A stretch of DNA of 64,000 bases from Undaria pinnatifida (taxonomy: Eukaryota; Sar; Phaeophyceae; Laminariales; Alariaceae). The notes under the pieces are model-generated. The model was not told the DNA's origin. It made no database searches and saw only the letters and a program-made list of their open reading frames with translations. Made by a program: the position numbers and the translations under genes. Below, piece by piece: positions 1-64,000 of the stretch. Each line of letters opens with the position of its first letter. Position 1 is the stretch's first letter. The stretch covers positions 4,232,001 through 4,296,000 of the forward strand of contig JABAKD010000002.1 in NCBI GenBank assembly GCA_012845835.1, in the 5' to 3' direction.

Positions 1-1096
1 TTACTTGTTGTCTTGCTTGCTTTGTTCGTTTTCAGCTGTTGCCTTTTTCCTCTTTTTGTTTACTTGTTTTTCCTCCCCGCCGGCCTTAAGCCGATATCTT
101 CCTCTTCTTCCTGTTGTTTCGTCCGTGCAACAGTTAGCTGTTTCCCTCCACCAGCACGTAGGTTGTTTCTCTTACAGCCGTTCTGGCTTTTTTGCATCTC
201 TCGTTCTTCAGAGCTCCTCCCTGGCGTTTTCTTTTTTAAGTTTCAATTTTTTCCTTATATTATGGTCTCGCTCGTTTTGTTTTGCTGTCGTGCCCGGTAC
301 GCCGTCGTTTCATTTGCTTTATTAGACTATGTTGATTCCTTATTTATTGAGATTGTTGTTTGCCCTGTCTCACATATACTTTGTATGTCTCTAGGATGGA
401 TAATAAGCACGGACGCCGGGTGTACTCACCACACATAACAAACAATCTTCTGGTCATGCTACCCCGGCTGTGCTGTAGTATATTTTTTATGATTCTGGGA
501 AGTTTAGGCTAGGAGTATGAACAAGAGGTATTGTTGCAGAACGGAAAATTGCACCGCAGCAAGCATCACGGCAGGGTATAAGTACACACGGCAGGGAGCC
601 CAGCGACCGGTTTCTACCCTCCACGCTGACTACCGACCGCGAACAGGCTGCTGTGCTGCTGCTGCTGCTGTGTGGGTTACTGTGGCGCAATTTTCTGTCC
701 CTCTTTCTCGTGCGTTGATGACGTGCTCAACTGATGTTGATAATGTGTTCAACTGCTGTTGATGATGTGCTCAACTGCTGGGAACAAAACAAAACGGTTT
801 GAAGGCTCTGATGACAATGATGTTTGATGTATGTGGAGAATGTGGTTAGATTGGGTTTCATGCCAGAGGAGGGAGAGACGGGACAGAGACTAAAAAGGAC
901 TAACAACAATATGAAACGATTTACAAGTAAACACATAGGACGGGTCATCGATTACCACGTCATGATGTACAGCAGCAGTAGTAGATATTTGAAGGCGAGA
1001 TCTGTGTTGCCGATTTTGTCGATCTTGTTTGTAACATCAATAAGTGATGAAACTCTCGAGTGTTTCCCTGACCACTCCTGGCCATCCGGGCGACGT
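1..1096. other. No gene seen; pyrimidine-rich tract and short minisatellite
   Basis: The first 330 bases are strongly pyrimidine-biased, which keeps several frames open without any protein-like composition. A CTG run (about 647-668) and a 22-bp x3 minisatellite follow (gatgatgtgctcaactgctg type, 717-782). Nothing else is recognised. Confidence 0.6.
717..782 (+). repeat. 22-bp minisatellite, three copies
   Basis: Three consecutive 22-mers of the form gatgNNgtgctcaactgNtg with a few substitutions. Confidence 0.85.
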
Positions 1097-2103
1097 CTCG
1101 CGAACCACAAACATCTTGCTGGATCGTCTAGCCGAAGACCAAAGGTTGCATCTGTGCCGTCCTCCTTGCAAGACCGGAAGTGGCCGATACACCGATGGTG
1201 TAACATGGGGAACGGCCGCGCAAGAGGGACACAAGGAGGGTTCCAAAGGAGGAAACTCGAGGCTTCGAAACGGTGGAAACGGTGGAGACCACCGGCTTCT
1301 TCATTCCAGAGTGGAGACCGGCTGCCTCAGGGGTAGAGACGAGCTGCTTCAGGGTGAAGAAAGGCGCACCACCGTGTCTATGGTACATGTATGCCTTGCA
1401 TGGTGTCGTCCTCCTGTCTTCCGATCTCCGAGCTTTTGAATTTCAAACTGTTCGCGGGTTTTCATGTACCGGTGTGGCTTTTTGATTATTGAGCAGACTG
1501 CTCAAAATATTCCAAAACGCCGAAAGGCCGCACTACTACTGCTGTTGTTGTTGGTGGGCTGCAAACAGGCTTTGCTGCGGGCCAGGGATGGGGCCGGTTG
1601 AGCCTTCCGCACCTGTGGCGTTGGCGTGTGTGGAGCACTTGTGGCGCGTTGCGTTTGTGTGTGGGCCACAGCTCGTCGGTCTCCAAAGAACGTGAGAAGA
1701 GCCTTCTGATTTCGAAAATTGCTCTCTGGCTGCTACGTGTTCGTAGCAAAGAGCTAAATTTGCGCCGCTTCGGGCACTCTTGATGACGCGTCAGCCTGTC
1801 TGCCGTGGGCAACCCCGCAGATCGTCCACCAGGAACCTGGCAGCCTCTTCGAGAGGGTGCTTGGGTGTTGTGGATGCCGTTTGGTGTGTCCGGGATGCCC
1901 TGTGTAAGATGATGTGTGCCTCGATGTGTTGGTGTCCTGGCTGGCTGGTCGATTGTTCAATTTTTTTATATGGGATTCTACTATGCTTTTTTTTCCTCTC
2001 AAACTGGGCCATGACCCTACATTAACCAAGTTATTATTTTCTCGATTTTTCTCCCCCCACAGCCAAAATTACGATTTAAAATCCTTAATGCAAGTAGCTT
2101 ATA
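1097..2103. repeat. About 1-kb dispersed repeat, left copy (family E)
   Basis: Matches 54000-54998 in the same orientation with substitutions and small indels. Shared blocks include tcgcgaaccacaaac at the start, the tggtgggctgcaaacagg and gacgcgtcagcctgtctgcc blocks, and gatgcaagtagctta at the end. Both copies keep similar minus-strand frames (e.g. RLTRHQECPKRR and HGRQADASSRVPEAAQ), so it may be part of a transposon coding region. I cannot name the family. Confidence 0.85.
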
Positions 2104-2796
2104 TATATATGTATTTGTTTTCTTGAACCACTCTGTACAGGATGAGCAATCCGATGGCCTAGGTATACAACGAAAATTGGCTCCCAGAAATTCGGAACAT
2201 TTTGGAGTAAGACTTTCTCGCCATTTAGAAAACGCTTCAGCCAAAGTATGCTACCTATATCGAAGCACGCGTCCATAGTAGTAATATGGGCGATCGGAGT
2301 GTCACACTGAGCCTGCAAATAGGAGTTTTGACGGAGTGTGTTCCACTTTCTGCTCAGTGAGTTCTTGCGAAAACGCTCTTCGTATACAAGCTTGTTCAAT
2401 AATTCTCCCGAAACCAGGATCCACGGTATTGTTCGCCAGAAACCGCAAAAACTACTTTATTGAAAGTAGGATTTGATCAAAAGTGCCGTGGGTTTATTGT
2501 CTCTTTTTCACTGGCATACAACGCACGAAGAACTTGCCCGACGCAACTCTAATGGCAAATCACGGAACATCTTCCCTGCCTGGTGCGCATCGAAGAAGTT
2601 TCTTCGGACACGTTTGTTGGGTATGATATGCAGATGTCTTCAAGTACGGACCTTCATGGAAACAGACCCACCTGTACAGGCAAGGAAAATCATAATGGCA
2701 GAACAACTAGGTCATTTCAGTACTGCCACGCGCGTCGTTTGTATGTACAGTACGCGAAAACGTGAACACGTTGACATCACAATGTGTCCGTCCTGA
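2104..2796. other. Upstream region of the gene: MITE fragment, otherwise nothing recognised
   Basis: 2143-2274 is a family A MITE fragment. The remainder has no convincing ORF. It should contain the 5' UTR or its intron if the acceptor at 2813 is used. Confidence 0.5.
2143..2274 (+). mobile_element. Family A MITE, 3' half
   Basis: Contains the family core gatggcctaggtatacaacg and ends tatgctacctatatcgaagcacgcg, a diverged right TIR. The 5' half is missing. Confidence 0.65.
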
Positions 2797-2817
2797 TTTT
2801 TTTTCTCCATCAGCACG
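2797..2817 (+). promoter_or_regulatory. Probable 3' splice site of a 5'-UTR intron
   Basis: A pyrimidine-rich tract (tcctgattttttttctccatcag) ends 4 bases before the chosen ATG. This is the form of a strong acceptor, so the true transcription start is probably upstream of 2797. I cannot identify the upstream exon or a promoter. Confidence 0.5.
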
Positions 2818-3271
2818 ATGATCGGCCTTCTCAAGTTCGTGGTCGCCGAACTGGTGTCCTTCGCTATCCTAGCGGCGGGATCAGCACCGTGCACATCTGG
2901 TCCAGTTTATTTAACGGTGTTGACTGAAACCGACATCGAAAACGTCACCGCCGCCATGAACTGCAGCGGGAAGGCGGAATTCCACATTACCTGGCAGGGG
3001 ATAGTACAAATTACTCAACCTTTCCAGGTCTCCGACCACAAGAATCTGACGGTCACGGGTGGTGTTTTAGATGGTGCAGGCGTCGCTGCTGTTGTCGACG
3101 GGGGAAACACAACCGGAATGTTTGAAGTTTCGGAGGGGTCAACGCTCATTCTTAGTGGAATGATGCTTAAGAGGGGCAACTCCGACAGAGGAGGTGCCGT
3201 GTTTGTCACAGGCTCCAGCGCTCTAAGCGTGGTCGACTGCGGCTTTACCGACAATCTCGCTTGGAAAGGAG
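2818..3271 (+). CDS. Exon 1: start codon, signal peptide, first beta-helix segment
   Basis: Opens MIGLLKFVVAELVSFAILAA, a hydrophobic leader ending near AAGSA, then a domain containing several NxT/NxS sites. The end carries GGAVFV and FTDN motifs and closes with KGG. The donor is G|gtgagatg at 3271/3272, phase 1. I chose this ATG because it begins the signal peptide. A pyrimidine-rich tract ending in cag lies 4 bases upstream (2797-2813), so the translation start is probably just inside an exon whose 5' UTR is split by an intron. Confidence 0.85.
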
Positions 3272-6200
3272 GTGAGATGTATGTATTTTAAGCATAAACG
3301 CAGATGATATGTGAGTAATTTTGCTTAAACGTGAGTTATGTGTGCAGTACCGAACGCTTTGAAGAAGCAGTGAGTGCTGGCTCATGCATGACTTCTAGTT
3401 TGAGAAAGGATGGGCCGTGCACGTGTGACTGATTCTACGATAGCCTCCCCCAAAACCAGCGATGTTCTTTAACGAACGTTTAGGGGCTGCTCGACAGAAG
3501 GAAGGATACTATCGAAAGAAAGGTATCCGCACATTTTCTTGCGTGCAAAGGTCTATCGATCGATGGCGTCGGGGTGTCGAGGGACACCGTGTTTTATTAG
3601 TTACGACCGGGAGCTGGTTTTGAAACCGGCGATTTCGTTAAATGAATGTTAGGGGGGCTACCGTAGAACGACTCGTGTCTATTAGTGTATCGTCTCCCGG
3701 GTTGATTCTATTACTGTTAATGTTGCGTGGAGTTCTTATTGCCCCGTTTCGTAATGCAGTAGATGCCCTCTACTGTGGCAGGCACATTTATGGACAACTG
3801 GCTCCACTCATCAATGGGAAAGTGCCATGCCCGTAAATCGATGCAATTTTTCGGCCAAAACAAACAGAGCCGATCTAGAAGTATACGTGATTTTGCCAGA
3901 AACTGGTGGAATTTTCAAGAAATCTGCATGAATAGGCAAACGGAGTCGTGTTGTTAGGGTACGAACCCGCGTCAATGAGAAACAGGGGACCGGCTACCAT
4001 CGCGGGGATACCTAGCGCGCAATGATGGCCGCTGAAAAAAAATCAAGACAGTGGTTTCAAGGCCTGTCAGTTTAAGCTGATAAATTTTGAGCTTGTCACA
4101 GTATTGACCGCTGTACTGCTCGCCGTTTGTTTTCTCTGCAGCTTTAAACTGTGGGCGTAGAGACCTAGACCCACGCGAGTTGTAAGTGCGGTAGGTATGC
4201 CGACAACTCTCACATTGTGCCACACTTCGGCTTTTTAGGCTTGCACTTTTGAATGAGGGGGGCGGGATTACGGATGTGGGTGCAGGCAGCACTGTCAATT
4301 TAAAACACGGACGAAAGTTCGGTCAAATTCAACGCCAAGAAGACGGCTTATGTAGTAACCCAGATGGTTTTTTTTCAATCATATTTTACATGTACAAAAT
4401 GATGTTTGTTTCAGGTAGTATGTACGGCGTGTGGTGGCATATGCAGTGTGCGTTTGGACCTTGCACTATCTCGAAACCATGCTTGCGCCGCCGGGCGTAC
4501 TCCCAGCGTGTACCAGAGTGCACCCTGCCGGGACCCACGCCCCGACAAGCAGGCTGTTGTTGCCTCTACGTCGATGTTTGGGGTGTCCAACGTTTTCAAG
4601 TACTGTATCCGTGCAGGCTCCCAGTGTCACATACATACCAATGACTGGGGGGAAAATGCGTCAGGATGGCAGTCGCTGTGGCGCCCACCTACCTGACACT
4701 TGCACAAGGCTGCTCCTAAACACTAACACTCTCCCGTTTCTGTCAGGTGCCATTTTTGCTAGTGGGGCGACCGTTGATATCGCGGGCAACACGTTCTTCC
4801 ACAACAACTCTGATGATCGAACCGAGTTCAGCGGGGGTGGTGAGTCTCGTCAGATACAGACCGGGGTGCAGATTATAAGTAAAGATGAAAAGAAAAGCGG
4901 ATACACACGCCCGTCATCATCTGAGCAATAGCGCAGTTATCTCGAGGAGGCAAGCGCAACCAATGTCGACACCATTGTTTGTCGATGATTGTGGTCTAAC
5001 CGATGTGCGACGTCGTAGACTGTCCATTTTTTGGCGTAATCGCGCACGAGCGAACCCTTCTCTTGGGGCCTGCAGGTGCAATATTCGCGACGGAGGGGTC
5101 AGAGATTCACGTCTACGGCAGCGTGTCGTTCGCGCAGAACACTGCATTGGATGGAGGTATGACATCCCGCGACGTGATTAAAGACGTTCAGAAACACCTC
5201 GTAAGCACACTCGCAAAACAAGGGCGGGTCTAGCACAACCTAGATGACGACGGAGGACACAACCGACCAACACCATTAATGTTGAACCAACGCGCGTCCT
5301 CGTTGGTCTAGAAAGCGCAAAGCGCCCTCCCCATCATATGACCTCTACTGATTTGAACTTGTGCGAATGTCCGCAACTGTCTGGGTGGAGGGTGCTTTTT
5401 GACGTGGGCATTTGTGTACTAGATTCAGTGTACTCCAGCGACTTACAGGTTTGCCCAGAGCCCGTATAAGCTCTTCGAAGACTGTCACAACCTCAACACA
5501 CTTGCGCCCGACAGCGATTGTACGTGTGTGAAACCTCCGGCATCATGTATATATGCACCGTTATACAGCGTGGTTCGTTGTCTTTCCCCCTAACACTGCC
5601 CGTTTCTGAAGCAGTCGTCATTTGTACTTACAGGGCAGCGTTGGTTTTCTTTGTCAATCATTCAACGTTGGGTTGTGTCGTCGATTCTGGCAGATCCAAC
5701 GTAAATTGCAATCTATGTTTGGTCGGAAATACAGTTTTGATATGCATTAACAATCAAAACCGTTGTTCCTTTTGAGGGAGTTCGCGTAATGTTCGGCCAC
5801 ACAGTGATCTTGACGCAGTTGTGTTCGTTGAGTAAAGTGATTTGTCGTCCAAGATATATAAAAACGCAACCGGCCGCTGCTAGTTTACTGCTTCATGTTA
5901 AAATAGAGAAGCACACTGCCCTAACCGCGTGAACGACAAAGGGCACGGTGGATGAGAGAATGCAGTTGCTTCCAGTACCGTTGTTATACCACTCGCCGGA
6001 CTATCTCAGTACTTCGCATACAGACGACTATAATGTTTCGTCTTCAAATAAAAATTTGCCACGAACGAGATCAAGACGCTAACATTTGTGACGAGGTCGA
6101 AACGAGACTCGGGAACGCTTGACGACGGGACGGGCCGTCGTAAACGTCCCTCGGACTGGCGTGTCGGGTTTGTTTGCTGTTGACGCGGTATTTGTGACTG

Positions 6201-9200
6201 ACGTGCGCGGTGGGAACCCTTGTTGAACAACACATCGCAATAAGATACTACTTCTCGTGTAAACAGCAGATTGATCACCCCCGGAGATTTGCCTCCTCTA
6301 TCTGCAACCAAACGTTTATCTAGGCGATATTTAGAACTTCACATGAATGAAAAAAATTCCAGAGCAAAGGCTCTGACTTCTGCCAAACAAATGCAACACA
6401 AAACCGTGATTAGCGCGGTTCTCAAAGAAACGACGGTGGTGTTTTGTTGTGCCAAGGTTGCTACCCGAAAGCAATCAATACCAGGTGACGGGCATTCAAC
6501 GACCAATACTCTCATCAGCCTTGCACATTAGGTCCCGAGCCATCCTGCAACCCGCCCACTCAATGCCCAGGCAACCTAACTGTAACTCACGTTTTTGGTG
6601 ATCATACAGCACCTACAGCATAATTGTCTACATTAGACATGAGTGGCGCTTGTTCGTGTCCATCGCACCAAAAAGGGGTACGGGAAAAAACAACCAAGAA
6701 CAAAGACGCTGGATAAAACACGCATCGATATTGGAACGGGGACCGCGCTACTCTAGGATTGGCTGTGTTCGGGCACAAACCTTTTTACTGATGAGGCTCA
6801 ACTGCGGAGCTACGCGGCACTGTATGACGGTAGTTGCGGAATATTTACTCATGAAGGCTAACTTTGAACTCAAAAAAACTATACGAGGGGGACGATGGGA
6901 AGGGGGCGTGAAATGGAATTCGTAAAAAGTAAGGGCGCGTGCCACGTTAGAGGTGCACACCACTTTTCTTCTGAAGTTCTTCGCGTTACGAGCGTAAGAG
7001 CTCTCCCCAAAACTGATTTTGGGGATAACATAACTGCTACTCGTATCTAATACAAAATCCCATGGCCTCTAGGTGCACAACGAATATTATGCGGAAAAGT
7101 ATCGAATTTGACACGATTATGGGTTAAGGAGCCCCGTCGTGCGGAAACCATTTCAGACCAAACGTGCTACCTTGGTCGCAGCGCGCGTTTCTGATTGAAG
7201 GACTTGATTGATTTCCATGCTGAAAGGAGACGATAGGTGGCTCGCCTGCTGCTCGAGCCACCACCAACAGATGTATATAGTCTACGAAATTTGTGACGCA
7301 CGCCTTTGCGTAGCGCGTACGACCCGCATCATACTCGAGCCCTTTTTGCCCGCGAACAGGAGCTCTTAGAATTGTTAGGTCCTCGGTCCGCATTGGTGGT
7401 GAAACCGCTTTCATCGGAAACTCGGCGGGGGACCAAGGAGGTGAGAATGCACATTTTCTAGCTCGTTCAAATTGGCAAACATTTGCCTACGAAGTTCAGG
7501 CTAAATCGTGTGGTGTGGCCCATTTTTTGAAGTAGAACTCCGGGTATGCCGGGACAAGAATGACGACGCCATCCGTTCAACAAGATAAAATCGTGAAACT
7601 TGAGGAACGGGTACACAAACTTTGGCCGGGGGCGACTCTGTTCAGGGAAAACGGCCATCCTATCGCCTGTAGCCTAGGATATTGTCATACGCGACCTGAT
7701 CGAGAATATCAAAACGATCAGGTAGCCCTTCACTTGACTCGGACAAACATCCATCGCCATGACGAATAAACAGGCAGATAGTGTTCTTGCAACGCCCAGT
7801 GGTATGCCATGTGAGCCAGCAGTATTAGCTGTACCGATGCACACTTGGTAGCTGTATACCGGCTAAACCGTATCGATATTTGCTGGAAGCCAATCATGGT
7901 TTTAGTGGTCCGGTTATAGCAACAATATACGGTAGACGGAAAAACTGGCACTATAACAACGGCACCCATCGTACAATGTTTCGGATGAAATCAATTCCAG
8001 TTGTTCTGTCGTATGCCAACGGATTTGAACAACACTTGAAGGGGAAACGAATGAAATTATTGTTCGACTGGCCCGTTATCGACCATTCAATGCAAGTCAA
8101 AGAGGGAAGAAAAGGCTAGGGTCGTTTCGTGATAAATGCCAAGGAACGTATATCGAGCGGGGAAGGGGGGAGAAGAGCTTGCTTAGTAATGATGGATGAC
8201 GCGTGCTACGTTAGATGTATAACACGTTTTTTTTCTGGTGTTCATCAATGTGGGAGATCAAACCGCCTCCCAAAAACTGTTTTGAAGATAAATAAAGCTG
8301 CTACAGTATGAAACCCCCCATGGCCTAGGTACACAATCAGAATCACTCAAAAAGGGTGGCCTCTCTCCGACGATTTGCGGTCAAGGGAGTCCGTCATCCA
8401 CCAAACCAAGAGGCCGAAACAGTCTACCTCTTTAAAGTAGGATGCGTCGGATCTGAGCTACATAGGGAGGTAGAAAGAGTAACAAACGTCGCGAAGAAAG
8501 TCATCCAACAGTTGGTAGGGGTGCAACGAAAGTTTTAGAGTTTTGGAGTTCTTATCATGAGGAGCTAGCTCAATATCGTTTACCCGAAACAGGATATCTA
8601 AGGCACTTTTTCGCGCAATCCGTCCATCGCCTCTGTGAGCTCTAGTCAGAAAACAAAACGTACGCGGAACGCATGCGCTACGATAGAGGCAAGATGATTA
8701 GTCTGAAACGGAATTTTGATGACGGGACTCCTCAACCCCAACCCCTGTGAAACAGGTTGTTGTTTTGCATGTTCCTCGTTTTATGCCTAGGCCACAGGAT
8801 TTTTCGTCTCTTGTCAGTTTTAGTTTTCGCCAGATTTTTTTTGGGGGAAGGCTCTAAGCTCGGAAAGTGAGGGACCTCACAAAAAAAGCGGGGTGCATCT
8901 CCATCGTGGCACCAGTGTCACAAGCGTGTGTAGGACCAACCGGTAGTTCCTCATTTGAGGGCCTCAACCGGCCAGGTATACCTTTTTTTTGTTCAAAAAC
9001 GTGCGAGCTCCACCGTGGAATGCCTCAAGATAGCAAAGGGGTTGAGCAAAACCTATTATATAACAGGCAGTCCGTCACTTGACCGGAGGAGGAAACACCG
9101 ACAACACGAGCGCGGTGTTATCCCGGCAGGTGCAATATTCGCCTTGGCGTCTGAGGTATACGTGGCCAGCAGGAGTCCAATAACCGAAGGTGCAACGACA

Positions 9201-12200
9201 ACACTCCGAGGTATGAAAAAATATATCAACTTCAGTGTGAAAAAACAAAAGTCGCCTAGGAAGCGCTGCATCTGAAATATTCAGAGACGTCGTACAATCC
9301 TTGTGTCTCCCTCATACGTCATATTGGAAAAGTGGGGAAAACCTAGATCAAACAGATAACCAATCCCATGGCCTCGACAATTAATATCCGAACGGTATAG
9401 GTTAGTGCCTCGGTTACGGAGCTCCGTCACCCATGTTGCACGAGTAAAGACACGCCACCTCTCTCGTAGCGCACGTCTACTGCCTCTAATGGTTGATGGA
9501 CGAACGACCTTATAGTAGTAGAATATAATATACTTGAGGTGTTACAATGACGCTGTGAGAATCTTCATCTGCCAGTGCGGTAGGTAACTGTTGGTACACG
9601 GGCCACCTTCCCTGTCCGGCACACCAATCAAAGATGCACGAACACGTTCATGCCATAGCCTTTGCGGGCAGCGTTACATCATTTGCACGAAGGCAACAAA
9701 CCAATTGTCCGCTACACTATACGTCATTTATGTCAACGTCGCGGTATGTATGTGTTGAGGAGCTCCTTCTTTGTTCAGAGAGGAACAAGCGCATCAACAC
9801 CGTGTGCGCCCGGCGTAGTTTTTCTTGTCCAACGGCAGCTCTATAGTATTCGCAACGTCATCTCTGTATTGCTTCCTCGGCTTCCCGCGTCTACGTGCAG
9901 CTAGTCCTAACCGTAACCCATTACACTAATCTGCAGTCCCCCCATACGTATGATATCTGCATACGAAGAGCGCCATCGCTAAAGTGCTTGTCTCATGGGA
10001 GATTTTTTGACGGATACACACGAACACCTTGGCTTTTCATCAAGCAGTCGCCCTAGTAAACTTCGCCTGCTTCCATTTTTTCATCTGCAGGTTCCTTTCG
10101 ATGTGGGCACATTGAGGCATCCATCGGCGAAGGACCGTCATTCACCAACAACAGGGCCGAGAACGGAGGAGGTGAAAAACAGCTATCCCCTATGCGACTA
10201 GATGCTATTTGCAACGGATTTGTTTGTTTCTCTTTCGGCCAATGCGGCGGGAAGGGGTAACGTCCAAAAACTGTGCTGCGTATGTAACTACTTAAATGTT
10301 GCGTCTTTCTGCTAGAATATATAATATATACACCACGAGGTACGGGGTGCCCGTGTTTTCACTACCCAATCTTAGTCGACTTCGGCAAGAGGCGCTGTAC
10401 TCCCCTAGGAACGAAATCCATGTATTGGTTGGTCCGCGTTATTAACCAAATATAAACCAAAATATGGCGCTTGTATACAAACTACGATAGACAGAGGTGC
10501 CCCTTGTATTGTTTTTGGATCTTCGCTTGAGGAGCTCCCTACCTCACACAGTGATTTTTAATACGAGTATAGACTATATACGTAACCTACGACAAAAACG
10601 CCCATAGTCCAGGTAGGCGAAAGTAATATACGTGTTTTAAAACAAGAACGACATCCCGACGACTTGGAGCTAACGTACGGCCTTCAAAGGCCGGCAGTTG
10701 CTAAATTTAGATAGGTAACTAACCGTGTTCGTGTGATTGGATGGCGTTATATTATCCGGGGATTCCTCAGGAGACGGAGAGACTCGTGCCTCCCGTCCCA
10801 GTTGCCATCTCGATTATGGTGGAATAATGAAACCTGCTTCTCTCCCGCCTTGAGACACGAAAGTGAACAACACCGGGGACGTGCCTACTTGATCGATCTG
10901 TGTAGGGATACTCGGTGTCTCACCCCTAGCAACTTCACAATAAGGAGCCCGGTCATTCACACACTTCATGGACATGCAATTGTAAGTGCTACCTCTATCG
11001 CAGAACGTGACGAAAACCCGCGAAACCACTAAACCACGAAGTAAGGAAACAATAAACCGCGTGGACACAGCGTGACACACCTCTTACTTGGTCGGGGGAC
11101 TAAGACCGACCGACAAGCAAAAGCATGACGGGCGTTAGGTCAACGCCTCGGCTGTTAGAGTGTGAAGCACTTGTTGGGTTGCCACAGTAAGATCTGCGGC
11201 GTGCATACATAAGTAAGGGATTAAGCGGACAACCACAGGCCCTGGAGCCACACCAACAACGTCATCGCCCACTGGAGCATTGACAGTGACCTCAGTCATC
11301 GCGCGTTTCATCCCCTCGATTGTTTCAACCGTGCTACGCTGAGTATTAGCTAGGAACGAGTTGATGTTCGCGTACATCGGCAGGCTTATTATTTAGGCTA
11401 CAGTAGTCATCGTGGCGAAAAACAAAACGAGTAATTAGTTGGCGTACTGTAGTGTATAGGAGAGTTTGCTCGTTTTAGATCGCAATGTAAACGCAGCTGG
11501 TGGATCATCTTATTCCTACCGAAGTTCATGGCGTTGTAGATGGATGGGTTGGGAATCGTCTGGCCTATAACTAGGCGAAAAATCCAGCCGTGTCACAGCC
11601 CCAGTAAACAGTCTCGATGCAAAATCGTCGACACCCTGACAAAGAACACAAGGTTCGTCACTATATAATAGCTTTTGTCGGCCGCCTTAAGCGTAAAATA
11701 TCACGTATAACAGAGGCAAAAACTGATTCAATACGTTAAACGTAGACCAACCAAAACCTGGGTGTCCGACCCGAAAACGCCTAATCGAACCAGAGTACAT
11801 ATAATCTCGTTGAATCACTTTTTGGCAGCGAAACAAGTGTCATATCGGCGCGTCCCTAGCTGTCCGCTCGAGCGTCGAGGTATCATTGTCTCGGGCAGAC
11901 GGCCGCTAACGTTGGAAAAAGGTATTTTTTATTGAGGCTATGTACAGCTCCTCCATGACCGCGGATGAAGATCGACGAATGCTACCTGCCGACAGGTGCC
12001 ATTTTTTCGGGAAACTCGGACGTCGAAATCGATGGATACACAACATTCACAAGCAACTTTGCCGTTACCGAACGGGGAGGTGAGATGCAACTCATGTCGC
12101 ACAGGTGGGACTTATATCAAAATATTACCATGTAGGACCAGGACGTCAGTACGAGGGTTGCGTTTAGAGCTCAGATTTCAGCGTCCCAGCGCCACTCGCC

Positions 12201-15200
12201 CCTGAGGCTACCTCATTGCTTTATGACTTTATGTGCTTCTCATTTCGGAGGAAGGCAGTCCCACACATTTCTTCCATCACCTGCATGAACACGATATCAT
12301 AACGTCCGGGTTTTGGTGGCGTACGGACCCACTTGCCCGGTTGTGGACTCTGGGTTCTCCCTCTTATCGTTGCCTTGGTCGCACAGCATATAATCGTACG
12401 TTGGGGAGATTCGAGCAAACGTTTGGCTCGTCGCGGGTAAATGTACATGCTCACGCTCGAGCAATCGCAGAACTCGGATCGAACGGATTCAAGCAGATTG
12501 AGTCGGACATGCCACGGGTTGCGTATATATCGTACAGTACCTCTTACACCGTGAACGCCAAAGAGCAATGCAGTGCACTTCGCAGAACGAGTAAACCAGG
12601 AACACGAAAGGCAGTATTACGTTTACAGGCGAATGGCATGGATCCGGGAGACCGTATTACTGGTGAAAACGTAGAACGCACACGGTATTTGAGACTCTTG
12701 TCCGTTGATCTGCTCTGTAACACTTGTCGTATAAATTCCACTGATTTAGTTTGTTACCCCACACTGTGCAGATCTTTAGTTAAACCCAATACCATCTGTG
12801 CACGCCTTCCATGACTCAAACCCCTGACATAACGGTTCCAAGGTTCCTGCTTCACACGAATCATGCAAATCATATCCGCATTGAACGAAGGCGCAATATT
12901 CACGTTAACGTAGTTGAGGTTCCCAGGGAGGGGCCTGTGTAGTTTAACTGTCAACGCCCGATGCCGTGAGGACCAACAACATATATTGACCAATGCTACA
13001 CTTGAGGAGTAACGTTCGGGGCACGTTTTTGCAGTGGCCCGCGTCACTCGCCTAGGTATGATTTCGTTTAACCGAGGTGCAGAGTAACTCGAGCAAGTGG
13101 CCCAAACCCGACACGCGAAAGAGGGTACCCCCACCTACGGCAGTCTTAGACTAATGTCCACAGCGGGAAAGCAGTTGCTTACTACACCAGAAGTAGGTGT
13201 ATATCTTCTTGGCCATAAAACGGTCCACTGACGGGGTTCCTCACACGAGTAACTGCCCAACTTGGTTGGAGCCGATATATCTTTTGTACGTGCTGTACAA
13301 TGTCTAGCCCGTTGGGTTGTTTGTTGAACTTAGGTCACATTTTTGTTTTCTAACGCGGTGGTAGGTTAAGGCCATTCTTGGCTTCCTCGTGTGGGGAGCA
13401 TATCATGCAATTGATTTGAGCAACTCTACCATAGCACGAACCAGCAAGACTCTGATACTCTTGTCAACCACGTCAACGGCTACCTGCTGCGTCCGGCAGG
13501 CGCACTGCGTGCTTACGGTTCTAACATATCCGTCGACGGTGACACCGGCTTCATCGACAACGCTGCGTCCAAAGGAGGTGGGTGAAGACAAGCATACCAA
13601 TGCAAGAAACCTCGGATAGCCGGGCAGCACTGTTACAGCCAAGGTGAACGCCGTAGTTGCACCTAACGTTTATTCGCCGAGGAACAACCCGATGCTTGGC
13701 GCACAAGTACCGTTCGCAGTGCTCGACACTTTTCGGACTCCATAACGTGGTGCACGGTCTCCAAGAACGGATGAACCCTGCTCGATGATACACGAACACG
13801 AGGCCTGAACGAAGACCTCGCACTCGTACATAATACGGACGGTTGATGTGGGGTTGACTAGGCCAGTAGATCTGTTTATAAGAAGTCACAACGAAACAAG
13901 CAACGCCAGAAATGGTCTATAACGTGTATCGCCAACCATTGCACTTCGACACTTCTCGTAGTCAAACCGCAATATTTGAAGTTGTATTAACCAATGCGTT
14001 GGTCAACAGGGACCGCTTGATGGGAACTTCTCTTCTCTCTCTAGCTGGGATATGAGCAGAACAATGGTGGCGATTTAGGGGGGAGGGGGTCCTCTCATTC
14101 AAGCTGTCCAGTCAAAAGTCGCTCGCGCGAGTGTCTCCAAAAAATTGTTTATAACAGGAATCAGAATACGTTGCTGTCGCTTTGCTATCCGCATGGTCAT
14201 GGTGGCTTTACACACCGCAGTTCATACACAAGCACAACACAAGGTAAACATTCGATCGACTAACAATGACGCCCTCACCGTAGCCTTCTTCCACGGACTA
14301 CGATGGGCAGGCATTTTGACCGTCCTTCAAGCTTGAAAAAAATATTGCGGTCAATGTGCCAGTTCGTACAAAACCTTTTGCTGCAAAGGGCTGAAGCATG
14401 GCGCGACGAGCTTTTCTTCTACGCGTACTGTGGGATAAGTCTGTTATCGTCGTCCTATCTTCTTTTCCCCTAGAGGTAAATTGTGGTTTATAAGCATTTG
14501 GTCGTCTACATTCGCTATGAACACTCAAGAAACTAGTATATTATAACAGTTTCGAGACAAAAAACGACTCAAGATACCCTGCCTAGTTGTTTTCGCCGCA
14601 TCCCCTCACAACTTCAATTTTGAACTCACCGCCTGCAGACTCCCATTGGCTTGTTCAGGCAGAGTAGCCCCACCGAGTATATCATTGTAACATGCCGTGC
14701 GCGTGTCATCGGCGGATTCGTTCTTCGCTCGCTTATCGGTTTAGCCAAACCCAGTCAAGCATACCTTCGGAACATCTATACGATATATAGTTGAGGAAAG
14801 TAATGTTTGTGTTTAGTACCACAGTCGGCCAGAACCATTGAACCATGAACACAATTCGTGACGTTCACAATACCTAAATGCTTGGTTTGGATTCTCCATG
14901 ACGGGGTGAGCTAACGGTAAAGACATGCGGATGTGCGGAAGGAATCTCCTTCCCTGTACTAACTAAAAAAGGCGGCAGCGCATCATAGCAGAAGTTGAGG
15001 TTATGGGGACTTGGCCCGCTGTTGTTGTTGGTGTTTCTTTCGAGAACTCTTCTTTCAGCAGTGACTCTCCTTACCTAGAGACCTTTCTCGTCTTATATTT
15101 TTCGTTGGATCTCCCGAAGCTTTTAATGGGTCAGGTCGAATTTCGCGGGTCAGGTCGAGTCGGGTCGGGTCGGGTCGGGTCGGGTCGGGTCGGGTCGGGT

Positions 15201-18200
15201 CGGGTCGGGTCGGGTCGGGTCGGGTCGGGTCGGGTCGGGTCGGGTCGGGTCGGGTCGGGTCGGGTCGGGTCGGGTCGGGTCGGGTCGGGTCGGGTCGGGT
15301 CGGGTCGGGTCGGGTCGGGTCGGGTCGGGTCGGGTCGGGTCGGGTCGGGTCGGGTCGGGTCGGGTCGGGTCGGGTCGGGTCGGGTCGGGTCGGGTCGGGT
15401 CGGGTCGGGTCGGGTCGGGTCGGGTCGGGTCGGGTCGGGTCGGGTCGGGTCGGGTCGGGTCGGGTCGGGTCGGGTCGGGTCGGGTCGGGTCGGGTCGGGT
15501 CGGGTCGGGTCGGGTCGGGTCGGGTCGGGTCGGGTCGGGTCGGGTCGGGTCGGGTCGGGTCGGGTCGGGTCGGGTCGGGTCGGGTCGGGTCGGGTCGGGT
15601 CGGGTCGGGTCGGGTCGGGTCGGGTCGGGTCGGGTCGGGTCGGGTCGGGTCGGGTCGGGTCGGGTCGGGTCGGGTCGGGTCGGGTCGGGTCGGGTCGGGT
15701 CGGGTCGGGTCGGGTCGGGTCGGGTCGGGTCGGGTCGGGTCGGGTCGGGTCGGGTCGGGTCGGGTCGGGTCGGGTCGGGTCGGGTCGGGTCGGGTCGGGT
15801 GGGTCGGGTCGGGTCGGGTCGGGTCGGGTCGGGTCGGGTCGGGTCGGGTCGGGTCGGGTCGGGTCGGGTCGGGTCGGGTCGGGTCGGGTCGGGTCGGGTC
15901 GGGTCGGGTCGGGTCGGGTCGGGTCGGGACGGGTCATTTGACCCGACCCGACCAATGAGCATTTCGAGACATCTTAACCCGACCCGACCGGACCCGAGAG
16001 AACTTTGAGACGTCTTGACCGGACCCGGCTCGACCCGACCCGACCCGATCCGACCTGATCCGACCCGACACAATTCGGGTGACCCTCGAGATGCGGGTTT
16101 CATTCGGGTCAGGTCGACTTGATCCGTGACATTTCTCACGAGTCAACGTTGAAAAGTCACCGGTCAAAGCATGTATACCTCGGTCGGTTGGTTGGTCATT
16201 GGTCCCTCGTACTTTTCCCAGTATTTTTTTTTCTCTAGGTTTTTACCGGCATTGTTTGCAGCTGATAATGGTGTCATGTGGTGTGCGCCCGAGAAATAAT
16301 AACGAAACCGCAACACATATGCATGGGCATACCCGTACCGCAAGACCACGGGGTTGACCCGAAGAGCGACCCAACGAGCGAGCTACTTATAAGTGCAGTC
16401 TCCGGCCGAGGCAAGTTGCCTAGCTGAGCCGCCTCCGGCAGCGATCTGTCAGTACGGGCTGCGATCCGCGAGGATTCGGGATCTGCTGCTGGTGCTGGCT
16501 GCTGCCAGTGCCGCTGCTGCTTCGACGACGAATGCCCTTCCTTGCCTTTTTACGTTTGGTCACATTTTGTACTGGTATGACCGTAATATTACTACTGTTG
16601 TTACGGCTGCAGCCGGTACGGGATTCGCGTCACACTGCTGTATGTCTTGGTACGAGTAGCTAGGGGTACTGCCCGGTGATTGTTCCGTATGCTGTGATAA
16701 CATATGATCGAAACATCGGCACGAGAGAGGGAGGAAGCGGAAAGCTTTGTATTTTAGTTTCGAATCCACGGGTCGGGCCCGCGAGGCGTTCATACGGCAA
16801 TGGCCCTAGGCTGTAATCTGTTTGAAAATGGCGGAACCGCCGGCACGATCCGCGGATTTGACCCACGGGTCAGCACAAAAATTAGCGGGGATCATGATTG
16901 CTTGACGCGCGAGTGGCCCGTATCTCGCGGGTCATGACCCCACCCGACCCGCGCGATATTTTGAAGACCTCTTTGTGACCCGGCCCGACCAGCCCCGCGA
17001 GATTTTGAAACCTCTTCACCCGACCCGATCTAACCCGCAAGAGTTTGAAGCCTATCGGCCCGACCCGACCCGACCCGACCCGACCCGACCCGAACCGACC
17101 CGACCCGTGAGGTTATAAAGTGTTTTGACCAGACCCGACCCGACACGCGAGATTTTGAAACCCCCTTGACCCGCGGGGCGGGTCATGAGCCGGCAAAAGC
17201 GTAAATCCGACTAACGACCATCACGACTAGAAGCACCATAATACGTTACTTGTTGTCACCACCGACACGACCGGTGGATGACGTGTTCCCCTCTTTACTG
17301 AATGTATGGCGACATCTATGGTGAATCGTGTAACGCTTGTTTTTTCTTTCATATTGCACCACATTTATTTGCTGTTTATTCTTGGTGGCAGCGCGCCTTG
17401 TCTCGTGTTTTCTTTGCAACATGATATGAGGACTCAGCGTCACATTATGGAACATATTTGGGTTTCATCTGACACCCATGGCCCGTGGTGTGCCCACCGA
17501 AAGTCGCCGAAAATGGCCCTATTTCGCGGGGTTCTGATTCCGAACCCGAAACTATTAGTCAAGAAAGTAACAAAACTTGAAAAGAACACGTTCTAGCTTT
17601 CTAGCGGGGTGTTTTTCAGATACTGAAACGTCAATCAAAAGAACCTACCCTTCTATACTCGAAATCCGCCACATCCCACCGCACTACACCAGACTTATAT
17701 CGCGGACTATGTCAAGGACCACAATGAAATTCTGCCAGTTTACCTCCGACTGCATTCCCGTATTAGACACCTGATGCTGCTACTGCTCGTGTGGCTGCAC
17801 GTAACTAAGTATGATATTTAACATGTGTGGATGCCGTTGTTGCTGCCGTTGCTTCTGGTGGTTCCACTATAGTTGGGTCGTGGCAGGCAGTGGAGAGGGT
17901 AAACCATATCAAACGACCTCCGTGCTCTCGAAATATTTGGCACTCCACTCCTGACTGTGGACATCACACTGGGAATTATTGTGTTACATGTTCAGTGTGA
18001 GTGTACCACAGAAGTCGCACAGGGCTAGGCGAAAAAGATACGCATGATGTTCGAGGCATGTGCTGGTGCTGGTGCTGCTGTTGCTGCTACTGGCTGTGTT
18101 AGCTGCGTATAGTATTAGAAACATACATGCAGGAGTTGCCGCCGTAGCTTTTCCTAGCCGCGTGGTAGGAAACGGCAGAGGGTAACGCATACTGGACGGA

Positions 18201-21200
18201 CAACGTCGCACATGGGGTGTTAACGGAGCGGGTTGATTCCAATAAATACCGAACAAAATCGGGGTTAGCAGTGCACTCCCGACATGTGGACGAAAATTTG
18301 GAATTCATTTGTTACATGTTCACCCCGGTTGTCTAGTGGTTACCCTCAAGTGCTAGTATTAATAGCGAGTCATCCCATGGTAGGGGTCTTGCACATTTTG
18401 AGCCAAGAAACGGCATACCGGGCCGGTTGAGCTACTCAAGTGAGGAACTGCCGGTTAGTCCAATAGACTAATGTAACGAGCAGAAAATATTTTGGGACTA
18501 GGCATAGAAACATGGTCGGGTTGCGCGAGCGAATGCCTTCGAGATCATGTTTCTGGTGAGATATTGACCTAGGTCCCCCCATGTTAGGAGCTCAGAAATC
18601 TCTAAGAAAATATGCTGCACCCGTGCCGTGGGACGGCCCTATTAATGACGTTGGCCCTTGAGTTTGATTCCCGCGATGGTGAGATTTGACTTTGTTTGCT
18701 AAAATGAAAGAAAAAAAAAAAGATCAACTGCTGGGAGCGCCTGGTAGAGTGGGATGGTGCAATTCGACACGACGAATCGACGAGGGTGAAAATGCTGGAT
18801 TATTGTCGCTGTAAAACTAGAGATACGTGCCGAAGTGGGGAAGCGGGACGAGGGGCCGCTATGTGACCCCGGATCTGAGTTACTACTGGAAGGGAGGGCG
18901 AGAGTAGGGCGACGATAATAATACATGAGATACAAAGGAAAAAAACGAAATGTTGGGTGCGCGAGTGCACATTGGGAGCCACATGGGGGCTAGGCGGAAC
19001 GGACACATACGTACGACGTTCGACGCATATGCTGCTGCTGCTGTTGCTGTTGTATGCAGCTGAGTATACCGTTCGAGAGATGTATATATTCTGCTGTTGC
19101 TGCTGTTGCTTCTTCTGACTGTGTGTAGCTTCGTCGTATCAGACGGCAGGAGGGCAAATCATACCAGTATTGGATTGATGATGTCGCACATCGGATGATG
19201 ACATCGTTCCAGCCGGGTGCTTTATATGTGTGTGAGGTTTGCAACTTACTTTCCGACACGTGGGAATGGTTCCCTCCTATTCTTAGCAGATTTTGGGATG
19301 ACGGTGAGAATCTAACCCTCGACCTCGTTCTTTAAAATTTCACGGCGAGCCTGCAACCTGCGACGGATTTTGACGAAAGTATACTCAAACCGTTGATCGA
19401 TCGACAGAAGCTACTTTGGGTAGGCCCTTCTACATACTCGAGTTTTTGGCACTGCTGCTGATGCCGTCTTGCCGCTTAACGGACGGCCCTTTTGACTCCG
19501 TACTTGTGGCAGCTTGGTGCAACAGCAGCCGCGCTGTTAGCTCTCTCCGTTTTATGGCAGTCACAAACGGTGCTAATATGTGTATTGTGTGTTATCATCT
19601 TGCGCTTGTGTATGTACCAATCATGTGTGCGTGGCGTGTGTTCTATCACCACAACAGCGTTTTACAGGAGATAACGAGCAGCAGCAGGCAGTGAAACTGC
19701 AGCAGCAGAGTATCAAAATATTGCCTAAGCACCACCAGTAACCACAGACAAGTTGTGTGTCGTTGGTGCATAGTAGGAGATCTGTTCGTAGAGTCGTATT
19801 CCCGAATGCCTTGACCGCCTCGCAGTCTGACGAGTGTTCTTATTCCTGTTGTATTAGAAGACAGACAGGAGACGAAGAGCAGAGCGCAGAGTGCCAGTGC
19901 CTTCCTCCCATAGGAAAAAGTGTATAAAAACGCCTACGAACATATACACAACCCACTGCAACTTTGGTAATCGTCGTCCTGTCACGACCCAAACTAATAC
20001 CCTCCCCGCCTCTTCACAGCAGTGACGAGACCGAACGAGTAATCCAAAACAACTAGCCAGGACCTGAGAGCAGCCAACGACAGTCCCGCAGTAAGGAAAC
20101 ACGGCAACCGGATCGAAACCCCCGTGTAACCTACACCTTCCAAACCATTGAGATGGTAATAATGGCCGCAGTCGAACGATGATCATCGCCAGTAATTTAG
20201 ATGCCAAGCAGCGCCCTACCTACCCATTTCCCTCAACGTCGCGTGGGGTGGCTGCCTGGCAATTTTTCCTCGCACGACTCAAAATGGTACTCATCGAACA
20301 ATGCTTACATCCCTTTCTTCTCCTCCAACGGTAGGTTCAACAAAAACTTGGGGAAGTACTTGAAAGGGGTCGCAGCAAGGGATTTCGTCAAAATTCTCGC
20401 GTGTTGCTTTTCTGAGGCTCCGAATTGAATTTCAATTCTCTTGGCATGAAATAACTCGTGGACGAAATGTAAGCGTACGTCTATGTGCTTTCTCCGCTCC
20501 GAACAAAGAGGGTCTTCCGCCAGCGATATGCCTCACTGATTATCCGCCTAGCTCTGAACAAGTAGACGAGAAGACTGCGCCCGTTAGCGGAGCCTCTGTC
20601 AACCGTTCACCCAGGCTACATACTCTGCTCCTTCCTTCAAAACCGTAGCGCACCTCTATGTGCTAGTTGTCCAACTGACGTCAGCACCCCGAAAGGTAAT
20701 TAAAGTCCCCGACACCGAGCGCCTGTCGTTAGATTTGTCGGCGTAGTCAGCATCATATTATGCAGTCAGATTCAATCCCAGACCTTTTTACAAAAGTCAA
20801 ACCCATACCCGCTCCCTGTATGAGCAGTCACCCTTTGGTTCGCCCTCCTCTCTTGGACTTAGTTCAACGCCAGGGGTCACGGGGACGTCAGAGGACAAGT
20901 TCACACCAAAACGATTTAGCATGCTATTATACCACCGTCTCGACCAGTCATCCGGCCCACTGCCGTCCGCTCTGTTTCAGACTCTATGGTGATCTGTTCA
21001 GGCGAACAAGCTTTCCTGGCATGTCACCACACCCATCGATTAGTTTAAATTCAATCTCGGCGTCGAAATTCGAGTAAGCAATAGCTTGTGCAAGATCTAC
21101 ATGGAAAATCGTCAGACCTTGCTCATTTGCAACAGCCGCCAGAATCTTTTGTTGACGCTGACGACGGGGTTGGTGCAACCTTTCGGAAGTATCTACGTCT

Positions 21201-24200
21201 TGCACCAGGCTGAAGCCCCTAGCCACAAGTCTTGCTGTCGTCTTCGCCATCATAGTATCTTTGTCAGACTTATAGGAGAATACCCAAACTTCACACCAGA
21301 CAGGTTTCCGCCCTCGCGGCAGTGTCGCGGCTACGTATGCTCCGGTCTTTTAGTAACCGTCCATTTCATTGTTGATGGCCTCACGCCACGCTGTTTATTA
21401 TTTCGAACGCTGTTGACACGGACTGCGGGAGCGGTTCTACATCTTCTGGGAATAAACTTGGCATGCCCACTCTCAACTCCTCTTTTTTTAAACCCAAAGC
21501 AAGTCCTCTAGCCATCATGGCCAAGGCGTCCTCCGTCATCCAGCATGAACTTTCCAGTAAACCCTCTATCTCCGTTCACGCTTACACTGCCCCAGGTATC
21601 GCGTCTCCAACCGCAGGCTGACGTTGAGCAGATCCACCCCGCAGGCGTTGACTCCGACCCCGGGTCCGGCCCATAACTGTTGGCGGTGGCGATCCCCAGC
21701 TGCTGAGCTCGTGACCTGCCTTCCCGGACAGGATCGCGAGGTGATCATCGCCGTTCCCTGGAACGATGCCGGAGGCTAGTGATGCGCCGGAGTTTTTTTC
21801 GGCCCTCCCTGCCTGGACTGAGGAGGCGTCCACCGCGTCCCCTTGACACGTGTCCACCGTCTTGACTGTCTCAACTCTCACTGTCGGGACCGCGAGGGTG
21901 TCCACCGCGGCCCTATAAACGAGTCCATCGTCTCCAGTGTTTCGTCACTAGTAACGCCGGCGGAAGGAGTCTCCTGTGAGCGCTCCCGCAAGAACACGTC
22001 TTGGTCAAACGCCCACGTCACGTCGAGGTCGGTCAGGCGATCTAGACCTTCATCTTCCTTGTCCATCACCCCCCCCGCCACCTCGATCTGACGAGCTCTC
22101 GTCGTCGGCCTCGGACCCCCCCGCGTTCTGAGCCAGGTAGTCTTGCATCTGGGGTGTTACAGGTGGTGCAGGCGACCGGCGTTGCCAGGTGACATGACGC
22201 GTGATAAGCAGAGTACGGTGTTTGGTCAGCACCCGTACGGTGTTTCGGGGGTGGTTGGGCGCAGGGCCCAGGTAAACCCACCCCTGTGCTTTCGCCTGGG
22301 ACTTGTTTTCCCTCTTCAACTTGCAGTAACCAGGCTTGAGGAAATTTTGAAGCAATACCGGGTGATGTTTACCGTTCCACATCTCGTACGGCGACTTGTT
22401 TGCGAGGTTAGCGGACGTTGCGGTGCGGTTCAAAGCATCGCACGCCCAGTGCGACGCTTCAGCCCACAACGATTTCGTTGCCGGTAATTGCCCCAAAAAC
22501 AAAAACGAGCATTCTGTACGCCGACGACGCAGCAGGTTATGATGACGAGGTCGTATGTACTACAGTCGCGTACGTTATACGTCTGATTCAATTTCTTGGT
22601 ACTTGGTATGCGTGCTCGTCGGGGTGACGAAATCCGGGTGCCGAGACGCCCGGAGCTAACGCAGGTCGTCTGTGGCATTAGTCACATAAAGGGTAAGTGC
22701 ACAAGGGGCACTGAGAAGACAACACAAAAAGGAGAAGAAGTGCGGTCGGCATAACGACACATGCTACGATAGATATGCACCACTATTTTTCTGAGGTTCG
22801 TCGATTTGGGAGCTTAAGACCGCTCTTAAAAAATGATTGAGATAAAAATCAAAAACTGCTACCGGATGAAACACCTCATGGCACACAACAAGATTCATGA
22901 AAAAAAAAGGCGTATGGGATTCTGGCACGTGGGCAACGTTCGTCAGCATTTGTCGTACGAGATCGTCCAGGCCGAAATACAAAGCTTGTATCGCCGTATC
23001 CTTCGATCGTGCGAGTTGAGTCGTCAGCAATGAGCAGTTTAAAATTTAACTACCGTAATTGATTATGCCATTTGCTGAAGGCGTCATGGGAGTACACGCT
23101 CCACTCTCGTAAAGCCAGGCGCAATCCCCTACCTGCCAAGAAGACTCCCCTTCCCCCGTTCTTCCCAAAACATCACTGCACACGCCCGCATCTCCGGCCT
23201 TGAAAGCTGAAGCATCAATCGTATCATTATGATTATCGTCGCCCGACGCCGCCAGTACATATTGCTCTTTCGACCCGGGGCAGACATTATCTGCATGCCT
23301 CCGTCCGTGGCATCGGCTGCATAGCTCTCTGTGTAGTCGACCCTCCAATGGCCCTTTTGGCCACACCTGTGGCATCTCACGTCGCGGGTACCACCTTCGG
23401 CATCTTTGGCGCTGCTGCCATCGCCCCCGGCAGCCGCGGCCGAGCCACCACCGTCTTCGTTGGTGCCTTTACCGCCGCGTCCTAGATGTCCCCGACGTCA
23501 ACCTTTTCCTTCACCGCGGCCTCCACCTTTGCCATGGGCAACACCGCCGACCCCTTTTCTGCGGCCTCCACCGCCGCCGCCGGCGAACATAGCATGGCTG
23601 GCATGGCAACCATTGAACGCACTCTTCACTTCCAGAAAGTTGGCGACGCCGTTCTCGTACAGCCTTGATGATGTGATCGCGGCCGATACTGTCACGGGAC
23701 GCCAAGTTTCCTTGCACCCACCTTGTATTTGGCAGGCAGGGAGCGTCAATGAATATTGTGTACAGTACAGCATGTCGTCGTCCACGGTCATTCCCGCTGT
23801 ACTCATTTCTGGAGCAAGATCTTCGATGTTGTACATTTCCTCAAGAGGGTGCATCCCTGGCGCTGTGGTAAAGTTGTGAAGGCGTCGGGAGAGGTCGGGT
23901 TTGTGGCCTCCGTCGTGTGGGGGCCGTACCACGCAAGAAAGGCGTCCCACAATTGGCCTCGGCGAAGTACACCGGTGCAACATTCTCTTGACGCTCTTGC
24001 TCTTGAAAACCGTCGATAGAAATTCCAGGTCAGTGCATCCCTATTCACATGTCGTGGCTGTACCCCCTGTCGACATGTATCGAGTTATCGGCATGCAATT
24101 CCCCTACGGGAAGGTACTCCGGTGGATTCCACACAAAATAGATTGGAAACCTGCGTCTTGCGCGAATTTCCCGGCGTCTTTAGTCCAGGCAGTCAAATCA

Positions 24201-27200
24201 AGCTTTTTCCCACCAAATGGCGAGACAGCAATGTGTTCGAGAGCATTTCTACTTCGAGGCATATCTTATCCTTTCCCCGACTTACCGCCGGGGTATGACC
24301 CCTATTCTCCAGCCCCTCTTGTCTAATCTGGCTGCTCCCTGGCTCGGTCAACCTCGACAGGAACAGCAGCTCCTCTGCGTCCCGTCACCCCAACATTACG
24401 CGTGGCATCCTCACCAAAAATCGTCTCTCTTGCTGCTGTCGTATCTCCTCCCGGTCCGCCTCCGGCGGTAGCAGCAGCGGGAGAATAAATTTCTCGTGCA
24501 GCAGTAAATGCAGCCCCTCGTGGGCCTTTACAGAGGCACTATCTTCAGCGCTGTTCCCCCTTACAGCAGCGCTGCCCTCAGCGCCGTTGGACTCCCACGG
24601 AACGTTTTTCTCCAAGAGATCGGCCATCATTTTTCTTATGTCGTGCATCATCGATGCCTACCTCTGCTCTATCATCAACTGAGGCTCAGCCTTCAGCTGC
24701 TGAATCCCACCCGTGGAGTCTGTCTTCTGTGCAGAGATAATTTGCTCGCGGTACCGGATCCGTTACTTTCACGAACACTCAAGAACGCACTAGTGTGCTC
24801 GTAGAGTCCAAGCCCGGATGCCCTGACTGGCTCGCGTTCTGACGAGTGTTCTTATTTTTTTTGTATTAGAAATCAGAGAGCAGAAAAGTAGCAGATACTG
24901 GAGTGCTAGAACCTTCCTCCCTGATAGGAAGAAGTGCATTAAAACGCCTGCTAATATATACGCAACCCTTTACCATTTCTGTAACCGTCTTGCTGTGACG
25001 ATGCAAACTCACAATCGAGCTAAGAGGACGAGAGTTTCACGTCCGATGCAACTACCAAACACACATGATCTGACCTCATACCAGGTACACGAGGCGCACA
25101 GCAGTAGCAAATACATTATCTCACGTTTCGTCACGTTTGCTGTCATGTTTTGCTTCGTTAGGAACGGCCTTCATACTTATCACTGGACAGGCTATGCATT
25201 CTCCCATCTCGACTTGCGACGCACCGGGGATATCAACTTGACCTCCGTCAAGAGGAAGAACCTTGTATCATCCATAGAAATGACATCGCCCGCTTCGTGA
25301 GATGCTTGTAAATGTCAGGTATATCTCAACTTGTTTGTGGCACAACAAAAAAAATCTCAAGTATTTAAACGTCACCGCTCGGGGAATTTAAATTTCAAGT
25401 CACCGATTGGTGACTTTTCTTAAAACCCCAACCCATGTGCGATTCACAGTTGTAACCCCTGTACTATCAGACCCGTTATCTAGTGGCTTGGGTCAAACTA
25501 GCCTGCAGCTGGTGGACACCGTAGTGTGCTCCCAACCTCTAGACTAAAAACCATTATTGTGACGTCGTCGTTTGCTGCAATGCTCAACTCAAATGCGAAG
25601 GGGTCGCATGGCGCGGGGTTTTTCAGCAGTGATATAAAGAAGCGTCGCAACAAGAAGCCGAGGAGCCCACGTTAATCAACGCAGATGTCTTAATTCTCCG
25701 CGGTACTTCTCGAATTTTCACCAATACTACTAGGCAGAGTCTAGTTAGCCTCGCTATCCGCAGATGCTTCAATACGTTTTTCTGCATGGTGTTCGGTTGG
25801 CTTCGGTGCGGGACCCGTGCTGCGATTGAGGCAACATATTTTATGGCTAAACCAACTGCTTTCGGACGGGCCTCTTAAACCGAAGAGGTCCCCTACATGG
25901 TTGGAATGCCATCTGTGGTTCTGAATCATCCCACGGTAGGGGTTGCACTTTCTGCGCCAAAAAGTCCCTGGACGATTGAGTTCCTCATGTGAGGAACTGC
26001 CGGTCAACGAAGTAATTTCACGAGTACATTATAGTTTTGGACTAAGACATAGAAGCTTGGTCGGGTTTTGCGAACGAATGCCTTCGAAGTTATTTTTTGG
26101 GTGAGATATTGAGTTCTTCATATGAGCAGCTCGGGGACTTTTGGGTGCAACCCCTACCGTGGGATGACTCTTCTGTCGACAAGCCCATCCCACGGTACAG
26201 GTGCAGCAGAAAGTCCCTGAGTTCATCACATGGGGAACTCAATATCTCACCCGAAAAAATGACTTAGAAGGCATTCGTTCGCACAACCTGACCAAGCTTC
26301 TATGCCTTAGTCCTAAAACATGTTGTACTCGTGAAATTGCTTTACTAGCAGGTAGCCCCTCACACGAGGAGCTCAATTGGCCATGGACGTTTTAGCGCAA
26401 AAATTGCAACCCTTGACTGTGAGATTACTCCGACATGCATCTACATATTTTGTTATAGGCATCTGGACCGTGGGAACGGTCGTCGAGTTGAACTTCCTTT
26501 TGGGCCTCACGGTCAGCTTTGGGCGACAAAACAAAACCCTCTGGGGAGGAGCCCTCGACAACGTCAGTGCTGCCGCTCTCGTATTATGCGTGGCCACGTC
26601 CTCTTGTAGACCCATTGGAATCACCACGTATCTAACGACAAAATGAATCATGTGTGGGTGCCGATCATTGCATTAATTCATGAAACCCCAAGCATCGTTG
26701 CTGCTACCGTGTATCTTGTGGAAAGGTGTAGTAGACAAAGCGACGCAATCCGTATACGTATTATGCTGAATACAGTATTTGACAACGCAGAAGTAGGCAA
26801 CAAAGGTTATTACGTAGCAGAACCGTGATTCATTTTTAGAAGCTGCTGCGTGTACACTTTGCTGTTTCTTCGCTTCAACTTTTCAAGTGTGGGCCCGAAC
26901 GTAATGTTCAGTAGCCATTGCACACACTTTTCTTCACCCATCCCACCACTTACCAATAGAGTGTACTATTGAAACGCGACCCGTTAATTGAATCGTTGCG
27001 ATGTGTCCGCCCAATTGCCGGGCGAGATCCACAGGCCTTTGTTGATCTGTAGCGTGTGACACCAACATCTCCTTCTGCCGTAGGATAGATCCTCTCAACA
27101 CAACGCGCGCGCACAGTCCCTCCGTTTTAGGATATTTTCTGTTGCAAACGCTTGCGGTGTGTTCGGGCCATTCACATGCAGGTGCTATTGACGTATTCAA

Positions 27201-30200
27201 ATCAGACGTACGAATCGTCGGCAATGCTTGGTTCGAGAGCAACTGGGTCAGCCACAGTGGAGGTAAGGACTCGTTGGTCTGAAGTGTACTGTACAGGATA
27301 CTTGAGACATGTGCTACGTTACGGAAATCACTGCGTGGATATTTGATGCTTGTTTGCCGATCGAAGTGAGGGACCACCAAGTATCGCTGGGATACCAGTT
27401 TTGCTCTGCAAGAAAGCTGTTTGTATTCTGCAATGCCGCGATATGTTGACCATCGGGTTGGAGTCTCCTTTTTGTTTCAAGTAATATGTTAGGCGTCGTG
27501 CTGACCTCCTCAATATAAAAAATAAAACCCCTCAGCCACCCCTACCATACTATGACTACAGTGCCCAACGGCGAACCCATATCGGGTTTTTTTCGGTTTG
27601 GGGTAAATGGAGTTTCTCGATGACAACATCTCTAGTTCACGAGCGGTTCACTTGTTGTCTAGGTTGCCCACTGCATTCGACATGTTTTATTCTCAAGCGC
27701 ACAAACCAAATGAATATCATCTGTTATATCACGGCCAGAAAGTGTCTATCTACAAGGGGGAAAATGGCTTAGTTCCTGCTTGAAAAATACCAAATTGCGA
27801 ACTCAAGCACGAGACCTCAACAATCCATCAACGAGAGCCTCTCGGCGCTATCAATCGAAACAACATGTACGTTTTTATTATCGTAAAACACTATTAATGC
27901 GTGTTGACCGAGTAGATACACTTTGAAAATGTGGACGATAGTACGTGATCCCTAGATAGGGAATAAGGTTTCGGCGCATGCATGAATATCTCAGACCGGC
28001 GGGGTTCTTCGCCCCAGCAGATCGCTGGAATGCAGTTGGTCCCTTTCTATACAATTGGTGGAATTCCAACATAGGCCACCATGAAGTTGTTCATCTGCCA
28101 CCATTTTCAATTTATCTCAAGGTGAAGCATGCGTGGGTACGACATATAGGTCTTCACGTGACCTCTCCGGGAGATTGCCCCCCCCCCCCCCACCGTCGCT
28201 TTGTCTGGAAACGCTAACATATTCAGTACAGTTGACACTTGCTACCCTAGTGGTCGGACCTAAACGACTAGAATGGTTGATAGGGCGATGAAACCGATGA
28301 TCCGCCCATGTTGCCTGCAGCCCCAGTACACCGAGCTATTGTGTTTATCCAGGCGCATACAGTTGGCTGTAGAAGCACGCGAATACAGCCTTCATGGTAG
28401 CAGGTAACTGGCTACAGGTTTGGGAACGCTTCGCATGTGTGAGCAGCCTAACATACAGTTGTAACCTCCTTATCGAACGACGCGTCCAAAAGCAAAAACG
28501 CACCACTTGTTGTGGCATAACTTTGCGCGATCACGGTGTGTGTGACGGACAATACTATATATTGCACCTTAATATATTGCACCTTAGTTGCGAAGGGAGT
28601 CGCCGACCTATATCCTTAATGAGGACACACAACCTGTAACACGCGCGATCGGAGTATCACACACAGCTTGCAAAGACGAGTTCCGACAAAATATTCGATC
28701 TCACAGCTGGAGTGTATTTTTATTTTTTATTATATGTTGAACCTGGTGACAACTGGAAACTCTCACGTGAATGTCTCGATTGCATCTCTCTTGCACCCTG
28801 GCGCATGATGATGACAACCAGTGAGGGACGACGTACGATTTTCTAAAGTATTGAACAATACACGTTCTGTTTTCCAACGCCTACTACTGCAGGTGCCTTC
28901 CGGGTTAACCACGGGACGGCACACGTCGGCAAAAACGCATCCTTTTGCAACAACTGGGCTGGAGACTTCGGAGGTGAAACTTGATTCATTCAAGAACGAA
29001 GCATGTCTCGAACTTCAGAAGTATTGGAAGAGAGGGGAGTCTGGGACAAGACGATTTTGGGGTTGAGTAAAGGTTTTGATTTCCGTGTGGGAACCCGTGC
29101 GCAAGGCGAGGACCTCGGCGCCTGGGTTCACCGCTGTCAAGATTGGGCGCATGTTCCCCGTTAAAGACGAAAGGTACCGATACGGATATACTCAGAATAT
29201 TTCTATCGCATGACGGGGTGCAAACGATTCACGCTACAGTAAGTCGGTCTTGGTGGATGCCAGCATCCGGTTATCGTGACCTACTTCTACAGGTACAAAA
29301 ACATAAACACCGACCAGGCTGGTACGTGAGGAGGTGGTATTCTTCTTCGCATTTATTTTCCTGGCAAACTTTGCTCAGACACTGGCGACCGCATGTTATT
29401 GCGGCTCCAAAGGCACCCCCTTGGAATCATGCCTCCCGCGATGTTGCTTTTCCAACCTCGACCGATTACGAAAGCCTGACGTTTCGAAGAGTAGCTGGCG
29501 GCGGCAAGCATGTGCACAGTCTCATGAATATGGGCAAGCATTACGAACACAGTGTGTATCAAAAAACGCATCGCCAGGTGGAGATGACCGCTATTCTTTA
29601 CAAGGATCAGCATAGATATACGTCTGCCTGCTGTGTCTCGTGCCAAATTGTTGGGAACGTTCCTCAGGCGCACATATTCATGCTCGCTCTTAGATGCGTG
29701 TCAAACGCGTGGCAGTTTTTTTGGAAGGTTTTGGAATTGATGCCGGTGCCAGTTGAAATACGGGACCCCCTCTAATACGTTCTCTACTCCTTCCTCAATT
29801 ATCCTGTTGCATGTACGAGCAGGGGCAATTTCAGTGACCCCGGCGAAGCTTTCACTCGACGGAAAGGCCTACTTTTTCAATAATTCCGCCAACAGTACTG
29901 AACACGGTGGAGGTGAGGACCTCGGCGTGTCCCAGAGCACAGTCTCGATTGTCGGTGTGGGCGTTGAGATTGACATCGTCAGTGAATGTAGTTCGCAGAT
30001 GAAAATGTATATAACCGTTTCTTGACCAGCCTACTGCGCCTACCCAACGGCCGTGTGTCTCACCAACGAGGTTGAATACAGTGTATGTAGTTCGGAGGAG
30101 TTCATACTGCAACATATGGGGGACGAATCTACCGCTTCCCCGAGGATAGTTCCCCTCACCAACCGCTTTTTCACGAAGCCGAAGCGGGAGACCGTACACG

Positions 30201-32600
30201 TCCGCATTACGCACAACATGGCTGCCAACAAGGTCCCGTTATTGTATCAGTGTTTCGAATAGCAAATGTAAGGACAAGCCATTACCCAAACGATGCACGG
30301 CAACAAAAAACTATCGGCGTCTGTTCGCGGGAGATGAACGAATTTCTCACTTTTGTTGCTGATCAAGACCTAACTTTGCGATGGTATCAGAACACATTTT
30401 TCTTCTCAATAGATATGAACGCCTGCTGTCACCCTCTTTCGTTCTTAGAGTCTGTCCTGTCTCCTTGCTGGTACCTGTTTACCAAGCAATTTAAAGTCTG
30501 CCGTGTGGTTAATCGATGTATCGCCAAAACTCACTCAAGAAGCAGCGTCTTCGATATTAACGCCTCCGACAACGCGCGCATTATATCATTAACGGCAGGC
30601 GCCCTTATTGCTTTCAACTCCAACGTATCCATCGGGGGCAACGCATTATTCGTTGAAAACACTGCTCTGCTGGGAGGTAAGAAAGTACAGTAGGGGTCCC
30701 TCTATAGGACATGCAGTCCCTCTATAGGACCTGCAGAATACTTTCCGGTTGCCTGCTAGGACGTCTGCGCCATACGTATATATCTCGGCACTGATAGGAA
30801 CAACCGGTAGTGGCGGTATACGGAGTAGTGGCTGTTACCGCAATAGCGCTGGTGAGCCGGCTATTTTAGCACCTACCTGGACAACAGTTGAAAACACTGA
30901 TCTGCGGGGAGGTAAGAAGGTACGGTAGGGGTCCCTCTATAGGACATGCAGTCCCTCGATAGGACCTGCAGAATACGTCCCGGTTGCCTGCTGCTACGAC
31001 GTCTGCGCCGCATATCTTGGCACAGATAGGAACAACCGGTGGTGGCGGTATACGAAGTAGTGGCTGTTACCGCAATAGCGCTGGTGAGCCGGCTATAATA
31101 GCACCTACCTGGACAACAGAGAGACAGCCAGAGTGATCGACAGACCGTTTATCCACCTAATCTCCGTCTACCTGGGTCTTGGCGCAATCTGCGACAAGGA
31201 GCACACCAACGTTTTCCCGGGGTTGTTTGCCTGAGGAGCGTTTTGCTTCAACGAGCACCTGATTGTGGGTAAAACAATAGTAGCGACCCGAAAAATACAT
31301 TATGTGGCCCAAGTACGCAACGAGGAATTATAACAAGCATCGACATCAATTGACAATGGTATGGCGTAGCTCGTCGGTCAAAGCGCCGATTTAGTCAGGC
31401 CAAGCGAATTGACAAAACCGTGCTACCCTTATCGGAGCATATACGACATATTAATATCCACAGAATGTATTTTTCATGAAACTTTGGTCCTTCTCTGAGT
31501 CCGGTTGAGTAAAGCCGGGTACCAGCTTTAGTGGTGGCTGTCAAATTCCGCAGCCAATGTTCTTGAGGAAAGATCAACCAGCAATGGCAGTGTGCGGAGT
31601 AGTGCCGGTTACCACTACACTGCCAGTATATGCCGCTGGCACATACCGGTGCTATAGGGAGCCAATTATTGTACTCGAGAACCAGTAGGAACTCTTAGAT
31701 GCTTGTTCACAGTACAAATATGGGCGAGCGAGGGGGGGGGGGGGGGGGGGGGGGGAGCAACCGTGATCATGGGATGCGTAGACGTGCATTTAAGGTCACG
31801 CCCCACGAGGAAGTTAGTTAGAATAGCGAGAGAAGGGAGAGAAAATACATAGACGGGAAAAGGAAAACATCAATGGCCGCCGAAGCAGAGCTGGTAATAA
31901 GCACCAAAAACAAATGCTAACTTATGGTGTGTATTTCTCTTCGTGATATCCCAAACAAGCGCCATATATCTAATTATATCGCTTTCGTGACAGCAAAGGG
32001 CATGGGTTAACTGGTAGTGGCGCTTGTTCACGAATCATGACATACAAAACACTCAATGAGAATGAAGAAAACAACGAAGCCACTTTTCGTGAAAAAAAAC
32101 GCGAGTAGAAACAAAATGCGTGGGACACAACGCCTGCTCCGAAAAGTTTTCCACTTTCTTTTGTTCGGGTGAGTCTTCGTCTTTAATAATCTGTTAGTGT
32201 ATAGGCGGTGAATCCATTGTCGCTTCGGTGGGCTACCGATCGATCACACACGACCAACAATTATGGTAACCATTGGTTCGCCTTTCGTATTAATTCGGTT
32301 GGGTCGTTCCTCGGGGCTATCTGTGCTGCGTCTGCAACGCCATGGGCATGGTTACCGAATGGCATTCGGCGTGGACGGCCAACACGGGCTACAAAGGTGG
32401 AGGTGAGGATGGCTAGATTTTTTGTTGTTGTCTGTTGATGTTGTTGTTTTCGTTGTTGTTGTTGTTGTTGTTGTTGTTGTTGCTGTTGCTTTTGTTGTTG
32501 TTGTTGCTGTTGTTGTTGTTGTTGTTGTTGGCTGATAGTTGTTGTTGGCTGGCTGTTGTTGTTGTCGTTGTTGTCATTGTTGCTGTTGTTGTTGTTGTGG

Positions 32601-32665
<65 letters not shown>

Positions 32666-35600
32666 GCTGTTGTTGCTGCTGTTGTTGCTGCTGTTGTTGT
32701 CGTTTTTGTTGTTCCCTGTGGTTGGCTATTGTTGCTGATGCCGTTGATGTTGGCTTCTGTTTTTTAATTACAGCTGAAGTAAATGATATTGATGATGCTG
32801 TACGTGGTTGCGGATGCTGAAAATGGTTAGTATTCAGGACATCAGCGCTCATACTGCATACGCTCGGAAGGTATTCGTAACCAAAACAAATAAATACGCC
32901 GGTCCCCGGTTTTGTACAAAAACTATCGTTTTTGCAGGAGCAGTGTTCTCAGTTGACGAAACGGAGGTGACCATAGGCGGCTCCGCTTCTTTTTTATACA
33001 ACGTGGCCTACTCAAACGGAGGTGAGCAATTCCAAATATTTAGTCACGTTGGCCATGCGTTTCCCATAGTTGCGGCAGGCAAAGACCCCAATACACGCAA
33101 TCTAACACGCCCACTGCATACAGGTCTGATTCAAAAGTGCTGTAGAGCCGGAGGGGAGAGATGTGATACATAACGTTCGGGTTGCATAGATACGTAGATT
33201 GCGGCAGAAGTGTTGTTGGGTTACTCTATACACACTCAAAACTATCCCACGGGAGGGGTGCAGCAGATTACAAGAATTTTTGGAGCTCCTAACATGAGGA
33301 AGGAGCCGAATTATCTATCCCGAAACATGGTTCGAAGGCAATTATTTTGCGCAATCCCATCAAAGCTTCTATTCCCCATCCCTAAACCAAAGTGTGCTCG
33401 TGAAAAAATTAGGCTGACCGTTAGGTCCTCACTTGAGGAGCCCAACCGGGGACAGGTACGTTAGTTAAACCAAACGTCCAACCCCTGCCGTGGCATGCCT
33501 CCACAATCGCTCGGCGTTTGTACGGTGATCGTTTTCGGGCAAACCGATGTCGAGAAAGCCAGTTGATAACCTTGTCGCAGTCGTTTGTGATATGCTTTCG
33601 AGACACGGCGACGTAGATGTGAACGGTGAGCGTAGAGGTCGAACACAACTAGAATTCATATGTACTCTTGTCAACAGTCAGCAATCCCCCGTGAGGCTTG
33701 CGTTGGCTGTCGGGGACGCGGTCGGTATTCCAAACAACCCGAACGCGCCCCGTCCAATGCGCGATTGAGAGAACCTGCATATTGCTGAACGGATACCATC
33801 AGTTCACAGAGCATCTGTTTTCAATGACCCAGGCTACATTAGGGGGGTCCCTTTTTGGGCCTTAAATTTCACTGGCTAGGGGTCACTCGCGCGAGTAACC
33901 CCTTTGTTCTTGTGCGATCTTACGTTTTCTTCATGATATATATTGATGAAATCAATCCGCAATGCAATGGTAATCTAAGATGCTCCGAAAAAACTGTTCA
34001 AACCATTTTCATCCGTGAGGTACAGCGTCACTCGTGCGACTGCCTCAAACACACCAGTGAAATCGGGGGTACCCCCCCTACCGTAGCCTTGGTCCAATGT
34101 CAGTTCGTGCATAGATGTGCCAGGAAGTTGTCTGGATGTCTTTAGCGGTGCCTGTTCACGACACACAGCCTGAACCTATAGTCACGTCGCGCAGTTACCC
34201 GACATTTAGGGCCAATACTATATTCAACACGACAAATGGGGGGGGGGCATCGTCTCCTCAACTATCGATGTTTAGACAACGTACGTCAATACGGTCTGTG
34301 TTGAGTCGAGAACGTTATTGTTAGCCGCGAGGTACCCCCCTAAAAAGGAAGCTTGACATTACAAACAAATAGGGTAGGCACTCGACAGAGATGTCTTGAG
34401 CCACCACGATAATGGTAACAAACCATGGCTCCCCGACTTTGGTCTCCGCCGACGTGTGGTTGTGAAACGATAAGCGTAACAACGCAGACCAGTCGTAGCC
34501 CCTTGTAGTTCTCCGGCACTTTGGCCAACACTTTCGTCCATCATAGCTAGAAAGGAACGGTGACCCGATGTTTCGATGAAGTTCACCGAATAGCACCGTG
34601 GCCAAACTTTGTAAATTCGCGATCTACGACGTTCGAGAAATCAGAACGAACACATTATTGTGTGTTTTCGTGTTCATGAGCGAACCGAGGATGTTAATTC
34701 CGGCGCTCTCGCCTGTAGACGTTTAAAGTTCTCCGATCAAGCTGCTTGTCATGGTTTGTCAGTGAGTTACAACTAGGATCACCGTCTAGGGGCAAGTTGG
34801 CATGTTTTTCAATGTTGCGTATTCTCTCTCATACTGGGAGATCCCTTGTCAGATTCGATGCAGGATGGACACAATAATCATTGTACAATCACTAAGACCA
34901 GTGACCTTAATAGGCTATGGCCTTTAAATATTGTCGTCCAAAATTCGTCTAATATTCCCCGGCGTTCGTTTGATACACACCGCCACAAACACGCGGTGTG
35001 GATATCTCCGGTTTATTGATGCAATTAATATATTGGTCGTCAACGCGCAGGAGCTATTCGAGTGCAAAACAGTTCTGCGCTCGGCATCGATGGGGACCCC
35101 GTTTTCAGCTCGAATTCAGCTAGCGCTGGAGGTGAGCATCCGAACGCGTCTTTGGAATCCATTGCCACACCGTGACCAAGGCAAACATAGAGAGCTCCCT
35201 GTTAAAGTCGACAATAACATTCTTTCCACATCCTTTTTAAGCCATTCATCTGCATGTCTACTGACCCAACTTGACTATAGCCTTGTTCGGGTGTGCCGTC
35301 TGGGTAGGCACGACCATGCAATCTCCGTTTGTCGCGCTTCAGCATATAAAACGTATCTGTTTCATATCAGCGGTACAAATCGTCTCGAGCGAGTGGCCTG
35401 AACGACGTAGGGGAACGGAGGCTTCAAGCTATAGTACCCCGGTGGCCTTGGTCACTTCACGTATCATTTTTGAAATATATTTTTGTGTGAGCTCGATGTT
35501 TAGGGCATACCGGTAGCTGGTTTTTATAGTCATGTAGAACATGGCGCGAAGAGTATTGTATATAAAAACTATACTCGATTCCGTTACGATGTGCCCGTAA

Positions 35601-38600
35601 ACCCCGCTCCTTAAATAAGCAGGCCGCTGGTGAAGTACAGATCATGCGTACCACGCAACAATCACGAGTGTGTGGGTTCTGAACTATCTCATACACATTT
35701 GATCGCCTTGTATCCTCTGCGCAGTCGTGGCGGTGGCGATACAGCGGCCTCTTCTTCCTGCTAGACACAAGACATTTCCAATTGACATCCAAAAGCTGTT
35801 GTCCGATCCGAACCCCGACCCGGGTGCCGATGTATCGATGCTTCCGATGCCATGTGTCGAGTACTATACACTAGATATCACCCCCGTAAACGTGGTATAC
35901 CTGCCAGCCCCTGAATATTGGAAGATAGCACTGGAGTGGTGATGTTCACCGACGGCAATGTTGCGGTAGGAAACATGATATTTCGAGTGCAGCCGAAATA
36001 ATCTTGAACTATTCTGCACGTGCGACCGTTTAAACGAACTTCTCACATGCTGTATATATGTATCAACATCACGAACCCATATTTGATAAAGCTCCGGAAA
36101 CCTCGCTCGGCACTGGGCGGGGGACGCTGGTTGTGGTTTGAGGCCACGGAACAAGTTTGTACTGACATAGTTATCAACTTTCACTTTGGTCCTGTACTAT
36201 GTTTTCTATCGCACAATGTGTGGTGTGAGCGTCGGAGATTATCGCTCGCAAGTATCTTAATACGGCAGACGAACATTTAGGGAAACCGATCGTATGTACA
36301 TATATCACTCGTGATTTATAATTGAACGGCGTCGAGCCGGTGTTGGTTAACGCTCTTCCAGCTCTATTCAACACTTCAGGAGGAGAATGGTTTCCCTTTC
36401 TAAGTACGGGCTGCCGCTGTTCTGCTTCGTTGTCAGGTGCTATTTCCGAGTATGCCTGCATTTTGATTGTGGACGGCAACCCGATCTTCACCCACAACTC
36501 AGCCTACGTCAACGGAGGTGGGAAGGGCGAAAGACCAGGGCTTCGATACATTATTCAGTCTCAACGTTACCTGTTGATTTTCCAACCACGATATTGTAGG
36601 TGGCTGTTGTTGCGCGTGCGTAAGGGTCAAACCCAAACCATGATATAAACCCCCGACACACCACACGCCTGTCGGGACATCAAATATACTAAGCACATAA
36701 ACTGATGACTTCGACGGCATTCAGGTTTAAAAGCAACGTGTCAACCCCAAGAACATAGAGGGTTCATCATGTGTGCCTTAACCTTGTCGTGATTTGTAGG
36801 TGCCATACACTCCGCAGAGGCGGAACGCATCATGATGAAAGGAGGCATGGAGTTCATAGACAACGCGACCGGGGGGAGAGGAGGGGCAATTTCAATTCGA
36901 AGTCCGGGCGAGTTCGGTATTAACGGGGGGATATTCAAACGCAACACAGCTTTTCTCGGCGGAGCCGTATATTTATCCGTATTTGAAGACACCCAGCGAG
37001 CACTAAGTGCTTGCGATTTCGAGGACAACACGGCGGCGGATGGAGGCGCGCTCTATTTGGACACTGGAGGGGGGTTGGACAGGATCACGTCTTCAAACTT
37101 CCGTGGTAACTTGGCAGGTAAGAGCGCAACTTCAAATGTTTTGGATTGTGTGATGGCACTGATCACGCGCTGTACTAGCAGCAATGTCCTGTCTTGATCG
37201 GTTTATATTAAGGCTTCATCTAGATGTGGTTTCAAGGACAAAAAAATTGGAAGTTGACGTTGGCTACGATATATAGCTTCTGAAATCCATCCACGGTCCA
37301 GTCATAAGAAAAAATGGTGACGTCGGCAGCGCAATTACCACCTAGTGGTGTCATCAATTGAAATTGATGGTCATCTGGGAGTTCGTAGAAGTCGTAGAGC
37401 GAAAACGTGTTTACGAGTCCCTGTGTCTAAATAACAATATTAGCTACCAGATATGATGTATTCCATCGTTAGTGATACGAACCCCCCTGAGGACGTCAGA
37501 GAGACGGTATCACGATGATCATTAACTATCGAATAATTGGCCACAGTCTGATTGTTTTTGGCATTCAACCGAATCAATCCAAGACCAAGGCTACGGTAGG
37601 GGGGTACCCCCGTTTTCACTGGTGTGTTTGAGCCACTCGCACGAGTAGCTCTGTACCCTACGGATGAAGATGGTTTAGGAACTTGGTTTGCCGCAGCTTA
37701 GATCACCTTTGCAGTGCGAATTGATTTCGTCAACGTAAAACATAAAGAAAACGTAAGATTGCATAGAAAAAAAGGGGTTACTCGCGCGAGTGACCCCTAG
37801 CCACTGAAATAAAAGGCCCAAAAGGGGACCCCCCTACCGTAGCCTGGGTCCCAAGGAGCGCTGACACCTTAACAGCATGATCATAGTCGTACTAGTCATC
37901 CTCTTAAGGCTTCATATAGGCTGATATAAAGACTCAAAATGCAAGTGGTTTAATCCCTATCGCTGAGCCTCAAGCCGTTTAACACAAGTTGTACGCGAAT
38001 GTTCTATATGTGAAACCTTATACGCGTGTATCAACATTGTGCATGACCACGGGCATTGTTGACGATACAAAAATCTGCATGATAATGACCAACGTTATAC
38101 CTCTCAGCAATCACAGCAACATCATCGTCACAGTCGGCACCGCTGCCATATCTAGCATGATGGTGACATCGTGCTATCGTCATGATACTCGTCATCTTCA
38201 TCATTATCATCACCATCATAATTACCATACCAATCTTCATCATCATCATCATCATCGTCAGCGTCCTCATCAACATCAGAGTCCTCCTCGTCATCATTAC
38301 CATCGTCAACGTCATCATCATCGTCGTCGTCATCATCCTCCAAATCATCATCACCCTCCTCATGATGATATTCACCATAACGATAATCATCAACATCGTC
38401 ATCATCACCATCATCATCTTTACCATCATCGTCATCATCATTATCATCATCACCATCTTGATCATCATCACCCCATCATCACCGTCGTCGTCATCGTCGT
38501 CATCATCATCATCTTCGTCATCATAATCTTCGGCATGATCATCGTCAGCATAACCACTACCGATCAAGGCTACTATAAGGGGGGGTGCCTCAATTTTTAC

Positions 38601-41600
38601 TACGCGAGTGACTCAGTACCCCACTGACACAAACACGTTGGGATATTGTTTTGGCGCAGCCTAGCTAACCGTCCCATTTGCGATTCATATCGAGAAATTA
38701 AGTTATCACGAAAGGCTGTGGTCGCAAGGACCAGGGGGGTCACCCGCGCAAGAACACCGATCCACAGCAAAAAGCGTCCCCGGAAGGGACGCTCCTACGA
38801 AAGCATTGGCCTATCATTTCCATCAGAATCATCATTTCGTTAGATCTTCCATCACCATAACCATCGTCGTGACCATAATCATCGGCGTCATCATCAGCAG
38901 TAGCATACCCACCACCATAATCGTAACCATAATCGTAACCATAATCGTAACCATAATCGTGAGTCGTCGTTATTCGTCACCGTCATCAAACTATATCGCA
39001 ATCACCGTTATCATCATGCCCTCTAAACTATCGCAATATTCAGCAATTATCCAATGCTGCGAATCGACGCCCTGATTCCGATACGAGCTTCAAAGGTAGC
39101 AACGAAGGTTACGCGGATATCACTTTTGATGGAGAACCAAACGAGATGTGTATGATTGTTGGAAGTGATGCTTATGGCAAAAAAGTGAAAGCGAAAACAA
39201 AGAAGAAGGAATACAGAGAACGGAGACGAAACAAAGAGAACAAAAAATGTGACGATAGAAGAAGTGATGGGAGTGATCGAAGTGGGGCTGACAGTCACCT
39301 AATGAATATCCATGCTTCGGGCACATGTACTGTTCGGGATATCGTGGTGGCCGACAGACCGTCTTATGGCAGAGCTGCCGTGAACTAATCCCCCCAGTGT
39401 CCTGTTGGGCAGCTGGTAAACTAGTGACAACTTTCAATACTATTCATCGGTGGGAAATAACACACCGACTTTCCCCGCATATCGTGGTTCTCCACATCTT
39501 TAATCCCATATTTTCGTGTACTCAGGTTATGACTACAATCAACTAGATATTCATTGTCAACTGCAGGGTCCGTTGCAACATGCCCTCTCATGAGAAGGCT
39601 GTAACTAGAAGAGCCTGACACTCAAAAAATAATATTTAGAAATGGTACGTCGTGTTCCGATCCGTGCATGAACAGCGGCAATATGGATGTAACGATTTCA
39701 AGAAAAATCATAATACGAGTGGAACAACATATTCAGACCTTCTATATGAACATTTTTCATATGGAAGGAATCATGTAGCAATGTGATGTTGTTGTAAGTA
39801 CCAGCGAGCAAAATTCTAGCCCAAACGCGCCAACCGGTCTGGTGGATGTTCAGGACGGCTCTTGAATTGATACTTAGAGCTACATGAATAGCAACAAGCT
39901 AGAATGTTGTGGGCGATCATCCAGTACAGTGAGCATGCGTACTGTTCAATTTTACGTACGTGCATAACGGAAAGAAATTCCATAAATACACTTAGTACGA
40001 CTAAATACTACGATATGTGAAGTCACATCAGAAGAAGCTGTGCTCGCGAAGCTCTTTCGTTGATCGGCGATATATCTCCAAGCAAAGTTATGTCTCAGAA
40101 GATATCTGCTGTTCGGCGACTGAGCCGTTTCAGATGAATCCTTGAAACTGCTCTTAATTCTCCGAACATTCTGCTATGTTTCGTGTGGGCTCGGTGTATG
40201 ATAGATGACGGACCGTATCATTGTATACAGCGATGGTACGGTATTAATACTCGCACGAATGAAAACTAGCGTAACCGGCCAAGATGATTCAGGAGCACCC
40301 CCCCCCCAACACAAAAAAACAGTAAGAATGGCAGCGAATCTGGCTCGGGATGCTTATGGATCTTCGGCTCCCTGGTGCGTTCGCTTCGTTGCTGTTGGTA
40401 TTGCCGTTGTTGTTACTGTTAAAACTGATGATGCTGTAGATGTTGATGATTGTGACGCTTGTGGCGGTGACGATGATCAAAGTGGACCTGACAAAAAACG
40501 TTGTAGTGTTCATTCGTGGTCGTGGCGCTTTGGTAGTGCTCCTAGAGGGCTGCCTCCAGGCTGGTGGAGTGGATGTTGTGCTTTCAATTTGTTGATGTCG
40601 ACTTGTTGAGCGATGAGGTGCGCTGTACTCGTTCGCGTTCGTGCGGCGTACTAATTATGCTGCGCCCTGAAGGAGGAGCGCAGAATAAAAAAAATAACAC
40701 TCCCTTCTTTGGGAGAGGAGTCGGAAAGGTCTCAGCATGTCGACAAAGCTAGTTGTACGGAAAGATTTGGAGCTATTCAACCAGTTAGATAGTCCACATA
40801 TTGGATTTTAGATGCCAACATTCAGGTCTTTGGGGGTAAACTTGGTAAGAGTGTCATCGAGCTGGCGTTTAGTTACCTGGCCGTCGACGATACTTCGAAG
40901 TATATCCCTGTCTAAACCTGAACGATAAAAGCGTGGAGAGTGAGCTTTACGAGAGGTTTATTAGTGGCACGGCACACAGGTTGTTATTCACCGTGGTCGT
41001 AATGCCGCGAGATGAGTCCCCAGGCTTATAAAGGTGCAGATGCTGTTCGTCGTTGTTATTGTGGTTGTTTGTTGTTGTTGTTGGTGTTGTTGTTGTTGTT
41101 GTTGTTGTTGTTGGTGTTGTTGTTGTTGTTGTTTTTGTTGTTGTTGTTGTTGTTGTTGTTCTTGTTGTTGTAGTTGTTGTTGATGTTGTTATTGTTGGTG
41201 TTGGTGTTGGTGTTGGTGTTGGTGTTGTTGGTGTTGTTGGTGCTGTTGTTGTTGGTGTTGTTCTTGTCGTTGGTGGTGGTGTTGTTGTTGTTGATGTTGA
41301 TGTACGTGTTGTTGTTGTCGCTGGAGTGGGAACCTCTGCTGTAGAAGACGTTGCGCAGTAGTCGTAGACATTCGTGGTTTGCGAGTAGTCGGTCTGAAGT
41401 TTCGTCGTGAAGCTGACTTTTCCCCAGCTGTCGTAGTATTGTGGCGCTTCGATGACGGCGATACCAGTTTCAAAAGACGACGAACTACTGTCGAGTCGGC
41501 GCGTTTGGTGCAGGCTGCTAGGTCCGAAGATGCAGCTGATTGCCGCTACGATACGTGCATGATTAGAAGCCCCTTCGCTACGAGCAGAAGCCTGTGAAGC

Positions 41601-44600
41601 ATGATTGAATGAGGAGAAGGTTTTCCGTTATGATGGCCGTTGATCTGCTCCTTGCGTGGTAGCTTGACAGAAGTCTGGATCTTACCGTTCCTGTCGTAAC
41701 GTGACGGCAGTTTTACGATATGCCTCGACGCGTTAAAACGTGAAAACGGTTTGGTGGAAAGAATCATCCCACGATAGGGATTGCAGTGTTTTCGTTAAAA
41801 AGTTCCTGGGCGATTGATTTCCTCGTGTGAGGAACTGCCGGTCAATGAAGTACTTTCACGAGTACAATATATGTATGGAGCAAGGCATAAACGGTTGGTC
41901 GGGGTGTCCGAACAAATGCCTTCGAAGTTATTTTTCGAGTGAGATATTGAGTTCATCATCTCTAAGGAGCTCAGTGACTTTCTAATGCAACCCCTAACGT
42001 GGGATGGCTCGAAAGTTAAAGCTCCGTTTCTCCGAGGCTGACACGCACTCTAGCTGGAGATGCTCCGTTTGGGCTGAAAGTGATATCTCCGTCGTTAGGC
42101 TGGGCAGCCGAAAAAACAACGGCCTTGCTGTACGTGGCTGCTTGTTTGATGTTCTCAGCAAATATATGAACTTTCACGAGGATACATACTTTATATACTT
42201 GGTACTTCTTGGTAGGTTGAATTGGATGTAGGTGAAAGCTCCGTTTCTCCGAGGCTGACACGTACCGCTAGCGACAAAACGTGAACGCCATTGCTGGAGA
42301 TACCCCGTTTGAGCAGAAAGTGATATCTCCGTCGTTAGGCTGGGTAGTCGAACAACCAGCGACGTTGCTGTACGTTGCAGCTTGTTTGATATTCTCGTCT
42401 ATTTATGGTTTTCACGAAGACTATTGCTTGTATGTACTTCGTAGGTCAAAGGGAACGGTTCTAGTGACGACTTCGAGCGTTATGTAGCTCGAACCCGGAC
42501 TACGCACCTGCTGCAGGCGCGAAATGGAGTAGCAGCATCCTTACCTGCTTCTCGCGAAGATGTTGAAAATAGTTTCGTCTCCATGTTGTTGTTGGTGTAC
42601 TTGACGTAGTCGTTGATAAGATTTTTCATTGTCGAAACTGATATTTCTTCTTGAATATACCAGAGAAATCCTCCGCACTCGAGAATAGAAATCCTTCAAC
42701 GAATCTCTGGGAAACGCGTGCCGAACTCAGCCGGCGTCGTGGCTTGGTGCCAGTAGATCAAATGAGGAGGCTCATAACCTTGCACAATGATGGGAATCGA
42801 GGCCTTGACTGTTTAATGTGAGCTGTAGAGGTCGTCCCGAAGTGTCTGTGAAGATTTGCTGTGATTGGGGAGATGAGAAAAGGGTTTTGGAAAGTAGCTA
42901 CTCGTATCATGGCCAAAGGCTGAAAATCAAAGGAGAAAAAGAAACGAAATAGAAAAAAAACAAGATACGAGGAAAACGAAATAGATATTGACAGACGAAG
43001 TGATCGAGGTGGCGCTTTTCGTCACCAGACCGACACCGCGCAATCACCCTGCTACGGGCAGATGTACTCTACGGGTGGTCGTACTGGTCGACAGACCGCC
43101 TCATTGTAAAGTTCCCTGCAGTGCTTCCTGCAACGTACCGAAATACTTACGGTGGTAGGTTAGAGACAATTATTAGAATATCTAGCACACCACCGGGAAT
43201 ATTTGCAACTTTCCCTACAACATTCCCCGATTCTTGTGGTGGTAGGCTAGGTACAACTTGAGCACACATTTCACCGGCGGGAAGCAATAAACCGAGTTTC
43301 CCCGCGTATTGTATTTCTCCGTATCTAGAATGAGACATTTAGTGTACGTGGGGTAGGGACCAAATAGATACCAGTGACTACAGGTACACGTTCCAATAAT
43401 CATCATTCTTATCATCATCATCATCATCATCGTCATCGTCATCATCATCGTCATCGTCATTATCATCATCATAATCATCGTCATCATCGTCGTCGCCAAT
43501 ATTATCGTCATTGTCATCTAACGCATCCAACCAATCATCGCACCACCATCAGCATCTTGACCATCCTCCTCAAACCGTCACCTTCAATTTCACAATGATC
43601 TTCATCGCCAGCTTCAAACGCATCACCACATGTTTATATATATATATATTTATATTGCAGCAATGGTTCTAGCTACCGTAGAAGCATACAGTAATAACAT
43701 TATTTTCATACGCCACTAGCCCGGAACCCACATACGGTATTCCGATCTTCTTGTAGCTGATCCAGCGTAACTAACCAACCCATGAAGATATATTAAGCAA
43801 TTATTGTGACACCAAAACGTAAAGAGACAGTACAGCATATCTTTCAAATGAGTTTTGTCCTTTAAATCGACCCCTCTACAACGGTCCCTCTAGCGTATCC
43901 CTCGCCCTCTATCCCTCATCGCCATATAGACTAAGCATGCACAGTTGTATGGCAGTCCTCGAAACCGCAGAGCAGCACTCGCACTCTATAAAATAGTGAC
44001 GTAAAGAGGCCGTGCGGCTTCTCTTGCAAATAGAATATTCTCCATTCAATCGGCCCGTCGAGAGCGGTCTCTCCAGCGCACCCCTGCCCTGCTGTCCTTC
44101 ATCATCGCCCTATAACCATGCACTTGTGGATATACGGTTGTCCTCGAAACCAAACAGATCAGCACCCACGCTCTACAAAATATGTCCGAAGTCAGACATC
44201 TGCCCGCTTTCGTCAAGGAAAACTCTAACTTCAAGGTTTCCACCAGTAGGTCTCTACGCCTCCCCGAAAAACGATCGGAGCAAGAACTCCCCAGCTCGCG
44301 CCGTGTGCGCCGAGCCTTTCCTGATATCCATGTTGGATAGGAACTTCGAGGCGTGTCCGCACGTGCGTGGAATGTAAGGAGGCGATACCTGATAAATTAC
44401 ATTTTGTCCAGAACCAGCTATGTAGTACATACGACGACCATACCCAAGCTGGAAAACGCATCAAAACCGCTATCACATCGGCGACAATTCACGATCTACC
44501 GGTTTCCCATTCAGACAACCTCGTCTTGTCAATAACATCATCAGTCCTGCTGTTACTTGCTTTGTCTATCCAAGCTGCAAGATATGGTGTACGACGTAGC

Positions 44601-47600
44601 TCGTTCAGATGTTACCCAGTTCAGTTGCACGCAAAGCATGAATGCTAATTGTGTTCTGGGAAGTCGGAATGATTAATGTTGCTATGACAGTTGGCGACGT
44701 ATGCAGCACTCCGGGAAATAAAACGACACCACCAGGGAATAAACACACATAGGGTACAGATACACTCGTGCGCATAAGGTTAGTCTAAAGCATGTGGTGC
44801 AGCAATACCAAAACAATTAGAAGGAAAACTTGCCCATGACCTCGCTTTAGGCAACACATTTTTTTTCGGGGTTCTCTATGAATTCATTAAATTAAAATGC
44901 TATTCGCTAACACCGGGCAGTATGTTTAACACAGCACCAAACGAAGCAAATCTACCTGGGCTTCGAATTGCAGGATACAAGCCGGTCAGGTCTCATAGCC
45001 CATACCGACGTAGCACTCGATTGCGGCGACGAGAACGCAATCCCACATATGTTTCATGACATTATTCACTGTCTACACACTTCCGACTATTCGTTTGCGT
45101 TGCCAAACGTAACTATCATCGTCTCCGCCTCCCCTGCCGGACCATGGGTTCGAAGCCTTGCATATCTTACTTATATGCGCCCTCCATAGCCTACTTGGTG
45201 GTGAACAATGCAACATGTAAGGTCGATTTGGCGAGCTCGGCACCCGCCCGACTGCGTAGGAAATTGTGTCTGGGCAAACGTTGACAAACGGAGAGAGCGA
45301 GAGCGCGGGGTAGCAACGACAACAAAATTACAGCGGGAATAAAGCTGAACTCTCTGCGCAATGAAAGTAAGGGCACGTTCCAACGACAAGACTGTAACAG
45401 ACGTATTCCCACGGCTTGTTAAGGAGCTAGAAACAAAAGCAAAAAGTACAAACCCCAAACGTCCCCAAACCTTGCGCGATCGAATTCCTCCCACCGACGT
45501 ATACCAGCGACATCGGGAGGAGCGGTGTACCACATCGGAGTTATGCAAATCTCCCACGCCATATTTTCCGAGAACCAGGCCGGCGAAGAAGGATTGGCTA
45601 TTACAAGTCTCGGGTCCACCAGTGTCGATTTGGAAAGTGTCACCTTTATCGATAACTCCAAGCACTGCCCTCTTGGCGAATTCGGCTACGAGAAGGTACG
45701 GCCTACCGGGACTTTGACGTCTCAAGCTTTTGTCCTGCATTCTTGGTTCATGTCATCTTAAACACCGTCATGGAATGGGTAGAGAAAACTCGCCAAACAG
45801 ATACCTGGTAGTCTATAAGGGGGTGTGTTCATTGAGGTACATGGGCACTCGTCGGCCGAGTGGAGAAAACACAGCAGTGAAAAAGGGAGTACCCCCGCTG
45901 CCGTAGCGGCCGTCGTCGGCCGGAATTATGTTGTTAATTAAAGTGCGTGTCGCATACGTGCGCGGTGTAAGATTTTCGTGGCTGCTTCCACGAACAGCTA
46001 TGTTTACCTACACCTTGTAGACGCATATCGTCAGCTGAATAGCTGTTGGGGGGATTCCAAACGTAATTGTATACTTCAAAGTGTATATATATAGGCAGCG
46101 TGCTCCAAACGGAAAATCGTCCTCCAACCTGTGGCCGATTGTTCACCGGAGGGTTCGAGTCGAAGAGTGTTTCACGCACGCAAATCGAGCAAGCAGAGAG
46201 TACATTTCAGCTTATTTCCGTAGATACAGGAGCCCGATACGATACTATTTTACAACAGACTACTTGCGCGTACTTTTCACAACAAATATCTCTGCGAACT
46301 CGTGTTACAATGCGGGTGGCACGTTGTAGTCAGATCTGACATTATCAACGGCGCTCTTCAGCTGAAGACCTACTGCAAGCTGATATTGTTCAGGTTTCGC
46401 AGCAATCGTGGGTGTATGCCAAGGCCATGAGTTTTTCACCAGGTTTCTGCATCGTTTGGTTTTCAAGATCGTTTTTGGGGGGACGGTATAGAACTCATCC
46501 AGTAAGGAGTCTTCAAGACAAGAGACTAGGCGCATGCCTACTGACCAAGAGGACCGTGAGAGGATCGCTTTCTTGGCCTTTCTTTGCAGTGAATCGGGGG
46601 CCTTCGCGCGAGAGACCCCCCTGTTTCTGTGCGGTGTTAAGCGTTTTGTGCTGTTTTGTTTTGGCTGCATTTGGATCCGGGATGGAATGGTCATCGACGC
46701 TGCGCCAAAACCAACTTGAAATACTCTTCGTCCGTAAGGTACGGAGTCACTCGTGCTCGCGAGTGGCTCAAACCCGGCGATGAAATTCGGGGCACACCCC
46801 TGTGGCCTTTGCCTACTATAGCACCTCTGTGTGCTCTGGTCAAAACCAAGAAGACGCGTGCTACGACAGACGCGCACAGCAAGGTTTTTCTGAGGATTCT
46901 CACCTCAAGAGTGAGCTTAAGAAATGTCCTTCTTAACCCAACAAATTACTTTGGACCAATGCTGCGACAAGGGGGTCCCTTCCGCGACCCTTTTCTTCAT
47001 TGGCTCAGGATCCCTCGCGCGAGTGACCCCCCTGTTCCATGCTGTCATAGGCTTTCGTGCTGATTGGAGTTTTCGATATGACTCACCAATGGGATGGTTT
47101 GCTACGCTGAGCCAAACGAACCACCTAACCTGTATGTGTCAGTGGGGTATAGGGTCACTCGTGCAAGTGGTTCACACCGGGTAGTGGAAATTTGGGGGGG
47201 TATCCCGTACCGTGGCCTTGATCTTCGGAAAAAATATACTTGCTTTATCGCGGATGAAAAACCCCATGGCCTAGGTACAGGACGAGAATCATGCAAAAAC
47301 ACCAGCCTTCTTCCGACGACTTTGGGTTAACGAACCCCGCTAGATTTAGAACCCGTTGCGGACGAAATGTGCTACCTCTATCGTAGCACGCGTGAAGAAA
47401 GCCTTTGATACGAACTATATTGTCAAAATAAGGCGTACGGTAGGGGGCGGCGCACATTTCAGGTCGGTTTTTGCAGTGTGTCTGGGTCACTCGCACGCGA
47501 GTGACCCCCCCTGTGTCTTTCTGGTCATGAGCGTTCGTGCTGCTGCATTTTGGCGATATGATCTGCAATGGAATGTTAAGCCACTCACGCTGCACGAAAA

Positions 47601-50600
47601 AGAAAACGCCTGAAGCTTTTTAATCCGTGGGGTAGAGAGTCACTGGTGCGATTGACGTTTACCCAGTATTGAATATGGGGGCATCCCCCCGATCGCAGTG
47701 TTGGTCTGCCGTGGCAGTGGTTCCCGTGCCCTCGCCGTGCGCTACCGTTGGTATGTACATGTCGAATTCAAGGGTGTATTTACATTGTAAACGATTGAAT
47801 GAATGTATGCGGTGTACGCCTGCCGCTCGCTCTGCTGTAGCTGCAGTCTGCGGGTTCGCGGATTTCTACATCAATCGATTCTTCACCGGTGCGAGTTGAG
47901 CCAGGTTAACAACACCATTACCTGGTCACAAAAAGCTTTTCACCGCCATCGTTTTATGAACACATATTGTACCTCAGGACAGGAATTTGAACGCCACTCG
48001 GTTTGAACTAGCCTGTACACGATGCCTGGGAAATGGAAAGACAATTGACGCCAGTGTGGAGGTCCGAGCCAACAGCACGATGCCCGAGTGCGAAGCGCTG
48101 CCTGTAGGTGTCGCAGCCAAATCGACTGGGACTACGGTCGCCACTCTCCATCTCAAAGAAGACTACTATCGCACATCAAACAGAACTGCTCAAGTTGTTG
48201 AGTGCCACCACCACGGAGCCTGTAGGGGCGGTATCGACGCCGAAGAATACTGCTCTATGGGCTACGAAGGTCCTTGTGAGTTCGAGCAAGGTATTATGGG
48301 TAGTCTGGTAAAGGCCGTGCCTAGTTGTACTGCGACGTTTACCGTAAGTAGCTTCATACCCAAGTTTACACCCGATCTGCACCACTTTGCACCCGAAATC
48401 CGAAGATGAACGCCTCCGTGGCCGAGGTATATATTGAAACAAGTAGAGTGACAGTGCAGCAGTCTCAGTGCTGAGGGTTGGAAAAAAAGTCGGGTGGCTT
48501 CTCTGTTGACAACAAGCAGCAGGAAGAAAGTTGCATGTGCAACGAGACACCGCTACTGTTGCAAATGGCGTTCTAACGTGTACCGCTGCCCCATTGCGTT
48601 ACGGAGCGCAATAACTGGAAGCAAGGTGCGCGCAGAACCACACAGCGATGCTCGTAAAATACTTGGAATTGTACAATACAAGAGTTTTTCGGTCACTGCC
48701 ACGGTGGAAAGAGTTTCACCTGGAGTCAGGTATGAATCACTATACCAAAATGAGTTAGAAGAATGCAGACGAAGCTTTCGTACCTCTGGTAATTCATATT
48801 ATAGCCCCAGACGTTTCGCGACATATCATGCTAAATTTATGAATGTGAAAATGTCCCAAACCTGCCCAAACGATAAACCACAACGAGTGAGAGTTGGCCA
48901 AGACACCGTCATCTTTTCCAATGCACAGTAGTACACTTATAAAAGCAGCCGCCGCGTCGATGTAATACATAGGAATAGCAGTCGCACACGACAAGCCCTC
49001 CCGCGATAGTTGTACGTAGGTGTGGTTTTGTGCTCCATTGGCAACAACAGATGTTCTATGGGATTGCGAATAAGGAGCCGATCCGTGTCGTTAGCTGGCA
49101 ATAGATCGGTTGTTGGTTTTCTCAGGACAAAAACGAACGTTTAGTTTCCGGTGACAGCACCAGAATGCAACCAATAACGCAGAGGCCAGCTTTCAAGGAC
49201 AGGCGACGAGAGGTGAAACTGTTTGATGTACGACGTAACCTGATAATCATATTCAAGATACCACTTTGTGGCAACCCAGACACCAGGGTATCAGCGGGGG
49301 GCACGACCTAAAGTGGTATGGGAACTTGGCGGCTGTACAGGTGATTTCTCCATCCACCAAAGGGTTGCAAAGGCCAACACGTGTGCTTGACGTGTTTAAT
49401 GGACGGGTGATGTCTCCATGCACGTAGGGGTGGCAAGGGACAACACGTTTGCTTGCAGTGTTCAGTGGGAAGCAGTTTAGCTGAACAACTGTAGACATTA
49501 CAAGCCACTATCTTGTAAAACCTGGTGCGATGAGTTCGAACGAAATCTCCCGCGTGATCGCGCACCAGTTAGTGTGCAGTAATCAGTCTTAGGAGTATGT
49601 ACTTCATTCGGTCCAGACACTGCCTTAGTTACGAAGATGGGTATGGCTCTCACACTGATGTACATCTTCGTTTGCTCGAACTCGCACTTAAACCTCCCTT
49701 ACGGCAGATTGTGCAGTCTGTTCGGGACCGTATGCCCAGGCAGGAACCTACGTCTGTCGCAACTGCTTGGACAACGAAATGAGATACACTGCGGCGCTTG
49801 CCGTAGCCCTGTCTGCCCAGGTGGTCGTGTTGGTGGTCTGTTTTTTATGTTATTTGGTGAAGGTGATCGACAACGGTCCCGGCGAGGGTACCGCACAGGA
49901 GGAACGACGCCTCGTCAGAAGGATTTGCGGCTCTTTGCGAAGCATGTTCGCGCGAGTCTTCCCGCTCACGGCCGTTAAAATCGTCATTGTCGTGTGGCAA
50001 ATAATCTCCCAGGTACGCAGGTGCTAGCCAACGGGTGACTCTTTAGGGGTAGCAAAATGGCGTCAGACAATTACGCCTGCCACAACAGAGGTGCGACATT
50101 TTGTTGATGAGGCTGGGAGATCTGTTTCAAATGCCTCACCCAAATCCGCGTTTTTGGTGAAAATGGATGACCTACTCGATACACATGCCCGTGGCGCCTA
50201 TAGACTAATAGCTATAAAACGAAGAATATTGCAAAACAAAAACGATTATCCCCGAGGAGTTCAGTTAAGAAACGTCCTCACTCAGAAACTGTTTCGGCCG
50301 AAAATATATGCTTCTGTCATAGCACGCGTCAATATTTTTGGTGGAAGGGTCTCCTCGGCTCGGACGGTACCGCAAAAATGTGGTGGAAATCACACTGGTA
50401 CGTTTCTATATTTCACTTGTGTACGTCGGGAATGGGATTGTTCATCGAGTTGCTCTTCAAATATTTTTCAAGCTCAACAGTGGGATTCTCATGCGAAGAT
50501 GTTCAGAACAACAAAGGGGCACGAATACCGTAGCATGTGCCACTCGCCTGGAACCAAGTATCGGGAATCGATAAGATCGGTTTGGAGCAAAACGTGGGAT

Positions 50601-52015
50601 TATCTCTAAGCGATATATATATATATTATAAAGACTCTTAAATCGCTCATTGTATACATGAGGCACACGTGGCGCTTTGTGTTCAAGCCTTACCGAATAG
50701 CGCCTAGTTCACCGACACGTGAGGGCAACCACTTTCATGGCGTCAGTATAGGATGGAAACAGTTATGCCTCGGATGGTCTGATCAAAACGTCGCGCGCTA
50801 ATGCTTTGTGCGTGTCAATATCAAAGCAAACTCTCCGTGGATTGAGGGCCATTTCACATCACTAGTGGTGGAGGTACGGTTCTCGAAACAACCTACAACA
50901 ATATAGCACGCACCTGTGATGTTGTAGTGGTGAGCTATACAGGATTCTTATCTGATTAATTATCGGGCCGGTCACGCCAAGCAATCTAGTAAGCTCCGCC
51001 CCCGCCTTCGTTCATCCCGTGTACGTTTGAAAACACGCGACAGTTTGCCACCATCGCCGGAGACGTCTACCCGGAGGTATACGCAGATTTCATCTCGATG
51101 ATCAGCTTCATCACCCTCGACATCGGGTTTGTTCGGTCTTTCTCCTGCATCCTAGCGATAAATTTCTACGGTCGCCTCCTTCTCGCCACGATATTTCCGC
51201 TGCTGGTGTTTGCGGTGTTCCTTGGCACCTATACCATCGCCATGCTAAGGAACAAAACCTCAGAGAGTGCGATGCGCGAAGTGCGCCGCAAACATTTGTC
51301 TGCGGCTCTATTCTTCACATTCTTCATTTATTCGTCAGTATCCTTCACGATATTCCAAACCTTCGTCTGCGACAGGGCTCTAGACGGTCTCGGACCGTTC
51401 CTGCGGGTCGACTACAGCCTCGCCTGCGACACCAGCGTTTACAGGAAATACAAAGTGTACGCGATAGCGATGGTGTGTGTATATCCTATCGGTGTGCCCG
51501 TCGTCTTCGCTTGGTGGCTAGCTCGCAATCGGGCAGAACTCGCCAGACCGACCAGGGACAGGGCGTCCCACCTTGCGCCCTTGAGTGACATTTGGGCTGC
51601 GTACAGACCCTCGAGGTACTACTACGAGGTCATCGAGTTCTGTCGCCGTGTCGCCCTCACCGCGGCAGAGGTATTTGTGCTCCCGAATAGCATATCGCAG
51701 ATAGCTGTGGTATTGCTGCTAGCGGCGGTGTTCTTGTTTGTGTCAGAATCGCTCTCTCCGTTCGGTAAAAGCATCGATATGCGGTTGTATCGCTGGGGGA
51801 ACGGAATAGTCTTGGCCAGTATGTACGTCGCGCTGCTTGTGAAGGTAAACATCTCCAATGAGGACCAGATTTCGCTCTCCGCCTTTGGGAAAGTTCTAAT
51901 ATTTGCCAACGTGTGCATGGTTATCACGGTCGTGGTTCAGTCCCTGAATATGCTGCAGGGTGTTGCCCCATCTGCAAGGGTAGTTGAACTTGACGCCCTC
52001 CGTCGAACGCCGTAG
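2818..52015 (+). CDS. 20-exon gene: secreted GGAI/FxxN beta-helix repeat ectodomain fused to polytopic membrane region
   Basis: Proposed exons: 2818-3271, 4747-4839, 5076-5156, 7360-7440, 9130-9210, 10091-10171, 11996-12079, 13500-13577, 27182-27262, 28893-28973, 29823-29912, 30599-30676, 32938-33021, 35051-35131, 36437-36517, 36800-37117, 45508-45695, 47978-48275, 49708-50012, 51044-52015. The sum is 3,690 nt with one open frame and a single terminal TAG. Residues 1 to about 21 form a signal peptide. About 40-705 are repeats with GG-A-(I/V/L) and FxxN motifs, the pattern of chlamydial polymorphic membrane protein repeats, which fold as a right-handed beta-helix. About 706-830 are Cys-rich with a GYEGPYCAVC motif. 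About 830-1229 contain eight or nine hydrophobic segments. The likely product is a cell-surface receptor, adhesin or channel-like protein; the ligand is unknown. The membrane part has a general resemblance to TRP-like polytopic domains of stramenopile surface proteins, but I cannot assign a family from sequence alone. All introns after 2-15 type exons are phase 1. Alternative splicing is plausible but unproven. The exon model is by eye; the weakest parts are exon 5 and the 37118-45507 gap. Confidence 0.85.
3272..4746 (+). other. Intron 1
   Basis: Bounded by gtgaga and gtcag. I see no repeat element with recognisable ends. A stretch at 4249-4310 (ITDVGAGSTVNLKHG) has a faint likeness to a unit exon, but no splice sites. 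Confidence 0.7.
4747..4839 (+). CDS. Exon 2: one GGAI/FxxN unit (31 residues)
   Basis: Acceptor tttctgtcag, donor G|gtgagt; 93 nt, phase 1-1. It reads (G)AIFASGATVDIAGNTFF then HNNS, giving the AIF and FxxN (FFHN) motifs. It ends in GGG. It is slightly longer than the usual 27 residues because of an insertion after the FxxN motif. Confidence 0.9.
5076..5156 (+). CDS. Exon 3: one GGAI/FxxN unit (27 residues)
   Basis: Acceptor cctgcag, donor G|gtatga; 81 nt, phase 1-1. The unit has AIFATEGSEIHVYG, FAQN and ends DGG. It is a textbook copy of the repeat consensus A-I-F-x7-V-x-G-x3-FxxN-x-A-x2-GG. Confidence 0.9.
5612..5675 (+). pseudogene. Decayed unit exon in intron 3
   Basis: The reading VVICTYRAALVFFVNHSTLG aligns with a unit exon (AxIxF...ALFVxNxxLGG). 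The upstream intron end (taacactgcccgtttctgaag) matches the 3' intron end of exon 2 (taacactctcccgtttctgtcag), except that the acceptor AG context is altered. The expected GGAG|gtg donor has become ggttg|tg, so neither splice site looks functional. Confidence 0.5.
6936..7187 (+). mobile_element. Family A MITE, near full length
   Basis: Left TIR cgcgtgccacgttagaggtgcac, right TIR gtgctaccttggtcgcagcgcgcg; the two are imperfect inverted copies. The internal core has ccccaaaactgattttgggg and cccatggcctctaggtgcac. Length is about 252 bp; it has no coding capacity. Confidence 0.75.
7360..7440 (+). CDS. Exon 4: one GGAI/FxxN unit (27 residues)
   Basis: Acceptor gcgaacag, donor G|gtgaga; 81 nt, phase 1-1. 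It reads ALRIVRSSVRIGGETA then FIGN, SAGDQGG. The AIF position is changed to ALR, while the FxxN and terminal GG are intact. It is too short to stand out as an ORF and is recognised only by its splice sites and repeat consensus. Confidence 0.85.
8201..8446 (+). mobile_element. Family A MITE, diverged full-length copy
   Basis: Starts gcgtgctacgttagatgt; the core has ccatggcctaggtacacaat and the gacgatttgcggtcaaggag block. It ends tctacctctttaaagtaggatgcg, an eroded right TIR. Confidence 0.7.
8505..9035. mobile_element. Family C MITE remnants, interrupted
   Basis: 8505-8625 has the start gttggtaggggtgcaacg and the tcatgaggagct / gctcaatatcg blocks. About 8930-9035 has aaccggtagttcctcatttg, the cggccaggtatacc block and ccaccgtggaatgcc, the other end. 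The middle is unrelated sequence, so an insertion is likely. Confidence 0.4.
9130..9210 (+). CDS. Exon 5: degenerate repeat unit lacking FxxN (27 residues)
   Basis: Acceptor cccggcag, donor G|gtatga; 81 nt, phase 1-1, no stop in frame. The first half is canonical (AIFALASEVYVA), but the second half reads SRSPITEGATTTLR with no FxxN and no GG pair before the donor. It may be a live but diverged exon, one that is routinely skipped, or one on the way to loss. Skipping it would keep the frame. Confidence 0.6.
9340..9477 (+). mobile_element. Family A MITE, degenerate 3' part
   Basis: Contains atcccatggcctcg, a ttacggagctccgtc block equivalent to ttaaggagccccgtc, and ends cctctctcgtagcgcacg. Confidence 0.45.
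10091..10171 (+). CDS. Exon 6: one repeat unit (27 residues)
   Basis: Acceptor tcatctgcag, donor G|gtgaaa; 81 nt, phase 1-1. The first strand is unusual (SFRCGHIEASIGEG in place of AIFA...), while the end is canonical: FTNN, RAENGG. It contains one Cys, uncommon among the units. Confidence 0.75.
10172..11995 (+). other. Intron 6: nothing recognised
   Basis: 1.8 kb with no recognisable repeat ends, no exon relic and no protein-like frame. Confidence 0.6.
11996..12079 (+). CDS. Exon 7: one GGAI/FxxN unit (28 residues)
   Basis: Acceptor gccgacag, donor G|gtgaga; 84 nt, phase 1-1. It reads AIFSGNSDVEIDGYTTFTSN, so it carries AIF and FTSN, and then ends ERG before the split Gly. Confidence 0.88.
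12891..13009 (+). pseudogene. Possible decayed unit exon in intron 7
   Basis: Begins with GCGCAATATTC, encoding the AIF start typical of a unit exon, but meets an in-frame stop a few codons later. It ends near a LTNATLEE reading that resembles the FxxNxAxxGG end, followed by GGAG|taac in place of a donor. The length is not a multiple of three. This is a weaker case than the other relics. Confidence 0.35.
13500..13577 (+). CDS. Exon 8: one repeat unit (26 residues)
   Basis: Acceptor gtccggcag, donor G|gtgggt; 78 nt, phase 1-1. It reads ALRAYGSNISVDGDTG, FIDN, AASKGG. The next live exon is 13.6 kb downstream, across the satellite and the copia element. Confidence 0.88.
15157..15936 (+). repeat. 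(GGGTC)n pentanucleotide satellite, about 155 units
   Basis: Essentially perfect 5-bp array of about 780 bp with a single phase break near 15800, where one C is missing. The left edge is preceded by imperfect ggtcag/ggtcga units. Because five is prime to three, every frame reads as a five-residue repeat without stops. Confidence 0.98.
15944..16082 (-). repeat. GACCC-rich minisatellite in inverted orientation, first block
   Basis: Immediately after the GGGTC array the strand switches to gacccgacccg units, mixed with an AT-richer spacer (gagcatttcgagacatctt, gagaactttgagacgtctt). The spacer is related to the one in 16915-17180. Confidence 0.85.
16915..17190 (-). repeat. GACCC/gcgagattttgaaac minisatellite, second block
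   Basis: About five units of roughly 41-44 bp (one enlarged by extra GACCC repeats). Each has a gcgagattttgaaacctctt type spacer and several cccgacccga pentamers. Orientation is opposite to the 15157-15936 array. Confidence 0.85.
17191..17769. other. Between repeat blocks, nothing recognised
   Basis: No repeat ends, no credible exon. A ggtggcagcgcgcc stretch near 17390 looks like an acceptor but is not followed by a unit reading. Confidence 0.5.
18318..18690 (+). repeat. tRNA-like (possible SINE) sequence split by a MITE
   Basis: 18318-18366 has accccggttgtctagtggtta, close to an RNA polymerase III A box as in tRNA-Glu/Asp. After the family C element, 18660-18685 has ttgagtttgattcccgcgatgg, close to a B box. 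Joining the two sides leaves a tRNA-sized sequence with a partial acceptor-stem match (TCACC/GGTGA). The T stem pairs poorly, so a functional tRNA is unlikely. Confidence 0.25.
18367..18639 (+). mobile_element. Family C MITE
   Basis: Left TIR gagtcatcccatggtagggg, right end gctgcacccgtgccgtgggacgg. Internal blocks gaggaactgccggtta, catggtcgggttgcgcg and tgagatattgacc are shared with the other family C copies. Flanked by tattaata and tattaatg. Confidence 0.8.
19770..19998 (-). repeat. Copia 3' LTR (diverged)
   Basis: Aligns with 24790-25016 over tcgtagagtc, tctgacgagtgttcttatt, tgtattaga, ccttcctccc, taaaacgcct, atatacacaaccc and gtaatcgtc. Exact ends not determined. Confidence 0.75.
20320..20765 (-). 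pseudogene. Copia RNase H relic
   Basis: Minus-strand reading contains YDADYADKSNDRRSVSG (family: Y-x-D-A-D-W-A-x5-R-R-S-x-S-G), then LAEDPLCSERRKHIDVRLHF, the catalytic-domain end DNQxA...K..H.D...HF. Stops and frameshifts separate the blocks. Confidence 0.8.
20780..21255 (-). pseudogene. Copia reverse transcriptase relic
   Basis: Open block at 20984-21253 has ARLVARGFSLVQDVDTSE (family: KARLVARGF.Q..G.D), FHVDLAQAIAYSNFDAEIEF (family: LDVKTAFLNGDL) and KLVRLNRS. Two family residues are lost (K-T to A-Q and N-G to S-N). SLKQSGRQW follows after a stop. The catalytic YxDD box is not recognisable. Confidence 0.85.
22050..22660 (-). pseudogene. Copia integrase relic, C-terminal half
   Basis: The 150-codon open frame has ALNRTATSANLANKSPYEMW (family: N.....L...TP.E.W), FLKPGYCKLKRENKSQAKAQ and GWVYLGPAPNH (family: G.F.G....), and ends in a Gly/Asp-rich linker before reverse transcriptase. 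Upstream integrase core sequence is scrambled. Confidence 0.85.
22759..22912 (+). mobile_element. Family A MITE, 5' half, inserted in the copia element
   Basis: Starts acatgctacgatagatatgcac, then the ctgaggttcgtcgatttggg, actgctaccggatgaaac and catggcacacaa blocks. The right half is missing; copia pre-integrase sequence resumes after about 22912. Confidence 0.7.
22905..23340 (-). pseudogene. Copia protease and pre-integrase relic
   Basis: Minus-strand WLYESGACTPMTPS corresponds to the copia protease W..DSGA..HMT motif, with the catalytic Asp changed to Glu. LTNVAHVPES follows, as in the copia pre-integrase domain. Confidence 0.8.
23340..24700 (-). pseudogene. Copia gag relic with CCHC knuckle
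   Basis: MRCHRCGQKGHWRVDY matches CX2CX4HX4C, with the last Cys replaced by Tyr. Upstream frames include LPACQIQGG..., RLYENGVANFLEVKSAFNGC and a Gly-rich linker. Several frameshifts split it. Confidence 0.7.
24790..25016 (-). repeat. Copia 5' LTR (diverged)
   Basis: Partner of the 19770-19998 LTR. Just outside it, ttgctcgcggtaccgg (about 24742) may be the primer-binding site region, but its distance from the LTR edge is uncertain. Confidence 0.7.
25923..26170 (+). mobile_element. Family C MITE with 4-bp target duplication
   Basis: Runs from gaatcatcccacggtaggggttgca to tgcaacccctaccgtgggatgactc, an almost perfect inverted pair, with TTCT on both sides (25919-25922 and 26171-26174). About 248 bp, no coding capacity. 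Confidence 0.9.
26183..26430 (-). mobile_element. Family C MITE, inverted neighbour
   Basis: The same element as 25923-26170 in opposite orientation, only 12 bp away. The shared internal blocks (ctcaatatctcaccc, gcattcgttcgcacaacctg, aagcttctatgcc) are the reverse complement of the first copy. Its right TIR is eroded. Confidence 0.85.
27182..27262 (+). CDS. Exon 9: one GGAI/FxxN unit (27 residues)
   Basis: Acceptor cacatgcag, donor G|gtaagg; 81 nt, phase 1-1. It reads AIDVFKSDVRIVGNAW, FESN, WVSHSGG. It is the first live exon after the 13.6-kb intron, and its phase still matches exon 8. Confidence 0.9.
27263..28892 (+). other. Intron 9
   Basis: Nothing recognised except a poly-C run at about 28179-28191. 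Confidence 0.6.
28893..28973 (+). CDS. Exon 10: one repeat unit (27 residues)
   Basis: Acceptor ctactgcag, donor G|gtgaaa; 81 nt, phase 1-1. It reads AFRVNHGTAHVGKNAS, FCNN, WAGDFGG. The Cys in FCNN is unusual. Confidence 0.87.
29823..29912 (+). CDS. Exon 11: one GGAI/FxxN unit (30 residues)
   Basis: Acceptor acgagcag, donor G|gtgagg; 90 nt, phase 1-1. It reads AISVTPAKLSLDGKAY, FFNN, SANSTEHGG. The three extra residues sit after FxxN, as in exon 2. Confidence 0.9.
30599..30676 (+). CDS. Exon 12: one repeat unit (26 residues)
   Basis: Acceptor aacggcag, donor G|gtaaga; 78 nt, phase 1-1. It reads ALIAFNSNVSIGGNAL, FVEN, TALLGG. The last 25 bases of this exon, plus the donor and about 210 bp of intron, are tandemly duplicated immediately downstream. 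Confidence 0.9.
30652..31116 (+). repeat. Tandem duplication (about 236 bp x2) covering an exon 3' end and donor
   Basis: Unit 1 runs 30652-30887, unit 2 30888 to about 31116. Both begin gttgaaaacactg, contain GGAGgtaag, two tataggacatgcag/gataggacctgcag stretches, and end acctacctggacaaca. The second copy has the exon end (ENTDLRGG) and donor but no acceptor, so it cannot form an exon by itself. A faint third similarity lies near 31575-31610. Confidence 0.9.
31117..32313 (+). other. Part of intron 12
   Basis: No gene. A homopolymer G run lies at about 31732-31755. A region near 31575-31620 resembles the end of the 30652-31116 duplication unit. Confidence 0.6.
32314..32402 (+). pseudogene. 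Decayed unit exon with lost acceptor and frameshift
   Basis: The 5' part reads GAICAASATPW and the 3' part, in another frame, reads TANTGYKGG followed by a good G|gtgagg donor. The length is 89 nt, not a multiple of three, and the expected cag acceptor is ctcg. It therefore looks like a repeat-unit exon killed by an indel and an acceptor change. Confidence 0.6.
32415..32760 (+). repeat. (GTT)n microsatellite with interruptions
   Basis: Nearly continuous ttg/gtt trinucleotides interrupted by gct and gtc units, between the decayed exon at 32314-32402 and exon 13. Confidence 0.95.
32938..33021 (+). CDS. Exon 13: one GGAV/FxxN unit (28 residues)
   Basis: Acceptor ttttgcag, donor G|gtgagc; 84 nt, phase 1-1. 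It reads AVFSVDETEVTIGGSAS, FLYN, VAYSNGG. It lies downstream of the long GTT microsatellite. Confidence 0.92.
33240..33501 (-). mobile_element. Family C MITE, diverged
   Basis: Left end actatcccacgggaggggtgcagc, right end aacccctgccgtggcatgcc. Shared blocks ggagctcctaacatgagg, ttcgaaggca, aagcttctat and gtcctcacttgaggagcc are in inverted orientation relative to 25923-26170. Confidence 0.75.
33826..34094 (+). mobile_element. Family B MITE with 4-bp target duplication
   Basis: Left TIR gacccaggctacattagggg, right TIR ccctaccgtagccttggtc; CAAT flanks both sides (33822-33825, 34095-34098). Internal palindromes include tcactcgcgcgagta. 269 bp. Confidence 0.9.
35051..35131 (+). CDS. Exon 14: one GGAI/FxxN unit (27 residues)
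   Basis: Acceptor aacgcgcag, donor G|gtgagc; 81 nt, phase 1-1. It reads AIRVQNSSALGIDGDPV, FSSN, SASAGG. Confidence 0.9.
35932..35998 (+). pseudogene. Decayed unit exon in intron 14
   Basis: The reading VVMFTDGNVAVGNMIF follows a Gly and matches the first two strands of the unit consensus. The acceptor is cactg in place of cacag. The FxxN and GG end are not recognisable (FRVQPK then stop), and no donor follows. Confidence 0.5.
36437..36517 (+). CDS. Exon 15: one GGAI/FxxN unit (27 residues)
   Basis: Acceptor cgttgtcag, donor G|gtggga; 81 nt, phase 1-1. It reads AISEYACILIVDGNPI, FTHN, SAYVNGG. Confidence 0.9.
36800..37117 (+). CDS. Exon 16: four uninterrupted GGAI/FxxN units (106 residues)
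   Basis: Acceptor gatttgtag, donor G|gtaaga; 318 nt, phase 1-1. It contains four FxxN motifs (FIDN, FKRN, FEDN, FRGN) and three internal GGA motifs (GGAISI, GGAVYL, GGALYL). It shows what the array looks like without introns. It is either the ancestral form or the product of intron loss, for example by retroposed cDNA. It ends GNLAG, and the split codon continues into exon 17. Confidence 0.93.
37583..37850 (-). mobile_element. Family B MITE with 4-bp target duplication
   Basis: Left TIR gaccaaggctacggtagggg, right TIR ccccctaccgtagcctgggtc; CCAA flanks both sides (37579-37582, 37851-37854). Orientation is opposite to the 33826 copy, and the internal sequence is its reverse complement. 268 bp. 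Confidence 0.92.
38180..38540 (+). repeat. (ATC)n microsatellite with interruptions
   Basis: Long run of atc/atg/gtc trinucleotides on both strands' readings, responsible for His-rich and Asp-rich open frames. Confidence 0.95.
38562..38811 (+). mobile_element. Family B MITE, diverged
   Basis: Left end gatcaaggctactataaggg, right end ggacgctcctacgaaagcattggcc. Internal cgcgagtgactcagtacccc is shared. Flanks TACC and TATC differ by one base. Confidence 0.75.
38918..38962 (+). repeat. 12-bp minisatellite (cataatcgtaac), about four copies
   Basis: Perfect consecutive 12-mers within a wider ATC-rich stretch. Confidence 0.9.
39200..39570 (+). repeat. Dispersed repeat, copy 1 (partner near 43000-43390)
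   Basis: Shares with 43000-43390 the blocks gaagtgatcgaggtgg, cggtcgacagaccg-type sequence, ttccccgcatatcgtgg / ttccccgcgtattgtat and the acatttt/tgtactcaggtt region. Diverged; ends not defined. Confidence 0.5.
41040..41330 (+). repeat. (GTT)n microsatellite
   Basis: Runs of gttgtt and gttggt with few interruptions, on the same strand as the 32415-32760 array. Confidence 0.95.
41761..42010 (+). mobile_element. Family C MITE with 4-bp target duplication
   Basis: Left TIR gaatcatcccacgataggga, right TIR tgcaacccctaacgtgggatggctc; GAAA on both sides (41757-41760, 42011-42014). 250 bp; very similar internally to 25923-26170. Confidence 0.9.
42016..42455 (+). repeat. Tandem duplication, about 220 bp x2
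   Basis: Two copies start aaagctccgtttctccgaggctgacacg and share agtgatatctccgtcgttaggctggg and the ttgctgtacgt blocks. The second begins near 42235. It starts directly beside the family C element. Confidence 0.88.
43000..43390 (+). repeat. Dispersed repeat, copy 2
   Basis: Same orientation as 39200-39570. An ATC microsatellite follows directly. Confidence 0.5.
43395..43530 (+). repeat. (ATC)n microsatellite
   Basis: Imperfect atc/gtc repeats. Confidence 0.93.
43815..44190 (+). repeat. Diverged tandem repeat, about 185 bp x2
   Basis: Both units share cggtccctctagcg / cggtctctccagcg, atccctcatcgccatata / gtccttcatcatcgccctata, atgcac, gtcctcgaaacc and cactcgcactctataaaat / cacccacgctctacaaaat. 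Confidence 0.7.
45508..45695 (+). CDS. Exon 17: last two beta-helix units
   Basis: Acceptor tataccag, donor AAG|gtacgg; phase 1 to 0. It reads ATSGGAVYHIGVMQISHAI, FSEN, then GSTSVDLESVT, FIDN. The frame continues correctly from exon 16. The 8.4-kb intron before it makes this junction the least secure; a missed small exon between them is possible. Confidence 0.75.
45814..45914 (+). mobile_element. Family B MITE, internally deleted remnant
   Basis: ctataagggggtgtg ... gggcactcgtcggccgagtgg ... gggagtacccccgctgccgtagcgg keeps both ends and one palindrome of family B in about 100 bp. Confidence 0.5.
46543..46813 (+). mobile_element. Family B MITE with 4-bp target duplication
   Basis: Starts gaccaagaggaccgtgagag, ends acacccctgtggcctttgcc; TACT on both sides (46539-46542, 46814-46817). 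271 bp. Internal ttcgcgcgagagacccc and cgtccgtaaggtacggagtc match other copies. Confidence 0.85.
46854..47393 (+). mobile_element. Family A MITE interrupted by a nested family B MITE
   Basis: Left TIR acgcgtgctacgacagacg, right TIR gtgctacctctatcgtagcacgcgt; GAAG on both sides (46850-46853, 47394-47397). Removing the nested element and its duplication leaves about 266 bp, the normal family length. Confidence 0.9.
46954..47223 (+). mobile_element. Family B MITE nested in family A
   Basis: Starts gaccaatgctgcgacaaggg, ends cccgtaccgtggccttgatc; flanks TTTG and TTCG differ by one base. 270 bp. The family A sequence continues on either side. Confidence 0.88.
47422..47706 (+). mobile_element. Family B MITE
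   Basis: Starts near gtcaaaataaggcgtacggtag, ends ccccccgatcgcagtgttggtc. Internal ggtcactcgcacgcgagtgacc is the family palindrome. It lies only about 28 bp after the nested A/B pair. Confidence 0.75.
47978..48275 (+). CDS. Exon 18: Cys-rich extracellular segment
   Basis: Acceptor acctcag, donor T|gtgagt; phase 0 to 1. It contains ELACTRCLGNG, EDYYRTSNRT, ECHHHGACRGG and YCSMGYEGP. The pattern CxxC...C...AC.GG...C..GYEGP(Y)C is the juxtamembrane block I associate with stramenopile repeat-receptor proteins. The split Tyr codon is completed by exon 19, and the fit of phase and motif supports the join. Confidence 0.85.
48276..49707 (+). other. Intron 18
   Basis: Open frames are present, but with no recognised motif. 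A tandem duplication lies at about 49335-49472. Confidence 0.65.
49335..49472 (+). repeat. Tandem duplication, about 69 bp x2
   Basis: Units share gtgatttctccatccac / gtgatgtctccatgcac and gcaaaggccaacacgtgtgcttg / gcaagggacaacacgtttgcttg. Confidence 0.75.
49708..50012 (+). CDS. Exon 19: end of Cys-rich block and first membrane segment
   Basis: Acceptor cttacggcag, donor CAG|gtacgc; phase 1 to 0. It begins (Y)CAVCSGPYAQAGTYVCRNC, completing GYEGPYCAVC, then a hydrophobic segment (AALAVALSAQVVVLVVCF) near protein residues 832-855. A charged loop with EERRLVRR and a second hydrophobic stretch (VKIVIVVWQIISQ) follow. Confidence 0.9.
50013..51043 (+). other. Intron 19
   Basis: Bounded by gtacgc and gcgacag. 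Contains only a family A right-end fragment at about 50255-50330. Confidence 0.75.
50255..50330 (+). mobile_element. Family A MITE right-end fragment
   Basis: gaggagttcagttaagaaacg... tgcttctgtcatagcacgcgtc resembles the last 75 bp of the element. Confidence 0.45.
51044..52015 (+). CDS. Exon 20: polytopic membrane region and C-terminus
   Basis: Acceptor acgcgacag at 51043; a 972-nt open frame ending in TAG. It starts FATIAGDVYPEVYADFISMI and holds about seven hydrophobic segments, e.g. LLLATIFPLLVFAVFLG, ALFFTFFIYSSVSFTIF, IAMVCVYPIGVPVVFAWWLA, IAVVLLLAAVFLFV and VLIFANVCMVITVVV. Conserved-looking features include the FYGRLLL and YYYEVIEFCRR motifs. It is the longest exon and the most secure coding block in the window. 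A short hydrophilic tail follows the last membrane segment. Confidence 0.95.
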   Translation, partial: FATIAGDVYPEVYADFISMISFITLDIGFVRSFSCILAINFYGRLLLATIFPLLVFAVFLGTYTIAMLRNKTSESAMREVRRKHLSAALFFTFFIYSSVSFTIFQTFVCDRALDGLGPFLRVDYSLACDTSVYRKYKVYAIAMVCVYPIGVPVVFAWWLARNRAELARPTRDRASHLAPLSDIWAAYRPSRYYYEVIEFCRRVALTAAEVFVLPNSISQIAVVLLLAAVFLFVSESLSPFGKSIDMRLYRWGNGIVLASMYVALLVKVNISNEDQISLSAFGKVLIFANVCMVITVVVQSLNMLQGVAPSARVVELDALRRTP

Positions 52016-52907
52016 ACCAGCATTCAGGGGTAATATGATGAAAGGAGTTAACGATGTCTATGTGGGTCACATGAGACAGGCCGGGCTAAAGGGGTACTAT
52101 ATGTGCCTGAACCGCGGCATGCACGTGAGCGACACGTTCGCGGCATGATGTCACCTGAATCGCTGCACGCTCCTCCTAGGCGGTCGATAAAGTCGCACTA
52201 GTCGGATGTTTTGTCGAGTCAGAATGCATAACACGGACGCCAATTGAGAGCGCTTCAGAATGGCGAAGGGGGTCTGCTACGGAAGATACAAAAGCACAAA
52301 AAAATCCTGAGCCCTTCCAATGTAGGTATGGAAACGGACTGAATGCCAAGTAAACGTCATCTTTCGACGGAAATCAAGATTGTATTTATCATGTCAGTGA
52401 AGGAGCTTAGAGACAAACGTACGAATTATTTTGATTGAATTCTGACCTTTTCACGTAGGGTCGAGCTATATCTTGAACGCCTTCACGACAAAACAGGGCA
52501 GGCGAGGTGCACGCTTTAAATGTGTACCGAGAACAGTATCATACAAAGACTTTGCTTGGATAGTAGGGCCAACCAGCATGAAGGTTTCAAGTACCATAGT
52601 ACCGGTGATGGAGGTTGAAGGAACGGCACACGTTACAGAAGATATCGAAGGTAGTCTACTGGGGCTTGTTGAGCCACGAGAAACGTCGCGGTGTGTGTTC
52701 AAAGTATATGAATCTGGGGGGGCTTAACTGAGAATACGTTCCAGCACATGTTGTCAATCCCGGATGTGTTGAATAAAAATAGGATAGATTTTGGTGCACT
52801 TTTGGCCCGTACCTAGCCCAAGGGATCACGTGTTGGGCGTGTTAACGTGGTCTGTCAGGTGAGGTCTAGAGCTCTTCAAGCGAACGGCATCAGCATAAAC
52901 CGGTGCA
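52016..52907. other. 3' flank of the gene, nothing recognised
   Basis: Presumably contains the 3' UTR and cleavage site. I see no repeat ends. 52473-52727 is open on both strands but has no motif. Confidence 0.5.
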
Positions 52908-53168
52908 AGGAACATGCTACGCTAAGAGCTTCTCCAAAACATTATGAGGATCCCCAGGCCTAAAGCTCTCTATCCCACGCGAAAGTGGATTTTCGAGTGC
53001 ATTGCCTGATCAACTGCCCCACATCGTAGGTAGCGAAACACACAAACCATGTAGTGTCGAAACTCAGTAGTTCTGAGCTAACGAGCCCCGTCTGAGTTTC
53101 GAGTATTTGGCTACACAATGATACCCCCTTCAAACCACGCGTTGAAAATTCCTACCGCAGCACGCGCC
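52908..53168 (+). mobile_element. Family A-like sequence at the left end of the 1-kb inverted repeat
   Basis: Starts acatgctacgctaagagc, has a gagctaacgagccccgtc block, and ends attcctaccgcagcacgcg, all diverged family A features. The same right part occurs in the inverted copy at about 61555-61730. Confidence 0.5.
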
Positions 53169-53990
53169 CGGCGAGTGTTGAGAACATAATTGGTGTAACA
53201 GAACCACATGGTATATAGGTCTACTAAGACACGATTTTGGATTGACATTCTAATTCTGTCCGTTTGATCGGTCGATCTGTGTCGATCTGTCGTGGAACCA
53301 GGGGGCGGGGGGAGGGGGGGGAGGGGGCAGGTATTGTGTAACATGCTGACGCAAACCCACGGGGGGGAAGGCAATCTCGTCTTTTTGGGCATTACCAATT
53401 ACATGTACGTAGTTTAGTTCCAGTTCGCGGAACCTGCCAGAACCACCGCTTAGTTTGAACTGGTTGGAGGCGTGTTCTGCCGATAGTTAACTAGGACGTT
53501 TGTGTCAGAGGAGCATGTCAGGCGTTACTGTCGACTTCTTCGAAATGTTGCTTACGGTCAGGCGGTGATATACTGATAGAGCGCATCAATTTGGTTTACG
53601 ACGGGAAGGGACGGTGAACATTACTTTCCCCAAAAATACTGGACAATATACGTACGTTTTCACGACGGAACTGGACGGAATATGCATTTGTTCTAACGGT
53701 CGTGCTTGGGCCGCGGTGTAGCTGGTTGGTTTGGGTGAAGGTGGCGGTGGCGGTATGGTTGATGTTAGGTGGGCACAACCTTAGTACCGGCGTCTTCCAA
53801 CTTCCGTTTGTGCTTTACGCTTAGTCGCAACGAGGTGTGTAGCACCAAATAGTATCTGCCGAAGCCTGTAGCAGGGGGGGGACCACACTTTTCATGAAGA
53901 TTAAGCCACCCGCGAGAGTGGCTCACATGCATGCCCCGCTCATCAAAAGCATCCAAAACCATCGTGCTGGCGTAACGTAAAAACCGTTCG
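52990..53990 (+). repeat. About 1-kb repeat, left arm of a long inverted pair (family D)
   Basis: Reverse complement of about 60760-61730. Matched blocks include agaaccacatggtata, gacacgattttgga, gaacctgccagaaccaccg, gtcaggcgttactgtcgac, gcgcatcaatttgg, attaagccacccgcg and cgtgctggcgtaacgta. Contains no recognisable coding sequence. Abuts the family E repeat on its right. Confidence 0.88.
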
Positions 53991-53999
53991 ATGGCGGCA

Positions 54000-54998
54000 G
54001 CTCGCGAACCACAAACGTCCGGCTGGATCGTCTAGCGGGAGCCCAAGGGTTGAATCTGTGCCGTCCTCCTTACAAGCCCGGAAGTGACCGATAAACCGAT
54101 GGTGTAACATGAGACACGGCCGCGCAAGCAGGACACAAGGAGGGTTTGAGGCGGTAACTCGAGCCTTCAAAAAAGTGAAGACAGGCTTCTTCAAGAGTGG
54201 AGACCCGCTGCCTCGGGCGTGGAGACGGGCTGCTCCCAGGTGAAGAAAGGCGCATCGTGTCTTCGGTCTGCCTTGCTTGTTGTTGTCCAGTCTTCCGATC
54301 TCCGAGCTTTTGAATACTCCTTTTGAAATTCAAACTGTTTTTGCGGGCTTTCATGAACGGGTGTGGCTTTTCGATTCTTGAGTAGACTACTCGAAAAATT
54401 CAAAAACGCCGAAAGGCCAGTCTACTACTGCTGCTGCTTTTGGTGGGCTGCAAACAGGTTTTGCTGTGGGCCAGGGGTAGAGCCGGAAGAGTCTTCCGCA
54501 CCTGTGGCCTTGGCGTGGGTGGCGCGTTTGGGGCGCGTTGCGTTTGTATGTGGGTCACAGCTCGTCGGTCTCCAACGAACGTGAGACGAGCGTTCTGATT
54601 TCGAAAATTGTTTGTTGGAGCTGTAAAATGTTCGTAGCAAGTAGCTAAAGTTGCGCCGCTTCGGGCACTCTTGATGACGCGTCAGCCTGTCTGCCGTGGG
54701 CAATCCCGCAGAGCGTCCACAAGGAACCTGGGAGCCTCTTCGGGAGAGTGCTTGAGTGTTGTGGATGCCGTCTGGTGTGTCCTGGATGCCCTGTGGAAGG
54801 TGATGTGTGCCTCGATGTGTTGGTGTCCTGGCTGGCTGGTCGATTGTTCAATTTTTATATATGGGATTTTACTACGAGTATGTTTTTTTTCACTCGCAAA
54901 CTGGGCCATCATCCCACATTAACCAAGTTATTTTTTTCTCGATTTTCTTCCCCCCTCATCCTAAATTACGATTTAAAATAGTTGATGCAAGTAGCTTA
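54000..54998. repeat. About 1-kb dispersed repeat, right copy (family E)
   Basis: Direct copy of 1097-2103 (see there). Together the two copies bracket the gene. Confidence 0.85.
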
Positions 54999-55000
54999 TA

Positions 55001-55053
55001 GTCACTGGTTCGAGTATTGACAACCCGGTGTGTACCCACGTACCGTAGCCTGG
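55001..55053 (+). mobile_element. Family B MITE right-end fragment
   Basis: gtcactggttcgagtattg ... acccacgtaccgtagcctggtc, the last 50 bases of family B. Confidence 0.6.
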
Positions 55054-55500
55054 TCCAATATGGACAAATGAGGGCGAGGATTTTGTGCGAGGTCTGTTGT
55101 TGGCCTACATCACCGTCGGTTGTTGTAATTTCAAGGCAAGCACATAGGCCAGTTTCAAAATCCCCCACCTCATGCGCCCAACGACCGGGACCCCTTTCGA
55201 TAGTGATGGAGTAGGACTGTTCGACAGGCGATGCGGGCGTCTGAGGCACGCAAGCAGGCGGCGAATTTTCATTGTGGTTCTGCTTCAGTCCCCAGCAAAG
55301 CTCTTTGAGTATTCTTCAGAAGTTGACCCAACAGGAAATCAGCGGCAATCTTCTGTACTGGCGGGATCAGTTTCCCATGGTGGCGTCCCTGCAGGGATCG
55401 TGAAATAGGTTCAGGATACACACCCGGGATGGGGCAACAGGGGTTGGGGGGTGGGACCCCTACAATGATACTTTAATCGTGCTAGGTGGGGCGGGGGAAC

Positions 55501-55758
55501 GCGGGCCACGATAGAGGTGCACACCACCTTTTTCTGGTGCTCCCCAAAATCGGGAGCTTAACACTGCTCTAACGCAAAAACTGATTTGGAGAAAACCCAA
55601 AACTGCTACACTACCGGATGAAAAATCTCATGGGCTAGGTATATAACGAGAATCATGCAAGAATAAAGGGGGCGTATTCTCCGACGATTTTGGGTTAAGG
55701 AGCCCCGCCATTCAGAAAACATTTCAGACGAAAAGTGCTACCTCTATCGTAGCACGGG
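55501..55758 (+). mobile_element. Family A MITE, full length
   Basis: Left TIR gcgggccacgatagaggtgcac, right TIR gtgctacctctatcgtagcacgggc. Core blocks actgctacactaccggatg, catgggctaggtatataacg and tccgacgattttgggttaag. About 258 bp. The clearest isolated copy of the family. Confidence 0.9.
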
Positions 55759-58700
55759 CCTTTGGGGGGAGCGTGGGGGGGGGGGGGGGGGGGGGGGCAT
55801 CTCCGTCCACATGTTGTATGTTTTCTAATATCTCCCTGTGGTCATGCGATTAACTGTTTTGGTGGGTGTACATCGAAGGTAATGGCGCCGTCATAACCAA
55901 TGTAACTATTACGTTTCAAACGTTGAACTTTTCTGAAGTGAGTCAGGACCAAGGTTGTCTCGGGTTGCGCCTTGGAGGGCGGGCTTCTTTTTAACGCTGC
56001 TGGCGATCGAGATATGCCTTAGGGGGCGGTTCGTGCTCGTACTGCGGCGAGACAAGAAATACTATATCAGTACCACCGTTGAGCTGCTGCTGCCGCCGCT
56101 GCCCTTAGAGCACGTCGGCGGAAGTAACGGGGTGTAGCCGTCGCAGCTTGGGCCTGGGGTAAACGTGCAGTGATAGTGGGTTGGGCGATATGCGCAATGA
56201 ATTGGGCTTCCATGATCGGAAGTATCATATCGGAAAGCATTCCGTGTGGCGCCAAGAATGTGTGATCGGCTGTGTCCCTTTTCGCATAAGATTATGTGTA
56301 TACCAGGGGTATATTTGTATATTTATCGGGATGCCTTCCTTTCTATCTTGTGTTTTGGAACTGTTCATCGTTGCTGAGAGTGGAAAAGTGCCTAAGGTGT
56401 CGCTTGCGTGACGTTTTTGGTTTGTGAAGCACATATGATATAGTCAAATTGCTTTTTTTTCATCGCACTCGTAGGGGTTGTTCCTCGGTTCTCGATGTCT
56501 CCTCTTGCTATAATATATTTGCACTTTTTTCCTTGTCGTATTTTTATGTGCTCGTCAGTTTCTGGTTGCCGATTTATTTCTTGGCAGGTTTTCATTAAGG
56601 CCACGGGCGATCGCACAGGCATATTTTGAGTAGGAGCTCTTATGGAGGCATATAAAACCAGACTACTACGGCATTTGCCAACAAGATCCTTACTTCGAAA
56701 TTTTGGAAAAAATGCTGCAACGATCCAATAATACAGAGTTTTTCAGGTGCCTTTTGCCCTTTTTTGGACTCCATAACCAACCACCCCTTCTTGGAGTGTC
56801 CCTCTCCTCCTGTCCGAATTCCTACGCCAGACAACAAAGAGAGTTGTATCATCCGCCTGGTGACCAGCAGGCTTTTATCGAAAAAATTACCATCGGTGAT
56901 TGCACCCATTCTATTAGACTCCCGCGCGTGAATCGAGGTGTTTCAGCTATTTCGGTAGCTTTTGGTGTCGCTAGCTCGTAAGTTCGAACTCACGAAAGTA
57001 CCTCGTCACTCGCTTCTTGCTGCCTACAGCTGCGGGCCGGCGCAGACGACATCGTCATACACCCCACCACGAGCCTCCCTCAATTCAGCAGGCCGTGGTT
57101 GCTTGTGGAGAGGTGTAGCTTTCCGCTAGTGAAGTGCATACGTACTGTGGGGGTCGTGTTTTTTTCCTTTTTGTGATGCCCAAACTTCGACCACTCCAGC
57201 GCCTCAAAGTCGAAGTATGGACCTCTGCTGTGATCCAGAGGGACAACGATCTGAAGAGACTTTCAGCGTATGTAGATTAAGCCCTTTTTCCCGTAGATTA
57301 CCGGGTTTGTGTTCCACGCACCAGTTGAAGCTCGCTAAAGGCAGCGTGTTAACATAGTCATGTGTTTTCCCGTTCCGACAAAACATGTATATATATTTGA
57401 GTTACCGGAACACCGGGGACCCGGGGACGCCTGGGTCCCCCCGTGCCCTTACTTTCGTGTATATCTCTTCCTGCAAGGTGCCTGGCTTTCTGGATTGAGA
57501 GGCTGCAACGTGCCCGGTTTGCGGTATAGGATAGATTCAAGGTTTCGCATCGAGTTCGTTTAGCATCTCATGGGCAAGTCTTTTTACGGCATTTTCGATT
57601 TATATATTTTGTGTTCTTCGAAATGTAGGACGACTGAGCTTGTATCCCTCGACGCTGAACAATAGGCACGGACCCTCGGCGTGATGGGTGTCAATGGGCT
57701 TAACATAAACGATTTAGGAAAATACACACACCCAACCTGTGACATACGGTGTATATCGCGATCATATGAACCAGGCGGAGTTTTGATTAAAGCCAAACAT
57801 CTGGCATACATACGTCGGAGGTTGGGTAACCCTGGTGCTAGATGGTCTGCAATACCGACGCTGGGCTTTAAGACGCGTTCCTTTTCAATCGACGTTGTCA
57901 GTAGCGCAATGTGTGAAACGGCGAATAGAAACAAGCGATCGGAGAACATTTGTGTCAAAATTGTTTCCCCCCTCGCCACGGGTGCACAAGACCCTCGCAT
58001 TTCGCCGATATCGCAGAACGTCGGCAAAAGACAGACCTTCTGATCGCCTTTCGGAATGTCAGATATGACCCGAAACCCCCGAAACGTCGACAAACTCTAA
58101 ACGGTAGCCTTTGGAAGCACCTTTTAACGTGAGCTACGATAGAGGTAACACTTTATTCTGCAGTTGTTTTTTCTTAATGATGGGGCTCGTTAACCCAAAA
58201 ATCGCCATAAGAATGTCATTCCACGAGTACTTTCGCAAAAGCACTTGCTTTCGAACTTAGTACAGACTGGTTCAAGCGAAAAAAAACAAATGTCTTCCCC
58301 GCTAATAATGTCGCTCCGAACATCTAGTCAAACAGTAAATGTTTGGCGTCGTGCCTGACCCCCTTGACCAGTGAAAGAGGGCGACATGGCCAGTTTGGCT
58401 TTAACGGCTGGGCTGTCTCTGGGGGGAAAACTCGTACCGACCAATGACCCAGGCCTTTATTGTTTTCGATTTTTTTCATGCCTCTTCCGCGCGGGTTCGA
58501 AGAATAAAATTGCACCGCATTCCGCAAGATACAGTTGGATGTACTCCATGACATGTCTGTTAAAATTCTCGGGCAGAAAATCGAACATCTGACCTGCTTG
58601 TGTCCAACATTAAGCAGAGTCTAGCGAAAAACCTGGATCCTACGCCAAGACTAAGTCAATTGAAGGAAATATGGTATGCTACTCATTATTACTAAACAAA

Positions 58701-60054
58701 CTCCAAATTTAATGTCCATGCCGTTTTTTGTGGCTAACTCGCGTCCTTCGACCAGACCAGAGGCAGTCCGAGCAGCGGGAGATCCAGGTTTACCACTAAC
58801 TAACTCCAACCGTGACTGTAAGGCCTCAGCCCTACTGACAAAAAGAGCCCGAAGTGAAACCTATTTTGGACACCAAAGAAGCCCGATGTATATGCGTTTC
58901 TGTTCGGTTGGGCATTTGCAGGACTGGGTCTTGGACAGGTCACCAAACGCAACGTCCGGCCGTCTGGGCCAGACGAGGTGAAAGCATGAACAGTCAGGCA
59001 GCAGTCTGGGTGAGCTTTTTGCCGTTCGATAGAGAAAATTTCAGTACTTTTGTGCTTTTATAGTGTAGCGCCAGAGGCCCAGGAAGAAAGTGGTAAAAAA
59101 CCGAGCCAAGATGTATGTATGCTCGCCTTCCTGTGTAATTTTTGCCAAAGTGTTCTGTTCCTCACAGCACACGCACGGCTTCAGCAACCGCGGCACTGAC
59201 GATGGCGCTCGCGTGCACATATACATTTCTTCGTGTATATTCGAAATACTCAAGCAATAGGAAGATATGTCGAATGCACGGCAGAGGCATCATCGCACGT
59301 TCATATTTTCGGGGTCCCTCTCGCCGGAGCAACCCTCTACCCTCCCCATTCTTCAAAAACACTGACTTCATGAAACTGACTCCCTGACAAAAAGCACTAA
59401 AATGAATCCCCACACTCCCACGGTGTACAGAACGTATACACAATGGTCTGCATCAAAGTTTAGGTAAATGACGTTTCGTTGGAAATAAATGGGCAATTTC
59501 TCGGTTAAGTGGCGCCGCCAGACTGTCCCAAACGTTTTTGCAAAAATACGAAGGCCATGGCAGGGGAGCAGGGGAGCTACCCCTGTCAGCACCGCCGGGT
59601 TTGATCCTCTTGCACGAGTGACTCTTGACCTCACCGGAACCGGGACCTTGGAGGAGGGGGGGGGATCGCGTTTTTTTCAACTCCCCCTCGTGATTGCCGT
59701 ATTTGGTTGCAGTCTTGCTCACGACAATCATGTACTTCGGGAAAGCCTGTCATACTGGATAGATTCGAGCACGAACGTGCGCAGATTTCCGTCCTCGGAC
59801 ATGTCCGCCGTCGTCTATCTGGCTACCATCATGGGTGTTGGCAGTCGTGGTACTACTACAGTAATGCCTCCGGCCGTCGTGGCCCTTGTAATTGTGGCGC
59901 GATCTGGATAACTTCGAGATCATACGGGTGCACGTTGACCCCATATTGTGTTTGTGCGTCGCCCGACGACTCATGTTACGGTAGATGTGCTTCATTGGTT
60001 TCTGCGAATATCCCAACTTAATTGAATTGATTATTTTCTTGGCCCAGAACCTAA
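55759..60054. other. Intergenic, no gene recognised
   Basis: A poly-G run lies at about 55774-55797 and a family A right-end fragment at 58128-58220. Open frames of up to 169 codons exist on both strands, but none shows a motif or is supported by splice context. Confidence 0.5.
58128..58220 (-). mobile_element. Family A MITE right-end fragment
   Basis: cgtgagctacgatagaggtaac followed by gatggggctcgttaacccaaaaatcg, the reverse complement of the family's 3' part. Confidence 0.6.
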
Positions 60055-60237
60055 ATTAGAGGATACAAAAAAGTACACCAGCCCGATCTGGGCAACCCCA
60101 TAACCTAGGTACCCCAAGAAAGAAAAAAAAATGCGCAAAGATTTGATGATTTTCCGACGATTTGGGGTTAAGGAGCACTGTCGTTCAGAGCACGGTGTCG
60201 CCAAAATGTAGTACAGTACCTCTATCGGAGCACATGT
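60055..60237 (+). mobile_element. Family A MITE, 3' part
   Basis: Blocks ccccataacctaggtacccc, ttccgacgatttggggttaagga and agtacctctatcggagcac. Confidence 0.7.
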
Positions 60238-60759
60238 CCGATGCTCCAACGGTCAGCGCACATCATAACAGCTTGGATATAGCTAAGTAGCTGCATATTA
60301 TAGGGATTAAAAGTGTCCGTCACGTGTGACGGTGCAGACGGCATCGTACATCGGTTGCTCAGCACGATTCTGAGAGACTCCCTGGTACGTCAATATTTCT
60401 TCTCGCGCTTGCTGTTGTACCGTTCTCGGCGCGCTCCGAGAATCGCATTTTACTATTTTTCGGCGGTTGTTGCAACCAACCATTGCTGCTCCGGTATGGT
60501 CCTGCTTCTTATCTGCTGCCTTTTACTATTGTACTCACGCAACTTGTCTTTAGCGGTTGAAGGTCGGGGCTTTCGCTTCCTATCAGGTACCTACCTTGTG
60601 CCGGTACGTTCCGGTACGAGTGGGTATGTGGCATACCTGCTGTACGTTATTACCATAGACGTGGCTTTTGCGCTCCGTACGGCCATATATGCGCTTGCTC
60701 TTCCGTGCTGTGGTCTAGTGCGGGTCGGTTTCGCTATTAGCACCGCCGCCATCGAATAG
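60238..60759. other. Open hydrophobic frame, no gene recognised
   Basis: A 148-codon frame (60313-60759, +) is Leu/Tyr/Cys-rich and hydrophobic, but has no motif, no splice context and no match to the gene described above. Confidence 0.4.
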
Positions 60760-61730
60760 CTGTTACGTCACGCCAGCACGTTGGTGTTGGGTCTTTTTTA
60801 TGAACGAGGTACTGAACCACTCGCGCGGGTGGCTTAATCTACGTCATGAAAAGTGTGCCCATCCCCCCCCCCTGCTGTAGGCTTTAGTAGATACTAACTG
60901 GTGCTTCACACCTGGTTGCGACTAATCGTAAAGCGCAAATGGAAATTGAGTGACGCCGGTACTACGAGTTGAGGATACCTAACGTACATGGCCGGGCAAC
61001 CATGCTGCCACCACCACATTCAACCACACCAACCACCTGCTCCGCACCTCAAGCACGACCGATAAAACAAATGCATGTTCCATTCCGTCGAGAAAACATA
61101 TGTATATCGTCCAGTCCTTTCGTGGAAAAGCATGTTCACCGTCGCGTCTCGTCGAGAACTAAATCCATGCGCTCTATCAATAGAGCACCGCCTGAACGTA
61201 AAAAATATGTCAGAGAAGTCGACAGTAACGCCTGACATGCTGTTCTGACTCGGACGCCCTCTTTAACTATCGGCAGAACACACATCCCGCCCGTTCAAAC
61301 ACAACGGTGGTTCTGGCAGGTTACGCGAACTGGACCTACACTACGTATATGCAATTGGTACTGCCTGCCCCAAATAGACGAGATTGTCCTTCCCCCCGGG
61401 TTTTGCATCACCATTTGGACACACTAGCTGTCCCTCGCGTTTCACGACAGATCGACCAACCAAGCGGATGGAATTAGGATGTCAGTCCAAAATCGTGTCT
61501 TAATCTATACCATGTGGTTCTTTCGCATACCTGATATGTCTTCAACACTTACTTGCCAGGCTCGTGCTGCGGTAGGAATAGCAGCGGGTGGTTCGATGGG
61601 GATGGCACTGCCCAGCCAAAATATTCAAGTCTCTGCCGGGCTCGTCAGCTGAGAAACCACTCAATTCCGTTGCTATTTGGTTTGTATGTGTCGCTGATAG
61701 TACACTCTGAAATATTGAACGCGTACAGTA
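60760..61730 (-). repeat. About 1-kb repeat, right arm of the inverted pair (family D)
   Basis: Reverse complement of 52990-53990, with many substitutions and small indels. The arms are separated by about 6.8 kb. Confidence 0.88.
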
Positions 61731-62435
61731 CAACTACTCCAGTTCTCAAGAAAACACGCCAAGGGGGTTAATTGGACCTGCTGCGCGTACAGCTTTAACC
61801 AGCACCGTAACCACCACCGTAAATACGATCACAAAACAAAACAAAGAATATCTTCGTCGGCTTTTTATTTTCTTTGCAGTGTAATTGAAATCCGCACCGG
61901 GACCCACACTGTCGAAAACAATGCACCGAAAACGAACCGAACCGCACAGTACGACCCGATGTACCAGGTGTAAGAACCACCCGGCACGATAATAATGAAT
62001 ACAAAATTCACCCTCCGGAGGATCCAGAAATAAACCGCACCGAACCGCACCACTCCACTCTCACCAAAAAAACTAAAAAAAGGAAAAGCAGGAGGGCTGG
62101 GCTTTTAAATCAATAATAGTGTACCGACGGTTGAAGAACAGTGCTGGGTGCTCTCGCGACCGGTTTTAACTTACAGCCGCTGGGAGAGGTACGATTTAAG
62201 ATCGAACCGGACGTTTAATGACAAACATGACCTCACCGATCGCATCGAACTCCACCGCGCCGCTTTAACAACAACCCACCGATCCGTACCGTAGAGTTCC
62301 CAAACAAATAACGCACTGTACCATGTAATCTGCCTACGTATCTATATGAAGAACAATCAACCGCGGTTCGGTTCCTTCACACACTGCACATTAATAGTAG
62401 GCGATTGATGTGGCGCAGCGTAGCCAACCATAATA
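61731..62435. other. Intergenic, nothing recognised
   Basis: Rich in aaccgcaccgaaccgcacc-like motifs (61930-62060), a loose local repetition of accg units. Confidence 0.5.
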
Positions 62436-62591
62436 TAGGGGATTCATGGCCTACAACAACAGTTGGCAGAAAAACAACAAAAATCACATCTTGCGAAGGT
62501 GCGAATGACATTCTTGCGATTTTTGGTGTAGGAGCCCCGTCGTTTCAGAAAATGCTTCAGTCAAACGGTGGTACCTCTATCGCAGCACGTG
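62436..62591 (+). mobile_element. Family A MITE, 3' part
   Basis: Blocks gattcatggcctac, tgcgatttttggtgtaggagcc and ggtacctctatcgcagcacg. Confidence 0.65.
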
Positions 62592-62592
62592 T

Positions 62593-62626
62593 CGTCATCA
62601 TGTCGTCATCATGTCGTCATCATGTC
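62593..62626 (+). repeat. 11-bp tandem repeat (tcgtcatcatg) x3
   Basis: Three perfect copies directly after the MITE right TIR. Confidence 0.9.
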
Positions 62627-62979
62627 TTGATGAGATGTAAGGTGCTATGGGTGTACTTCGCATCAATAAAGCCAAAACTGAAAAGCAATCAAAAGCAAAG
62701 TGGCCACGATGGATGGAAATGTACAATCCGCTCGGCATCCATTCGCCGACCAAATAGTTCCTTACATTTCCACTCGAACGATGTATGCTTTTGTTGTTTC
62801 ATCGGGGGGGGGGAGGAGGATCCCAACAACACCAAAAGGGGGACCCATATGATGTGATACTACCGCGTTGCACGATTGCACGTCGGTCCCGAAGACGACC
62901 CTTTCTTCTCAAGGCCTTACGGTATTTCAAATTTTTTGCATGATACCAGCGTAGGGTATGATATAGATCAAACAAGTTT

Positions 62980-63428
62980 ATGATGGATATTGTGGTAGAC
63001 CCCAGAACGGTGGCAGAGAGGCTTTGTTCCCGACGCTAGTCGGGTTGGTGACACTGTGCAGTGGGTGGCCTGGAAGACTCGAGTGCTTCCGTGTTGAGGA
63101 GAAGATGTAAAGATGTTGTAAACACTGGCGCTAATGTGGCCAACACACACAGATAAACTGCAGACTATGCAGGAGTCCAGAAGTTGGCTGGGTACTGGAG
63201 ATGAGATGACGGTGATGGCTACGATGCTAGACAATCCAGAAGGATCCACATGAGAGAGTGACCTACTCGTCAAGGCAACAGAGAATCCTACAGAAGTAAT
63301 ATTCCGCATATTCATACGCACGTTACATACCAACCGACATATAACAGATCTACGATGATCTACGACGTACAAGTGCAGTGCTACTGAACATTGACTCATA
63401 CTGGCTATGCGCAAAAGTTTCCATAACA
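62980..63428 (-). repeat. 3' LTR of a second copia element (approximate left edge)
   Basis: On the minus strand it begins tgttatggaaactttt directly after the purine tract gaagaggag (63429-63437), the expected start of a 3' LTR. The far end near 62980 is estimated. The partner LTR lies outside the window. Confidence 0.6.
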
Positions 63429-63437
63429 CTCCTCTTC
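63429..63437 (-). promoter_or_regulatory. Polypurine tract of the copia element
   Basis: gaagaggag on the minus strand, immediately before the LTR start TGTTATGG; primes plus-strand DNA synthesis in this element class. Confidence 0.6.
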
Positions 63438-63622
63438 AATGAAAGTTGCTCTGAATTGTACCAAAACTAATGATTATAAATTTAAGCAAACAAATGCGTG
63501 TCATGCGTGTTTCAACCAAGTGATGATATTCATTGTTTCCTACACAACCAACTACAATCTTCAATCCTACGAAAGAAATCAAAAGTGTAAGCTAATTCAA
63601 CAGCCAGAGTCAAACAAACAAA
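63438..63622. other. Copia 3' untranslated region between RNase H stop and polypurine tract
   Basis: AT-rich, about 185 bp, no recognisable frame on the minus strand. Confidence 0.55.
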
Positions 63623-64000
63623 TTACTCATTTTCATTAAATTTGACGATGATGAACTTGTTGACGTCGAACTTGTTGATGAGGTTCATAAGGTGCTTGAA
63701 CCTATGCTTGTTGAAGTGCTTTGTGCCGATGCCGGCGAGGTTGTCCTCCGTCGGGATGTAATGGATGGAGATCCTCCCCTCCGTTACCAGTTCTCGGATA
63801 AAGAAGCGCAGTGCGATGTGCTTGGTCCTCAAGCTGAAGGACCGGTTCCCCAATGCATGTAGGGTAGCCGTGTTGTCGCAGTACACAGGCATTTGTGCAA
63901 ACTCCTTCCCGAGTCCAAACTCCGTCAGCATGCTTGAGCAAAACACTGCTTCCTCCATCGCCAGGGCGGACGCGACCAGCTCCGCTTCCATCGTGGACAT
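63623..64000 (-). CDS. Ty1/copia polyprotein, C-terminal RNase H domain (partial, runs off the right edge)
   Basis: 125 codons without interruption to a stop codon. The reading has STMEAELVASALAMEEAVF (family: S..EAEY.A...A..E..W), the catalytic CDNTATLHAL (family: CDN..A), LRTKHIALRFFIRE (family: R.KHI...YHF.RE), then IHYIPTEDNLAGIGTK (family: V.T..N.AD..TK), with the usual Asp replaced by Gly. RNase H removes RNA template during reverse transcription of the element. The first residue in the window is internal; gag, integrase and reverse transcriptase lie beyond 64000. Unlike the 20-25 kb copy it carries no disabling mutation here, so it is probably a young insertion. Confidence 0.93.
   Translation of the reverse strand: MSTMEAELVASALAMEEAVFCSSMLTEFGLGKEFAQMPVYCDNTATLHALGNRSFSLRTKHIALRFFIRELVTEGRISIHYIPTEDNLAGIGTKHFNKHRFKHLMNLINKFDVNKFIIVKFNENE

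Follow-up and report, generated by a model that had tools for sequence, protein, structure and literature searches.

A 64,000-nucleotide stretch of Undaria pinnatifida DNA, referred to here as the window, contains a predicted 20-exon gene (2818–52015, + strand; 49 kb) for a product of 1230 amino acids, in which 14 consecutive exons each encode a single GGA[ILV]/FxxN repeat of a putative right-handed β-helix. This one-repeat-per-exon layout is a family trait, not a peculiarity of the focal locus, and repeat number in this large kelp family of predicted β-helix membrane proteins probably evolves as exon-intron units are gained and lost.

Gene model and cassette layout

Exon 1 (2818–3271) holds the ATG, a signal-like N-terminus, an N-cap, and the first repeat, and ends with a phase 1 donor (GGAG/gtgaga). 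Its open frame begins MIGLLKFVVAELVSFAILAAG... and its tail (3194–3271) scored 11.1 and 16.0 bits with the two held-out profiles described below. The array that follows consists of 14 units at the positions given in the initial annotation (4747–36517, + strand), each 78–93 nt long and a multiple of three. Single repeats are encoded by exons 2 (4747–4839, 93 nt), 3 (5076–5156, 81 nt), 4 (7360–7440, 81 nt), 6 (10091–10171, 81 nt), 7 (11996–12079, 84 nt), and 8 (13500–13577, 78 nt) and, after an intron of 13.6 kb, by exons 9 (27182–27262, 81 nt), 10 (28893–28973, 81 nt), 11 (29823–29912, 90 nt), 12 (30599–30676, 78 nt), 13 (32938–33021, 84 nt), 14 (35051–35131, 81 nt), and 15 (36437–36517, 81 nt). 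Exon 5 (9130–9210, 81 nt), which was absent from the automatic exon list and was taken directly from the sequence, is a degenerate unit with intact splice sites.

Downstream of the array and on the same strand, exon 16 (36800–37117, 318 nt) contains several fused repeats and is phase 1 at both ends; it matches Chlam_PMP (E = 1.6e-5) and has 53 matches across the genome. Exon 17 (45520–45695) enters in phase 1, leaves in phase 0, and carries the last repeat-like stretch, with an 11.9-bit profile match at 45541–45621. A Cys-rich stretch that aligns inside full-length homologues occupies exon 18 (47978–48290) and ends in exon 19 (49708–50012) together with the first hydrophobic helix, and exon 20 (51044–52015) supplies the predicted helical multi-span C-terminus and the stop codon. 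Exon 20 has 122 matching rows in its own genome and shares 75% identity with a Laminaria digitata protein across 86% of the query. As the gene model is open from end to end, an assembly artefact or pseudogene is disfavoured for the focal gene.

The splice junctions as drawn are predictions from the DNA. On this predicted splicing, all 14 exons hold one repeat flanked by phase 1 on both sides, with cag/G acceptors and G/gt donors throughout, as originally described. The finer motifs of that description apply to most units: the GGAG donor is present in 12 of 14 exons (GGTG in exon 2 and CGAG in exon 5), the Gly-Ala start in 13 (exon 6 begins Gly-Ser), and FxxN in 13, the one without it being exon 5. 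All pairings of donors and acceptors within the array preserve the reading frame, in agreement with the earlier statement that any exon could be skipped or swapped with no effect on the frame. Since the donors of exons 1–15 end in G and the acceptors of exons 2–16 start with G, joining any of these donors to any later acceptor would yield an in-frame Gly.

Profile scans of the window recovered the same exons. Held-out profile A, trained on 19 paralogue exons only and used with a cut-off of 8 bits, overlapped all 14 focal exons (lowest, exon 5 at 8.8 bits), with no match of ≥8 bits on the reverse strand of the window; held-out profile B, trained on 36 repeats from intron-free relatives, likewise found 14 of 14 (lowest, exon 5 at 8.5 bits) and nothing on the reverse strand of the window. 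An earlier profile, 9 of whose 23 training repeats were focal exons, produced six matches of ≥8 bits in total, and none of ≥12 bits, on 20 first-order random sequences as long as the window. A less sensitive, splice-blind scan of the window (8 bits per domain) matched 13 of the 17 listed repeat-bearing exons of the focal gene and nothing outside them or on the reverse strand. Domain counts in homologues from the first repeat profile were discarded, as it returned zeros for plainly repetitive proteins.

Repeat family, fold, and predicted membrane regions

GGAI/FxxN repeats are the mark of chlamydial Pmp proteins. The assignment of the focal repeats to this type was borne out by a match of the spliced model to Pfam PF02415 (E = 1.9e-23; 80.4 bits against a gathering cut-off of 20.6), which was its sole Pfam match at E ≤ 1; the autotransporter β-barrel (PF03797) gave no match. 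A homologue, P0132, with 32% identity to the focal model over 96%, is modelled as a right-handed β-helix of stacked coils with three strands per coil and approximately one coil per repeat. This model, of the homologue and not of the focal protein, lends support to the β-helix interpretation in the initial annotation, and its ratio of coils to repeats supports the view that one cassette exon of the focal gene would correspond to one β-helix rung.

The C-terminal exon was modelled as helices (mean pLDDT 72.4). The model had no clear relative in the PDB, and a search of its sequence against solved structures produced nothing convincing (best E = 0.76). Taken together, the signal-like N-terminus and the helical multi-span C-terminus suggest a surface protein, and the product is probably located at the cell surface as a predicted membrane protein. 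A role in recognising cell-wall glycans or microbes would be a guess.

Paralogues and intron-free relatives

Four paralogues (P1–P4) share the layout of the focal gene, and their C-terminal exons show approximately 60% identity to its own. Across the five loci there are 38 single-repeat exons (14, 7, 3, at least 5, and at least 9 per gene), all 38 of them phase 1 and 33 with a GGAG donor. P2 and P4 have a stop within the C-terminal match and may therefore be damaged copies. Among the units compared, the nearest to focal exons 2 and 3 were the first and second repeat exons of P1, respectively. P1 and P3, the sole close paralogue pair, are collinear, with five of five comparable repeat exons in matching order. 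Their cassettes (dN 0.098, dS 0.190; one pair, 399 nt pooled) are constrained, less so than exon 16 and the C-terminus, where the dN/dS values are 0.102/0.427 and 0.086/0.331; in one of the five exons of this one pair, dN (0.066) is slightly above dS (0.058).

L052 (20 units) and L053 (16 units), paralogues at a greater distance, each carry their repeats in one intron-free frame, 793 codons long in L052 and at least 567 in L053; the C-terminal exons near them share 38 and 37% identity, respectively, with that of the focal gene. AG/G is found at 8 of the 38 junctions of these intron-free arrays, and GGAG at three of the four uninterrupted junctions within exon 16. A protein search revealed full-length relatives of the focal gene in Scytosiphon and Ectocarpus; with the array alone, the best matches of the protein search were 27–37% identical and no orthologous array was returned. 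P0132 and P0139 are alternative models (names ending t1 and t2) that are identical over residues 1–739, the whole array, and differ downstream. Of 62 family members, each tandem copy being counted separately, 23 lie within 500 kb of a contig end against ∼6% expected, an enrichment that depends on the Hi-C scaffolds.

Duplication traces at the focal locus

With matches starting at 14.9–16.1 kb left out, none of the self-matches of the window holds a whole repeat exon, and no tandem duplication of a complete cassette was seen in the focal gene. The sole exon-touching duplication at the locus in the same comparison is a tandem pair at 30652–31119 (+ strand; 30652–30887 and 30887–31119, 89.5% identical), which copies the 3′ tail of exon 12 with its donor. 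Duplication of a four-exon block was rejected: lag 4 has the highest mean score, yet 1035 of 5000 permutations reach it. Mean repeat similarity is 0.33 within the focal gene and 0.31–0.36 between genes; focal repeats thus resemble one another no more closely than they resemble those of other genes, and recent local duplication is therefore not visible.

The two held-out profiles were also used to look for hidden cassettes in the 13.6-kb intron (intron 8), and the only candidate was a tentative dead repeat exon at 18133–18216 (+ strand). This 84-nt segment is bounded as cag/G...G/gtg, has a stop inside, and shows repeat-like halves in two frames; one of the two profiles gave a 9.2-bit match at 18179–18310, and the segment was kept out of the gene model. 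A genome-wide search with cassette DNA found no exon match among the 39 scored of 6409 candidates. The same search returned an interspersed repeat of ∼270 bp and other repeats.

Evolution of repeat number

In the favoured interpretation, the protein would run from a signal-like N-terminus through a right-handed β-helix of GGA[ILV]/FxxN rungs and a Cys-rich collar to a helical multi-span C-terminus, with the variable array in the middle of the β-helix lying between fixed caps, the N-cap in exon 1 and the C-cap from exon 16 onward. Because each array intron would fall in phase 1 within a conserved Gly codon, a cassette duplicated, deleted, or skipped together with its intron could add or remove one whole rung with no frameshift. 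Repeat number would then drift among paralogues by cassette gain and loss, and the family would have multiplied preferentially near chromosome ends. The exon numbers do differ between paralogues, in line with a prediction of copy-number evolution, and cassette gain and loss is the likely cause.

The initial annotation had gone further and proposed diversity in a surface protein by exon shuffling or alternative splicing. Active shuffling at the locus was not borne out, given the collinearity of P1 and P3, their dN below dS, and the lack of a whole-exon self-match in the window. The same collinearity and constraint, together with the lack of self-matches spanning a whole cassette of the focal gene, favour a passive relic: the array would have grown long ago by exon duplication and now be fixed, in a protein of ordinary adhesion or cell-wall function that does not serve to generate diversity. 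The range of 3 to 14 cassettes among paralogues so similar in their C-terminal exon argues against it, as it shows that the number has not stayed constant during the history of the family, and this alternative is credible but somewhat improbable. It is unlikely that the repeats were intron-free first and that introns were inserted later at the matching spot of each repeat, the symmetry being a by-product of repeat sequence. GGA GGN GCN would supply an AG/G site at each junction, intron-free arrays exist in this genome, and GGAG is present at three of the four uninterrupted exon 16 junctions and at 33 of the 38 cassette donors; yet the scarcity of AG/G in the intron-free arrays sits poorly with 38 of 38 single-repeat cassettes and no two-repeat exon in the arrays. 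The sites may have been remodelled afterwards, so that this evidence is not decisive, but insertion alone cannot explain differing cassette numbers.

Alternative splicing of the cassettes is possible. A dedicated combinatorial device, in which one gene would yield β-helices of many different lengths and surfaces by skipping cassettes (in theory as many as 2^14 combinations, all in frame), seems distinctly unlikely. All array donor-acceptor pairs join in frame with a Gly, a degenerate repeat with intact splice sites such as exon 5 would be tolerable in a skippable exon, and Ectocarpus ROCO genes, with one repeat per symmetric exon, show several splice variants (PMC11378527). On the other side, the one t1/t2 pair of models observed (P0132 and P0139) is identical across the array, and phase symmetry is expected even with no alternative splicing. 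Also distinctly unlikely is the broadest proposal, in which kelps would have, in addition to ROCO-LRR and NB-TPR genes, a third system of recognition by exon cassettes. In it, the ectodomains of dozens of β-helix membrane proteins, with genes concentrated near telomeres, would be remodelled one rung at a time, across generations through the gain and loss of exons and within the individual through alternative splicing, varying what the cell surface binds.

Under the preferred reading, gain and loss of the exon-intron unit, whole turns could apparently be gained or lost during evolution with the protein left unbroken, and relatives differ in exon number. If one exon is one solenoid rung, ectodomain length becomes countable, heritable, and readable from the genome sequence alone. 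Whether repeat cassettes serve brown algae to evolve receptor repertoires, or to splice them, has been asked before for ROCO and NB-TPR genes, and the family would then allow a clean test. With intron-free and exon-per-rung members side by side in one genome, it also lends itself directly to the question of whether repeat turnover is accelerated by introns placed at the borders of repeats.

Comparison with known systems

Proteins with PF02415 share the GGA[ILV] and FxxN repeat with the focal product; it differs from the chlamydial Pmp autotransporters in being encoded by a eukaryotic, intron-bearing gene and in its predicted helical C-terminus with no PF03797 match. Unnamed products from Scytosiphon (P0121), Ectocarpus (P0123 and P0124), and Undaria (P0125) combine PF02415 with a helical C-terminus and are family kin by sequence. 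A like-named gene is reported to be expressed in Saccharina, with a transcript that changes upon cadmium and iodine treatment. L052 and L053 have the repeat, N-cap, and C-cap in common with the focal gene but hold the array in a single reading frame. Vag8, pertactin, phage tailspikes, and alginate lyases and epimerases are right-handed β-helices like the ectodomain of the homologue, with 7–14% sequence identity among the matches listed and no common function implied.

The closest parallel in layout is the brown-algal ROCO (LRR-ROC-COR) genes, which have one LRR per exon and for which combinatorial splicing has been proposed (PMC11378527). Both are candidate receptors of brown algae with one repeat per exon, symmetric phase, and variable repeat number. 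The ROCO unit is an LRR in 72-nt phase 2 exons joined to ROC-COR domains, whereas that of the focal family is a putative β-helix rung in 78–102-nt phase 1 exons joined to a C-terminus predicted to be helical and multi-span. Reports of splice variants and of sites under positive selection concern the ROCO genes only (PMC11378527). Searches of open-licence literature that combined the GGA[ILV]/FxxN repeat or the fold with brown algae or stramenopiles yielded no description of the one-repeat-per-exon layout for this repeat family. Exon-per-repeat receptors are already known in brown algae from ROCO-LRR, and the version built on the β-helix rung is new.

Results

The array of single-repeat exons in the focal gene is real, well bounded and family-wide. 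Re-reading of the exon borders in the sequence bore out the coordinates that the initial annotation had assigned to exons 2–15, each a cassette carrying one GGA[ILV]/FxxN β-helix repeat, as well as the proposed phase symmetry, with all 14 exons being 3n in length, in phase 1 on both sides and preceded by a cag|G acceptor. Two of its generalizations were too broad: the FxxN repeat ascribed to every exon is present in 13 of the 14 and the GGAG donor in 12, with exon 5 lacking both. Repeat profiles that had no focal exon in their training sets overlap all 14 exons, whether built from 19 paralogue cassettes (8.8–30.8 bits) or from 36 intron-free repeats (8.5–29.7 bits), and neither gave a match of ≥8 bits on the reverse strand of the window. 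A splice-blind scan with its own threshold missed 4 of the 17 listed repeat-bearing exons of the focal gene and found no match in the locus outside the listed repeat exons.

Extension of the splice logic of the array predicts a 20-exon gene (2818–52015) with 3693 nt of coding sequence and 45.5 kb of intron, in which exons 1–16 all leave phase 1 and exons 17–20 depart from the pattern. The spliced model matches PF02415 (1.9e-23), and the best 120 of its 1225 protein matches include Scytosiphon P0121 (34% over 96%), Ectocarpus P0123 (32% over 98%) and P0124 (32% over 91%), Undaria P0125 (32% over 85%) and Tribonema P0142 (30% over 95%). A near-identical full-length model is absent among these 120, and the gene may therefore be unannotated, or annotated in pieces. 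For the C-terminal exon (exon 20), the top match to a named protein is from Laminaria digitata (75% over 86%). P0132 and P0139 are two models (t1 and t2) of one further homologous gene; the array is common to both, and their differences fall in the region of the Cys-rich stretch and first helix.

Direct repeats of 1 kb (83% identical; 1089–2103 and 53993–55000) flank the gene, and 53032–53998 has an inverted match (74%) at 60745–61695. Intron 8 contains a long tandem repeat (approximately 14967–16142) with frames reading (GSGRV)n or (DPTRP)n. An interspersed repeat of ∼270 bp forms an inverted pair (33826–34094 and 37583–37850), the former having ∼40 further copies among the matches listed (∼84–100% identity). 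At 63623–64000, on the minus strand, a reading frame resembles, by eye, the final part of a retroelement polyprotein of the copia type.

A search of the genome (511,146,479 bases, 68 contigs) returned 122 matching rows for the C-terminal exon, including fragments and stop-bearing copies, and 53 for exon 16, in which several repeats are fused. Four paralogue loci (P1–P4; C-terminal identity to the focal gene 59–62%) were read over 50 kb each. P1 and P2, the two loci in which exon 1 was reached, have seven and three single-repeat exons, respectively; P3 and P4 have at least five and at least nine. P2 and P4 each carry one stop inside the C-terminal match. Across the five loci, all 38 cassettes have a length of 3n (78–102 nt) and a G as both first and last base, with a GGAG donor in 33. 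The splice-blind profile scan detected no repeat beyond the listed exons on the five forward strands, and one 8.4-bit match, in P3, on the reverse strands.

Copies of the family are enriched near contig ends. Near full-length C-terminal matches (E ≤1e-53) make up 63 of the 122 rows, and 62 remain on contigs >5 Mb once one on a contig of 205 kb is dropped. Of these 62, 23 lie ≤500 kb from a contig end, at 16 different ends, compared with an expected 5.8%, as do 22 of 52 exon 16 copies (53 rows, one dropped); P values for this enrichment are too small, because copies in tandem do not count as independent and the contigs were built by Hi-C scaffolding. TTAGGG-type repeats occur at six of the eight contig ends examined. 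The focal gene itself lies 4.2 Mb inside contig C26, of which the window spans 4232001–4296000, and is outside the end-proximal group.

P1 lies 105 kb from P3, and the two loci are collinear across five cassettes, with recognizable introns. Their pooled cassettes (dN 0.098, dS 0.190) are constrained, by dN/dS ratio about half as strictly as exon 16 (dN 0.102, dS 0.427) and the C terminus (dN 0.086, dS 0.331), with no overall excess of dN. Focal exons 2 and 3 find their best partners in the first and second repeat exons of P1, and exon 15 pairs with last-position units, among others, while the cassette totals of the focal gene and P1 differ twofold. This fits a pattern of old ends and a changing middle. 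Two observations count against recent activity: divergence among repeats is as great inside the focal gene as it is from gene to gene, and the sole self-match touching an exon, a tandem duplication of 235 bp (89.5%) at 30652–31119, covers the final 25 bases of exon 12 together with its donor. Within the 13.6-kb intron 8, an 84-nt segment (18133–18216) with cassette-like borders, an internal stop and repeat-like halves in two frames may be a cassette dead in place.

Discussion

The phase symmetry could have arisen by multiplication of an exon-intron unit or by entry of introns into pre-existing repeats at AG|G sites. Two more distant, intron-free paralogues in the same genome hold 20 repeat units (L052, 7–2388) and 16 (L053, 2–1705), each in a single reading frame, and AG|G occurs at 8 of the 38 repeat junctions in intron-free arrays. 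The cassette arrays are fully saturated, with no two-repeat exon left, and vary in number, and for these reasons unit multiplication is favoured over insertion, though short of proof, because sites can change once an intron has entered.

A use of the cassette layout in making diversity is plausible on an evolutionary timescale; for a single individual it is unproven. In Saccharina, expression of a unigene that bears the name polymorphic outer membrane protein is reported to change under cadmium and iodine treatment (PMC10573767); at least one gene with that name is therefore transcribed. The open-licence literature searched yielded no account of exon-per-rung β-helix genes. According to PMC11378527, each symmetric exon of brown-algal ROCO genes encodes a single LRR, splice variants of these genes occur, and NB-TPR genes are cited as similar; the exon-per-rung arrangement is a fresh version of a theme already known in brown algae.
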